Assembly (NCBI GenBank): GCA_009192285.1
Contig: WBVU01000003.1
Location: forward strand, 2,945,973-3,009,972
Origin: Morchella semilibera
Taxonomy: Eukaryota; Ascomycota; Pezizomycetes; Pezizales; Morchellaceae
Length of the DNA: 64,000 nucleotides
Reading direction: 5' to 3'
The notes under the pieces were generated by a model. That model searched no databases and had not been told where the DNA came from. It saw only the letters and a program-made list of their open reading frames with translations. The position numbers and the translations under genes are program-made. Shown here piece by piece: positions 1 to 64,000 of the stretch (positions are counted from its first letter, which is position 1; each line of letters begins with the position of its first letter).

Positions 1-500
1 CTCCTGATATCTCCGGAGACTACTGATGATTAAGCGAAACCTCCCAAGCTCTCCTGTAATCCCTGTCAATCTCCTGGGCTCTCCTGAGGGCTCGCCAAGC
101 CCTCCTGATATCTCCGGAGACTACTGATGATTAAGCGAAACCTCCCAAGCTCTCCCGTAATCCCTGCCAATCTCCTGGGCTCTCCTGAGGGCTCGCCAAG
201 CCCTCCTGATATCTCCGGAGACTACTGATGATTAAGCGAAACCTCCCAAGCTCTCCCGTAATCCCTGCCAATCTCCTGGGCTCTCCTGAGGGCTCGCCAA
301 GCCCTCCTGATATCTCCGGAGACTACTGATATTAAGCGAAACCTCCCAAGCTCTCCTGTAATCCCTGTCAATCTCCTGGGCTCTCCTGAGGGTTTCCCAA
401 GCCCTCCTGATATCTCCGGAGACTCTTGAAGATTAAGCCAGATCTCCCATGCTCTCCTGTAATCCCTGCCTATCTCCTGGGCTCTCCCAATATCTCCGAG
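1..500. repeat. 101-bp tandem repeat, about five copies
   Basis: A unit starting CTCCTGATATCTCCGGAGAC recurs at 2-3, 102, 203, 304 and 404, so the period is 100-101 bp. The first four copies are nearly identical; the last is more diverged. The array is cut by the window edge. A degenerate reverse-complement version lies at 5692-5920, so the array may be one arm of a large inverted structure. Confidence 0.93.
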
Positions 501-809
501 GACTTTCAAACTATTACTAATCTACTGATACCTCAAAATCCACTTTGATTATTCATACCATACATAAAAATAGGAGTCCTCCCCCAAAATCACATATCCA
601 CCGTCGAGGCGGGAGGAGGCTCTTGAAATGCCTCTCCCGCCTTCGCCATGCCCACGTCCCCCAAATCACTCAATCGCTGCTGGTGCCTTCCCTTTCTTCC
701 CGCGCGCCTTTGCAGCTCTCCATGCGGCTATATCCGCAGCTAATTGAACATCATCCTCCTCCAGGCCGACTCTGGATATAACCTCTTTAGGCCCTCTTAA
801 CTCATCGAC

Positions 810-861
810 CTAAAAGGCTTGTTAGTATATAGATAAGGCTCTTTGAGACTTTTTTATTTAC
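810..861 (-). other. Spliceosomal intron, 52 bp
   Basis: On the minus strand it begins GTAAAT, has a CTAAC branch-point motif and ends TTTTAG. Removing it joins the third and fourth exons of the DUF6532-like pseudogene in phase 0 and opens about 47 further codons to a TGA at 666. Confidence 0.8.
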
Positions 862-1469
862 CTTCTCGCGAATTGATTCTCGTATTACTTCCAGTGTGCC
901 CTCCTGGTTCTCCTTGCTTCTCTTCCCCCATGTGCTTAACATCCTGTTATAGGTAGCTGGAGGTATCCCGAAGTCAGAAGGAGCCTTTTAGAGGGCTTGG
1001 TGCGCCTTACTCATGATATCCGGATTCTGATGAGGATTGAAGTTCAACCCTTCGACGTATATGCCTGTTTTCCAAGATCGTAAGATAAACCAGATTGCGG
1101 TGCAAACTAGGCTAATAAACGCCTGAGATATATCATCAATGAAACCAGGATCCCTGGCCCCACGCATTTTATCACCTTTGTAATATTTTAGAAATATTAC
1201 TTCTACGATTTCCGGGGCCCAAAAGTGAAGCCGGCCTGTCTAGTGGCTGTCAGCACCTTGCCAAAGGCTCATAGAACGGTGGAGAGAGCTCTTACAGTAT
1301 AATTATCAGGATCGCTTATAAAACGGTCATTCTCGAGGAGAAAGGACACCTTCTTACCCTTTGCCTCTGGCGTTTTCTCCTCGCTCAAGCCATACAAAAG
1401 ATCCTTCGACATGCAGTCCTTCACTGTAAAAACAAGGTGCGATCTCACCCGCGAACAATTGATTTGAAC

Positions 1470-1529
1470 CTAATGGAAGCAGTTAGCGAAGGCTCACTAA
1501 GCCCTCCGAAAGGCGCGCGAGGCACTCAC
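1470..1529 (-). other. Spliceosomal intron, 60 bp
   Basis: On the minus strand it begins GTGAGT, has a CTAAC branch-point motif and ends CCATTAG. Splicing joins a codon for Asp to a codon for Val in phase 0 and runs directly into the conserved-looking segment RSHLVFTVKD. This is strong evidence that the locus was once a real gene. Confidence 0.8.
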
Positions 1530-2012
1530 GTCGCTCCTAGCTAACTTAGTCATTGGTAGACTTGTATTAAAATGGTCGTTTGCCTCACTCCAAAACCGAC
1601 GGACGTTAATACTAAGAGAATCAGCTTGAGGCCAAGGCTCCTCGAGCAATGTATAACGTCCGAGAAGGTATCCCGCATGCTTGATTACGGACTTGGCCTC
1701 TGCTGCGTTTTCATTAATGGAGTCAGGCTCTGGTGCTCCATACTGCGAAGGCGTTGGCGTTCCATACTGCGAAGGCGTTGGCGTTCTATATGGAGATAGG
1801 GCTCTACGATATTGCTGTGGAGAGCTAGGCATGCGAAAGGGTTGTGAATTTGAAGGGGTTGTCTCGTTCTCGCGGTCGAGCTCTTGTCGCAAGGTGCTGC
1901 TGGTCGAGCGAAATGAGGAACTTGTGGAGGCGATGCTAGCCCTTTCGGAGGCTGCTCCAGCCTTCCGTGGAGTTTCCAGCCTTCGTGAATTCACGACATG
2001 ACGGTTTCCGTG

Positions 2013-2065
2013 CTCCGTTATATCAGCGGTTTGACTGAGACGAGGGGGATTTAAATATCACATAC
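2013..2065 (-). other. Probable spliceosomal intron, 53 bp
   Basis: It has the donor GTATGT after ATGATGCAG and the acceptor ACGGAG, with CTGAT as a possible branch point. It joins the proline-rich exon to the Ser/Thr-rich exon in phase 0. The acceptor is less certain than in the other two introns of this locus. Confidence 0.6.
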
Positions 2066-2717
2066 CTGCATCATATTTACTGCAAAAGAAGAAGAAGCAA
2101 TTGCTTCTGCCGCCAGTCCACTAGGTCTCCTTCGAGTGGCTGCAAGAGCCCTGGCGGAGGCCACAGGGGCCTCCCTTGGTGTTTTTCCAGCTCGCGACCC
2201 CCGGTTTGATGGTGGTCGTGGCAGTGGTCGTGATGGTGGTGGTAGTTGTGGTGGTTGTGGTGGGGATGGTGGGACTGGGGATATACTCCGTTCTGATAAA
2301 GGCATACGCTGGGGCGGTGGTGCATTCTCATCTCCCGGCTCCTCGTCCTCATAGTCATCCTCATGGATTTGAACGTAGTCTTCCTCCTCTGGATGATCAT
2401 CAAAATCACTCCAGGTTTTTGGTGGGGCCCTGCAACGCTCCGTTTACCAATATTGCCCCGTCCGGAAACCTTTCTGGAGGGTTCGGGGAGCCATAGTAAT
2501 CGGGGTCAGTATCTGGTTCTGTAGTACCGGAATTCCTACTGCTCGCAGCACTCGAAATACTCATCGCCCCCCTTAGACGTTTATTAATGGAGGAGGAGAT
2601 CGGGGCTTGCATGCCATGTCCTTCCTCAACGCCACGCTTGTTGATTTTTGCTCTCTGCGAAGCCATGATGGTGGTTTGTAAGGCTGGAAGAGCCTTCATG
2701 AAGGCTCTCACCTCCAC

Positions 2718-5691
2718 TATATATGGTTCGATTCACACCATATCACCTTTGCTTTTTCTCGGCAATTAGAGGTTTTTGGCGAGAAGCCTTCCGGACGGCT
2801 CGCTAAGACAGAATCAATTCTATAACTAACCTAAATAAGATAACACGATACCCAAATAGGCAACCATATATTCCCAAACAGGCAAAATTGCAACTGCATC
2901 TCCAAAAAACAAAAAACAACTGCAGTCAACATCAAACCGCTTTATCAGGCCTTCTAAGCTCTAATCAAGCCTTCTAAGCTCTAATCAAGCCTTCTAAGCT
3001 CCAATCAACGCCCCTCGGGCCTTCTAAACTCATGCGTGTAAGGGTCGACTGTAGAGTTCCTCGGAGGACACGGTCATTATGCATCTCCGGCTCATTTACA
3101 CCTGAGTTGGTGTGCTCAGTAAAAAATAAGCAAGCATGAAAATTTCTTCTGCATGCCGGGAGTGGTCCAAATAACCGAGGGATTTCACACGATAGATGGT
3201 CATAGTACAAGATCCTCAAAAGGTAATGGCAGTTTGTGGTGGCATAGAGCCTTCGTATAATGCTCACCGAGGCCTTCTTTCCATCGCCGCTACCTTGGAA
3301 CGCTCATGCACCACCGCCTTGGAGCATCTGGCACCCGTCATCAGTACGGGGTAGCGACGGCGATGGACGATATTCAAACCTGGGTTTGATCGAGATTACT
3401 CCTATATTGCCACTAAAGCTCGACTCACTCTGTGTTAGCATATTTTCGTAACTTCGAGTTCTCAACATTCAAGCTCCTATCCTCGTCCTCAATGTCGCCC
3501 CTCTAGTAGTAAAAGGTGCCTTAATAAGTCCCCCTGAGTTGAAAAAGTGGTTTGAGGCAAATTTGGGTATACATAGGAGTCCCGCGAGGAAGTGTGTAAT
3601 AAATAGTATACGGGATAAGATGTTTTCCTTAGTTCTTCTTCATCTTTCTTCTCAAGTAAAAACGATTGCCGAAAGGCCTGGAAAAGCACCGCACAGAGCC
3701 TTAAAGGGTTTTTGCCTCTGTGGTTTTTGAGCCAAACCTTTCCCAAGCTTCTTTCAGAATTCTTGTCTCGTCCGCAAATTTTCCAATGCTATATTCCGGA
3801 TTTTTGGTAGTCGTCTAGATGGTGTACCTGCACTAGCCGAATCCCGGTGAGCTCCATTTCTAAAGCCAGCTAGCCCTCTCGTCCGTGAATATGCGCAACG
3901 ACCGCACTCGCTGTATGCCGGCTCGGAAACTCCCTCGACGGGGCTCCCTGGAGCCCGCTTCTGATCGGGGCTCGCTTTAAATGGCAAAGGTCGTTTCATA
4001 AAAATCTCTGCTCATAGAGTCAACCTCCCCTGAGAAGGATATGTTTTAAATAATAAGGGCCCTCATAATAGCGGTTCTCATGCCGGGCCGTTGAGGTTTA
4101 CCCCAAATTTTCAAGTGCCGCCTTAATATTATCGTCCTGGGATGCCTGTAACTCCTTTTCCGGTCCGAATCCCAATATCTACCTATGTATGGTTATTGCC
4201 CGGGCCTGCGCTAGTCTCGTTGTTCATTCCTCTAAGGCCTGCCAGAACTCCCGGTTGTGGTTCTTGTCAGTCCCTGTTTTGTGCTGGCGGTGCTGTGTGG
4301 CATAGTGATGTCTTGAGCCTGGGTGTATCTTTAACTTCATCATCTGCGCCCCCCAAAGCCCCCACCGTGCGTTGGGGGGCTGTCCTTGGTCTCTATCTCG
4401 TCTGGCTGATTAGATCTGCGATAATGAGGCGCAGGAGGCCTGCTGTGATCTTTCCTGAGCGAGGATCTCTGAAGCCTTTGCTGACCATTGTGGTCTTCAC
4501 GCCGTGAATGGCCCCTGTTGGTCCATGCCCCCGATACAATTGACCACCCAGACATTGTTTGTCATATCAATAGTTCTCGGGGAAAGGTGAACCTTCTACT
4601 TTAAACCAAACTATTTTTCCCGTCGAGTACACTGCCTTTGTACCAAACTCTCCTCTCGTGCGGACCAGGAAAAGGTCCCGCTACCGAAGAGCTCTCTACT
4701 TCTTTAAAGATAACCAAATCTTTCAGTCAAAAGTTAGTGAAGCTTTCCTCGAGCCTTCAAAGTTCCGGTGCTTGGAATTCTTGTTCCTTGCTTTGCGTCT
4801 GTCGTTACGCTCCTTGTAGTCAGGTGCAGCAACCTACGTCTCCCGACAGTACGAGCACCAGTCCTCACGTCTGGACTAGCAATCCGATTGGACCGTTTTT
4901 CCGTCGTTTGTGGCAGGGCCTTTTTGTGCAGCGTGGGGGTATGGTGTCTTTAAGATTTGAAGGGACGTATTCTAACAAGGAGCGCGGGCTGTCATCACAC
5001 ATGCTTGAATATAGACTTTTAGAGTGGATACTGTTACCATCTTAAATACGTATTAGTAATTCAAGATCGAAGCCTTTGATAAGGCCTCGAAGATGGCACC
5101 TGACATGCATGGCACCCGTATGTTTGAAAGTGGCTTCTTGAAAGTGGTAGGTTTGAAAGACCCATGCAACAACGGGTGGCTACCAATGCACATGTGAGCC
5201 CGTTGGTAGGTTTTATATCACAATGATCAAAAAACCCCATGCCACTTCCATAGCCAGCAATATCGTAATCATACGGTATATCCACTGCTCGTATACGGAT
5301 GGATCCAAGTTCTTTGTCGGAGACCAGAATCGAGCCCTCGACAAAACCAAGTTGCGCCGACAACCCCCGCATCCTAGTCGGCCAATTTGAAACAAGCCCG
5401 AATCTGAAAGCATCGAGGGCACCTCCTATGCACCAGGAGAGCTGGGGAGTTGTCCGCGCTGTTAAGCATCATCACGTTGTCTCCGGAGAAGCGTATTTGG
5501 ACAGGATACAGGATGAGCGATGTGGGACGCGGTTTCCCTTCATCCTCCAATTCATCAGCAGTCTCCACAAGATTATCAGGAGCTGGACGCGTTGCGCGAA
5601 CGAGCCCCAGTGAGAGGAGATAACAAGCCAATATGCACCCAGGGAGGAATTGACTCAAGGAGGATCTACAGCGAGAGAGCTCTGAGCGTAA
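2718..5691. other. Decayed sequence, no gene recognised
   Basis: Open frames here are short, overlap on both strands and match nothing I recognise. The longest are 4142-4507 (plus) and 4638-5045 (plus). A minus-strand stretch near 4340-4555 is rich in Arg, Ser and Pro and could be a remnant of an old coding region, but no domain is visible. A short piece near 3590-3640 resembles part of the alpha-family LTR. Confidence 0.5.
3530..3645 (+). repeat. Possible relic of an alpha-family LTR
   Basis: The stretch TAAGATGTTTTCCTTAGTTC followed by a CT/T-rich run, with an AAATAG motif just before it, matches the middle of the alpha LTRs (compare 33010-33065 and 13590-13650). The ends of an LTR are not visible, so only a fragment is claimed. 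Confidence 0.4.
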
Positions 5692-5920
5692 AGGTTTCGC
5701 TTAATCCATCAGTTAGTCCTCCGGACCTCATTCACTCGAGAAATATCAGGAGGGCTTGGCGAAGCCCCAGGAGAGCCCAGGAGATTGACAGGCCGGAAAT
5801 CTACAGAAGCTGGAAAAAAGGTTCGCTTTTAAATCAGTCAGTAGTCTCCGAGATTTCAGGAGGCTTGGCGAGCCCTCAGGAGAGCCAGTGAGATTGACAG
5901 GATCACAGGAGAGCGAGCAA
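5692..5920. repeat. Inverted, degenerate copies of the 101-bp repeat
   Basis: Two diverged units read as the reverse complement of the array at 1-500. The shared blocks are AGGTTTCGCTTAATC, TCAGGAGGGCTTGGCGA and GAGAGCCCAGGAGATTGACA. The opposite orientation and the 5.2-kb spacing would fit subterminal repeats of one large element holding the DUF6532-like pseudogene. Confidence 0.75.
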
Positions 5921-8900
5921 AGATACAATCAGTATAATTAGTTGCTGAAGACCCCTAGAAGAGGTAACCGCGTGCGAGTTCCACCGAAAAAGATAAAAGA
6001 ACTGCATTGTGCGCACAAAACAAAAAACCCAATTCCCAAATTGAAGGCTCCTCAAGGCCTTCAAAAACTGCCGTACAGGAGGATTTTGGTGCCATCGGAT
6101 CAGCCTATAGCGATTAGGTTTTAAGTACCCTCAGCTGCTGCACTACCAAGGAATGAAGGGGTTTCAGTACAGGATCATACAAAAGGACCAATATAAAAAT
6201 GCCCAATTGTACCCAGGGAAAAGATGTCATTTCATATAAAGTAGGAGCTCACCCCCATAAGGATCTTCTAATGGATAGGCTTAACGTAATTCAAGACCCT
6301 GTCAACAGATTCTCCCAAACCAAAATAGCCGCGAGAATATAATATCCATAACTATCCGCCGCATCCCGAGTTCAAAGAGGAAATACCCACATTCACCGCC
6401 TCGGTGAAGCGTTGGGCCTCTTGTGGAGCCCAGCTACGATTGCCGAAGGCCTATGAAGACACCCACAAAGCCGTTCAAGGGTTTGTCACTCTCGTGGTGG
6501 CCCTGAAGCCAACCCTAAAGATCCAGCATCCTCAGGGACCTTCCAGAGGACAACTTTGTATCACAGGGTCTATTAAGCCCCGATCGCACATATTCCGGAT
6601 CTGGGGGAATAACGCTGCCTGCAACCCCGGGGTGCGAATGTGGACATCGCCCCGTAAGAAGGCTCGAACAGCCCTATTTTAGGGCCCCCTTGGAGCGGGG
6701 TGGGACTCGCTTCAGCGCGAGGGCTCTAAATCATTACCATAGACATCAACTTCCGGAGAATTGCCCGTAAATGGCCGTTAAAGCCCCCCGACGCCAATCC
6801 ACGGGCCAATTTCGGCAACTTCGCCTTACCATTCCCATGGACGTACGTAAAATCGCTTTGGGATACCGCAGTACTCCTTCTCTGGTCAATAACATTACGG
6901 TATTGCGGCCTGAGTATTCCTTTCAAAATCTCGCCTCAAACAACTTGCTGTTTTATTCTATTTCTCGATGGATTTATACAATTAGTTGCGGCCCCATGAA
7001 CTTGATACCATCTTTGAAAATATCTCCGTTATTCCACCGCAAACTTTTCCAAAAGCTTCGTCATGTCGTTTGTCTTATCTTTTCCTCTTTCTGTGATTAT
7101 CAACATACTTTTTTACTTACAGATGTAGTAGGTGCCTATATGTATGCCAGGCTGATTCTTGATATATAGAGGGTACCTCTCTTGCTTCTTCCTAATCCCA
7201 CTTCGGGCTTCGATAAAAATTTCCGAGTAGGGCGCTTGGATTGTTATTGTCCCATGGCAATAATATTTCGCCAATCCAAATGAATTTGAGCATGATTAGA
7301 ATCGTCTGAGCTGGAAGTGTTAATTCAACCCGCGAAAACCCGCCCCCCGCCCTTTTGCCATTGGGCTTCTGCTGCCCTCTGAATTGTATAATTCTCATCG
7401 GGCGAAGCTCTATTGCGGGGTAGAAGCCGTCGAGCAGTATACATAACCATCTTTATCTAAAGTGCAAGATGTCTCCCCGGCAGTCGGTATTGTGGTCTGG
7501 CAAAATGTACTGGCCGGGCTTTTTGTATCGCTTGTGCCATTTTTCAGGGCCTCCTTTTGGTTTTTTGGACCCGGCCGTTCCTTGACTTGTTGCGCGCGTC
7601 TAAATCCCTGGGGGTAAGGGAACGTTCGGAGTCGTCATGCGTTTAGGCCAACGTGTGTCTGTACCTTTTGGTATCTGGAGTCGCTTACCTTTGCAGGCGC
7701 CGAGGGGCCACCGATAAGCCAGTCTTTTGGAAGCCCTTTGCGGCACGCCGAGATCCTGAAGCGTATATCGGATCCTGGTGCCTAGTGGGTCGTAGGAAAA
7801 CGGGGCTTTTCGGAGGCTCCTCAAGACGGTTTTCGAACTTTCCCTTCTGGTGCTCCGGCCCGACTCTGAGTTTCCAACGAAGCGGGCTAAGGGTATCTCT
7901 TCCTTTCGTGAACACGATCTCTATGTAAGGATGCAACACTACTGCTTAAGTAGTTTGCTGAATTGCTGAGAGGCTGGCCCGAGCTCTCAACTATCCAATG
8001 GGTATACTTCTGACCACCCCGGGGAAGTATAAAATGGTCCGACCCTCCCTGTTTTTTGGAAATGCCCGTTATTAATTTCAACCTTGAGTGGGGAGGAATC
8101 TGCGGGCTTCGTTTTTTGAGCCTTTTTAGGCTTTTGCCCGGGATTCAGAGGTGTTGTCCGAGTTGGAGTGTTTGGTGAGAGTACCGGTTTGGATGCCGAC
8201 TTATAGAAAAGAGGAAAAAAAAAGAACTCCATGTATATATGTCAATTGCTTGAATATAGCAGCAACTACGAGAGAAATAACTAACGAAACCATATTCTAT
8301 AAACGGATGTTATATATAAACTCTTTCGTAAGGCTTTCCAGAGAGCTTCGGAGATAGTGTAGTAAGCTTAGAGCCAGGTATCGATCCTAGATGGATAGGA
8401 GATAGCAAGTAGGGAGATATATGAGACACGCGTGCCCGGTATCTGTCGATCCAAACTTCACTACGTCATGATATTGGTGTTGCAATAAACCAAGTCTTTG
8501 AACATCAATTGATTCATATGATGTACACTATCGAAATATTTGTGACAGTAACAGTTAGTCGATTAAAGATATGATCTATCGGAGCACTGTGCCCATCTTA
8601 GATGCCAACCCTTCCCCGGAAAGCTCTCCCAAGCCTAGAAGTTAAGGAGAGCCCAAGGGGCTCCCTCAGAGTCCAAAGCCCTCCGCATAAGCACTCCCGA
8701 AAACCGCCAGAGTCCACCCGAATATTGACTGATCAGCAGATGAGATCACAATGATCCATATTTGCATGAGCGTGAGCACCTGCCTATATGCTCGGTTAGT
8801 TGTCGTATCGGACCACATCTCTCAAAAGTCCACCCATCGCGGCACTCTCGACGTCCCAGTGCTCCTGGTGGTACCGTAACAGGCGCTTTCGAGGGCTCGC

Positions 8901-11900
8901 CCCGGTTTGTAGGGCTCGCCGGACCCATCCCTCGAAGGTCTTAGGTAGTCCCCTACCCGTGAGGTGGATATCTTGAACGCACCAGACCGAAGCGAATCCT
9001 CCGATACTGCGAATTCCACAGGATATGATGATCATACTTTGGATCCACGCTTTCCAACCCACCCACGTTCAATCTAGCAAAACTACCATATACAGGGTGG
9101 CTAGGGGAGCCTCTTTTCACGTCGCACACGGAAATGAAGAAGGCTCCGGGAACAGCCTCTCTTATCAAACCCATGCAGCCGCCACTTTTCGAATCAGCAG
9201 AGGAATCGTTTATCGCAGCTCCGGTTGCCTTTCACTAATCGAAATGTATCTCCAGTGGATCCCAAATAGGACGATTTTCTTCCCGCACCGTACGGCCCTC
9301 TACAAAGGCCCTACAGCACTGGTTGAGGCTTCGCACGCCTCCTCGACCGAGAGTCCGTCTATGGGGGTTAAGGAACAAGAGAGTGGATACACTCAGAGGT
9401 CGAAATGGCCGGGCAGAAAATCCTTACTAGCTACAGGGACGCACTCCACACTTACAATTATAGTGCGTATTTGCTTGCCTGGGACAATCGTGCCATTAGG
9501 GAGTCCTTGGTGTATCACTATATGGATTACAATGAAATGGGACCACCGCGGGAGCGGATGTATTGGTGAGATGCACACGCCACAGACAGAACTTGGTGGT
9601 GGAGGATGCAGGTTCGCTGCCAACACTTACTAGAAGGCTCAGGGAGCCTCCCTAACCTCGCCGCCACTGCGACAGAATGTTAAAGAATACCCTTCCAGAA
9701 GATCAACCGTGGGTGCCAGTAAATATGTGCTCCCAGACGGAACACACCTCAACCTCAATTCCAGTGGTGACAGAGGCTTGACAAGCTATAAACCTAACCG
9801 ATGGCAATTTCACCCGACTACACCGAAATAAAACCCTCCCCTAAATACGCCCGATTTCACAACCCTTAGCTCTACTAGCCAGTGCCACCAAAGGTTGAAG
9901 TGAGTAGCTATCGACACTGAGACGAACGCCGTTGGAGAGCCAGATGCGTCCTTCCACCAGGTCCTCTCTGAGTTCTCGAAGCCGTGTCAGGGCTCGCCTT
10001 GCCGAAGGGGTTGAGGCTTTGAGCTTATAATCATGCGCTATGGCTTATGCTGCGCCTATGTTATCCCGATACTATTGTGCATTGCGCATTGCGAGATCAA
10101 CTCAGAACACTGACCTCGCGGCTCCTGGCTCTCATATAAACCCTCCAACAAATGCTAGAGCCTTGCCCTAGGTGCGAAGATTCTGATCTTCAAGGGGTCC
10201 CTAAGGCGAGCCTTCAAGAAAACCCCCGCCACGCATTCAAGGAAGCGATATAACTCCGAGAAATGGGATTAGAGCCCGTCATATAAGGGAAGGATACGCA
10301 AGATACAGCACCGTTGGACATACCTAGTGTCGAAACTCCTTTCCAAAACTGTGTACTCAATGTCTTTGATGGGCAACTTGTCGAAGTGACTACACGTTGT
10401 CTGATCTTTCACAAGACGCCGAGATCATATCCTTGTCCATAATTATTTGATCTCTGCCTATGTGGAAACATTATGATGAATGTGGATTCAATCGTTTTTG
10501 AAAAAACACAATCGGCTACGAGAATTCTTTGATTTGGGCTTGGGCGTTCCATTAAGCCAATTACCCAGGGCTTGCCCTGTACCAAAATAAGGCTTATCGG
10601 CAACTACTCCAATGGCAAGGTTTAAGAAATGCGTCTCTCGGCCGGATAGTTCTAGGAGCCTTATGCAGTCGGCCTTTGGAATCCCCCCAAAAAGCCTTCC
10701 GCAAGCGACTTCGGGAGATCCTTGAGGTGTGTTCGGTCACTAATCGATTTCCACTTTGATGCGCACAGTCTACACTACGCATACAAAAAAAACCACTCTT
10801 AGGACTTATCTTCAAGGTATCTCGAAAGATCCACAAGTAAAGGATGTGTTTCTGGAAAGATTTAGAGCGCATAAATCGACACAAGGAAAGAGGCAAAGGA
10901 TCGAACAATGAGGCGCTCTGCATAGCTATGTGGCTCGGGATGCAGCATGACAAGCGCCTGGCGGAGCTTGAGGAAATTTCGCGAGGGCTTCTCAATTTTC
11001 AACGTCATTTAAAATGCATCTTCTTTCACACTTCCGGTGGGCATGGTGATAGAGCGATGTGGTAATATTCCCTAATGTTCTTCAATCCATGTGGATGAGC
11101 CATGAGTTAGCTCATAGGCATACAATTAAGATGGCTTATGCAGCCTCCAATAAGGTCGACGCAACAGTTCAGATTCCTCGGTTACCACTCAAGGCGTATG
11201 GCTATAGAGATACGGGTCTTAAATCTAAAAGATATCGTTGTCAGTCTTCCAGAACATTACGAGGGCCTCCCAAAGCCATCGAGAGAGCCTCCGGGGGCAT
11301 GTTGGAAGTATTCAAAAACGAGGACCCACAAAGGACAAACGAAAGATTCCTAGACGATGATAAACACCCGGAACCTAGGATGTCGACCCCGACGGTGGAC
11401 CCCACATATTATCTGATATCGCCGATATGATTAAAATCAATAGAAGAACACTAGCAAGAGCGGTGTCGGAATATGGTCAGGGCCCTGAGCCGGGGAGAAC
11501 AAGGCTTATTGAGCCTTCTGGAGTGCCCAGTGGGGTGCTTTAAGTGCCTACAGGTGCCAGTATCAATTTTTCAGAAGCCTGACAGTTACGAGATACACAA
11601 TATACGGTGTACGGGAGAGGCATTATTTAGGAAAAGGTCGACTCGAAATGATTGGGCATGGATTAAGGTGGCCACAACGGAGCCGTGGGGAGCCTTTCAG
11701 GGACGCCTACCAGGGCTTGTACGAGCAATATTCAAGATACGTGACAGTATATCGACGAAAACATATCAGCTTTGTCTTGTAGAGCTACTGGAAGCCAAGG
11801 ATAGGGGTCTTCCAGACGGCTCACACGGTCTTCTTAGAGTTGCGAGGCGCTCTCGGCAAAGGTTTTGGGTAGTTAATATCAGTAGTGTTTTGGGAATGGC

Positions 11901-12228
11901 TCATTTGTTCGAGCTGGGACAGGGTCAATGGCTTGTGAACACGAGGATAGATTTGAGAACGTGGAATGAATTCGATATATAGTGACAATGTCTCTGGTGG
12001 CCTGGGGAAAGGTACAAGAGGCCTTCATAAAGGCTCGAGTGACTTCAGCTGGCATAGAATGTATTTAGAATAAAATTAACATGATAGTAAACGAAACAAT
12101 ATGATCTAGATCGGGGACTCATGAGGGCTCCAGAACCCCTTATAAAGGCGCAGAGGGCCAGAAGCTCCCGGGCGGCGGGGTAGCCATAAAGAGCTGTATA
12201 TGTTTTTTGCGTGAAAATAGGTTGTTTG
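5921..12228. other. 6.3 kb of decayed sequence, no gene recognised
   Basis: No open frame here has a recognisable domain or a codon pattern like the genuine genes of the window. The longest are 9025-9633 (plus, 202 codons), 11473-11982 (plus, 169 codons) and 6771-7169 (plus, 132 codons); all look incidental. The stretch is not AT-rich, so it does not look like heavily RIP-mutated repeats. Short motifs of the AAGGCTC/GAGCCTT type recur in both orientations throughout. Confidence 0.5.
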
Positions 12229-12294
12229 GTGGCCTCCGAAACTTACTAATCAAAGCTCGGAAGCCCTCTGGAAGGCTCAGGAAGCCCTCTGGAA

Positions 12295-12525
12295 GGCTCG
12301 GGAGGCGAGAAACAATTAGCGAGGTGTCAGGAGAGGAGGGTAACAGAAGGCTCAGGGAGCCCTCTAGAAGGCTCAGGAGGCTACATACAATTAGCGAGGT
12401 GTCAGGAGAGGTAAGGAGGGTAACAGAAGGCTCAGGAGACTCTCTAGAAGGCTCGGGAGGCCATCGGGAGGCTCGGGAGGCAACAAATGGTTAGCGAGGT
12501 TATTAGGAGAGACGGGAGGGTAATT
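12295..12525. repeat. Minisatellite of about 75-80 bp
   Basis: Three units begin GGCTCGGGAGG or GGCTCAGGAGG at 12295, 12370 and 12450. Each contains a TTAGCGAGGT block and a GAGGGTAA block. The array lies directly upstream of a truncated pol and may belong to the sequence that replaced the 5' part of that element. Confidence 0.8.
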
Positions 12526-12588
12526 GCCTTGGCAACGGCCTCCGGAGACCCAGTCAAGCCTCTGGAGAGAGTTTGAATCTTGCTGATG
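12526..12588. mobile_element. Possible MITE end joined to truncated pol
   Basis: The last bases TGAATCTTGCTGATG closely match the end of the 137-bp MITE at 18146-18282 (TGAAGTCTTGCTGATG), and the preceding GGAGAC/GGAGAG words are MITE-like. The opposite MITE end (CATCAGCAA) is not seen nearby and the TA duplication is not clean. This may be a diverged or rearranged relative. Confidence 0.35.
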
Positions 12589-12590
12589 CA

Positions 12591-13313
12591 TATCAACAAG
12601 ATAACTGGGTGGACCTTTTACCTCTGGCTGAATTTGCTACTAATAATCATATTTCCGAAACTACTAATATGTCCCCCTTTCAGGCTAACTATGGGAGACA
12701 TCCGAGAATGACATTTGGACCCTTACAGCACGGGCAGACAGTGAATGCGGACCAGGCTAATGGGTTGGCACGAGAGATGTCTCAAGTGTTTGACTTTCTG
12801 AAAAGCGAGATGTTCAGGGCACAGAAGATACAGGAGGAAATGGCCAACTTACACCGCACCCCAGCACCTCGATACACAGTTGGTGAATCTGTCTGGCTTT
12901 CCACCAGGAATATCGAAACCAAGCGACCGTCGAAGAAACTTGACTGGAAACAAATCGGTCCCTACCTGGTTAAACGAATCATGAGTCCGTATGCCTATGA
13001 GCTGGAACTACCAGCCTCTATGAGGATACACCCGGTATTCCATGTTTCATTATTATCGCCGACAGTTGGAAATCCTGTCCCTGGACAAATTGTTGAACCG
13101 CCTCCACCGGTGGAAGTTGAAGAAGAGACCGAATGGGAGGTAGCGGAAATATTGGATTCGCGAAAGAGGGGGCGACGGGTGGAGTACTTGGTTAGATATG
13201 CTGGATATGAGGAACCGTCCTGGCAACCTTCGAGTGATTTGGAGCATAGCCCTGATATTAGGAAAACATTTCATGACCAATATCCTTCGAAACCTCAGCC
13301 TATCAGGAGCTAG
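12591..13313 (+). pseudogene. Gypsy pol, 3' end only: integrase C-terminus and chromodomain (family alpha)
   Basis: About 240 codons match the end of a chromovirus-type pol. They begin within the integrase core (QQDNW, then [13 protein letters not shown] and FQANYGRHPRM), continue through the integrase C-terminal region ([28 protein letters not shown]) and end in a chromodomain (EWEVAEILDSR, EYLVRYAGYEEPSWQP). Protease, RT, RNase H and the catalytic integrase Asp residues are missing because the element is cut at its 5' side. The in-frame codons before 12591 come from the adjoining repeat. A purine-rich tract (TTGGAGGGGACC) sits between the stop and the LTR, as expected for a polypurine tract. 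Confidence 0.88.
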
Positions 13314-13334
13314 GCCCTTGGAGGGGACCTGATC

Positions 13335-13966
13335 TGTCCCGGCGCTTTGGCATCTGTCCCGACAGTTCGGTGGGCAATGTACGGTTGTGGTTGTTGGGGA
13401 ATGTTAAGCGAGAGCAGGGAATGTGAGGTGGAGGGTGTCGTCATGGGTTTCTAGGAGGTTCGATGGCGTGATGGATTGGTAATGTAAATAGCGGAGATGG
13501 TGGGGAGGATTACGAGGTGTGGTAGCGATTGGTTTCTATTGGATTCTGTGAATGACGATATGTAGTCTTGGCGGACTGGTGGAGGGGGTATGATAAATAG
13601 CGGGGATAGATGTTTTTCTTAGTTCTTTCTCTCTTTTCTCTCTGTCTCGTCTTCCTGTTATCTCGGTACATAGGAATCTACTCCTATTTCTAAGCCATAG
13701 CCTCTTGTACCACAGATTTGCTCCTCTGACAAGAGGAAACCCATAGTACTCCTCATCGTTCCCGTTGAGGTCCATTCGGTCCTCACTCTCCCTGCTCTGT
13801 GCTCTTGTGTCCTTGCCCTTACCTTTGCCTTTGCCTGTGCCTGTGCTTGTGCCTGGCTGGTGTTGCCTCTGTCCTCGTCAGACTCCTCGTCACGTAGACT
13901 GTGCTCCTCGAGCCTATCTGCGTCATCATTGTCATCTTCTTCTTTGTGTCGGGCTACTCCGTCACA
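13335..13966 (+). repeat. 3' LTR of the truncated alpha element
   Basis: It runs TGTCCCGGCG...CTCCGTCACA, 632 bp, beginning 21 bp after the pol stop and just after a polypurine tract. Related copies lie at 14234-14866, 30478-31113 and 32750-33374. No 5' partner is in the window. Confidence 0.9.
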
Positions 13967-14233
13967 GATTTATCAGATTTCATGACATTTCTAACCGGAA
14001 TTTATCATTGATATTATTATCTGTATATGTATATCATCAAACAATCAAGAAATATATCCTTGTAATCAGCGACTATAATATAATAGTTTTATTATCGGCG
14101 ATTATAATATCATTATTTATTAAAATTAGGTATATATGAAGAAAGCGGGGAAATTTTGCAATTCACATTATATATATTTCTTATAATTTGAACTTTTAAT
14201 TCTAGATTTCAGCTCTGAATACCAATACCCGAC
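13967..14233. other. AT-rich spacer
   Basis: This is 267 bp of AT-rich sequence between two alpha LTRs, with no open frame or recognised element. It differs strongly in composition from its surroundings. Confidence 0.6.
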
Positions 14234-14866
14234 TGTCTCGGCGTCTTGGCATCTGTCCCGACAGTTCGGTAGGCAATGTATGGTTGTGGTTGTTAGGGTA
14301 ATGTTAAGCGAGAGTGGGGAGCTCGAGGTGGAGGTTGTCGTCATTGAGTTCTAGGAGGTTCGATGGCGTGATGGATTGGTAATGTAGAATAGCGGAGATG
14401 GTGGGGAGGACTACGAGGTGTGGTAGTAACGGGTTTCTATGGGGTTCTATGAGCGAAGGTGTGAGTCATAGCGGACTAGTGGAGGAGGTGTGTTAAATAG
14501 CGGGAATAGATGTTTTCCTGGGTTCTTTCTTTCTTTTTTCTCTGTCTCGTCTTCCTGTTATCTCGGTACATAGGAATCTACTCCTATTTCTAAGCCATAG
14601 CCTCTCGTACCAAGAACTCGATCCTCTGACAAGAGGAAACTCATAGTACCTCTCATCGTTCTCGTTGAGGTCCATTCGGCCCTCACTCTCCCTGCTTTGT
14701 GCTCTTGTGCCCTTGCTCTTGCCTTTGCCCTCGCCGGTGCCTGTGCTTGTGACTGCCTGATGTTGTCCCTGTCTTCATCGGCCCCCTCGTCGAGCAGACT
14801 GTGCTCCTCGAGTTTCTCTGCGTCATCATTGTCATCTTCTTCTTTGGGTCAGGTTACTCCGTCACA
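14234..14866 (+). repeat. Solo LTR, family alpha
   Basis: It runs TGTCTCGGCG...CTCCGTCACA, 633 bp, alignable along its whole length with the LTR at 13335. The flanking 5-mers (CCGAC on the left, CATCA on the right) differ, so this is not a simple solo LTR with intact target duplication. One side has probably been rearranged. Confidence 0.85.
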
Positions 14867-15091
14867 CATCAGTTCATAGAAACCCACAGAAACCCGTCGC
14901 ATCCATACCTCGTACTCCCCCCCACCATCTCCGCTATTTATATTACAAATCTATCACGCCATCGAACCTCCCAGAACCTAATGACGACAACCTTCCTTAG
15001 CACACCGCCCTCCTTGCTTAGCCATTCCAAAACAATCACAACAGCACTTCGACTACCGAACCCTCGGGACCGATACCAAGACGCCGGGACA
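14867..15091 (-). repeat. Partial inverted alpha LTR
   Basis: The minus strand reads TGTCCCGGCGTCTTGG from 15091 and follows the first 220 or so bases of an alpha LTR before stopping at the plus-strand LTR. It cuts the 3' end off the minus-strand gene to its right. Confidence 0.85.
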
Positions 15092-15680
15092 GTAAAAAGA
15101 GTCCCATTCTTTAAGAATATAGCCGACTCCATTCCGTAATCGACGCCGAGAAGTGGTAGCTTTAGTTCCCGGACTTGCTGTTGCCTTTGTCGAAAGAATG
15201 CCGGCGCCATATCGAGAAAGCTTGAGCCGAGATTGTGATGAAATCGTAGCACTTGCGAGAAATGTTCAGAAAGTACATCTGGACATATATTTTTATTCAT
15301 TGCGTATGTTCCGAAATCCCAACCCGGTTCCGTTCCGGCGCGATATCCGATAGATTTCATGACTCCACCAGTCTGTGCATGATTGCATTTAATTTCTGAG
15401 TGAAACTTCTGATCTTTTTGGACATAATTGAAGTTGAATTGTAGTTCCGATAAGCGCTCCGATGCAAGATCTTTAAAGAGAGTGATTTTGTAGATTATTC
15501 GAACTTCACGGGATGCCGAATCGATGACATATACTGTCTTTGATTGGTCTCCGATAATACGCTTGAATTTGCCATCGTCCCAAATAGGATCATCATATGT
15601 CCATTCCTTGCCGAACATCTCCGTAGCAATCTCGTCATCCCGTTTACGATGCATAAGAAAGAACGATGCCGATTCGATAT

Positions 15681-15733
15681 CTACAGATAAGAATATTAGT
15701 AGAGTTTATAATATCAGTTTAGAAATCAATTAC
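15681..15733 (-). other. Spliceosomal intron, 53 bp
   Basis: On the minus strand it begins GTAATT, has CTAAT as a branch-point-like motif and ends CTGTAG. Splicing is in phase 1 (G plus AT makes Asp) and joins the basic exon to the globular exon in one open frame. Confidence 0.8.
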
Positions 15734-15917
15734 CTTCTATCTTCTTATCAATAAAATCCAGAGCTGACTTCCGTTCGATATCGATCTCTAGCTTGCGATT
15801 AGATTTGCGTTTGTTGCGTTTTGCGAGTTTACGATTTTGACGTTGGGTGTTGCGATCCAGTGGTTGTTTGTTTTGATTTCGACGTATTGCAAAGTAACAA
15901 TTCGATGCGATATGATC

Positions 15918-16207
15918 CTCTCCACGTTCAGCGACACGCTTACTAGCATCATCGAGGCGACCGAGAGCGATGTGATCCTCTCCGCGTTCAGCGACACGCT
16001 TACTAGCATCAACGAGGCGACCGAGGGCGATGTGATCCTCTCCGCGTTCAGCGACACGCTTACTAGCATCAACGAGGCGACCGAGGGCAATGTGATCCTC
16101 TTCGCGTTCAGCGACACGCTTACTAGCATCATCGAGGCGACCGAGGGCGATATGGTCCTCTCCGCGTTCAGCGACACGCTTACTAGCATTATCGAGGCGA
16201 TCGAGAG
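15918..16207. repeat. Coding minisatellite, 60-bp unit, about five copies
   Basis: The unit contains TTCAGCGACACGCTTACTAG and repeats with a period of exactly 60 bp. It encodes the 20-residue repeats of the minus-strand gene. Units differ by single substitutions (for example CATCATCG versus CATCAACG), mostly keeping the protein repeat. Confidence 0.93.
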
Positions 16208-16317
16208 TATCTCGGGATTTCCGAGAGGCTATAAAAGAATTTTGAAGATATGTTATAGATACTAAGAAATATTATTGTTATATAGAAAATTGACATGATT
16301 GATATAGTAGCTTTATA

Positions 16318-17965
16318 TCTCAGTCAGTTTTTTAGCTAACCTAGAGATTAATGACTCAGAATAAAGCCAAAGATTAGTACTTTCATTTCCATTTTTCAAC
16401 GATAACGTATGATGCCCCCACACTGCGCTATTCAAGAAACAATAAAAACCTGGCGCTATTTCACATTAGTCAGGGCTTGGTATCTCAGTCAATATTTGGG
16501 CTAACCTAGCGATTAATGACTCAGAATAAAGCCAAAGATTAGTATTTTCATTTCCATGCTTCAGCGATAATGTATGATGCCCCCCACACTGTGCTATTCA
16601 AAAGCCCGGCGCTATTTCGCACTCTATTAGTCAAGGCTTTATAGCTCAGTCAATACTTGAGCTAATCTGGCGATTGATGACTCAGAAAAAAGCCAAAAGA
16701 CAGTACTTTCATTTCCATGCTTCAACGATAACGTGTAGCGCTCCTACACTGTGCTATTCAGGTATTAGCAGAAACCCGGCGCTATTTCACACCCTATTAG
16801 TCAAGGCATCATATCTCAGTTAGTTTCTATGCTAACCTGGCGTGTAATGGCTCAGAATAAGCCAAAAGACAGCACTTTCATTTCCATGCTTCAACGATAG
16901 CATGTGATGCCCCTGCGTTGCGCTATTCAGGAAATAGCAGAAACCCGCCGCTATTTCACACCCTATTAGTCAAGGCTTCATAACTCAGTCAATACTTGAG
17001 CTAATCTGGCGATTAATGGGTCAGAATAAAGCTAAAGATTAGTACTTTCATTTCCCTGCTTCAACGATAGTATGTGATGCCCCTGCATTGCGCTATTCAA
17101 AAACCTGGCACTATCTTATCTCATTAGTCATGACTTCATATCTCAGTCAGTTTTTGAGCTAACCTAGCAAATAATAGGTCAGAATAAAGCCAAAAAGCAG
17201 TGCTTTCATTTCCATGACTCAACGGTAGTATGTGGCACCCTGCGTTGTGCTATTCAGGAAATGGTAGAAACCCGGCGCTATTTCACACCCTATTAGTCAA
17301 GGCTTCATAGCTCAGTGAATACTTGAGCTAACCTGGCGATAAATGAGTCAGAATCAAGCTAAAAGACAGTACTTTCATTTCCGTACTTTGATGGTAGTGT
17401 GTGGTGCCCCCCACACTGCGCTATTCAAAAACTCGGCGCTATTTCAAACCCTATTAGTCAAGGCTTCATAGCTCAGTCAATACCTGAACCAATCTGGCGA
17501 TTAATGGGTCAGAATAAAGCTAAAGATTAGTACTTTCATTTCCATACTTCAACGATAGTGTGTGATGCCCCCCACACTGCGCTATTCAAAAACCCGGCGC
17601 TATTTTGTACCCTATCAGTCAAGGCTTCATATCTCAATCAGTTTTTGGGCTAACCTGGCGATTCATAACTCAGAATAAAGCCAAAAAGTAGTACTTTCAT
17701 TTCCATACTCCAACGATGGTGTGTGATGCCCCTGCATTGTGCTATTCAGGAAATAGCAAAAACCTGGCGCTATTTCACCCCTATTAGTCATGGCTTTATA
17801 TCTCAGTCAGTTTTTGTGCCAACCTGGCGATTAATAGGTCAGAATAAAGCCAAAAAGCAGTAATTTTATTTGTATACTTCAACGTTAGTGTGTGACATTT
17901 CTACATTGCGCAATTAAGGAAATGGTACAAACCCAGCGCACAATCACCCCACCCTATTAGTCAAC
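16318..17965. repeat. Satellite array, ten units of 158-170 bp
   Basis: Units start with TCTCAGTCAG or a variant at 16318, 16483, 16644, 16814, 16983, 17141, 17310, 17470, 17633 and 17801. Shared blocks in order are a TAATGACTCAGAATAAAGCC type, TACTTTCATTTCCAT, TTCAACGATAG, GTGATGCCCC, GCGCTATTTCACACCC and TATTAGTCAAGGCTTCATA. The array holds no long frame and lies between two divergently oriented genes. Confidence 0.95.
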
Positions 17966-18037
17966 ACAGTAACAATCCAGTGCTATATAGTATGGTTAAT
18001 GCCTTCATAGTATTCTTTCTTTTTGACATCAACAACA

Positions 18038-18145
18038 ATGTCTACCTCCTCTACTTCCTCCTGGCCTGTCCGTAACGGAGTCCCAGTTTGGGATAAATTT
18101 ATCAATAAACATCGAGCTGATTGGCTTGATCGTGCCTTTCGTTTA
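18038..18145 (+). pseudogene. Host six-cysteine gene, piece 1 of 5 (codons 1-36)
   Basis: This begins a 211-codon host gene. The ATG at 18038 follows CAACA and precedes a Ser/Thr-rich start (MSTSSTSSWPV), then a basic/aromatic segment (FINKHRADWLDRAF). The frame stops at a MITE inserted at 18146. With the MITE and one TA removed, reading continues directly at 18285. The gene is not a family I can name. A reading with all insertions removed gives 636 nt, exactly 212 codons including TGA, with no internal stop. That is strong evidence the pieces are one gene. The allele as assembled must be non-functional. Confidence 0.85.
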
Positions 18146-18282
18146 CATCAGCAAACTCAACTTGTGACTGTAGTCTCCCAACAGTCTCCTAGGTATCCTG
18201 AGAGTCTCCTGAGGCTCCTGGATATTCTTTGAGTCTCCTGAGGCTCAGGAGACATCAGGAGACAAATGAAGTCTTGCTGATG
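18146..18282 (-). mobile_element. MITE, 137 bp, TA duplication, in the host gene
   Basis: The terminal inverted repeats are CATCAGCAA and TTGCTGATG, flanked by TA on both sides (18144-18145 and 18283-18284). The inside is a chain of inverted GTCTCCTGAGG/CTCAGGAGAC words. A second copy of exactly the same length lies in the opposite orientation at 43342-43478. The TA target and small size fit a non-autonomous Tc1/mariner-type element. No transposase is encoded. Confidence 0.92.
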
Positions 18283-18284
18283 TA

Positions 18285-18393
18285 CCCAGCCTCCATAATT
18301 CTATACAAGTCAATACTCCTATGTGTACAACATGTATCTCTGCTTTACAAGATCGTGGACGCGAGTTCTGTGTTCAAAAGCTTGATCCTACCA
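18285..18393 (+). pseudogene. Host six-cysteine gene, piece 2 of 5 (codons 37-73, part)
   Basis: The frame carries on from piece 1 (R-L, then PSLHNSIQVNTPM) and encodes the first three cysteines, C50-x2-C53-x11-C65. It ends one base into codon 73, where the LTR of element B1 begins at 18394. The last five bases, TACCA, are the target duplication repeated at 31663-31667. Confidence 0.85.
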
Positions 18394-18969
18394 TGTTACG
18401 GAGCAACACGGAGACAACGGACAAGGGGGCCGAAGTACACAACCGAGGCAGGGACGAGGACGGAGACGAGAGACGAAGACGAGGGAACTTATCCGAGAAG
18501 CAGAGTTGTGGGGCAGAGGGTCCAGATGGCCTCTCTGATGAAGACGTGGAGGCGAAGATACCAGTAGACGACACGGACTACGGTCATGGACTATGGACGA
18601 GGCGAAACGAGGCGAGACGAGACAAGACGAGACAAGGCAGGACGAGATACTATAGAAGACGCAAGGGGGTCTTGGCGAGGACTATGGTTATGACGTAATA
18701 TATTCAGAGACTAAAGACACAAGACGAGACGAAACTGAACCGTAGGGTTGATAACAGGAAGAACACGTAAGGAAAGAAAGAGAAAGAAAAGAACAAAGAA
18801 GAGGTCCGTAGCAACGTATATATACTCCTCCTAATCCCTGTACAATCATAACTCATCACATCGTGTAACAGAAACCATAAAAACTCCAAGAACCCGAAAG
18901 AAACACCGCAATCCGAACTCCATTCCGAAATATCCTCCTCCCCTAAGAACTCCGTGGTATGCCGTGATA
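18394..18969 (-). repeat. B1 3' LTR, 576 bp
   Basis: In the sense direction it runs TATCACGGCA...CTCCGTAACA. The 5' LTR of B1, once its solo LTR and one TSD copy are removed, is also 576 bp and nearly identical. A TATATATAC box lies near 18818-18826. Confidence 0.92.
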
Positions 18970-18989
18970 GATTAGGCCCTCCTTCAGGC

Positions 18990-21900
18990 CTAACTCCTGG
19001 TAGGCCTAGGTTTACGTGGGTAGCTATCGTGAAAGTCTTTAACCAAATCGGGGGCATGCTCCAGATCCTCGGGAGGTTGCCAAGATGGTTCATCATAACC
19101 AAGATACCGAACCAAATACTCCAACTTCCCATAACGCCGACGAGAGTCCAAGACTTGTTCCACTTCCCATTCCTGTTCACCTTCGATTTCTATGGCTGGC
19201 GGAGGAGACTGTAATTGACCGGGGACCGGATTGCTGGGCGCAAGAGACAACAGAGACACATGAAACACCGGGTGAATTTTCATAGAAGCCGGGAGGTCGA
19301 GTTCATAAGCATAGGGGCTAACCATCCGCTTAATCACATAGGGGCCAATGCGTTTCCAATCGAGTTTCTTCGAGGGTCGCTTGGTCTCAATATTCCGCGT
19401 CGAAAGAAAAACTTCATCTCCAATGGCATACCTAGGGGCGGGAATTCTATTCCGATTTGCTGCATCCTCATGAATCTTCTGAGCCCGAGCCATTTCATCC
19501 CGAAGAAACTCATAAACCTGTGCCATAGTCCTGGCCATACCATTCGCCTGATCCTCGTTGGTTGTCTTTCCATGCTGTAGCGGGGCAAAGGACATACGAG
19601 GGCTCCTCCCATAATTAGCCTGGAACGGAGACATCCTGGTGGTTTCGGAGACGTGATTATTGGTCGCGAACTCTGCCATCGAAAGATACTGGATCCAATC
19701 GTCCTGTTGGTACGAAACATAGGCTCGGAGGTACTGTTCCATTATGGCATTAATCCTTTCAGTCTGCCCATCTGTTTGTGGGTGAAAGGCGGTGCTATAG
19801 CGAGGAGCGATCTCGAGGCGGGCGCATAAAGTCTTCCAAAATTCGGCAGTAAACTGAGTACCGCGGTCTGAGACAATAGTCTCCGGGAGTCCATGAAGCT
19901 TCCAAACTGAATCAAGATACATAGCAGCAACATCCCTAGCATTTGCCTCCTCCGTACAGGGTATAAAATGGCGCATCTTTGTCAGACGGTCCACCACCAC
20001 CAGAATCGCATTAAAACCATTGCTTTCCTGAAGTCCTGTAACAAAATCCATTGATACATCGGTCCATGGGCCCTTAGGTACGGAAAGTGGATGAAGGACA
20101 CCCTGGAGTGCATTGCGGGAGGCTTTGCTGCGGGAGCATACATGGCAATTCAGAACATAGCGGTCGACATATTTCCTCATATTTGGCCAATAATAGTTAC
20201 GACTAAGAAGCTCGAGGGTCTTGGCGCGACCTGGATGTCCGGCAGAGGGCTTATCATGATGATCCTGCAATAAACGGAGCTGAAGGTCGTTGAACTCAGG
20301 GACGTAAATAGCCTGTCGGTACCGGAGGAATCCGTCCTCCGTTTCCGTGCATTCAGCAAGAGAAATCTTCTTCGAATGTTTGGTGCCATTGCGAAGCATC
20401 GTCAGAACTTGATTCGGAAAACTATCTTCTTGGTAAGCTTGGATCAACAACTCCTTTACGGTAGACATTCCTTCAGCGGGTTCATTTGTCAAAGAACCCG
20501 CCAACAAACTTAGCTTAATCTTTGATTCCAAATTCTCCTGCTTCAATACCACTTGCGACTGATGCATCAACCGTTCGTCCCCTTCCTTTGGCAGATCTCT
20601 TGACCTTCTGGTAAGTGCATCCGGCTTTCCCCCTTGTTTCCCTGGTCTAAACTGAATAACGAAATTAAATCGAGACAGAAATTCAGCCCAACGTGTTGGC
20701 GACGATTTAACAACTTAGTGGACATAAAATATTCCAGGTTCCTATGGTCGCTTAATACTTTAACAGAATATCGGGATCCTTCCAAATTTGGACGCCATTC
20801 TTCAAAACTCCTCACCACTGCCAGCAGCTCCTTATCATAAATCTCGTAATTGCATTCGGCTGGGGAGTGTTTCTTAGAGAAAAAATGCCACTGGGTGCAA
20901 AATTCCATCGTCGCCGTACTGAGACATAATGCCTGCAGAAACATAATCGGAGGTATCGGTTTCCACAATAACTTCTTTTTCAAAGTCAAAGTGGGCCAGG
21001 ATCGGGGCCGAAGTAAACGCATCCTTAAGCTTCCGAAACGCTGCTTCTGCCTTTGGAGACCATTCGAACTTTACGTTTTTCTTGGTCAAAGCGGTGAGCG
21101 GGGGCAACAACTCGAGAATACGCATAAATAAATCGCCGATAGAAATTAGCGAAGCCTAGGAACTCTTGAACCTCCCGAAGTCTGGTGGGTGTTTCCCAAT
21201 CCCTAACTGTGGATACCTTGCTAGGGTCCATCTGGATGCCTTCCGGGGTAACAATCAACCCCAGATACTTGGTCTGTTGCACGTAGAACTCACACTTTTC
21301 CCGGTTTTAAATGTACACCGTGCATTTGAAAAACCTTCAAAATTTCTCGAACGTGTTGCTTATGCTCCTCCAGAGTCTCGGAGTAAATTAATACATCATC
21401 GAGATAGGCTGTGGCAAAGTCATCCAAAAAGGGGCGCAGGAGATCGTTGATCCAGTGTTGGAAAGTGGCGGGGGCGTTGGTAAGTCCGAAAGGCATCACA
21501 TTATATTCGAAGTGGCCATAGCAGGTCCTAAAAGCGGTTTTCCACTCATCTCCTTCCTGGATTCTAATCTGATGATAGCCCCAACGAAGGTCCAGCTTGG
21601 TGTAGTACTTTGCTTTCGAAAGGCGCGACAGAGTTTCTGGAATTAGGGGCAGGGGATGGCGGTTTTTAACCGTTATCTCGTTGAGCTTCCGGTAGTCGAC
21701 ACACAGGCGAAGAGAGCCATCAGACTTCTTTACAAATAATACGGGGGCACCGGCGGGAGATTCAGAATACCGAATAAAGCCCTTGGACAGGTTTTCCGTA
21801 ATATAATCCCTAAGGGCCTGAAGTTCAAGTCGGGACATACCATAGAGAGGCCCGAATGAAGGTACCTTCCCATCCTGCAAGACTATTTTCAAGTCATGAG

Positions 21901-22568
21901 GACGGTGCGGTGGCAGAGCAAGGGCATCATTTTCATTAAACAAGGGTAAAAATTCCCGAAGTTCCGGAGGTATATGGGGCCAGGGAGTCTGCAACTTGTT
22001 TCCCAACAAGAGCCTCATCAATAGCACGGATCGACGCACAGAAGAGTTTATTTTGCCGGGCGTCGAGCAAGTCCTATAAAGGGGGCGGCTCCAATGGCCG
22101 CGATCTGAATGGCTGGGGCATCGGGGAACGAAACCGAAATTCCCTTTGCCGTAACCGGAGCATGAGAGCGAGAACAGTTCTGGACACAGAAGTCAGAGTC
22201 AAAGATGATCTTATTCGTCTTTGGTCTGATAGCCAAGTCATGGCGCCTCATCCAGGGAATGCCCATGACTAGTGGGTAATGTCCTAGCTTGGTGACAAAG
22301 AACGGAACAATTTCCTGATGACCGTTAATATCCAGCGACAGCTTTACCATATGCGTAATTTTCCCTGATTCCACCAGCCTGCCGTCGATTACCTCGAGCA
22401 AGCGTGATGTCTTCAGGGGAACCAAAACGAGGCCATGCTGCAAAACAAAATCCTTGGTCCACAAAAGCATAGCCCGAAGCGCCTGTATCTATCAGGGCAT
22501 GGGGTGGCAATGGGGGAGGCGGCGTTCTGGGCAACGGAACAGGAGACAACAAGAGATTCCTCAGACAT
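18990..22568 (-). pseudogene. B1 pol, frameshifted
   Basis: Gypsy polyprotein with all domains in order: protease ([14 protein letters not shown] near 22490), reverse transcriptase ([10 protein letters not shown] near 21390), RNase H ([16 protein letters not shown]), integrase with the HHCC finger and DDE core ([25 protein letters not shown]) and a chromodomain at the end (EYLVRYLGYDEPSWQP). The last 527 codons (20570-18990) are one open frame. Upstream, the frame changes near 20567, 21025-21125, 21285, 22040 and 22330-22470. The hairpin normally found at the gag-pol junction is deleted in this copy (22621-22640). Confidence 0.9.
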
Positions 22569-22632
22569 CCTGTCTTCGGAAACAGCGGCGGCGGAGAGAA
22601 CAAAGGTGGGTGGCGGGACTAGCCCCTTTTAG

Positions 22633-23406
22633 CGCCGGCTTGGGGGTCACCAACTCAACTGGTGTTTTACGCCAATGTCAGAGGTGCGGGAGTCTTGGGA
22701 GCGAGGGGCGAGATATCGGGGTTTTGAGGTCTGGGCGACGGGGCTGGCTGGCTTCCGGGCAGTGCTGGGGGGCGACGGGAGAAAGGCGGCGGCGAAGATC
22801 AGCAATGGTAGCATCAGCATCGGCAAGGGCCTCCTGATGCAGAGCCAGACGGTAACGGAATTCCTCCTTCTCAGCCTTGAGGGAGGCAACTTCTTCCTGG
22901 AGGTCCTCGATGGCCTCGGTTGACTCTTCCTGGGCCTCGCACATACGAGACCAGAGATCAGCAGCCTTTTCTTCGGCCGCCTCGATTTTCCAGTTCGAGG
23001 TTCTCAATGACCTCATCGTGGGCCGTGCATACGGCAGGTTCCTTGGGAGCGGGGGCAGCGACCTCAACGGGGGTGGTTAGGGCGGCCAGGGCTTCGGCAA
23101 TCAGGATATGGGCTTGGGTAAGCTCGTACCCGAAGTCCTCTTCGACAGGGCCAAAGGTTTCCAAGAAGCTCGTAAGTCTCTCGGTCAGGGTTGTGGGGGC
23201 AGGGGCGACAAGGGTGTCCAGGGGGCGGCCAATGGTGTGTTGGGCCAGGGCGGAGTCTCTGAGGCCACGAATAATAGCTTCCGAGTCATGGGCGGGGCAG
23301 GAGTTATCAAGGATGGGGGCTCCGATATGAAGCTTACCCGGGGCAGGTTGGGTGAAGGTGGCCTTGGCCCAGTGGGCATCGGCACGCTTGAGACCGTGGG
23401 CGAGGG
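22633..23406 (-). pseudogene. B1 gag, C-terminal part
   Basis: It encodes the family B Gag: GFGYELTQAH-type segment, PAVCTAHDEVIENLELE, then a long predicted coiled coil ending in ADATIADLRRRLS. There is no CCHC zinc knuckle. The N-terminal part continues at 30187-30383 beyond the inserted element B2. Frameshifts split the region. Confidence 0.8.
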
Positions 23407-24074
23407 TGTTACGGAGCCACACGGAGACAACAGACAAGAGGGCCGAGGTACACAACCGAGGCCGGAACAAGGACGAAGACGAGGGACGAGGACGGGAGAA
23501 CTTAACCGAGGAGCAATATTGTGGGGGCAGAGGGTCCAAATGGCCTCTCTGACGAAGACGTGGAGACGAAGGTACCAGTAGACGACACGGGACTAATGGC
23601 CATGGGCTATGGGCGAGACGAGGCGAAGCGAGACGAGGCGAGGCAAGACGAGACAAGACGAGGGCGAGGCGAGGCAAGATACTATGTAGGACCCAAGAGG
23701 GGCTCGGCAGAGACTATGGTTATGACGTAGTATATTCAGAACTAAAGACACAAGACGAAACGAAACTAAACCGTAGGGTTGACAACAGTGAAGTTATAAC
23801 AGAGATTGGACCGTAAGCTGAAAGAAAGAGAATTAGAATAAGAAGCGAAGGGAGATCTGTGCAACTATACTACTAGCCATTCCATTTTTCCGCTGCTTCA
23901 TAAATCCCTGTGAGGAATCAATGAACTCACTAAATCAAGTCGTAATCGGAAACCCATAGAAACTCTCAGAGAACCCAAATATTTATAGAAAAAACACCCA
24001 GCAACGAGTCCAAAACCATTGCCCGAATCCCATCCTCCTCTCAGGATGCGACTCCGTGGTAAGCGCCGAGTATA
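23407..24074 (-). repeat. B2 3' LTR, heavily disturbed
   Basis: The first 370 bases match the other B LTRs closely. From about 23790 to the end it shows many short insertions, and the expected terminal GCCGTGATA reads GCCGAGTATA. The boundary is approximate. Confidence 0.75.
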
Positions 24075-24535
24075 TTTAAGGGCCCTCTCCTCATGTGGCC
24101 TAGACGTCAGGTAGGTTCCTAAGGTTTTCGTGGGGTATCCAGGTGTTGTGATAACCTATTTCTCTAATCAGTCGGGCGATATGGCGTCTATAGTCCATCG
24201 GCCCGTTGGGGTTGCCGGGTTGGATTTTGGTTCGTAAACAATACCAAGATACTAGAACTTAACCAAATACTTGTACCCAGTTTTTCCATTAGCGAAACGC
24301 CGAGAATCTAAGAGCTTTGTTCACATTCCGCATTCCTGTTCATGCCTGTACGATTTCTATAAAGCTGGGGGCGGAATTTACGACATTGTAGGCTGGGACG
24401 AGTAACTAATGGACCTTGCTAGGGGGTTAGGCAATGAGGGAGGCAGAGAATAGGGAACAACAGCAAATGTGAAAATTATCCGGGTGAGGATCCTCTCATC
24501 TATCAAGGAGGTGCTGTGTGAGATCTTTGAGGTCA

Positions 24536-27500
24536 CTAGTCATTTAATGGGGCTAACCATTCGCTTAACAACATAGGGGCCGATGCGTTTCCAGTCGAGT
24601 TTCTTCGAGGGTCGCTTGGTTTCAATATTCCGAGTGGAGAGGAATACTTCATCTCCGATAGCGTACCTGGGGGCGGGAATCCTATTCCGATTTGCTGCAT
24701 CCTCATGGATCTTCTGAGCCCGAGCCATTTCATCACGAAGAAACTCATAAACCTGTGCCATAGTCCTGGCCATACCATTTGCCTGGTCCTCATTGGTTGT
24801 CTTTCCATGCTGTAGCGGGGCAAAGGACATGCGGGGACTCCTCCCATAATTAGCCTGAAACGGGGACATCTTAGTAGTCTCGGAGACATGTTTATTAGTC
24901 GCAAACTCCGCCATCGAAAGATACTGAGTCCAATCGTCCTGTTGGTACGAAACGTAGGCTCGAAGATATTGTTCCATAATGGCATTAATCCTCTCGGTCT
25001 GCCCGTCTGTCTGTGGATGAAACGCGGTACTATAGCGAGGGGCAATCTCAAGACGGGAGCATAAAACTTTCCAAAATTCGGCCGTAAACTGTGTGCCACG
25101 GTCCGAGACAATAGTTTCTGGGAGTCCNGGCGGAGACTGTAGCTGGCCGGGAACTGGATTGCTGGGGGCAAGAGACAGAAGGGACACATGGAATACCGGG
25201 TGAATTTTCATAGAGGCCGGGAGATCGAGCTCATAAGCATAGGGGCTAACCATTCGCTTAACAACATAGGGGCCGATGCGTTTCCAGTCGAGTTTCTTCG
25301 AGGGTCGCTTGGTTTCAATATTCCGAGTGGAGAGGAATACTTCATCTCCGATAGCGTACCTGGGGGCGGGAATCCTATTCCGATTTGCTGCATCCTCATG
25401 GATCTTCTGAGCCCGAGCCATTTCATCACGAAGAAACTCATAAACCTGTGCCATAGTCCTGGCCATACCATTTGCCTGGTCCTCATTGGTTGTCTTTCCA
25501 TGCTGTAGCGGGGCAAAGGACATGCGGGGACTCCTCCCATAGTTAGCCTGAAACGGGGACATCTTGGTAGTCTCGGAGACATGGTTATTAGTCGCAAACT
25601 CCGCCATCGAAAGATACTGAGTCCAATCGTCCTGTTGGTACGAAACGTAGGCTCGAAGATATTGTTCCATAATGGCATTAATCCTCTCGGTCTGCCCGTC
25701 TGTCTGTGGATGAAACGCGGTACTATAGCGAGGGGCAATCTCAAGACGGGAGCATAAAACTTTCCAAAATTCGGCCGTAAACTGTGTGCCACGGTCCCGA
25801 GACAATAGTTTCTGGGAGTCCATGAAGTTTCCAAAACCGAGTCGAGGTACATAATAGCCACGTCCCTAGCATTTGCTTCCTCTGTACAGGGTATAAAGTG
25901 ACGCATCTTCGTTAGACGGTCAACCACCACCAGGATTGCGTTGAAAACCATTGCTTTCCGGGAGTCCTGTGACGAAATCCATTGACACATCGGTCCATGG
26001 GCCCTTTGGTACAGTAAGAGGTCGAAGAACACCTTGGAGGGCATTGCGAGAAGCTTTGCTGCGGGAACACACCCTACAATTCAGAACATAGCGATCGACG
26101 ATTTCCTCATATTGGGCCAGTAATAATTCCGGCTGAGGAGTTCAAGGGTCTTGGCGCGACCTGGATGTCCGGCGGAGGGCTTATCATGATGGTCCTGTAA
26201 AAGACGAAGCTGAAGATTATTAAACTCAGGAACATAGATCGCCTGGCGATACAAGAGGAACCCGTCCTCTGTTTCCATACATTCAGCAAGAAAATCTTCT
26301 TCGATTGTTTGGTGCCATTGCGAAGCATGGTAAGAACTTGATCAGGAAACTATCTTCTTGGTAAGCTTGGATCAACAACTCCTTCACGGTGGGCATTCCT
26401 TCAGCGGGTTCATTTGTCAAAGAACCCGCCAACAAACTTAGCTTAATTCCTGCTTCCAAATTCTCCTGCTTCAATACCACTTGCGACTGGTGCATAAGGC
26501 GCTCATCTCCTTGCTTAGGTAAATCTCTTGACCTCCGAGTAAGTGCGTCCGGTTTTCCCCCTTGTTTCCCTGGCCGAAATTGAATCACAAAATTAAACCG
26601 GGATAGAAATTCCGCCCACCGAGTCTGGCGACGGTTCAACAACTTTGTCGACATAAAATATTCCAGATTCCTGTGGTCACTTAAGACCTTAATAGGAAAA
26701 CGAGACCCTTCCAAGTTCGCGCGCCATTCCTCAAAACTCCTGACCACTGCCAGCAATTCCTTATCATAGATTTCATAATTGCATTCCGCCGGGGAGTGTT
26801 TCTTAGAGAAGAATGCTACCGGGGTGGAGAAGTCCATCATCACCGTACTGTGACATAATACCTGCGGAAACATAATCTGAGGCATCGGTTTCCACAATGA
26901 CTTCTTTTTCAAAATCAAAGTGGGCGAGAATCGGAGCCGAAGTAAATGCATCCTTAAGCTTCTGAAATGCCTCCTGCGCCTTCTGGGACCATTCGAACTT
27001 TACATTCTTCTTGGTCAGGGCAGTAAGCGGGGACACAACTCGGGAGTAGGCATAAATAAACCGTCGGTAAAAATTTGCAAAGCCTAAAAATTCTTGAACC
27101 TCCCGAAGCCTAGTGGGTATTTCCCCAATCCCTCACTGTCGATACTTTGCTAGGGTCCATCTGGATACCCTCCGGGGTCACAATCAACCCGAGGTATTTA
27201 GTCTGTTGTACGTAGAATTCACACTTCTCAGGCTTGAGGTGAACACCATGGATCTGGAAAAACTTTCAAAATCTCCCGAACATGTTGCTTATGCTCCTCC
27301 AGAGTCTCGGAGTAAATTAATACATCATCGAGATATGCCGTGGCAAAATTATCCAAATAGGGGCGTAGAAGATCGTTAATCCAGTGTTGGAACGCAGCAG
27401 GAGCATTGGTCAGTCCAAAGGGCATCACGTTATACTCGAAATGTCCATAGCGAGTCCGAAAAGCCGTTTTCCACTCATCGCCCTCTTGTATCCTAATTTG

Positions 27501-28488
27501 ATGATACCCCCAGCGGAGGTCCAACTTAGTATAGTACTTCGCCTTGGAGAGGCGGGACAATGTTTCCGGAATCAAAGGAAGAGGATGGCGATTCTTGACC
27601 GTAATCTCGTTAAGCTTCCTATAGTCCACGCATAATCGAAGGGAGCCGTCAGATTTCTTTACGAACAGGACTGGGGCGCCGGCGGGGGATTCGGAATAGC
27701 GGATAAACCCTTTCGACAGGTTTTCCGTAATATAATCCCTAAGGGCCTGTAGCTCCAAACGGGACATGCCATATAGCGGGCCAAACGGAGGAACCTTTCC
27801 ATCCTGCAAGACTACTTTCAAATCATGAGGGCGGTGCGGTGGCAAGGCGGTGGCTTGGCTTTCCTGGAACAATGACATAAACTCCTGAAGGTCCTTGGGT
27901 ACATGAACTGAGGGGTCCTGGTTCGTCTTTCCAGCAAGAGCTTCATCGATAGCACAGATCGATGCACAGAAGAGTTTATTCTGCCGGCGTCGAGCAAGTC
28001 CTACAAAGGGGGCAGCTCCAATGGCCGCGATCTGAATAGCCGGGGCATCGGGGAACGAAACTGAGATTCCTTTTGCCGTAATCGGGACATGGGAACGAGA
28101 ACAATTCTGAACGCAGAAGTCAGAGTCAAAGATGATCTTATTCGTCTTTGGTCTGATAGCCAGGTCATGATGTCTCATCCAGGGAATACCCATTACTAAT
28201 GGGTAATGCCCCCTTAACGAAAAAGGGGGCCAGTTCCTGGTGTCCATTAATATCCAGGGAGAGCTTAACCATATGCGTAATTTTTCCTGATTCCACCAGC
28301 CTGCCGTCGATTACCTCGAGCAAGCGTGATGTCTTCAGGGGAACCGGGACAAGACCATGCTGCAAGACAAATCCTTGGTCAACAAAAGCATAGCCCGAAG
28401 CGCCTGTATCTATCAGGGCATGGGTAGCAATGGAGGCGGCGGTATCTTGAGCAACGGAGCAAGAAACAACAAGAGATTCCTCAGACAT
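24536..28488 (-). pseudogene. B2 pol, frameshifted and partly duplicated
   Basis: The family B Gypsy polyprotein: protease [11 protein letters not shown] (near 28400), an open RT segment (28247-27228) with [10 protein letters not shown], RNase H ([14 protein letters not shown]), the integrase zinc finger, and the DDE core twice because of the duplicated segment around the N. Frameshifts lie near 28200, 27230, 27040, 26810, 26290, 26080 and 25810. No continuous protein could be made from this sequence as assembled. Confidence 0.88.
25128..25128. other. Ambiguous base (N) at a duplicated junction
   Basis: A single N joins the end of one copy of a 580-bp pol segment (24549-25127) to sequence that leads into a second, nearly identical copy (25242-25821). 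This is typical of a scaffold join or a failed repeat merge. Confidence 0.9.
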
Positions 28489-28540
28489 TCTGTCTTCGGA
28501 AACGGCGGCAGCGGAAAGAACAAAAGTGGGTGGCGGGACT

Positions 28541-28587
28541 AGCCCCTTTGGTGTGCCAATTTCTACCAAAGGGGCTGACCTTTTAAC
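28541..28587 (-). promoter_or_regulatory. B2 gag-pol junction: candidate -1 frameshift signal
   Basis: On the minus strand, GTTAAAA (28587-28581) in gag phase G-TTA-AAA is followed by a 4-nt spacer and a perfect 12-bp stem, AGCCCCTTTGGT with ACCAAAGGGGCT, with a 12-nt loop. The gag stop TAG overlaps the first arm. Pol is open in the -1 frame across the site. Confidence 0.7.
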
Positions 28588-29526
28588 GCCGGCTTGGGAA
28601 TCACTGATTCAACTGGTGCTTTACGCCAGTTGTCGAAGGTGCGGGAATCCTGGGAGCGAGGGGCGAGGTAGCGAGGCTTCGAAGTAGGCTTCCTGGTAGC
28701 ATTGGGGGCGGCAAGAGGAAGGCGGCGGCGAAGATCAGCAATGGTGACGTCGGCATCGGCAAGGGCTTCCTGGTGTAAGGCCAGGCGGTAACGAAACTCC
28801 TCCTTCTCAGCTGTGAGGGAGGTCACATCTTCCTGGAGGTTCTCAATAGCCTCCATTGATTCCTCCTGGGCCTCACACATGCGGGACCAGAGGTCGGCGG
28901 CCTTATCTTCGGCGGCCTCGAGTTTGGCACTAAGGTTTGTAATAACCTCATCGTGGGCCGTACATACGGCTGGTTCTTCGGGGACGAGGGCGGCGACATC
29001 GATAGGGGCGGTCAGGGCAACAAGGGCTTCGGCGATAAGGGTATGGGCCTCAGTCAGCTCGTACCCGAAATCCTCCTCAACCGGGCCAAAGGTTTTCAAG
29101 AACTCGGCGAGTCTCTCGGTCAGGGTACGTGGGGGCGGGAACATCAACAGGGCGACCGATGGTGTATTGGGCCAGGGCGGGGTCCCTGAGGCCACGAATG
29201 ATCGCTTCGGAGTCGTGGGCGGGGCAAGAATCGTCGGTGGTGGGGGTTCCCACGTGGAGTTTCCCCGGAGCGGTCTGAGTAAAAGTTGCCCTAGCCCAGT
29301 GGGCATCGGCGCGCTTGAGACCATGAGAGAGGGCGTACTGACGGAGGAGGTGGACATGGGGGTCCGAACCAAGGCGACAGCCAAGGTCGAACCAGTGGGA
29401 CTGGGGGACGAGAGCGAGATGGCAAAATCCCTTTCGTTCAGGGAAGAAACATTCGAGGGGGCCGGGAGAAAAGAAGATAGGGTTGGGGCAGTCCCCCATA
29501 GGGACATCCCAACTAAGGTCGGTCAT
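28563..29526 (-). pseudogene. B2 gag, one frameshift
   Basis: The start (MTDLSWDVPMGDCPNP) is the ATG at 29526 and the gag frame ends LKGQPLW-TAG at 28563. The length, 964 nt, is not a multiple of three: the frame changes near 29145. The C-terminal half is open and contains the coiled coil (EDKAADLWSRM...ADVTIADLRRRL) and a basic tail (NWRKAPVES). No zinc knuckle is present. Confidence 0.82.
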
Positions 29527-29588
29527 TATGACCGGAGCGAGGCGAAACGGGGGCGTTGTGTAGGTCGGCGGAGGAGACGTGTTCTTAG

Positions 29589-30186
29589 TGTTACGGAGCC
29601 ACACGGAGACAACAGACAAGAGGGCCGAGGTACACAACCGAGGCCGGAACAAGGACGAAGACGAGGGACGAGGACGGGAGAACTTAACCGAGGAGCAATA
29701 TTGTGGGGCAGAGGGTCCAAATGGCCTCTCTGACGAAGACGTGGAGACGAAGGTACCAGTAGACGACACGGACTATGGCCATGGGCTATGGGCGAGACGA
29801 GGCGAAGCGAGACGAGGCGAGGCAAGACGAGACAAGACGAGGCGAGGCGAGGCAAGATACTATGTAGGACCCAAGAGGGGCTCGGCAGAGACTATGGTTA
29901 TGACGTAGTATATTCAGAACTAAAGACACAAGACGAAACGAAACTAAACCGTAGGGTTGACAACAGGAAGAACACGTAAGGAAAGAAAAGAGAAAGAAAA
30001 GAACAAAGGGAAGATCTGTAGCAACGTATATATACCCCTCCTAATCCCTGTACAATCATGACTCATAACATCGTGTAACGGAAACCCATAGAAACTCCAA
30101 GAACCCAAAAAGAAGAAAAACACCGCAACCCAAAACCCATTCCCGAATATCCTCCTCTCCTGCGAACTCCGTGGTACGCCGTGATA
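29589..30186 (-). repeat. B2 5' LTR, 598 bp
   Basis: In the sense direction it is TATCACGGCG...CTCCGTAACA. It abuts the TSD GAGGG on its outer side. Confidence 0.92.
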
Positions 30187-30383
30187 GAGGGCATACTGGC
30201 GAAGACGGTGGACATGGGGTCAGAGCCAAGGCGATTGCCAAGGTCGAACCAGTGGGAGCGTGAGACAAGAGCGAGGTGACAGTACCCCTTCCTTTCTGGG
30301 AAGAAGCACTCGAGGGGGCCGGGGGAAAAGAAGACAGGGTTGGGGCAGTCCCCCATAGGGACATCCCAACTGAGGTCGGTCAT
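30187..30383 (-). pseudogene. B1 gag, N-terminal part
   Basis: The ATG at 30383 begins MTDLSWDVPMGDCPNP; the segment ends at HRLRQYAL where B2 entered. It continues at 23406 after B2 and one GAGGG copy are removed. Confidence 0.85.
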
Positions 30384-30445
30384 TATGACCGGAGCGAGGC
30401 GAGGCAGGGGCGTTGTGTAGGTCGGCGGAGGGTACGTGTTCTTAG

Positions 30446-31662
30446 TGTTACGGAGCAACACGGAGACAACGGACAAGTGTGACGGAGTAACCCGACGCAA
30501 AGAAGAAGATGACAATGATGACGCAGAGGGACTCGAGGAGCACAGTGTACTCGACGAGGGGGCCGATGAAGACAGGGACAACGCCAGGCAGGCACAAGCA
30601 CAGGCACCGGCGAAGACAAAGGCAAGAGCAAGGGCACAAGAGCACAGAACAGGGAGAGTGAGGACCGAAGGGACCTCAACGAGAACGATGAGGGACACTA
30701 TGAGTTTCCTCTTGTCAGAGGATCGAGTCTTTGGTACGAGAGGCTATGGCTTTTAGAAAATAGGAGTAGATTCCTATGTACCGAGATAACAGGAAGACGA
30801 GACAGAGAGAAAAGAAAGAAAGAACTAAGGAAAACATCTATCTCGACTATTTAACACACCTCCTCCACTAGTCCAATATGACTCACACCTCCGCTCATAG
30901 AACCTCATAGAAACCTGTTACTACCACACCCCGTAATCCTCCCCACCATCTCCGCTATTCTACATTACCAATCCATCACGCCATCGAATCTCCCAGAATC
31001 TAATGACGACAGCCTCCACCTCGCACTCCCCGCTCTCGCTTAACATTTCCCTAACAACCACAACCGTACATCGCCTACCAAACTGTCGGGACAAATGCCA
31101 AGACGCCGGGACAACAAGGGGGCCGAAGTACACAACTGAGGCAGGGACGAGGACGGAGACGAGAGACGAAGACGAGGGAACTTATCCGAGAAGCAGAGTT
31201 GTGGGGCAGAGGGTCCAGATGGCCTCTCTGATGAAGACATGGAGGTGAAGATACCAGTAGACGACACGGACTACGGTCATGGACTATGGACGAGGCGAAA
31301 CGAGGCGAGACGAGACAAGACGAGACAAGGCAGGACGAGATACTATAGAAGACGCAAGGGGGTCTTGGCGAGGACTATGGTTATGACGTAATATATTCAG
31401 AGACTAAAGACACAAGACGAGACGAAACTGAACCGTAGGGTTGATAACAGGAAGAACACGTAAGGAAAGAAAGAGAAAGAAAAGAACAAAGAAGAGGTCC
31501 GTAGCAACGTATATATACTCCTCCTAATCCCTGTACAATCATAACTCATCACATCGTGTAACAGAAACCATAAAAACTCCAAGAACCCGAAAGAAACACC
31601 GCAATCCGAACTCCATTCCGAAATATCCTCCTCCCCTAAGAACTCCGTGGTATGCCGTGATA
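30446..31662 (-). repeat. B1 5' LTR, split by a solo alpha LTR
   Basis: The two parts are 30446-30477 and 31119-31662, together 576 bp, the same as the 3' LTR. Only a few substitutions separate the two LTRs, so B1 is young. Confidence 0.92.
30478..31113 (-). repeat. Solo alpha LTR, TSD ACAAG
   Basis: On the plus strand it reads TGTGACGGAG...GCCGGGACA, 636 bp, flanked by ACAAG at 30473-30477 and 31114-31118. A single LTR with an intact target duplication implies LTR-LTR recombination removed the rest of the element. Confidence 0.93.
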
Positions 31663-31667
31663 TACCA

Positions 31668-31695
31668 ACCGAGTCATCTCCTCTTGTAACAACTG
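31668..31695 (+). pseudogene. Host six-cysteine gene, piece 3 of 5 (codons 73-82)
   Basis: These 28 bases carry the frame from piece 2 across B1 (N-R-V-I-S-S-C-N-N and most of the next Cys codon), giving C79 and two bases of C82. They end with AACTG, the target duplication of element C, repeated at 56210-56214. Confidence 0.85.
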
Positions 31696-32098
31696 TTCTC
31701 AAGGAGGGGGTGGTGGCGTAGCTTTGTTCCACAGGGCACAAGGGGTGACAACGATACGACCCAAGTATAAGGGAGGTATGAGGAAGGAATCGAACGGACA
31801 GCGATAGTCACTAGAGAGATAGAGACTATAAAGTATATTGAATACTAGTTACAGAAGACGTTGCGTGAAGAGAAAAGAGAAAGAAAGAAAATACAGGAAT
31901 AGGCGCCGTTGCCCCCCTTATATACCCAATATTCCGGAGCCAAGCCTGACTCATATCCTCGCGTAACCCCAACTATGACTCATATCCTTGCGTAACAGAA
32001 ACCCATAGAATCTACTCTCACTCACCCCCGCCTCCGAGCTTACAATAATCCCAACCCCGCCAATCAGTCCAATCCTCCCGTCCCAGCGTATCCATGAA
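31696..32098 (-). repeat. C 3' LTR, 403 bp
   Basis: It aligns with the split 5' LTR (138 plus 266 bp) with few differences. The pol stop codon (32018) lies 81 bases inside this LTR. Confidence 0.88.
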
Positions 32099-32749
32099 AG
32101 TAGCCCCTCCCTTCAAGCGCGAGCTCCTGCGAGCCTTGATTCCCCCGGGTCCTGGTTTAGCAGGGTAACGTACATGGAACTTGTCGACGGCGGCAGTCTG
32201 TTGATGATAATCGGCAGGTTCCCACGTAGGGTCGGCATACCCTGTCCATTTCACATAGTACTGAAGTCCCTGCTTTCCGTAATACCTCGAATCCAAAACT
32301 TCTTCGACCTCATATTCCTCCTCCTGGTCGACAATAATAGGTGGAGGTGGTGGTAGTCTTTGTCCCTGCACAGGATCAACGGCGGCGAGATCTAACAGGG
32401 AAACATGAAAGACGGGATGCATCTTCATCGAGCCAGGTAGATTTAACCGATAAGCATAGGGCGAGACAACCTCTTGAACGGGGAAGGGTCCCAATCTTTT
32501 CCAATCAAGCTTCCTGAAATTCCGCGAAGTTCGAATATTTTTTACTGAAACAAACACCATGTCGCCAACTTCGTAATGTGGGGCGGGGGTACGCTTCATA
32601 TTGACTGACTTCTCTTGTTGATCTTGAGCAGTCCTAAGTTGAGTCCGGAGGTAATCATATAGTTCCTTCATCTTGCCTGCAAAATCATAGGCATCGAGGC
32701 TCGGTGGGGTTCTCTCCAATTTCCGGAGGTCTATCGTAAATCGAGGATG
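32018..32749 (-). pseudogene. C pol, C-terminal part with chromodomain
   Basis: It begins at RFTIDLRKLERTPP, directly after a solo LTR, and contains the integrase C-terminal region (RNFRKLDWKRLGPFPV, HPVFHVSLLD) and a chromodomain (EYEVEEVLDSRYYGK, YYVKWTGYADPTWEPA). The last 27 codons are read from inside the 3' LTR and end at GGGGE. A purine-rich AAGGGAGGGGC tract just outside the LTR, and inside the coding frame, is the likely polypurine tract. It joins 33380 in frame when the solo LTR and one GGATG are removed. Confidence 0.9.
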
Positions 32750-33374
32750 TGTCCCGGCGTCTTGGCATCTGTCCCGACAGCTCGGTAGGTGATGTACGGT
32801 TGTGGTTGTTGGGGGAATGTTAAGCGAGAGCGGGGAATGCAAGGTGGAGGGTGTCGTCATAGGTTTCCAGGAGGTTCGATGGCGTGATGGATTAATAATG
32901 TAAATAACGGAGAGGGTGAGGAGGATTATGAGGTGTGGTAGCGACGGGTTTCTATGGGATTCTGTGGATGACGATATGTAGTCTTGGCGGACTGTTGGGG
33001 GAGGTATGTTAAATAGCGGGGATAGATGTTTTCCTTAGTTCTTTCTTTCTTTTCTCTCTGTCTCGTCTTTCTGTCATCTTAGTACATAAGAATCTACTCC
33101 TACTTCCAAAGCCATAGCCTCTCGTACTACAAACTTGATCCTCGAGCGAGGGGAAACTCATAGCATTCTTTATCGTTCTCGTTGAGGTCCATCCGGTCCT
33201 CACTTTCCCTGCTCTGTGCTCTTGCTCTTGCCTTTGCCTTCGCCGGTGCCTGTGCTTGTGCCTGCCCGGTGTTGCCTCTGTCTTCATCAATCTCCTCGTT
33301 CCAAAACTGTGCTCCTCGAGTCCTTCTGCGTCATCATTGTCATCTTCTTCTTTGCGTCGAGCTACTCCGTCACA
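32750..33374 (+). repeat. Solo alpha LTR, TSD GGATG, in C pol
   Basis: It runs TGTCCCGGCG...CTCCGTCACA, 625 bp, with GGATG at 32745-32749 and 33375-33379. Its removal restores the C pol frame exactly (YHPRF across the junction). Confidence 0.94.
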
Positions 33375-33379
33375 GGATG

Positions 33380-36316
33380 GTAGCCATAGTTGGCAAAAAA
33401 CGGAGTGGCTTTGGTGGAGGCCGATACCTGATTATTTGCCGCAAACTCCGCCATCGGCAACCACTTAACCCAGTCGTCCTGTTGATAAGACACATACCCT
33501 CAGAGGTATTGCTCCATCACTGCATTCAATCTTTCTGTTTGACCATCCGTTTCCGGGTGAAAGGCTGTTGACATTCTGGCTTCAATTCTCAATTGTTTAC
33601 AGAGGGATTTCCAGAACTTCGCAGTAAATTGAGTTCCCCTATCGGACGTAATATGTGTCGGCAGGCCATGCAGTTTCCAAACATGTTGCAAATATAAATT
33701 GGCTAAATCTTCCGCATTAACCGTAGTGTTGCAAGGCAGAAGATGGCGCATCTTCGTTAACCGATCCACAATCACCAATATGGCGTCATACCCTTCACTC
33801 TCCGGTAGACCCGTAACAAAGTCCATAGAGATCTCTCTCCAGGGTTGTTCTGGTATGGGTAGCGGACGGAGTACTCCAAACTTCCCATGTGTCGTTGGCT
33901 TACTTCGCTGACAGGTATGACAGTTCCGAATATATTGACCGATATAATCGCGCATATTTGGCCAATAATAGTCCCTGCTAACCAGTTCGAAAGTTTTCTC
34001 TCTACCGGGATGTCCTGCTGAGGGGGCATCATGATATTGCTTTAGAATTTCCAACTTTAGTGGCGGATGATTGGGGACATATATGCTTTCGCGATAGAGA
34101 AGACGACCATCCACTTCGGTACACTCTGGCAGGGATATTTCTTTGCAATGTTTCGTATCCGTCTATCGTAGGTCCAAAATCTTTTGTGGGAATGGGTCAG
34201 CTTGATATCCTTCATCAAATAATTTCTGTAGGAGGGCGTTCTTTTCAGCGGGTTCGTTTGTCAAAGAACCCGCCAACAAACTTAGCTTAGGATCCAAATT
34301 TTCCCTCTTCAGAACCGTCCGGCTCTGATGTGATAATCTTTCATCCCCTTCCCCAGGGAGATCTCCTGATCTCCTAGTCAATGTATCCGGTTTCCCACCT
34401 TGTTTCCCTGGCCTATATTTGATAACAAAGTCGAAGCGTGATAAATATTCGATCCATCGCACTTGCCTTCTATTAAGTTGCTTGGTCGACATGAAATATT
34501 CAAGGTTTTTATGGTCGGAAATAACCTCAATCGGATGTTTAGCCCCTTCCAGCTCGGGTCTCCATTCCTCAAAACATCTAATTATCGCCAGTAACTCCTT
34601 ATCATAAATTTCATAATTACACTCCGCAGGTGTATGCTTTTTAGAAAAGAATGCAACGGGGTGTAGCTTTCCTTGTTCATCGTATTGAGAGAGTACGCCG
34701 CCAGCAACATAGTCCGATGCACCCGTTTCCACCGTAATTGGTTTTTCGGGGTCGAAATGAATTAGAATAGGGGCGGTGGTAAAAGCTTCCTTCAGAGACT
34801 GGAAAGCGGCTTCTGCTTCCGAGGTCCACACAAAGGGAATATTCTTCTTCGTCAATCTCGTGAGAGGAGAAGCCAACTTAGAAAACCCAAAAATAAAACG
34901 ACGATAAAAATTCGCAAACCCTAGAAAGGCTTGCAAATCCTTAACTGACTTGGGAGTAGTCCATTCCTGTACCGCCGATACCTTGTGAGGATCCATACGG
35001 ATGCCGTTGGGTTCAATAATTAATCCAAGATAGGTAGTGCTTTGCGTATGAAACTCGCACTTTTCCGGTTTTAACAGGATCCCATTCTTCTGTAGGACTT
35101 CCAATATGGTTTCGACATGTTGCTCGTGTTCTTCCAGGGAATCGCTATAGATGAGAATATCATCCAGATACGCCGTACGAAATTGGTCCAGATGTTCCCT
35201 AAGACAATCGTTGATAAAGTGTTGAAAGGTAGCGGGGGCATTAGTCAGACCGAACGGCATAACTGTATACTCGAAATGGCCATAACGGGTCCTAAATGCC
35301 GTCTTCCATTCCTCTCCCTCGGCCATGCGAATTTGATTATACCCTTGTCTCAAGTCCAGCTTAGTATACCACTTAGCCTTTGAAAGACGGTCCAGAGTTT
35401 CCCATATTAGGGGCAATGGGTATCGATTCTTCACCGTCAACTCATTCAGTCCTCGATAGTCCACACAAAGACGCAGGGATCCATCAGCTTTCTTAACAAA
35501 TAAAACCGGAGCCCCAGCCGGGGATGAACTGGAGCGAATAAAACCCTTGGAAAGGTTCTCCTGAATATAGTCCCTTAATGCAAGCAACTCGTCCCTAGAC
35601 ATGCCATAAAGAGGACCAAATGGGGGCTCCTTGCCTTCCTTCAGAGGTATCTTATGATCATAAGGGCGGCGAGGCGGTAGGTCCTGGGCGAAAGCTTCGT
35701 CGAACATGTTCAATCGATTATGATAACGTTCGGGGATCTTTTGTTTCCATCTATCCTTTGGAGTATCCTGAAGGGCCTTCTCAATCTCGTACAATGTTAT
35801 GCTGCAGATCTGTAATCGCTTACGGCGGGCGAGGCGACTAAAGGGAACAGGGCCTATCATATAAGTTGGGGGTTTAATGCCGGGAATAACAGCGGGGGTA
35901 GTAGTAGAATTGCAGTTCTTTTTACAGAACTCTGAATCGAAGGCCACCGTATTGCTCTTAAATTTAAGGGTGGCATCGTGATGTTGTAGCCAAGGAATAC
36001 CGAGAACTAGAGGGTATTGTCTCAGTTTGGTGACAAAGAGTGGAATTTGTTCTTGATGAGAGCCAATAGATAGGGGTACGCGGCATATTGAGGTAATTTG
36101 TCCGGATGCTATAGGTCTCCCATCGATTACCTCGAGAGTACGAGGAGTTTTAAGGGGGAAAAGAGGAAGTTGATGATGGCGCACAAAGGTTTCGTCAATA
36201 AATGCGAATCCCGAGGCTCCAGTGTCAATCATAGCATAGGTGGAAATAGAGTTCTTATTGTGAGCAATGTCACAAGCTACAACTAAATGATCTCCATTTA
36301 ATTCCTCCTCTGCCAT
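33380..36316 (-). pseudogene. C pol: protease, RT, RNase H, integrase
   Basis: The ATG at 36316 starts MAEEELNGDHLVVACD; expression is probably by -1 frameshifting from gag. Domains in order: protease (MIDTGASGFAFID), RT (core near LCVDYRGLNELTVKNRYPLP, catalytic TAYLDDILIY), RNase H (ITVETGASDYVAGG, where the first usual Asp of DASD reads Gly), integrase zinc finger ([21 protein letters not shown]) and DDE core ([32 protein letters not shown]). One in-frame TAG at 34161-34163 interrupts the frame between RNase H and integrase. Otherwise 717 codons are continuous. Confidence 0.9.
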
Positions 36317-36372
36317 AACCGAAACTGAAAACCCAGAAATAGAAAACGCAGATAAAGAAAATTCCTTTGAAG

Positions 36373-36418
36373 GTCCCTAGCGAGGGCCACAATACTGGCC
36401 AGGGACTACTGAAAACCC
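36373..36418 (-). promoter_or_regulatory. C gag-pol junction: candidate -1 frameshift signal, damaged
   Basis: On the minus strand, GGGTTTT (36418-36412) in gag phase G-GGT-TTT is followed by a 5-nt spacer (CAGTA, which includes the gag TAG start) and a stem GTCCCT...AGGGAC enclosing a second hairpin GGCCA/TGGCC. The -1 frame is closed by a TAG at 36379-36377. One C-to-T change from CAG would explain it, and CAG would also add a base pair to the stem. Confidence 0.65.
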
Positions 36419-37286
36419 GAAGAACCAGAAGAAGAAATAACATCCGTAGAAGAAGAAGAAAAAGAAGAAATAGAGGGCTCAATAGGAGCAGCCGGAGGGG
36501 CAGATAGGGCGGCACCTCTCATAGCCGGGGGAGGGCCACGAGGGCGGTTACCTTGAGGGCAATTGGCAAACACATGGTCGGTGGCGGCGCAGTAGGCACA
36601 GCGGCCATTCTCCATCCTCCATTTCTTTTCCGCAGCAGTGGTCTGTCGTCGGTCATGAGCAAACGTATATCGTCCTTCGGGCGGGGGACGAATGGCTGGG
36701 CGGGCTTGGAGAGCTGAGAGGTCCATTGGGGCGAGGCCTCCTGGGGTATGCGACGGGTGTGGGGGAGCGGGTTGCGCGGCGAATTGTTCTATAGGGTTCC
36801 TATTGGCCTTATGGGCATCTTTCCTAGCCCTAATCCTATTATCCATGATCATAAGCCTTCTAACATATGCATCAAAGCCCTCCATGGTGGTGTCCTGGTC
36901 TATCATTGCATCCTTGAGGTCATCAAACAGCCCATTCTCTAGGGCGTCCTTCTTGGCTTCCTCGTTATAATCGAGTTGGCCCATAATGCGCAGAAATTGT
37001 GTGAGGTAGGTGGCGAAGTCTCCTTTGCCCTGGCGGAGGCTCTGGAGTTCCCTCCTGGCAGTACCCCGGGGGTCTGGATTCCCGAAGTAGGCTTCCAAGA
37101 ACGTAACAAAGGTAGCGACCGAGGCGAACGGGGGGCATCTCCGGTGGCCATGGGGATAACTTGGTCCAACGCTTTCCCCTCCAACCGAGAAACGGCGTAG
37201 AACACCTTGGCCTCCTCGTTCAGAAACCTGTCGTGGTTTACCATAAGTTTAGTGCGGAGGAGATTCAGGAATCCGGGTAGCTCCTT
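36406..37286 (-). pseudogene. C gag, C-terminal part with zinc knuckle
   Basis: It continues from 49446 after B3 and one TCCTT copy are removed (V-R-K-E-L-P-G-F-L). It contains the retrotransposon Gag core (VNHDRFLNEEAKVFYAVSRL, AYFGNPDPRGTARREL, FATYLTQFLRI) and a CCHC knuckle CAYCAATDHVFANC. A one-base insertion in a C-run near 37127 shifts the frame. It ends SSGFQ-TAG at 36406. Confidence 0.88.
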
Positions 37287-37914
37287 TGTTACGGAGCAAC
37301 ACGGAGACAACAAGCAAGAGGGCCGAGGTACACAACCGAGGCGAGGGCGAGGACGAAGACGAGGGGCGACGGCGGAAGAACCTAACCGAGGAGCAGGGTT
37401 GTAGGCCAGAGGGTCCAGATGGCCTCTCTGACGAAGACGTGGAGACGAAGATACCAGTAGACGATACGGACTACGGTCATGGACTATAGACGAGACGAAG
37501 CGAGGCGGAGCGAGGCGAAGCGAGACGAGACGAGACGGAACGAGGCGAAGCGAGACGAGACGAGACGGAACGAGGCGAGACGAGGCGGGATACTATGAGA
37601 GACCCACGGGGGTCTTGGCAGAGGCTATGGTTATGACGTAGTATATTCAGGACTAAAGACACAAGACGAGACGAAACTAAACCGTAGGGTTGACAACAGG
37701 AAGAACACGTAAGGAAAGAAAGAGAAAGAAAGAAACGAAGGAAAAATCCGTAGCAACATATATATACCCCTCCTAATCCCTGTACAATCATGACTCATAA
37801 CATCGTGTAACGGAAACCCATAGAAACTCCAAGAACCCGAACAGAAACACCGCAACCAAGAAACCCATTCCCGAATATCCCCCTCTCCTGTGAACCCCGT
37901 GGTACGCCGTGATA
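37287..37914 (-). repeat. B3 3' LTR, 628 bp
   Basis: In the sense direction it is TATCACGGCG...CTCCGTAACA. It differs from the B3 5' LTR by a 3-bp length change in a GA/CGAG-rich tract and a few substitutions. Confidence 0.92.
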
Positions 37915-37934
37915 GATTAGGCCCTCCTTCAGGC

Positions 37935-40169
37935 CTAACTCCTGGTAGGCCTAGGCTTACGTGGATAACTATTATGAAAGTCTTTAACCAAATCGGGGGC
38001 ATGCTCCAAGTCCTCGGGGGTTTGCCAAGAGGGTTCATCATAACCAAGATACCGAACCAAATACTCCAGCCTTCCATAACGCCTTCGAGAATCTAAAACC
38101 TGTTACACCTCCCACTCTTGTTCACCTTCGATTTCTATTGCTGGAGGCGGGGGACTGTAGCTGACCGGGGACGGGATTAGACGGTGCCAAAGATAACAGC
38201 GACACATGAAAGACGGGGTGAATTTTCATCGAGGCCGGAAGGTCGAGCTCATAAGCATAGGGGCTAACCATTCGCTTAATCACATAGGGTCCAATACGTT
38301 TCCAGTCCAATTTCTTAGATGGTCGCTTGGTCTCCAGATTCCGTGTTGAAAGAAAAACTTCATCGCCAATTGCATACCTGGGAGCAGGAGTCCTATTTCG
38401 ATTTGCTGCTTCTTCATGAATTTTCTGAGCCCGCGCCATTTCATCCCGAAGAAAATCGTAAACCTGTGCCATGGATCTAGCCATACTATTGGCCTGATCC
38501 TCGTTGGTAGTTTTCCCATGTTGTAATGGGCGAAGGACATACGAGGACTTCTACCATAGTTTGCCTGAAACGGTGACATCTTGGTAGTCTCGGAAACATG
38601 ATTATTGGTCGCAAATTCGGCCATGGAAAGATATTGGGTCCAGTCATCCTGTTGGTATGACACATAAGCTCGAAGATATTGTTCCATAACGGCATTAATC
38701 CTTTCGGTCTGCCCGAATGTCTGTGGGTGAAAAACAGTGCTATAACGAGGAGCAATTTCGAGACGAGAACATAAAACCTTCCAGAATTCGGCTGTAAATT
38801 GAGTGCCGCGATCTGAAACAATAGTTTCCGGAAGTCCATGAAGTTTTCAAACTGAATCAAGATACATGGCAGCAACGTCTCTAGCATTTGCTTCCTCGGT
38901 ACAGGGTATAAAGTGTCGCATCTTTGTTAGACGATCGACCACTACCAGGATGGCATTAAATCCATTGCTTAGTGGGAGCCCCGTAACAAAATCCATCGAT
39001 ACATCGGTCCATGGCCCCCTGGGTACGGAAAGTGGTCGAAGAACACCTTGAAGTGCATTGCGAGAGGCTTTGCTACGAGAGCACGTATTACAATTCAGCA
39101 CGTAGCGGTCGACGTACTTCCTCATATTGGGCCAATAGTAGTTACGACTTAGGAGCTCGAGGGTCTTTGCACGGCCTGGATGTCCGGCGGAGGGCTTATC
39201 ATGATGTTCTTGTAATAACCGAAGCTGGAGCTTATCAAACTCGGGGACATAAATAGCCTGACGATATAGAAGAAATCCATCCTCTGTCTCGGTACATTCG
39301 GCAAGGGAAATCTTCTTGGAGTGTTTGGTACCATTGCGGAGCATCGCCAGAACTTGTTCGGGGAAACTATCTTCTTGGTAAGCTTGGATCAACAATTCCT
39401 TCACAGTAGACATTCCTTCAGCGGGTTCATTTGCCAAAGAACCCGCCAACAAACTTAGCTTAATCTTTGATTCCAAATTCTCTTGCTTCAATATCACTTG
39501 CGACTGGTGCGTCAACCGTTCGTCCCCTTCCTTTGGCAAATCTCTTGACCTCCTGGTAAGTGCATCCGGCTTCCCCCCTTGTTTCCCTGGTCTAAACTGG
39601 ATAACGAAATTAAATCGAGACAGGAATTCAGCCCAACGTGTTTGGCGACGATTCAACAACTTAGTGGACATAAAGTATTCCAAATTTCTATGGTCACTCA
39701 ATACTTTAACAGGATACCGGGATCCTTCCAGATGTGGACGCCATTCTTCAAAGCTCCTAATCACTGCCAACAATTCCTTATCGTAAATCTCATAATTGCA
39801 TTTGGCTGGGGAGTGTTTCTTAGAAAAGAATGCCACGGGGTGCAAAATTCCATCATCGCCATACTGGGACATAATGCCTGCCGAGACGTAATCAGAGGCA
39901 TCGGTTTCCACAATAACTTCCTTTTCAAAGTCAAAGTGGGCCAGGATCGGGGCCGAAGTGAATGCATCCTTGAGCTTCTGGAACGCTGCTTCTGTCTTTG
40001 GAGACCATTCAAACTTTACGTTTTTCTTGGTCAAAGCGGTAAGCGGGGCAACAACTCGAGAGTACGCATAAATAAATCGCCGATAGAAGTTTGCAAAGCC
40101 TAGAAATTCCTGGACTTCCCGAAGTTTTGTGGGGGCTTCCCAATCCTTAATCGTTGATACCTTACCAGG
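37935..40169 (-). pseudogene. B3 pol, C-terminal part
   Basis: It continues from 46371 after element A and one CCAGG copy are removed. It covers the end of RT, RNase H ([14 protein letters not shown]), integrase ([19 protein letters not shown]) and the chromodomain. The first 446 codons (to 38850) are open. Frameshifts near 38850, 38690-38480 and 38120 break the rest, and FHPQTDGQTER has become [11 protein letters not shown] in the shifted frame. Confidence 0.88.
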
Positions 40170-40630
40170 TATCACGGCGTGGAACATGGTCTAGCGGGGT
40201 TGCGGGAAGAGGGATTAGTCAGGGGTTCTTTTATGTTCTATGGGTTTCGGTGACAAGGGTTCGGATCGGAGATATGGTTTCGGTAATAGGGGATAAGATG
40301 TGTAAGCTCGGTGATATGGTGCGGGGATGTTTTGGGGGATTCTATGGGGTTCTGTATAGGGTTATTCGGATGAGTTCTTGGACTGGTATGTGGTGTATAT
40401 ATAGAGGCCTCGTCCTCGCTTGTAGATAGTTCTTTTCCTTTCTTCTTCACGCAACCTTCCTATCTTCAGGAGTTTGTAGTCCTTTAGAATATACTCGGTT
40501 CTTTGGTTCTACTCCGTGTCTCGCCTCGCTTCCATAGTTTCGTCTCGATCCACCTAGGATAATATATCTTCGTCCCGCCTCGGTAGTGTACCTTGGCCCT
40601 CCGCCTAGTCCTCCGCATCGCTCCGTGATA
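40170..40630 (+). repeat. A 5' LTR, 461 bp
   Basis: It begins TATCACGG and ends CCGTGATA, a perfect 8-bp inverted terminus that starts with TA and ends with TA rather than TG...CA. A TATA box is at 40396-40403. The next bases CTAAGGTTGCGTC may hold the primer-binding site. Confidence 0.95.
40396..40403 (+). promoter_or_regulatory. TATA box of the A 5' LTR
   Basis: TATATATA lies 227 bp before the LTR end. The same box is in the 3' LTR at 46131-46138. Transcription would start shortly downstream. Confidence 0.6.
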
Positions 40631-40685
40631 CTAAGGTTGCGTCTCCAACGCCAACCTACACTACATATATCGATATAAACCTACC

Positions 40686-42101
40686 ATGTCACACGCAGAC
40701 CCTATGGAAGAGTCAGAAGGACTCTACGAGATCCTCCAAAGGGATCTTAATACATTCGTAGCGGCACACCCCACCGTCGCTGACGACGCCAGTGAGGAAG
40801 CCAAGAAAATCCATGACCTAATGTTCCGCGCTCAACAAGCCGTCAAGCAACTCATAATAAATTGGCAGGAAGAAATAGAGGATGGAGATGAAGCTAGAAA
40901 AGAATGGACCAAGAAACTTACAAAGTTAGGAAGGGAGAATCAGGATCTGGAGGGACAGATAACAGTTCTCGAAACTCAGGTTACCACCCTTCAAACCCAA
41001 GTAAGAACCGCAAATCAAGCAACGCAATCCGCCGAAGCCGCACTCGCCGCTCAGATCGCACTCCCGCCTCCTCCTCCGCCTCCGGTAGCAGACCCTATTC
41101 CGCCACCCCCTCTTCGACGTCGCAACCGCCTCTTAGAAGGCATTGCCCTTACTCAAGAACCAAGGCCTGAAAGGTCAGAGAAGCTCCCGGACCCGGAGAA
41201 ATACCGCGGCAGTAGGAAGGGACTCCCTCAATTTAAAAACATGTTGAAACTCAAGTTGTTGGGCAATGCCGACAGGTATCCCACTCTGCAAAACCAGTTA
41301 ACCTATGCTATTTCTCGCTTGGAAGGCCCCGCTGCCGACCAGTTTATGCCCTATATTACCACCATCGGCATCGACCTCCCATCAATGGGAAGGTTTTTTG
41401 AAATTTTGGATACAGCCTTCGGGGACCCAGACCAGGTAGGTACTGCCCGCCGCACTCTTAGGAGAATCAGGCAACTCAATCGTCCCTTCTCGGAATACTT
41501 TGCCGAGTTCCAACGCTATGCCGCCGAAGCTGGAATGGGAGAAACTGCCAATGTGGAAGCCCTCATGGAAGGTCTGAGCGAGGAACTCACCAAGCTCATG
41601 GTCCACGAGGAGACCCCCGCCACCGTCATTGAGCTCGCCACCATCCTCCAACGCTTAGACAACAAGCAGCAGATAATTACTGCTCGCTACCGCCCTCGCT
41701 ACCAGGCCCCCGCACCCCAAGCTCGTCCCGCACCCCGCTATCAGACTCCTGCTGCTCCCGCACCTCGGTACTCAGCCCCGCCTCCTCTTACTCCTCGCTA
41801 TCAAGCTCCCGCTCGCCCCAACCCCCCTGCTGCTCATCCGTCTCACACACCAGGGGGAGTAGTTCCTATGGATTTGTCAACTGGTCGTGGCCGCCCGGAC
41901 CCTCAGGAAAGAGAGGCCCGTCGCGTAGAGAATAGGTGTTTTTATTGTGGAGGTGTAGGACACCTCGTTAGGGAATGCCCGCAGGCGCCGGCTCCCAGGA
42001 ACCCAGCCCCCAGGATGAGGGGAGCTAGGGCAGATATTAAAGGAGAAGAGAAGGAAGAAGCCTCCGGCGATGAGGCGTTAAAAGATTTTTCCCTGGACTG
42101 A
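40686..42101 (+). CDS. A gag, 471 residues, intact
   Basis: Nucleocapsid/capsid protein of a Ty3/Gypsy element. Residues about 50-125 are a predicted coiled coil. A proline-rich stretch ([16 protein letters not shown]) leads to the Gag core ([51 protein letters not shown]), then a Pro/Ala/Arg/Tyr-rich linker and a CCHC zinc knuckle ([14 protein letters not shown]) near residue 420. The ATG at 40686 is 55 bp after the LTR. The frame ends TGA at 42099, inside a stem-loop. Pol overlaps in the -1 frame. Confidence 0.93.
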
Positions 42102-42118
42102 GTGGCTCACTCCAGGGA
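42077..42118 (+). promoter_or_regulatory. A gag-pol junction: candidate -1 frameshift signal
   Basis: GTTAAAA at 42077-42083 lies in gag phase as G-TTA-AAA. After a 6-nt spacer comes a two-part stem: TCCCTG (42090-42095) with CAGGGA (42113-42118), and GAGTG (42100-42104) with CACTC (42108-42112) around a GCT loop. The gag stop TGA is inside it. The -1 frame is open from the slip site through to the pol ATG at 42176. Confidence 0.72.
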
Positions 42119-42175
42119 CGGTTAAAGGACTTTTCTAAACTTTCGGTTTCTGGGTTTTCGGTTTCGGAGAAGGAT

Positions 42176-43341
42176 ATGGATGGGAATCAATTAGTCGTAA
42201 CTTGCTCAATTTCTCAAAATAAAGACTCTTTCATTCCATCATATGCCCTCATTGATACTGGCGCCTCAGGATACGCGTTCATAGATAAGGACTTCGTATG
42301 CCACCATAAACTCAAGACTATTCCTCTTATTCTCCCCCGACACATAGACGTAATAGACGGTAGACCTATCGAATCAGGAAAGGTCACCCATAAGGTTATT
42401 CTCAGTCTCGATATCAATGGCCACAGAGAGGACGCTCCCTTCTTTGTCACTCAACTAGGTCATTACCCTATAGTCATGGGTCTTCCTTGGATGCGCAGGC
42501 ATGCAACAACGATACTACCCGCCGATAATGAAATACAATTCAATTCTTTAAGCTGCATAGAGAATTGTTCCCTTACTCACACCAAGATTATTGCTAAGGG
42601 GATTTCTATTGAACCTCCTGCTAAATTAACAACAAATATTTCCGTCATTACCTCCTACGCATTCCATAGACTTATTAATAAGAAAAGAAAAGGAATGAAA
42701 CTCTACTCTACCACGCTTAAAGCCCTCGACGATCTTCTGGCCCAAATGCCTAAGGACCCCCGAGCACTCGTCCCCGTCGAACATCATCAATATCTACATC
42801 TTCTCAGTGAACCGAATGCCTCCAAACTTCCCCCTTATCGCACCGAATACGATCTTTCTATTGATATACAGGAAGGAAAAACTGTACCGTTCGGACCTAT
42901 GTACGGGATGACCCGGCTGGAACTCCAGGCACTTAGGGATTATCTAACAGAATATCTATCCACTGGACGGATTCGACATAGCACCTCTCCCGCAGGCTCC
43001 CCGGTACTGTTTGTCAAAAAGGCTGATGGCTCCCTCCGACTTTGTGTTGACTATAGAAAGTTGAACGCAGTAACGGTGAAGAATCGACATCCTCTTCCAC
43101 TAACACCCGAGACGTTTATGGGTATCTCCTCCGCCAAGTATTTCACCAAGTTAGATCTGCGTAATGGATACCATCAGTTGAGAATCAGGGAAGGAGACGA
43201 GTGGAAAACAGCATTTAGGACGCGGTATGGACACTTTGAATACACCGTCATGCCCTTTGGGTTAACCAACGCCCCCGCTGCATTCCAACATTGGGTCAAC
43301 GATATGCTTCGCCCTTATCTCGATCACTTTGCAACCGCATA
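42176..43341 (+). pseudogene. A pol, N-terminal part: protease and RT up to the MITE
   Basis: It begins [16 protein letters not shown]. It contains the protease site ([14 protein letters not shown]) and RT ([40 protein letters not shown]) and stops at FATAY, where a MITE splits the catalytic YLDD. With the MITE and one TA removed, this part and 43481-45881 total 3567 nt, exactly 1189 codons with the stop, all open. In a frameshift product the codons between 42077 and 42176 would be included. Confidence 0.93.
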
Positions 43342-43478
43342 CATCAGCAAGACTTCATTTGTCTCCTGATATCTCCTGAGCCTCAGGAGACTCAAAAAAA
43401 ATCCAGGAGTCTCAGGAGACTCTCAGAAGACTTGGGAGACTGTTGGGAGACTCCAGCCACAAGTTGAGTTTGCTGATG
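43342..43478 (+). mobile_element. MITE, 137 bp, TA duplication, inside A pol
   Basis: It has CATCAGCAA...TTGCTGATG ends and TA on both sides (43340-43341, 43479-43480). It is the same length as the copy at 18146-18282 and about 90% identical by eye in the opposite orientation. It sits exactly in the reverse transcriptase YLDD codons. Confidence 0.94.
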
Positions 43479-43480
43479 TA

Positions 43481-45881
43481 TCTCGATGATATACTTATAT
43501 ACTCGGCCACCCTTGAAGAACACAAAGAACATGTCGACAAGGTACTTCGGATACTCGATAAAAATCAGGTTCATCTCAAACCCGAGAAGTGCGAATGGCA
43601 TGTCAAGGAAACAATGTACCTAGGCTTTGTTCTTACCCCGGAAGGAATCAAAATGGACGATACAAAGGTAGCAACAATTAGGAATTGGGACATTCCGACC
43701 TGTCTGAAGGATGTCCAGGAATTCTTAGGCTTTGCAAATTTTTATCGAAGATTTATTTATGCGTACTCAAGGGTAGTATCCCCGCTGACCGCCCTGATAA
43801 AGACAGGAGTGGTATTTAAATGGACAGATAAGACGGAGAAAGCTTTTCAAGATCTTAAAATTGCATTCACCACCGCTCCTATTCTTAGACATTTCGACCC
43901 CAATCGGGAGATTATTGTGGAAACGGACGCCTCCGACTACGTCTCGGCCGCCATTATGTCACAAAGGGATGATGAAGGGATTCTACACCCAGTCGCCTTT
44001 TTCTCCAAGAAACATACGCCGGCGGAGTGCAATTATGAAATATACGATAAGGAACTCCTGGCAATTATTCGGGGATTCGAAGAATGGCGCTATTTTCTAG
44101 AAACAGCCTCGTACCCTATCAAGGTCCTAACAAATCATAGGAACCTTGAATATTTTATGTCAACTAAGCTGTTAACTCGTCGGCAGACTCGCTGGTCAGA
44201 ATTCTTATCTCGCTTTGACTTTGTTATTCAATTTCGTCCAGGTAAACAAGGAGGCAAACCGGATGCTCTTACTAGGCGATCAGGGGATCTCCCTAAGGAG
44301 GGGGATGAACGCCTTGCGTATCAATATCAGACCGTGTTGAAAAGGGAAAATTTGGATACTAAGCTAAGTTTGTTGGCGGGTTCTTTGGCAAATGAACCCG
44401 CTGAAGGAATGTTTACTGTTCAGGAGTTATTTACAAAAGCTTACCAAGAAGATAGTTTTCCCAATAAGGTACTTACGATGCTGAAAGACGGCACGAAGCA
44501 ATCGAAACAAATCTCCCTTGCTGAATGCGCCGAGAATGAAGACGGACTTCTTCTTTACAGACGCAAACTCTTTGTACCAGAATATGAGGGGCTACAGCTC
44601 AGGCTCCTTCAAGAGTATCACGATAAACCATCAGCGGGACATCCGGGTAGAGCAAAGACGCTCGAGTTACTTAGTCGCGAATATTACTGGCCGAACATGC
44701 GGAAATATACTGACCGCTATGTCATGAATTGTCATATCTGCCGCCGAAGCAAAGCAAATCGCAATGCCCCTCAAGGAGTTCTTCGCCCTCTCTTAGTTCC
44801 TAAGGCAACATGGACGGACGTTTCAATGGACTTCGTCACAGGACTACCTCTCAGCAACAATTATAATGGCATTCTCGTCGTCGTGGATAGGCTCACCAAA
44901 ATGAGACACTTTATTCCTTGTACCGAAGAATCAGGAGCTCGGGACGTTGCCCGAATGTATTTAGAGAATGTTTGGAAGCTACATGGCCTACCGGAAAAGA
45001 TAGTCTCAGATCGCGGTACACAATTTACCTCAGATTTCTGGAAATCACTATTCGAGCGCCTCGAAATCTCTCCTCGTTACTCCACCGCGTTTCACCCTCA
45101 GACAGATGGTCAGACTGAGAGAATTAATGCTATTATGGAGCAATACCTTCGTAGCTACGTGGATTATCAACAGGACAATTGGGCTACTTATTTACCCATG
45201 GCGGAGTTCGCGACCAACAACCATATCTCTGAGTCCACTAGGCTCTCGCCCTTCGAAGCCAATTATGGTCGTCATCCTCGTATGAATTTTGGTCGTCTAC
45301 GACATGGTATTACTACCAATGAGGATCAGGCCAACACCATGGCAAGAGATATGTCAGAAGTGTTTGACTTCCTTCGGGCGGAGATGTTTAGAGCTCAACG
45401 GATACAGGAAGAATCGGCCAATGCAAGTCGCACTCCGGCACCACGATATATGATCGGGGATAAGGTATGGCTGTCTACTCGCAATTTGTTAACAAAGAGA
45501 CCGTCGAAAAAATTGGACTGGAAGCAAGTCGGACCCTACCCGATCTCTCGCGTCGTCAGCCCCTATGCCTACGAGCTTATACTGCCCTCGTCGATGAAGG
45601 TTCATCCAGTGTTTCATGTCTCGTTACTCTCGTCTGCTGCCAACGACCCCGTACCAGGTCAATTACAAATACCTCCACCCCCCGTCGAGATCGAAGGCGA
45701 ACAAGAGTGGGAAGTTGATGCTATTTTGGACTCACGGAAACGACGTGGAAGACTTGAGTACCTCGTTCGATACACCGGTTATGATGAGCCATCATGGCAA
45801 CCCTACGGCGATGTGGACAACTCCCCTGAGTTAGTCAAAGATTTTCACGAACGATATCCACGCAAGCCTAAGAGGACTTAG
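43481..45881 (+). pseudogene. A pol, C-terminal part: RT, RNase H, integrase, chromodomain
   Basis: After the MITE the frame continues LDDILIYSATLEEH. It contains RNase H ([16 protein letters not shown]), the integrase finger ([21 protein letters not shown]), the DDE core ([32 protein letters not shown]), the C-terminal region and the chromodomain (EWEVDAILDSRKRRGRLEYL, RYTGYDEPSWQPYG). No stop or frameshift is present. The only defect of the element is the MITE. A purine-rich tract (CAGAGGGGGACC) follows the stop. Confidence 0.94.
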
Positions 45882-45904
45882 GCCTCAGAGGGGGACCTAA
45901 TATC

Positions 45905-46365
45905 TATCACGGCGTGGAACATGGTCTAGCGGGGTTGCGGGAAGAGGGATTAGTCAGTGGTTCTTTTATGTTCTATGGGTTTCGGTGACAAGGGTTCGGA
46001 TCGGAGATATGGTTTCGGTAATAGGGGATAAGATGTGTAAGCTCGGTGATATGGTGCGGGGATGTTTTGGGGGATTCTATGGGGTTCTGTATAGGGTTAT
46101 TCGGATGAGTTCTTGGACTGGTATGTGGTGTATATATAGAGGCCTCGTCCTCGCTTGTAGATAGTTCTTTTCCTTTCTTCTTCACGCAACCTTCCTATCT
46201 TCAGGAGTTTGTAGTCCTTTAGAATATACTCGGTTCTTTGGTTCTACTCCGTGTCTCGCCTCGCTTCCATAGTTTCGTCTCGATCCACCTAGGATAATAT
46301 ATCTTCGTCCCGCCTCGGTAGTGTACCTTGGCCCTCCGCCTAGTCCTCCGCATCGCTCCGTGATA
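45905..46365 (+). repeat. A 3' LTR, 461 bp
   Basis: It has the same length and ends as the 5' LTR; I can see one substitution between them (AGGGG versus AGTGG near 45958). This marks a very recent insertion. Confidence 0.95.
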
Positions 46366-46370
46366 CCAGG

Positions 46371-47708
46371 GTCCATCTGAATACCTTCGGGGATGATAAT
46401 CAGTCCGAGATACTTGGTCTGTTGCACATAGAACTCGCATTTTTCCGGTTTGAGGTGAACACCATGAATTTGGAACACCCTCAGGATTTCCCGAACATGT
46501 TGCTTATGCTCTTCCAGAGTCTCGGAGTAAATCAATACATCATCGAGATAAGCCGTGGCAAAATCATCCAAAAAAGGACGCAGGAGGTCATTGATCCAAT
46601 GTTGAAACGCAGCGGGAGCATTAGTCAGTCCGAAGGGCATGACATTATACTCAAAATGGCCATAACGGGTTCTAAACGCAGTCTTCCACTCATCCCCTTC
46701 TTGGATTCTAATCTGGTGATACCCCCAACGAAGGTCCAGCTTGGTATAGTACTTCGCTTTCGAAAGGCGCGACAGGGTTTCTGGGATCAAGGGCAAGGGA
46801 TGACGGTTTTTAACCGTTATTTTGTTGAGCTTCCGATAATCGACACACAAGCGAAGGGAGCCATCTGACTTCTTTACGAATAATACAGGAGCACCAGCGG
46901 GGGATTCCGAATACCGGATAAAGCCTTTCGACAAATTTTCCGTAATATATTCTCTAAGGGCCTGAAGTTCGAGTCGAGACATTCCGTAAAGAGGGCCAAA
47001 TGAGGGTACTTTCCCGTCCTGCAAGACTATTTTCAAGTCATGGGGGTGGTGCGGCGGCAGAGCGAGGGCGTCAGCTTCCTTGAACAAGGATATAAATTCC
47101 CGAAGTTCCGTAGGTACATGAGACAGGGGGTCGGAGATTTGTTTTCCACCAAGGGCCTCATCAATGGCGCGGATCGACGCACAGAAGAGTTTATTCTGCT
47201 GACGTCGAGCAAGTCCTAGGAAGAGGACGGCCCCAATGGCCGCAATCTGAATGGCCGGGGCGTCGGGGAACGAAACCGAGATTTCTTTTGCCGTAACCGG
47301 AGCATGAAAGCGAGAGCAGTTCTGAACGCAGAAGTCAGAGTCAAAGATGATCTTATTCGTCTTTGGTCTGATAGCCAGATCGTGGTGCCTCATCCAAGGA
47401 ATACCCATTACTAGTGGGTAATGTCCTAACTTCGTAACGAAAAATGGGGCCAATTCCTGGTGTCCATTAATATCCAGGGAGAGCTTAACCATGTGTGTAA
47501 TTTTCCCCGATTCCACCAGCCTGCCGTCGATTACCTCGAGCAAGCGTGATGTCTTCAGGGGAACCGGAACAAGGCCATGTTGTAAGACGAACCCCAGGTC
47601 AACAAAAGCATAACCCGAAGCACCTGTGTCTATCAGGGCGTGGGTAGCAATAGGGGCGGCAGCGTCTTGGGCAACAGAGCAGGAAACAACAAGAGACTCC
47701 TCAGACAT
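46371..47708 (-). pseudogene. B3 pol, N-terminal part: protease and RT
   Basis: It is open from the ATG at 47708 (MSEESLVVSCSVAQD) through protease ([13 protein letters not shown]) and RT ([30 protein letters not shown]) until element A at 46365. It continues at 40169. The codons before 47708 are also open back to the slip site. Confidence 0.92.
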
Positions 47709-47760
47709 CCTGTCCTCGGAAACGGCGGCGGCGGAGAGAAAAAAAGTAGGTGGCGGGACT

Positions 47761-47807
47761 AGCCCCTTTGGTGTGCTAATTTCTACCAAAGGGGCTATCC
47801 TTTTAAC
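47761..47807 (-). promoter_or_regulatory. B3 gag-pol junction: candidate -1 frameshift signal
   Basis: GTTAAAA (47807-47801), spacer GGAT, then the 12-bp perfect stem AGCCCCTTTGGT/ACCAAAGGGGCT (47796-47785 with 47772-47761). Here the gag stop is earlier (GGA-TAG) than in B2 and B4 because of a substitution in the spacer, yet both stem arms are unchanged. Confidence 0.72.
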
Positions 47808-48758
47808 GCCGGCTTGGGGGTTGCTGACTCAACTGGTGCTTTACGCCAGTTGTCAGAGGTACGGGGATCTTGGGAGCGGGGGGGCGAGGTAGCGGGGTTT
47901 TGGGGTCTGGGCGGCGAGACGAACTGGCTTCCTGGCAGCATTAGAAACGGCAGGAGGAAGGCGGCGGCGAAGGTCAGCAATGGTGGCATCATCGTCAGCA
48001 AGAGCTTCCTGATGCAGGGCCAGGCGGTAACGGAACTCCTCCTTCTTATCCTTGAGGGAGGCCACTTCTTCTTGGAGATCCTGGATGACCTCGACAGATT
48101 CCTCCCGGGCTTCGCACATGCGTTGCCAGAGGTCGATGGCCTTCTCCTCGGCCGCATCGAGTTCGAAATTGAGGTCCTTAATGACCTCGTCATGGGCCGT
48201 GCATACGGCGGGTTCTTCGGGGACAGGGGCGATGGCGGGTGCGGTTAGGGCGGACAGGGCTTCTGCAATAAGGGTGTGGGCCTCAGTCAGTTCATACCCG
48301 AAGTCTTCCTCAACGGGGCCAAAATTTTCCAAGAACTCAGCGAGTCTCTCGGTCAGGGTACGTAGGGCAGGAGTCTCGAGGGGGCGGCCAATGGTGTACT
48401 GAGCAAGGGCGGGGTCTCTGAGGCTACGGATGATAGCTTCGGAGTCGTGGGCGGGGCAGGAGTCGTCGATGGTGGGGGTTCCCACATGGAGTTTCCCCGG
48501 GGCGGTCTGAGCAAAGGTTGCTTTAGCTCAGTGGGCATCAGCGCGTTTAAGTCCGTGGACAAGGGCGTACTGGCGAAGGAGGTGGACGTGAGGGTCCGAG
48601 CCAAGGCGACAGCCAAGGTCGAACCAGTAGGAGTGGGGAACCAGGGTGAGGTGGCCGAACCCCTTTCTTTCGGGGAAGTAGCAGTCGAGGGGGCCGGGAG
48701 AGAAGAAGACAGGGTTGGGGCAGTCCCCCATAGGGACATCCCAACTAAGATCGGTCAT
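47795..48758 (-). pseudogene. B3 gag, one stop and one frameshift
   Basis: It starts at the ATG at 48758. A TGA replaces the Trp in RADAHW near 48528-48530, and the frame changes near 47880 before the basic tail (TSDNWRKAPVES). The coiled coil (EEKAIDLWQRM...DDATIADLRRRL) is open. No zinc knuckle is present. Confidence 0.85.
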
Positions 48759-48820
48759 CATGACCGGGGCGAGGCGAGGCGGGGGCGTTGTGTAGGTCAG
48801 CTGAGGGGACGTGTTCTTAG

Positions 48821-49445
48821 TGTTACGGAGCAACACGGAGACAACAAGCAAGAGGGCCGAGGTACACAACCGAGGCGAGGGCGAGGACGAAGACGAGGGG
48901 CGACGGCGGAAGAACCTAACCGAGGAGCAGGGTTGTAGGCCAGAGGGTCCAGATGGCCTCTCTGACGAAGACGTGGAGACGAAGATACCAGTAGACGATA
49001 CGGACTACGGTCATGGACTATAGACGAGACGAAGCGAGGCGGAGCGACGAACGAGACGAGACGAGACGGAACGAGGCGAAGCGAGACGAGACGAGACGGA
49101 ACGAGGCGAGACGAGGCGGGATACTATGAGAGACCCACGGGGGTCTTGGCAGAGGCTATAGTTATGACGTAGTATATTCAGAACTAAAGACACGAGACTA
49201 AACAAAACTAAACCGTAGGGTTGACAACAGGAAGAACACGTAAGGAAAGAAAGAGAAAGAAAGAAACGAAGGAAAAATCCGTAGCAACATATATATACCC
49301 CTCCTAATCTCTGTACAATCATGACTCATAACATCGTGTAACGGAAACCCATAGAAACCCCAAGAACCCGAACAGAAACACCGCAACCAAGAAACCCATT
49401 CCCGAATATCCTCCTCTCCTGTGAACCCCGTGGTACGCCGTGATA
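48821..49445 (-). repeat. B3 5' LTR, 625 bp
   Basis: In the sense direction it is TATCACGGCG...CTCCGTAACA, with TCCTT on its outer side. It contains a GA-rich CGAG/CGAA tract near 49021-49120 that varies in length between copies. Confidence 0.92.
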
Positions 49446-49890
49446 TCCTTACGGACTCCGTTGAACTTGGGGGGGTCGGGGAATTTCTCAGAGCGGAAAG
49501 CTGGAGGTGGAGCATTGGCTGGTGGGGGAGGCACTATTGGGGTGGTGGTGGTGGTGGTGGTGGTGGTGGTGCCCGGGCCGCGGCGAGTTGGAATTCTAGG
49601 GTGCGAACCCGAGTTTCCAGAGCGTCTGTATGATTATTGGAGGCTGTCAGTTGGTCCCTTACGGTGGCCAAATCTTGTCTGGTTTGGGCGTGTAGGTTTC
49701 GGCTAGCGTCTCGTTCTGCCTTCCATCGATCCCCTTCCCGTATAAGGGTTAGGAGATGTACGTAATGATAGTGTAGGTCCTCCACTGCTTCGAACTCTGT
49801 GAAGGTCTGAGGAATTTGGTAGTTGCCATCGAGGGTGACCCCATCTATGATGGTAGCTGGGGGAGGAGGTGGAGGAGCCGGGGCAGACAT
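49446..49890 (-). pseudogene. C gag, N-terminal part
   Basis: The ATG at 49890 starts MSAPAPPPPPPATIIDG; a predicted coiled coil follows (WKAERDASRNLHAQTRQDL), then a run of prolines coded by (CCA)n. The frame changes within that repeat (near 49534-49570), after which the other frame gives FRSEKFPDPPKFNGVRK, a typical Gag linker. It continues at 37286 beyond B3. Confidence 0.85.
49539..49571. repeat. (GGT)n microsatellite
   Basis: About ten GGT units encode a proline run in C gag on the minus strand. Slippage here is the likely cause of the frame change in that gene. Confidence 0.9.
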
Positions 49891-50061
49891 GGTTGGGTGC
49901 AGTGTGGATGACGACGCAACGTAATCTCAAGGAGGGGATGGCGGCGTAGCTTTTGTTCCACAGGGCACCAGGGGTGACAACGATACGACCCAAGTATAAG
50001 GGAGGTATAAGGAAGGAATCGAACGGACAGCGATAGTCACTAGAGAGATAGAGACTATAAA

Positions 50062-50642
50062 TATCACGGCGTACCACGGAGTTTGCAGGAGAGGAGGATA
50101 TTCGGGAATGGGTTTTCGGTTGCGGTGTTTTTCTTTTGGGTTCTTGGAGTTTCTATGGGTTTCTGTTACACGATGTTATGAGTCATGATGGTGCAGGGAT
50201 TAGGAGGGGTATATATACGTTGCTACGGATCTTCCCTTTGTTCTTTTCTTTCTCTTTCTTTCCTTACGTGTTCTTCCTGTTGTCAACCCTACGGTTTAGT
50301 TTCGTCTCGTCTTGTGTCTTTAGTCCTGAATATATTACGTCATAACCATAGTCTTCGCCCAGACCCTAGTGGGTCTTCCATAGTACCGTCGTCTCGTCCT
50401 CGCTTTGCTTCGTTCTCGCCCCGCCTCGTCTCGCCTCGTTTATAGTCCATGACCGTAGTCCGTGTCGTCTACTGGTACCTTCGTCTCCACGTCTTCGTCA
50501 GAGAGGCCATTTGGACCCTCTGCCCTACAACCCTGCTCCTCGGTTAGGTTCTTCCGTCGTTGCCTCTCGTCTTCGTCCTCGTCCCCGCCTCGGTTGTGTA
50601 CCTCGGCTCTTCTGTTTGTTGTCTCCGTGTTGCTCCGTAACA
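50062..50642 (+). repeat. B4 5' LTR, 581 bp
   Basis: TATCACGGCG...CTCCGTAACA; TATA box at 50210-50217. The following bases are CTAAGAACACGTCC. Confidence 0.95.
50210..50217 (+). promoter_or_regulatory. TATA box of the B4 5' LTR
   Basis: TATATATA is followed by CGTTGCTACGG, which is conserved in other B LTRs (for example 55507-55514). It is the likely core promoter of family B. Confidence 0.6.
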
Positions 50643-50704
50643 CTAAGAACACGTCCCCTCCGCCGACCTACACAACGCCCTCGTCTCGCCTCGCTTCGGT
50701 CATA

Positions 50705-51646
50705 ATGACCGACCTTAGTTGGGATGTCCCTATGGGGGACTGCCCCAACCCTGTCTTCTTTTCTCCCGGCCCCCTCGAGTGCTTCTTCCCAGAAAGGAAG
50801 GGGTACTGTCACCTCGCTCTTGTCCCCCAGGCCTTTTGGTTCGACCTTGGCTGTCGCCTAGGTTCGGACCCGCACGTTCACCTCCTCCGTCAGTATGCCC
50901 TTGCCCATGGACTCAAACGCGCTGATGCCCACTGGGCTAAAGCCACCTTTACCCAAACCGCCCCGGGGAAACTCCATGTAGGAATCCCCACCATCGACGA
51001 CTCCTGCCTCGCCCATGACTCCGAAGCCATCATCCGTGGCCTCAGGAACCCCACTCTTGCCCACTACACCATTGGTCGCCCCATGGAAATCCCTGCCCCC
51101 GTCCCTAGCACGCTGCCCGAGAGACTCGCTCAGTTCTTGGAAAGCTTTGGACCTATCGAGGAAGACTTTGGGTACGAGCTTACCCAAGCCCATACCCTCA
51201 TCGCCGAAGCTCTTGTCGCCCTGACCGCCCACGTTGATGCCCCCGCCCTCGCCCCCGAAGAACCTGCCGTATGTACGGCCCACAACGAGGTTATTGAGAA
51301 CCTCGAACTCGAACTTGATGCAGCCGAAGGAAAGGTTGCCGATCTCTGGTCCCGCATGTGCGAGGTTCAGGAAGGGACAGCTGAGGACATCAAGGGCCTT
51401 CAGGACATGGTCACCTCCCTCACAGCTGAGAAGGAGGAGTTCCGTTACCGTTTGGCCTTGCACCAGGAGGCTCTTGCTGACGCGGATGCCACCATTGCCG
51501 ACCTTCGCCGCCGCCTTCCTCTTGCCGCCCCCAATGCTACCAGGAAGCCATTTCGCCCCCGCCGCCCAGACCCCGAAGTCTCGTTACCTCGCCCCCAGCA
51601 CCCAGGACCCCCGTTCCCTCGACAACTGGAGAAAAACACCAGTTGA
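50705..51646 (+). CDS. B4 gag, 313 residues, altered C-terminus
   Basis: It starts MTDLSWDVPMGDCPNPVFF, then PGPLECFFPERKGYCHLAL and LKRADAHWAKATFTQTAPGK, a region like no Gag I can name. A coiled coil follows (ELELDAAEGKVADLWSRM to ADATIADLRRRLP), then a basic Pro/Arg tail. There is no CCHC knuckle, unlike gag of A, C and D. Near 51545-51600 the frame differs from that of sister copies: another frame carries their tail (LDNWRKTPVE...LKGQPLW-TAA ending 51692). A one-base indel is therefore likely. It also places this ORF in the same frame as pol, separated by TGA at 51644. Confidence 0.85.
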   Translation: MTDLSWDVPMGDCPNPVFFSPGPLECFFPERKGYCHLALVPQAFWFDLGCRLGSDPHVHLLRQYALAHGLKRADAHWAKATFTQTAPGKLHVGIPTIDDSCLAHDSEAIIRGLRNPTLAHYTIGRPMEIPAPVPSTLPERLAQFLESFGPIEEDFGYELTQAHTLIAEALVALTAHVDAPALAPEEPAVCTAHNEVIENLELELDAAEGKVADLWSRMCEVQEGTAEDIKGLQDMVTSLTAEKEEFRYRLALHQEALADADATIADLRRRLPLAAPNATRKPFRPRRPDPEVSLPRPQHPGPPFPRQLEKNTS

Positions 51647-51667
51647 GCAGGTGACCCCCAAGCCGGC

Positions 51668-51714
51668 GTTAAAAGGTCAGCCCCTTTGGTAAATATTGGC
51701 AAACCAAAGGGGCT
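51668..51714 (+). promoter_or_regulatory. B4 gag-pol junction: candidate -1 frameshift signal
   Basis: GTTAAAA (51668-51674), spacer GGTC, then a perfect 12-bp stem AGCCCCTTTGGT (51679-51690) with ACCAAAGGGGCT (51703-51714). In the ancestral gag frame the heptamer reads G-TTA-AAA and pol is the -1 frame. The loop sequence differs from B2 and B3 but both arms are identical. Confidence 0.75.
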
Positions 51715-54700
51715 AGTCCCGCCACCTACTTTTGTTCTTTCCGCTGCCGCCGTTTCTGAAGACAGAATGTCTGAGGAATCTCTTGTTGTTCCCTGCTCCG
51801 TCGCCCAGGACACCGTTACCTCTATTGCTACCCATGCCCTGATAGATACAGGCGCTTCGGGCTATGCTTTCGTTGACCAAGGATTTGTCTTGCAACATGG
51901 CCTCGTCCCGGTTCCCCTGAAGACATCACGCTTGCTCGAGGTAATCGACGGCAGGCTGGTGGAGTCAGGGAAAATTACACACATGGTGAAGCTGTCGCTG
52001 AACATTAATGGTCACCAGGAAATCGCTCCGTTTTTTGTTACCAAGCTAGGACATTACCCATTGGTCATGGGTATTCCCTGGATGAGACACCACGATCTGG
52101 CCATCAGACCGAAGACGAATAAGATCATCTTCGATTCTGACTTTTGCGTTCGAAATTGTTCTCAGTCCCATGCTACGGTAACCGTCAAAGGAATCTCTGT
52201 TTCGTTCCCGGACGCCCCCGCTATTCAGATCGCGGCCATTGGGGCCGTACCTTTTGTGGGGCTCGCTCGGCGCCGACAGAATAAACTCTTCTGCGCCTCA
52301 ATTCGAGCCATCGATGAAGTCCTTGCTGGAAAAACGAACCAGGATCCCTTAGCTCATGTACCCAAGGATCTTCAGGAGTTTATGTTATTGTTCCAGGAAA
52401 GCCAAGCCACCGCCTTGCCGCCGCACCGCCCTCATGATTTGAAAATAGTCTTACAGGATGGAAAGGTTCCCCCGTTTGGTCCGCTATATGGCATGTCTCG
52501 TTTGGAACTGCAGGCTCTTAGGGATTACATTACGGAGAACCTGTCGAAAGGGTTTATTCGTTATTCCGAATCACCCGCCGGTGCTCCTGTTTTGTTCGTG
52601 AAGAAATCTGACGGCTCTCTTCGACTCTGTGTGGATTATAGGAAGCTTAACGAGATCACGGTTAAAAACCGCCACCCTCTGCCGCTAATCCCAGAAACCC
52701 TCTCCCGACTCTCCAAGGCGAAGTACTACACTAAGTTGGACCTCCGTTGGGGATATCATCAGATCCGGATCCAAGAAGGAGACGAATGGAAGACCGCTTT
52801 TAGGACGCGCTACGGCCACTTTGAGTATAATGTGATGCCTTTTGGTCTGACCAATGCTCCCGCTGTGTTCCAACATTGGATTAATGACCTCCTGCGTCCC
52901 TATTTGGATAACTTTGCCACGGCCTATCTCGACGATGTATTAATTTACTCCGAGAATCTCGAGGAACATAAGCAACATGTCCGGGAAATTCTGAAGGTGT
53001 TCCAATTCCATGGTGTTCACCTTAAACCAGAGAAGTGCGAGTTCTATGTCCAGCAGACTAAGTATCTCGGATTGATCGTGACCCCGGAGGGTATTCAGAT
53101 GGATCCTAGCAAGGTTTCGACGGTTAGAGATTGGGAAACACCCACCAGGCTTCGGGAGGTCCAAGAGTTTCTGGGCTTTGCAAATTTTTATCGACGGTTT
53201 ATTTACGCCTATTCTCGAGTTGTATCCCCGCTTACCGCCCTGACCAAGAAGAATGTAAAGTTCGAATGGTCCCAGAAGGCGCAGGAGGCATTCCAGAAGC
53301 TCAAGGATGCTTTTACTTCGGCCCCGATTCTCGCCCACTTTGACTTTGAAAAAGAGGTTATTGTGGAAACCGATGCCTCGGACTACGTCTCTGCCGGTAT
53401 TATGTCCCAGTACGGTGATGATGGAATTCTACACCCCGTGGCTTTCTTCTCCAAGAAACATTCTCCAGCAGAATGTAACTACGAGATCTACGATAAGGAA
53501 CTGTTGGCAGTTGTTAGGAGTTTCGAAGAATGGCGTGCGAACCTAGAGGGGTCCCGTTTCCCTATTAAGGTATTAAGCGATCATAGGAACCTGGAATATT
53601 TTATGTCTACGAAGCTATTGAATCGTCGCCAAACTCGCTGGGCCGAGTTCTTGTCGCGGTTTGATTTTGTCATTCAATTTCGACCAGGGAAACAAGGAGG
53701 GAAGCCGGATGCGCTTACCAGGAGATCGAGGGATTTACCCAAGGAAGGAGACGAGCGTCTGACGCATCAGTCACAGGTGGTATTGAAGCAAGAGAATTTG
53801 GGATCAAGGATTAAGCTAAGTTTGTTGGCGGGTTCTTTGACAAATGAACCCGCTGAAGGAATGCCTACCGTGAAGGAATTATTGATCCAAGCTTACCAAG
53901 AAGATAGTTTTCCCGATCAAGTCCTCACCATGCTTCGCAATGGTACCAAACAGTCGAAGAAGATTTCTCTCGCCGAATGTACGGAAACAGAGGACGGGTT
54001 TCTTCTATATCGTCAGGCTATTTATGTCCCCGAGTCCAGTGCCCTTCAGCTTCGTCTTTTGCAGGATCACCACGATAAACCCTCCGCTGGACATCCAGGC
54101 CGCGCTAAGACTCTTGAACTTCTCAGCCGGAATTACTACTGGCCAAATATGAGAAGATATGTCGATCGATATGTTCTAAATTGCAATGTGTGCTTTCGTA
54201 GTAAGGCTTCTCGCAATGCTTTACAAGGCGTTCTCCGACCCCTGGCGGTACCTAAAGGCCCATGGACCGATGTATCGATGGATTTTGTAACCGGACTGCC
54301 GGAGAGTAATGGCTTTAATGCAATTTTGGTTGTAGTGGACCGTCTAACAAAGATGCGCCATTTTATACCTTGCACGGAGGAGGCAAATGCCAGGGACGTT
54401 GCAGCTATGTATCTCGATTCGGTTTGGAAACTTCATGGACTCCCCGAAACCATTGTCTCAGACCGTGGCACTCAGTTTACAGCCGAATTTTGGAAGACCT
54501 TATGTTCCCGCCTTGAGATTGCCCCACGTTATAGTACCGCCTTTCATCCACAGACAGATGGGCAGACTGAAAGGATTAATGCCATTATGGAACAGTATCT
54601 TCGAGCCTATGTTTCGTATCAACAGGATGATTGGACCCAGTATCTCTCAATGGCGGAGTTTGCAACCAATAACCATGTCTCCGAGACCACCAAGATGTCC

Positions 54701-55339
54701 CCGTTTCAGGCTAATTATGGAAGGAGTCCCCGCATGTCCTTTGCCCCGCTGCAGCATGGAAAGACAACCAATGAGGATCAGGCGAATGGCATGGCCAGAA
54801 CTATGGCCCAGGTTTATGAGTTTCTGCGTGATGAAATGACTCGGGCTCAGAAGATTCATGAGGACGCAGCGAATCGGAATAGAATTCCCGCCCCTAGATA
54901 TGCTATCGGGGATGAAGTTTTTCTCTCGACTCGGAATATTGAGACTAAGCGGCCCTCGAAGAAACTTGACTGGAAGCGCATAGGTCCCTATACGATTAAG
55001 CGGATGGTTAGCCCCTATGCTTACGAACTTGACCTCCCCGCTTCGATGAAAATTCACCCTATTTTTCATGTGTCCCTGTTGTCTCTTATGCCATGCAACC
55101 CCGTCCCCGGTCAAGTACAGTCCCCGCCTCCAGCGATAGAAATTGAAGGTGAACAAGAGTGGGAGGTGGAACAAGTTTTAGATTCTCGTCGGCGGTATGG
55201 AAAATTGGAATATTTGGTGCGGTATCTTGGTTACGATGAACCTTCATGGCAGCCCCCTGAGGACTTAGAGCATTCTCCCGATTTAGTCAAGGATTTTCAC
55301 GATAGGTATCCACGCAAGCCTAGGCCTATCAGGAGTTAG
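51686..55339 (+). CDS. B4 pol, intact: protease, RT, RNase H, integrase, chromodomain
   Basis: The only full-length, unbroken pol here. It is open for 1217 codons from 51686 and further upstream to the slip site, so it is probably made by -1 frameshifting; the first ATG is at 51767. Domains: protease ([14 protein letters not shown], residues 53-66), RT ([20 protein letters not shown]; catalytic [10 protein letters not shown] near 415), RNase H ([16 protein letters not shown] near 565), integrase finger ([21 protein letters not shown]), DDE core ([32 protein letters not shown]), a C-terminal region ([16 protein letters not shown]), and the chromodomain (EWEVEQVLDSRRRYGKLEYL, RYLGYDEPSWQPPE). 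A polypurine tract (CTGAAGGAGGGCC) precedes the 3' LTR. Confidence 0.95.
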   Translation: MVNIGKPKGLVPPPTFVLSAAAVSEDRMSEESLVVPCSVAQDTVTSIATHALIDTGASGYAFVDQGFVLQHGLVPVPLKTSRLLEVIDGRLVESGKITHMVKLSLNINGHQEIAPFFVTKLGHYPLVMGIPWMRHHDLAIRPKTNKIIFDSDFCVRNCSQSHATVTVKGISVSFPDAPAIQIAAIGAVPFVGLARRRQNKLFCASIRAIDEVLAGKTNQDPLAHVPKDLQEFMLLFQESQATALPPHRPHDLKIVLQDGKVPPFGPLYGMSRLELQALRDYITENLSKGFIRYSESPAGAPVLFVKKSDGSLRLCVDYRKLNEITVKNRHPLPLIPETLSRLSKAKYYTKLDLRWGYHQIRIQEGDEWKTAFRTRYGHFEYNVMPFGLTNAPAVFQHWINDLLRPYLDNFATAYLDDVLIYSENLEEHKQHVREILKVFQFHGVHLKPEKCEFYVQQTKYLGLIVTPEGIQMDPSKVSTVRDWETPTRLREVQEFLGFANFYRRFIYAYSRVVSPLTALTKKNVKFEWSQKAQEAFQKLKDAFTSAPILAHFDFEKEVIVETDASDYVSAGIMSQYGDDGILHPVAFFSKKHSPAECNYEIYDKELLAVVRSFEEWRANLEGSRFPIKVLSDHRNLEYFMSTKLLNRRQTRWAEFLSRFDFVIQFRPGKQGGKPDALTRRSRDLPKEGDERLTHQSQVVLKQENLGSRIKLSLLAGSLTNEPAEGMPTVKELLIQAYQEDSFPDQVLTMLRNGTKQSKKISLAECTETEDGFLLYRQAIYVPESSALQLRLLQDHHDKPSAGHPGRAKTLELLSRNYYWPNMRRYVDRYVLNCNVCFRSKASRNALQGVLRPLAVPKGPWTDVSMDFVTGLPESNGFNAILVVVDRLTKMRHFIPCTEEANARDVAAMYLDSVWKLHGLPETIVSDRGTQFTAEFWKTLCSRLEIAPRYSTAFHPQTDGQTERINAIMEQYLRAYVSYQQDDWTQYLSMAEFATNNHVSETTKMSPFQANYGRSPRMSFAPLQHGKTTNEDQANGMARTMAQVYEFLRDEMTRAQKIHEDAANRNRIPAPRYAIGDEVFLSTRNIETKRPSKKLDWKRIGPYTIKRMVSPYAYELDLPASMKIHPIFHVSLLSLMPCNPVPGQVQSPPPAIEIEGEQEWEVEQVLDSRRRYGKLEYLVRYLGYDEPSWQPPEDLEHSPDLVKDFHDRYPRKPRPIRS

Positions 55340-55359
55340 GCCTGAAGGAGGGCCTAATC

Positions 55360-55938
55360 TATCACGGCGTACCACGGAGTTTGCAGGAGAGGAGGATATT
55401 CGGGAATGGGTTTTCGGTTGCGGTGTTTTCTTTTGGGTTCTTGGAGTTTCTATGGGTTTCTGTTACACGATGTTATGAGTCATGATGGTGCAGGGATTAG
55501 GAGGGGTATATATACGTTGCTACGGATCTTCCCTTTGTTCTTTTCTTTCTCTTTCTTTCCTTACGTGTTCTTCCTGTTGTCAACCCTACGGTTTAGTTTC
55601 GTCTCGTCTTGTGTCTTTAGTCCTGAATATATTACGTCATAACCATAGTCTTCGCCCAGACCCTAGTGGGTCTTCCATAGTACCTCGTCTCGTCCTCGCT
55701 TTGCTTCGTTCTCGCCCCGCCTCGTCTCGCCTCGTTTATAGTCCATGACCGTAGTCCGTGTCGTCTACTGGTACCTTCGTCTCCACGTCTTCGTCAGAGA
55801 GGCCATTTGGACCCTCTGCCCTACAACCCTGCTCCTCGGTTAGGTTCTTCCGTCGTTGCCTCTCGTCTTCGTCCTCGTCCCCGCCTCGGTTGTGTACCTC
55901 GGCTCTTCTGTTTGTTGTCTCCGTGTTGCTCCGTAACA
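55360..55938 (+). repeat. B4 3' LTR, 579 bp
   Basis: It lacks one T (GTGTTTTC versus GTGTTTTTC) and one base in AGTACCTCGTC compared with the 5' LTR. Otherwise I see no differences. Confidence 0.95.
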
Positions 55939-56214
55939 ATAAAGTATATTGAATACTAGTTACAGAAGACGTTGCGTGAAGAGAAAAGAGAAAGAAAGAA
56001 AATACAGGAATAGGCGCCGTTGCCCCCCTTATATACTCAATATTCCGGAGCCAAGCCTGACTCATATCCTCGTGTAACCCCAACTATGACTCATATCCTT
56101 GCGTAACAGAAACCCATAGAATCTACTCTGACTCACCCCCACCTCCGAGCTTACAATAATCCCAACCCCGCCAATCAGTCCAGTCCTCCCGTCCCAGCGT
56201 ATACATGAAAACTG

Positions 56215-56220
56215 TTTACG
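56215..56220 (+). pseudogene. Host six-cysteine gene, piece 4 of 5 (six bases)
   Basis: TTTACG sits between the AACTG duplication of C and the LTR of D. It supplies the last base of codon 82, codon 83 and two bases of codon 84. Its last five bases, TTACG, are the TSD of D. Confidence 0.82.
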
Positions 56221-56709
56221 TCTAACGGGGTGGGGTCGGGCCAAGGGCTCAACGGGGTAAATCCAAGGAAGGGGACGAGGACAGGGTCGGCTCAGGAGAT
56301 ACCCGAGACGAGACAGGTTCAGGTTCAGGTTCAGGTTCAGGTTCAGGGACGAGGTAAGAACAGGAGGGCCGAAGCCAAAGTAATATATTGCTTAACAGAA
56401 AGAAGACGTTGCCTAGAGAGGCAGAAACATAGGAAAGAATACACACTATATATACAACTTCCCCGTCACACCGCTGACTCATAACCATAGAATCCCATAG
56501 AATCTCCCCCACTCCCGTACCACCCATACTATTCCCAATACTCATACCTCTAGCCCGATACTACCCCATCCTTCCTAGCGCTTACATTCTATCACCCGAG
56601 CTCCTTCCCAATCCATCATTCTTCTTCCGACATCGACCGATACTATCCAACAACCCTGTTCCGGAGACGTCTTGGCGGAAGACGAGGTACAGGAGGCGGA
56701 GCCGTGATA
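56221..56709 (-). repeat. D 3' LTR, 489 bp
   Basis: In the sense direction it begins TATCACGG and ends CCGTTAGA, so the ends are not TG...CA. It contains five CAGGTT hexamers (56314-56343). The last 22 codons of pol are read from inside it. Confidence 0.95.
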
Positions 56710-59700
56710 GTTGCCCTCTCATTAGGTTCGAGCTCCGCGAGAACTCCGTCAGGTCTCGGCTTGGTGGGATACGCCGTGTGGAAACGGGTCAACAGACGGG
56801 GGACATTGGTAAGATTCTCCGCGTACTCCCAGGTTGGTGCGTCATAGCCCTTCCACTTAACCAAATACTGCAAACGTGAATAACGAAGACGGGAGTCTAA
56901 TAGCTCATCAACTTCCCATTCTTCATCACCATCAACAATTACCGGAGGTGTGGGGGGAGGAATATGTCCTGGTAGAGAATCGGTAGCGCAAGGTTCCAAC
57001 TTCGAGACATGAAAAACAGGATGTATCTTCATCGTAGAGGGCAGATCAAGTTCGTAGGCATAGGGACTAATAACAGACTTAATCTTAAATCTGCCGAGGC
57101 GTTTCCAATCAAGCTTCCGAGAGGGCCTAGTGGTCTGAATATTCCTGGCATTCAGCCATACCTCATCACCCACATGGTAGACGGGAGCGGGGACTCGGTG
57201 GGCATTAGCATTGATTTCTTGTCGGTCCTGTGCATAACACATCTCTGCTTGCAATTGATCATATATCTCAGCCATTTTATCAGCGAGAGCGTTCGTATCC
57301 TGGGGGCCATTAACGAACGGGGGCAGGGCGAGATTTTCCGTAAAACGAGGGTCAAACCCATGATTAGCCATAAAGGGAGATACCTGCGTAGTTTCCGAGG
57401 GGTGATTATTTGATGCAAACTCGGCAAGGGGAAGCCAGTCGACCCAATCATCCTGTTGATAGGAAACATAACTCCGAAGATACTGTTCCATAATCGCATT
57501 AACTCGTTCCGTCTGGCCATCAGTTTCTGGATGAAAGGCCGATGACATGGCTACATTAATTCCCAGTGCCTTGCATAGGGATTGCCAAAACCGAGATGTA
57601 AATTGAGTACCTCGATCAGAAACAATACTGGTGGGGAGCCCGTGAAGCTTCCAAACATGGTCAATAAAGAGACGAGCTAGGTCCTCGGATCCCGTGGTAG
57701 TATGGCAGGGAATATAGTGTCTCATCTTAGAGAGACGGTCAACCACAACTAGAATCGCATCCTTTCCTTTACTCTCGGGCAGTCCAGTAACAAAGTCCAT
57801 AGAAATATGAGTCCAGGGCCTCTGCGGAATTGGTAGCGGTCGAAGGACGCTATAAGGAGCATGACGAGACGTCTTGCTATGGCTGCAAGTATGACAATTC
57901 CTAGCATAGCGATCCACCGTATTGCGCATCCCTGGCCAATAGTAGGAACGGGCAAGAAGCTGAAAGGTTTTTGCTTTCCCAGGGTGGCCTGCAGATGGAG
58001 CATCATGGTGTTCTTTTAACAGATGCAAGTGCAAAGACGCATCGTCTGGCACAAAGAGTTTTCCACGGTAGGTCAAGAGGCCTTTCCTGGTCGAACATTC
58101 TGCTAAAGTAATTTCTCGGGAATGCCTAACGCCATCTCGGAGAAGTCCTAAGATTTTATTCGGAAAAGGGTCAGTGATATACGCCTGTTCAAAAACTTTT
58201 TCTAGGGGTGACTGTCCTCGGACAGCCGGAATGGCTGCCAACAAACCCAAATTATGGGACTTCAACACTGTCTGACTTTGCTGCGTCAGGCGTTCATCCC
58301 CCTCTTTAGGCAGATCTCCTGATCTCCTAGTCAATGCATCCGGTTTTCCTCCTTGCTTCCCCGGTCGATACTTAATCACATAATTAAAACGAGAAAGAAA
58401 CTCTGACCAACGTGCCTGTCGGCGATTCAAATCCCTCTTGGTCATAAAATATTCCAGGTTCCGATGGTCGCTCAGAACTTCAATAGGTTCGGCGACACCC
58501 ATCAGTTCAGCTCTCCATTCTTCGAAACACTTAATAATAGCCAATAGTTCCTTATCATAGATCTCATAATTACATTCAGCGGGGGAGTGGGTTCCGGAAA
58601 AGAAGGCAACGGGATGCAAGATATTCTCATCGCTATACTGAGAGAGTGTACCGCCCGAAACATAATCTGATGCGTCCGTTTCCACAATAGCTCGACGATC
58701 AAAATCAAAGTGACGAAGGATCGGAGCCGTAGTAAATGCGGTTTTAAGTCTTTCGAAGGCTTCTTCGCAGGCAGGGGACCAAACAAACACAACATTCCCT
58801 TTGGTCAGCGTGGTAAGGGGACGAACAATTCCTGAATAGTTTTTAATAAAACGCCGATAGAAATTTGCCCAACCGTTAAACACCTGTATGTCCCTAACAT
58901 TTAGGGGACGGGCCCACTTGACAATAGTTTCAATTTTTTTGGGATCGAGCTTCAGGCCTTCGGTGGTAACAATCATTCCCAAATACTTTACTTCCTTGAC
59001 CTGGAATTCGCACTTCTCGCGGGAGAACAATAAAGATCGGCATCGGTGAGGGCTTGCAAGACCTGGTTAACATGGTTGCGATGTGACTCCAAATCCTCAC
59101 TATAAATAAGAATATCGTCAAGATAAGCCGTGCAGAAGCGGTCCAAAAAGGGACGAAGAGTATCATTAATAAAATGCTGAAAGACGGCAGGAGCATTGGT
59201 CAATCCAAAGGGCATCACTTTATACTGAAAATGACCAACCCTGGTGCGGAATGCAGTTTTCCATTCATCTCCAGCGGCAACTCGGACCAGGTTATAGGCA
59301 TTCTTTAAATCCAACTTGGTATACCATTTGGCCTTGCAGAGTTGATTAAACGTTTCTTTTGGCAGCGGCAAGGGATAGCGATTCTTAACAGTAATCGCAT
59401 TTAGGCCTCGGTAATCCACACAGAATCGAAGTCCACCACCAGGCTTTTTCACAAATAAAACAGGGGATCCGGCGGGGGAGGAGCTAGACTCAATGAATCC
59501 TTTTCTCAACATATCGTCGATGTATTCAACCAATGCGGCCAGTTCATCTCGAGACATACTGTATAGAGGACCGAAGGGGGGTTCTTTTCCTTCATGAAGA
59601 TTAATCCGAATCTTATAGGGACGGTGCGGGGGCAGTTTCTGAGGACCTTCCTTGCCAAACCGTTGCCAAAAGTGATGATATTCAGGAGGGACCAAAGCGG

Positions 59701-60297
59701 CAATTTCCGAAGGTATCGACTCCGTAGAACCACCAAGAAATAGGGCATAGACAGTTAGTCCCTGGGTGGTTTCGGCAAAGGTAGCAGCGCTAGCAGTCTC
59801 AAAGTCGTGATTAGCGGGGAGCGGTGAGGTAATTCCCTTAACATAAGCGGGGACTTGATCATCATTGCAACGTTGAAGACAGAGAGGGGACCCAAAGGTC
59901 AACGAATTGTCGGCGAAATTAATAGTAACATTATGTCAGCGCAGCCAAGGAATTCCTAGCACCAACGGATAATGTCCTAGGCGGGTAACATAGGCGGAAA
60001 TTTTTTCAATATGACCTTGGATGCGAAGGGAAAAATGGGCAATATGAGTAATGCTACCAGAGGAGATTTCTCTTCCATCGATAACATGAAGAGCGCGGGG
60101 ATTAGGGAGAAGAGTAGTGGAAATTTCCTTGTGGCGTACAAATAATTCATCAATGAATGCAAATCTAGAAGCCCCGGTGTCAACAAGTGAGTAGGTTTAA
60201 CAGTTTTATTTTCATCAGATACGATACATGAAACAACAAGATTATCGTTATCCGAAACCTTCTCACCAGAAACACCAGAAGCAGCAGAAGCAGACAA
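56643..60297 (-). pseudogene. D pol: all domains, two frameshifts and one stop
   Basis: Domains in order: protease (the DTGASRFAFID site is recovered only after a one-base shift near 60196), a TGA near 59938 just after PWLR, RT (LCVDYRGLNAITVKNRYPLP-like region reading FCVDYRGLNAITVKNRYP; TAYLDDILIY), a one-base insertion near 59020 (CTCCCGCG), RNase H ([16 protein letters not shown]), integrase finger ([21 protein letters not shown]), DDE core ([32 protein letters not shown]) and chromodomain (EWEVDELLDSRLRYSRLQYL, KWKGYDAPTWEYAE). The final 795 codons (59030-56643) are open. The stop lies inside the 3' LTR. Confidence 0.92.
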
Positions 60298-60308
60298 GGA
60301 AAGAGGAG

Positions 60309-60351
60309 GGACCTGGCCTAAGCCACCTAAGACAGGTCCTCGTGAAAACCC
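60309..60351 (-). promoter_or_regulatory. D gag-pol junction: candidate -1 frameshift signal
   Basis: GGGTTTT (60351-60345) in gag phase G-GGT-TTT, a canonical X-XXY-YYZ heptamer, is followed by a 5-nt spacer CACGA and a 7-bp stem GGACCTG (60339-60333) with CAGGTCC (60315-60309) around a 17-nt loop that holds the gag TAG. The -1 frame is open across the site into protease. Confidence 0.78.
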
Positions 60352-61856
60352 GACTGATCCGGGGCAGTTGTCGACATCGAACCAGGAGAACCCAGTTCCA
60401 AAGATCCAGAGCCAGAAGGAGAAGAAGCACCAAAAGGAAACCCAAAAACATAACCAGAAGAAGAAGAAGAAGAACGAGAAGCTTGATTAATAACAGGAGG
60501 CGTGCCGGCCCCAGACATAACGGGAGGTACACCGACCTCGGAAGTAGCAGCAACACGAGCAGGACGAGCAACAGGACGAGCAGGACATTCAGCAGCAAAA
60601 TGCCCAGGACCTCCGCAATACATGCAGAGTCCTTGAGCGGCACGACGGGCGCGTTCAGCGGGGGTAATAGGGCCACGTCGTTGAGGACGGCGGGCACCAG
60701 AGAGGTCCATTGGCACCGCACCCCCTGGAGAGTAAGAGGGGTGAGGAGCGGGAGCAACAGAAGCGGAAACAGGAACACGAGCAGGAATAGAGGAAGCAAA
60801 GGACTGACGGGTAGCAAAGGGAGAGGAGCGATCTCTGGCACGAGCATCCCTGAGTCTATTATCCAACTTTTGGAGCAGGAGAACATATTCAGAAGTAGTA
60901 ACAGGGACATCGTGGTGGATCATGGCGGAACGGAGCTCACGGGAAAGGCCTTGAGTAAGTGCGTGTTTCTTGGCCTCATCGTTCCATCTGACCTCAGCAG
61001 CCAAACGTTGGAACTCAGCAAAATAAGTGGAGAAGTCTCGGCCGCCTTGGGTAAGACGTTCGAGATCTCGTTCGGCGGTAGCGATACGGTCTGGATCTCC
61101 AAAAGCGGTTTCCAGGATGGTAATCAGGGCCTCAATGTCTTCCAGGTCGATGCGTCCTCCGACAACGAGGGGCATTACCTGGGCAAGGGCACGACCAGAG
61201 AGAAGATTAATAGCATAGGCAAGGCGGGCTTGGGCGGCGGGAAAGCGATCATGGTTGGCGAGCATCTTAAGACGAAGTTGAGTAACAAAAGGGCGAAGTT
61301 CCTCCCGTTTGCCATCAAACTTAGGTGGGTCAGGGACCTTCTCGGAGCGGGGAGCAGTCGCGGCCGGAGGAGGAACTACTGGGGGAACAACTGGGGGAGC
61401 GGCCGGGAGAGGAGAAATAGCGGGAGGAGCAGGAGGGGCAACGGAAGGAGCAGGAGGGACAGCGGGAGGAGCAGGAGGAACAGCGGGAGGAGCAGAAGCC
61501 TGGACAGACAGCAAACTATTGAGCTGACGGACCTCCGTAAGTTGGCCTTCTAGGTTCGTAATTTGCTGTTCAAGATCAGGGATGACAGAGGCAGTGTTCA
61601 GGGCCGTGTCTCTCTCGAAACGGGCCAAGTCTCTCTCATGTCTAATGCGAGAGATATTATACCCCAGAAGATCAAAGAGGAGGGCCTTGTCGTGGTCGTA
61701 TTGATTGGAGAAAGCTTGAACATCCTCAGGAGCAGCCCAAGTGGCAGGAACCACATCGCTGTTAGTGATGCGTTCGGTAATAACAGGTGGAGGGGCAATA
61801 GTAAACGAAGATCCAGAGGCTGCCATAGTAGTATCTCGGGAGCCAAAGGGAGGCAA
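60327..61856 (-). CDS. D gag, 509 residues, intact
   Basis: It starts with MPPFGSRDTT at 61856 (a later start, MAASGSSFT at about 61826, is also possible). Residues about 70-130 are a predicted coiled coil (RDLARFERDTALNTA, LEQQITNLEGQLTEV). A Pro/Ala/Val-rich run follows, then the Gag core (RSEKVPDPPKFDGKREEL, NHDRFPAAQARLAYAINLL, TAFGDPDRIATAERDL, DFSTYFAEFQRLAAEVRW), then a CCHC knuckle (CMYCGGPGHFAAEC). The tail is Ser/Gly-rich and ends SGFHEDLS-TAG. It is the virion structural protein of the element. Confidence 0.93.
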   Translation of the reverse strand: MPPFGSRDTTMAASGSSFTIAPPPVITERITNSDVVPATWAAPEDVQAFSNQYDHDKALLFDLLGYNISRIRHERDLARFERDTALNTASVIPDLEQQITNLEGQLTEVRQLNSLLSVQASAPPAVPPAPPAVPPAPSVAPPAPPAISPLPAAPPVVPPVVPPPAATAPRSEKVPDPPKFDGKREELRPFVTQLRLKMLANHDRFPAAQARLAYAINLLSGRALAQVMPLVVGGRIDLEDIEALITILETAFGDPDRIATAERDLERLTQGGRDFSTYFAEFQRLAAEVRWNDEAKKHALTQGLSRELRSAMIHHDVPVTTSEYVLLLQKLDNRLRDARARDRSSPFATRQSFASSIPARVPVSASVAPAPHPSYSPGGAVPMDLSGARRPQRRGPITPAERARRAAQGLCMYCGGPGHFAAECPARPVARPARVAATSEVGVPPVMSGAGTPPVINQASRSSSSSSGYVFGFPFGASSPSGSGSLELGSPGSMSTTAPDQSGFHEDLS

Positions 61857-61861
61857 CGTAG

Positions 61862-62350
61862 TCTAACGGGGTGGGGTCGGGCCAAGGGCTCAGCGGGGTA
61901 AATCCAAGGAAGGGGACGAGGACAGGGTCGGCTCAGGAGATACCCGAGACGAGACAGGTTCAGGTTCAGGTTCAGGTTCAGGTTCAGGGACGAGGTAAGA
62001 ACAGGAGGGCCGAAGCCAAAGTAATATATTGCTTAACAGAAAGAAGACGTTGCCTAGAGAGGCAGAAACATAGGAAAGAATACACACTATATATACAACT
62101 TCCCCGTCACACCGCTGACTCATAACCATAGAATCCCATAGAATCTCCCCCACTCCCGTACCACCCATACTATTCCCAATACTCATACCTCTAGCCCGAT
62201 ACTACCCCATCCTTCCTAGCGCTTACATTCTATCACCCGAGCTCCTTCCCAATCCATCATTCTTCTTCCGACATCGACCGATACTATCCAACAACCCTGT
62301 TCCGGAGACGTCTTGGCGGAAGACGAGGTACAGGAGGCGGAGCCGTGATA
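61862..62350 (-). repeat. D 5' LTR, 489 bp
   Basis: I see one substitution relative to the 3' LTR (CTCAGCGG versus CTCAACGG), which implies recent insertion. A TATA box is at 62088-62095. The bases following the LTR in the sense direction are CTACGTTGCCTCC. Confidence 0.95.
62088..62095 (-). promoter_or_regulatory. TATA box of the D 5' LTR
   Basis: TATATATA is present at the matching place in both D LTRs (56447-56454 in the other). It is the probable core promoter. Confidence 0.55.
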
Positions 62351-62355
62351 TTACG

Positions 62356-62740
62356 TAATGGTCGCAAATGCTCTTTAAACCCTCGATCTCTTAAGCGACC
62401 AGTTATTAGTCTCCTCTCCGATGAAGAAGACAACAGCAGCAATAGTCATTCTCCACCTCAACAAAACATCAAACGATTCCTACAAGATAAAGAAATCAAG
62501 AAAGAGGAAGTAAATAAAGAAGGAGAGACCGAGGGAAAGAGAAAAAAATTTCTAAAGGAAATGAAATGCCATTTGGAGAGAAAAATGAGTTTCATCGACC
62601 AGATTGAGATAGCTAAGTATGAACAGGAAACTATACGGGAGGAATACAAAAAACAGATTACCAGTTGTAAGAATCAGATTTCTAGAATAGATATGCTTGT
62701 ATTGGAGCTTAATGAAGAGCTACTTAAGTTGGATCTATGA
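62356..62740 (+). pseudogene. Host six-cysteine gene, piece 5 of 5 (codons 84-211 and stop)
   Basis: Reading resumes at the third base of codon 84 (R-N-G-R-K) and gives the last cysteine, C89, of the set C50-x2-C53-x11-C65-x13-C79-x2-C82-x6-C89. An acidic/serine-rich segment follows (LLSDEEDNSSNSHSPPQQ), then a lysine/glutamate-rich predicted helix or coiled coil (MSFIDQIEIAKYEQETIREE to LNEELLKLDL), ending TGA. Three CxxC-type pairs and a following coiled coil recall fungal Zn2Cys6 regulators, but the spacing is longer than theirs. The role is unknown. Confidence 0.83.
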
Positions 62741-63024
62741 TAGTTTGGTCATGTAATTAATCAATAGTTCGCTCCTGGGCGTGACAGCATCGGCTCCCAG
62801 CACCTGCGCGTCAACCCTAGTTAGTATAAATAAAGCTATGCTAAGGACCTTTCTTTATTTTCCGGCAAGTACTTAAAACCCAACCCATGACGTCGAGACC
62901 CTTTGCGCCAAGCCACCCCTACCTGGTCCAAATTTGAGCCACAACACCTAAGGTCCGCAACACGTTTCCTCGGAGAACACCACCCGAACATAAGTTCCAA
63001 GGGCCCCATATCGACCCCTCAAAC
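62741..63024. other. Intergenic region before RFT1
   Basis: This is 284 bp between the TGA of the six-cysteine gene and the RFT1 ATG. TATAAAT at 62825-62831 (AGTATAAATAAAG) could serve either as a promoter element or as part of the 3' processing region of the upstream gene. Confidence 0.5.
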
Positions 63025-64000
63025 ATGGCCGCAAAGGATCCAATACCCCCAAAACCCCCGGCAGATGCCGGCCGTCAATCCCTCCTCTCCGCATCTGCAG
63101 AGGGCGCCAAGTTCCTGATACTTTTACAGCTCTCCTCTCGCCTTTTGACCTTTATAGTCAACCAGGTTCTGCTCCGTTTCCTCTCCCCGGAGCTTCTGGG
63201 GATAAGTGTGCAGCTTGAGCTGCTCATGATCAGTGTCTTGTACTTTTCTCGGGAGTCTTTACGGACGGCGCTTCAACGACATGGGGGTGCCGGGCCAGAG
63301 AAGACCGGGAAGGGGACAAGGGGTAGTGGTTTACTAGAAGAGGGATCACCAGCTGCGCAGTCGCAGACGGTAGTCAACCTCTCCTTGCTCACTGTACCAA
63401 TGGGTGTTATTTTTGCGTCAGTGTTGGCCCTATTTTACTCGCGGAGCTCTGCTTCAACAGAGACGGCGGAGCAGCCATATTTTAGCGAGTCGATTGTCCT
63501 ATATGTTGTAGCGACATTGATAGAGCTTATTTCAGAGCCATGCTTTGCCCTAACGCAGCAGAAGCTCCTATATAAGCTCCGCGCTGGAGCTGAGTCGGCA
63601 GCTGCGTTTACCAGATGCGTGTTGACCTGTGGAGTGACCATTTACGCAGCCCGCGTTGCAAGGATTGAGGGCGGACTTGGTCCCCTACCTTTTGCATTAG
63701 GGCAGCTTGGGTACGCAATTGTGTTATTAGGCATCTACTGGCATCGCGTACTGCAGCTGTCTGCTACTGAAGGTTTCAGTATGGGATTGAAAGGAATTGA
63801 GTCCTCGTAAGTAGCCAGAGTGTCATCTTCATGGATTCTCACTCGGTGTTATATCTGCTAAGACTTGTTAGTTCCGGAGTAAATTACCATGTTTCTCTCT
63901 TCCATGCGCCTCTTCTTCGGCTCGCAACATCAATGTGGCTCCAGTCTGCGTTAAAACACGTCTTGACCCATTTTGATACTGTGCTCCTCTCCTCCCTCTC
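63025..64000 (+). CDS. RFT1: RFT1-like oligosaccharide translocation protein, 5' part
   Basis: RFT1 is a polytopic ER membrane protein needed for N-glycosylation; it was named as the Man5GlcNAc2-PP-dolichol flippase, although its direct flippase role is disputed. The ATG at 63025 has a good context (AACATGGCC). Family-type features: SAEGAKFLILLQLSSRLLTF with VNQVLLRF near residues 26-55, YFSRESLRTALQR near 75-87, several hydrophobic segments, and after an intron the conserved-looking SMWLQSALKHVLTHFDTVLL. The first exon is 63025-63806, the second runs from 63872 past the window edge. About 300 of the usual 500-600 residues are present. It is the only undamaged ordinary gene here. Confidence 0.85.
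63807..63871 (+). other. RFT1 intron 1, 65 bp
   Basis: The donor is GTAAGT and the acceptor TTGTTAG, with TGCTAAG as the branch-point motif. Splicing joins TC to T (Ser) and opens the frame to the window end; without it the frame closes at once (TAA at 63808-63810). Confidence 0.85.

Follow-up and report, generated by a model that had tools for sequence, protein, structure and literature searches.

Tet-bearing (TET+) Helitron families are on record for five species that span four families of Pezizales; the published account assigns these Helitrons to Helitron1 and names HxE replacing HxD as the hallmark of the PE type of TET/JBP enzyme (PMC12730594). The family that we analyzed in Morchella semilibera is likewise Helitron-type and likewise carries a Tet-type dioxygenase gene. 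It differs in having a second, conserved ORF paired with the dioxygenase gene, whereas the available part of the same account makes no mention of a second conserved or paired ORF in TET+ Helitrons. In vertebrates, TET2 and its cysteine-rich DNA-binding partner CXXC4/IDAX are also separate genes, the partner having been split off by an inversion (PMC6566030). The likeness is one of arrangement only, and the cysteine pattern of the ORF product (CX2C-X11-C-X13-CX2C-X6-C, read by eye) is different.

The window, a stretch of 64,000 nucleotides, holds a copy of this ORF in pieces. The RFT1 exon has its best matches at 76%, and the three records with an organism name among the 120 listed of 394 stand at 45-48%. 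We put at about 86% the probability that the ORF is the 3'-terminal gene of a large, multi-copy Helitron-type rolling-circle transposon, broken in the window by later insertions.

The split ORF and the insertions within it

The ORF lies on the plus strand in five pieces. Piece 1 (18038..18145, 108 nt) starts with ATG, is open and is identical to the uninterrupted C2 copy at 99 of 104 positions; piece 2 (18285..18393, 109 nt) matches C2 gap-free at 101 of 109. Piece 3 (31668..31696) is 29 nt long, and the span 31663-31696 is identical at 34/34 positions in three copies (C21a, C21b and C22) and at 33/34 in C2. Piece 4 (56216..56220) is TTACG alone, which is the target duplication on the left side of element C. 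Piece 5 (62356..62740, 385 nt) runs to a TGA stop, and 369 of the 391 positions in 62351-62741 are identical to C2, again gap-free. Translated separately and unjoined, the pieces read MSTSSTSSWPVRN...RAFRL / PSLHNSIQ...KLDPT / RVISSCNN / NGRKCSLNP...LLKLDL*, and internal stops are absent.

When placed on C2, with coordinates relative to window position 62351, the pieces map end to end without gaps: window 18043-18146 corresponds to -241..-138, 18285-18393 to -138..-30, 31663-31696 to -34..-1 and 62351-62741 to 0..390. The overlaps between pieces are the duplicated bases. Copies without interruption are present at other places in this 56.8-Mb genome, and the pieces align with them in order and in frame. 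This collinear fit is far beyond chance, and it rules out chance ORF pieces. These data bear out the original prediction that one ORF, without internal stops, was split by exact transposon insertions into abutting pieces.

The same prediction held that every junction carries a perfect duplication. The duplications are exact at all junctions, but the third had been read as AACTG. The 6-mer AACTGT is present on both sides there, and the position of the LTR pair gives ACTGT (31692-31696 / 56211-56215). Piece 3 therefore ends at 31696 and piece 4 is reduced to TTACG, while the summed length of 636 nt is unchanged.

The insertions comprise one MITE of 137 bp and three LTR elements of the Ty3/gypsy type, all with exact target duplications. 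Two of the LTR elements are nests. The MITE (18146..18282) has inverted ends CATCAGCAA/TTGCTGATG, read by eye, and a TA duplication (18144-18145 / 18283-18284). Of 54 genome matches, 51 fall on 18146..18282, a lower bound from 40 of 861 candidates scored. It is short and noncoding and occurs in many copies, which, together with its inverted ends and TA duplication, marks it as a MITE; we label it Tc1/mariner type on the basis of the TA and the inverted ends.

Element A (18394..31662) has its ORFs on the minus strand and is flanked by TACCA (18389-18393 / 31663-31667), and its LTRs (18421-18969 / 31114-31662) show 3 differences in 549 positions. Further gypsy sequence and a solo-LTR-like insert (~30477-31113) lie inside it. 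Element B (31697..56210, minus strand) is a nest flanked by the ACTGT duplication, with LTRs (31825-32099 / 55936-56210) that show 7 differences in 275. In a domain scan that covered some of the pol ORFs of these two elements, A carried integrase and a chromodomain, and B carried reverse transcriptase, RNase H and protease. Within B lies element E (37287..49445, TCCTT duplication, LTR pair 98.1% identical over 628), which contains element F (40170..46365, plus strand, CCAGG, 99.4% over 468); element D (50062..55938, plus strand, ATAAA, 99.5% over 585) sits in the right-hand LTR of B. Element C (56221..62350, minus strand, TTACG at 56216-56220 / 62351-62355) has an LTR pair with 1 difference in 490 and carries gag, RNase H, integrase and a chromodomain. 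A, B and C each combine an LTR pair, a target duplication and gag/pol domains. These comparisons show that a MITE and three LTR retrotransposons inserted into the window copy, and that two of the retrotransposons took up further insertions themselves.

Fungal nested Ty3/gypsy chromodomain LTR retrotransposons have the same LTR pairs, 5-bp duplications, gag/pol domains and chromodomain. The sole oddity here is that three insertions fall within 34-35 nt of the 636-nt ORF (P = 0.009). This clustering is suggestive of an insertion hotspot in the ORF; for four insertions within 37 nt, P is 0.06 with a total of nine insertions, drawn from all copies and in several cases placed roughly, versus 0.009 with a total of six.

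The undamaged frame had been taken to mean that the disruptions are recent or that an intact allele exists elsewhere. Unbroken versions do exist, but a clean frame requires no intact allele because LTR divergence predicts that the 636 nt would have gained ~8 substitutions and 0.3 new stops after the oldest LTR element inserted, assuming a nonsense fraction of 4%. The window copy, its pieces spread across 44.7 kb, has most likely ceased to make the protein.

The repeat family carrying the ORF

The ORF has 28 protein-level matches in the 56.8-Mb genome, which we grouped into ~19 loci, and six copies elsewhere are open from start to stop. Helitrons begin with TC, insert between A and T without duplicating the target, have a hairpin shortly before the 3' end and end in CTRR, followed by a target T. 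In the window, the 3' end of the putative element (62741..62820, plus strand) reads ...CGCGTCAACCCTAG|TT, and CTAG|TT is the common terminus in 10/10 aligned copies (9 independent), which diverge thereafter into unrelated flanks. The fold of the last 53-56 nt was not better than shuffles in 3/3 copies (83, 173 and 60 of 200 shuffles were as good), which lends a 3' hairpin no support.

Eight of the 29 genome matches to Helitron_like_N (Rep) lie 10.3-22.7 kb upstream of ORF copies on the same strand (C1, C2 (two), C6, C7, C11, C21 and C22); ~10 of 19 ORF loci have no upstream Rep match. The C11 copy, one copy only, also has a PIF1 helicase ORF (E = 8.3e-31). The Helitron combination of Rep (HUH) and helicase is thus attributed to the family rather than to the window copy. 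Taken together, the copies show that the Helitron-type family has spread to many loci.

The Tet-like dioxygenase gene and selection on the ORF

The N-terminal part of a Tet-like 2OG-Fe(II) dioxygenase gene lies on the minus strand at 15092..15654, where it is cut by LTR sequence (~13327-15091); the window copy has lost the 3' part of this gene. Tandem arrays (15907..17924), a 60-bp unit x5.0 followed by a ~161-bp unit x9.6, separate the two divergent genes, and other copies have similar arrays. With its Tet-like neighbour truncated and no Rep match in the window, the window copy of the Helitron-type element is, judged from its sequence, a fossil.

The family assignment was made on the C11 copy (PF20515, E = 3.6e-36). 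At a place picked by eye, all three copies that cover it have HRD and not the HxE of the PE type (PMC12730594), so we class the enzyme only as Tet-like, PF20515. A search of the protein database, which detects only relatives sharing short words, found no protein among 1495 candidates at E up to 0.001, and the profile had no match in PDB sequences at E up to 1. An ORF copy stands head-to-head with the dioxygenase gene at 12/12 dioxygenase loci, most of which are copies of one family; the distance is within 3.5 kb at 11 of them and 9.2 kb at C7. It is only this repeated co-location that ties the Rep, the dioxygenase gene and the ORF together as one putative element.

The C4 ORF compared with six copies gave dN/dS of 0.08-0.10 at dS 0.83-0.86, and the other two ORF groups gave 0.12-0.19 between them. 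Very close pairs, with few changes, gave 0.25-0.51. The diverged copies thus show the mark of purifying selection, and the values of 0.08-0.19 between them indicate that the ORF was maintained. In this dioxygenase-bearing family, purifying selection has preserved a second gene, which stands in a fixed head-to-head order with the dioxygenase gene.

The original prediction called the ORF a host gene, and a frame that is open in pieces, together with the unbroken copies, would agree with a host gene broken by insertions whose intact allele sits in another nucleus or strain. However, there are 28 matches at ~19 loci and not a single locus, the copies share a 3' boundary beyond which flanks are unrelated, Helitron Rep lies upstream of copies, and the dioxygenase gene is the constant neighbour at 12/12 loci. 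The LTR ages also suffice to explain the open frame. A single host gene is ruled out by the number of copies, their shared terminus and the Rep matches, and an allele of this kind is highly improbable. The tempting split-host-gene reading thus gives way to a gene of one transposon disrupted by others. Just as improbable is a misassembly that joined unrelated gene fragments. In its favor, one N at 25128 is flanked on both sides by a 580-bp near-duplicate (99.3%) and marks an assembly join inside element A. Against misassembly, the 5-bp duplications of A-F match on both sides in 6/6 cases, LTR pairs are 97.5-99.8% identical, and the ORF continues at the exact next base at every junction.

Helitrons are known to capture genes, and the ORF might be a captured host gene, cargo without use to the element. 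The missing Rep match at about half of the ORF loci is compatible with this. However, no ORF copy was recognised outside the repeat family in the genome, and the protein database held no relative (133 candidates, E up to 0.01; the search picks up only relatives that have short words in common). The low dN/dS values of diverged copies and the fixed position beside the dioxygenase gene both point to use by the element, and we regard idle cargo as rather unlikely.

Possible roles of the ORF product

The ORF, as the terminal gene of the Helitron-type element, would encode a product of ~210 aa with a six-cysteine cluster, an acidic and Lys/Glu-rich middle and a C-terminus that is probably helical. 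No Pfam family scored above cut-off for the ORF pieces (best DUF6372, E = 0.082) or the open copies (DUF6537, E = 0.11; Zn_clus, E = 2.8), and PDB sequences gave no match at E up to 1. The product contains VISLLSDEED, a near-match to a SUMO-interaction motif. It also contains QQNIKRFL, a near-match to the PIP box. The two near-matches occurred jointly in 0.035% of 20,000 shuffles, with patterns picked after viewing the protein. The PIP consensus requires F[F/Y] (PMC5371812), and the ORF product has FL.

The ORF product may serve the transposon jointly with the divergently placed dioxygenase; we infer such joint action tentatively and consider it possible but doubtful. The dioxygenase may oxidise 5-methylcytosine, which would relieve silencing, and the ORF product may bring the dioxygenase, or replication machinery, to the element. 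A more specific proposal, which we think unlikely, is that the ORF encodes a dedicated, hitherto undescribed partner of the transposon-borne Tet-like dioxygenase. This would be a zinc-binding, PCNA-/SUMO-linked targeting protein that directs oxidation or a rolling-circle replication step to the Helitron, and the head-to-head pair would form a two-gene anti-silencing module. If the ORF does help the enzyme find transposon DNA, it would offer a handle for testing how fungal transposons escape DNA methylation. The 12/12 pairing, the low dN/dS, the six-cysteine cluster and the SUMO-interaction and PIP near-matches are the leads toward a targeting partner.

An open reading frame interrupted by nested insertions

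The original prediction placed five pieces of a single gene, here called the ORF, between window positions 18038 and 62740. All five are present in the window, which spans 2945973-3009972 of contig C19 in the 56.8-Mb, 23-contig Morchella semilibera assembly, and each translates on its own without an internal stop. The proposed order and phase hold as well: each piece aligns without gaps to the uninterrupted copy on contig C2 (identities of 99/104, 101/109, 33/34 and 369/391). We compared eight copies piece by piece. Those on C11 and C1 are also gapless, piece 1 shows a 1-nt gap in C6 and a 3-nt gap in C21a, C21b and C22, and piece 5 shows five gap positions in C4. The predicted total of 636 nt (108+109+29+5+385) and the duplications TA, TACCA and TTACG were confirmed, but the third duplication is ACTGT rather than AACTG, and the lengths given here follow that correction.

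The first insert is a 137-bp MITE with a TA duplication and 9-bp inverted ends; at least 51 of the 54 genome matches to this part of the window fall on the MITE itself. The others are LTR elements with ordinary Ty3/gypsy domains. Element A (18394-31662) is flanked by TACCA and its LTRs differ at 3 positions in 549; element B (31697-56210) is flanked by ACTGT, with 7 differences in 275; and element C (56221-62350) is flanked by TTACG, with 1 difference in 490. Within B lie element E (duplication TCCTT), which itself contains element F (CCAGG), and, in B's right-hand LTR, element D (ATAAA). Piece 4 is nothing but a 5-bp duplication: the LTR elements on either side of it, B and C, inserted 5 bp from each other. 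In itself, the split-gene geometry is ordinary nested transposition. LTR divergence, based on small counts, suggests that B inserted first, A next and C last. Over the time since B inserted, 636 nt would be expected to gain only about 0.3 stop codons (about 8 substitutions, assuming 4% nonsense), so the open frame of the pieces is unsurprising.

A single N at 25128, flanked by 580-bp near-duplicates (24549-25127 and 25242-25821, 99.3%), is an assembly join within element A. Since A's LTRs, A's target duplication and the ORF are all consistent across it, we trust the order of the parts but not the length of A. A second single N interrupts an ORF copy at C2:2034.7 kb (L043).

Three LTR insertions fall inside 34 nt of one ORF (18389-18393, 31692-31696 and 62351-62357). 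In a copy on contig C7 (L037, ~1987-2127), a MITE occupies a TA lying 1-2 bases from the site that element C takes in the window. Immediately right of the block, the host gene RFT1 (PF04506 relatives) has an intact 5' part at 63025-63810. At the other edge, positions 1-487 are occupied by 4.8 copies of a 101-bp tandem repeat (95%), which the window boundary truncates.

A probable Helitron-type element family

A genome search with the right-hand ORF piece found 15 additional matches, and a protein search returned 28 ORF matches, which we grouped into about 19 loci. In six copies (C2, C11, C21a, C21b, C22 and C4) the frame runs unbroken between start codon and stop codon. The C6 copy is open with a 1-nt gap close to its start, the C1 copy carries stops, and both C7 copies carry stops and internal MITE or LTR-like sequence. 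The C21b and C22 copies are not independent, having at least 17 kb in common at 99.7%; this block spans C21:528-546 kb and C22:529-546 kb (L053, L054, L057, L058).

All 10 aligned copies are similar through ...CAGCACCTGCGCGTCAACCCTAG|TT and diverge beyond it, with C4 less similar. Eight of the genome's 29 Helitron_like_N (Rep) matches sit 10.3-22.7 kb upstream of an ORF copy on the same strand (C1, C2 (two), C6, C7, C11, C21 and C22), and in the C11 copy a PIF1 helicase ORF lies between Rep and the rest. Weighing against a Helitron-borne origin, about 10 of the 19 ORF loci have none of the genome-wide Rep matches upstream, and no 3' hairpin stood out when the 3' ends of three copies were folded. 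The original prediction took the ORF for a host gene. Copy number, the common 3' end, the Rep matches and PIF1 argue instead that it is Helitron-borne, and we consider it probable (roughly 0.86) that the window holds a Helitron-type element's ORF broken by insertions. As judged from sequence comparison, a family in which Rep, helicase, dioxygenase and ORF keep a constant order has spread through the genome, partly recently; several ORF copies have remained open, and the window copy is a fossil.

The divergent dioxygenase and dN/dS of both genes

A Tet-like 2OG-Fe(II) dioxygenase gene lies opposite in orientation to the ORF, with tandem arrays between them. The C11 protein matches PF20515 (E 3.6e-36). 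The gene is open across all 351 residues in the C11 and C4 copies only; in the window, LTR sequence cuts it near 15092 and the matched part has one stop. We grouped 17 genome matches into 12 loci, mostly copies of one family, and an ORF copy is head-to-head at 12 of 12, no more than 3.5 kb away at 11 of them and 9.2 kb away on C7. A diverged pair at C2:1431563-1435643 (66% dioxygenase and 52% ORF protein identity), with no Rep match nearby, either belongs to another, older family or is a remnant.

Nei-Gojobori counts covered seven ORF copies from WPVRNG onward. When comparing C4 to the other six, dS was 0.83-0.86 and dN/dS 0.08-0.10. Comparing C2, C6 and C11 to C21a, C21b and C22 gave a dN/dS of 0.12-0.19, and close pairs within the latter three gave 0.25-0.51, resting on 3-9 changes. 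The C2, C6 and C11 ORFs (L032, L031 and L033) are identical over 203 codons; about 6 kb upstream, these copies differ by 1.3-2.4%. For the dioxygenase, dN/dS was 0.19-0.45 (five copies, some with shifted tails).

Possible function and known systems

TET+ Helitrons of Pezizales are already published (PMC12730594), and the portion of that paper available puts forward, as a proposal only, that TET/JBP enzymes carried by transposons act against silencing by methylation. The HxE hallmark it describes differs from the HRD found here in three of three copies, at a place chosen by eye; we therefore class the enzyme only as Tet-like. That portion makes no mention of the ORF paired with the dioxygenase, and a literature search, with hits mostly judged without full text, returned no plain description of it. 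The ORF probably serves the Helitron-type element. Its product has six cysteines by eye (CX2C-X11-C-X13-CX2C-X6-C; C4 lacks one) and stretches resembling a SUMO-interaction motif and a PIP box, features that point tentatively to a nuclear protein linked to DNA or to replication.
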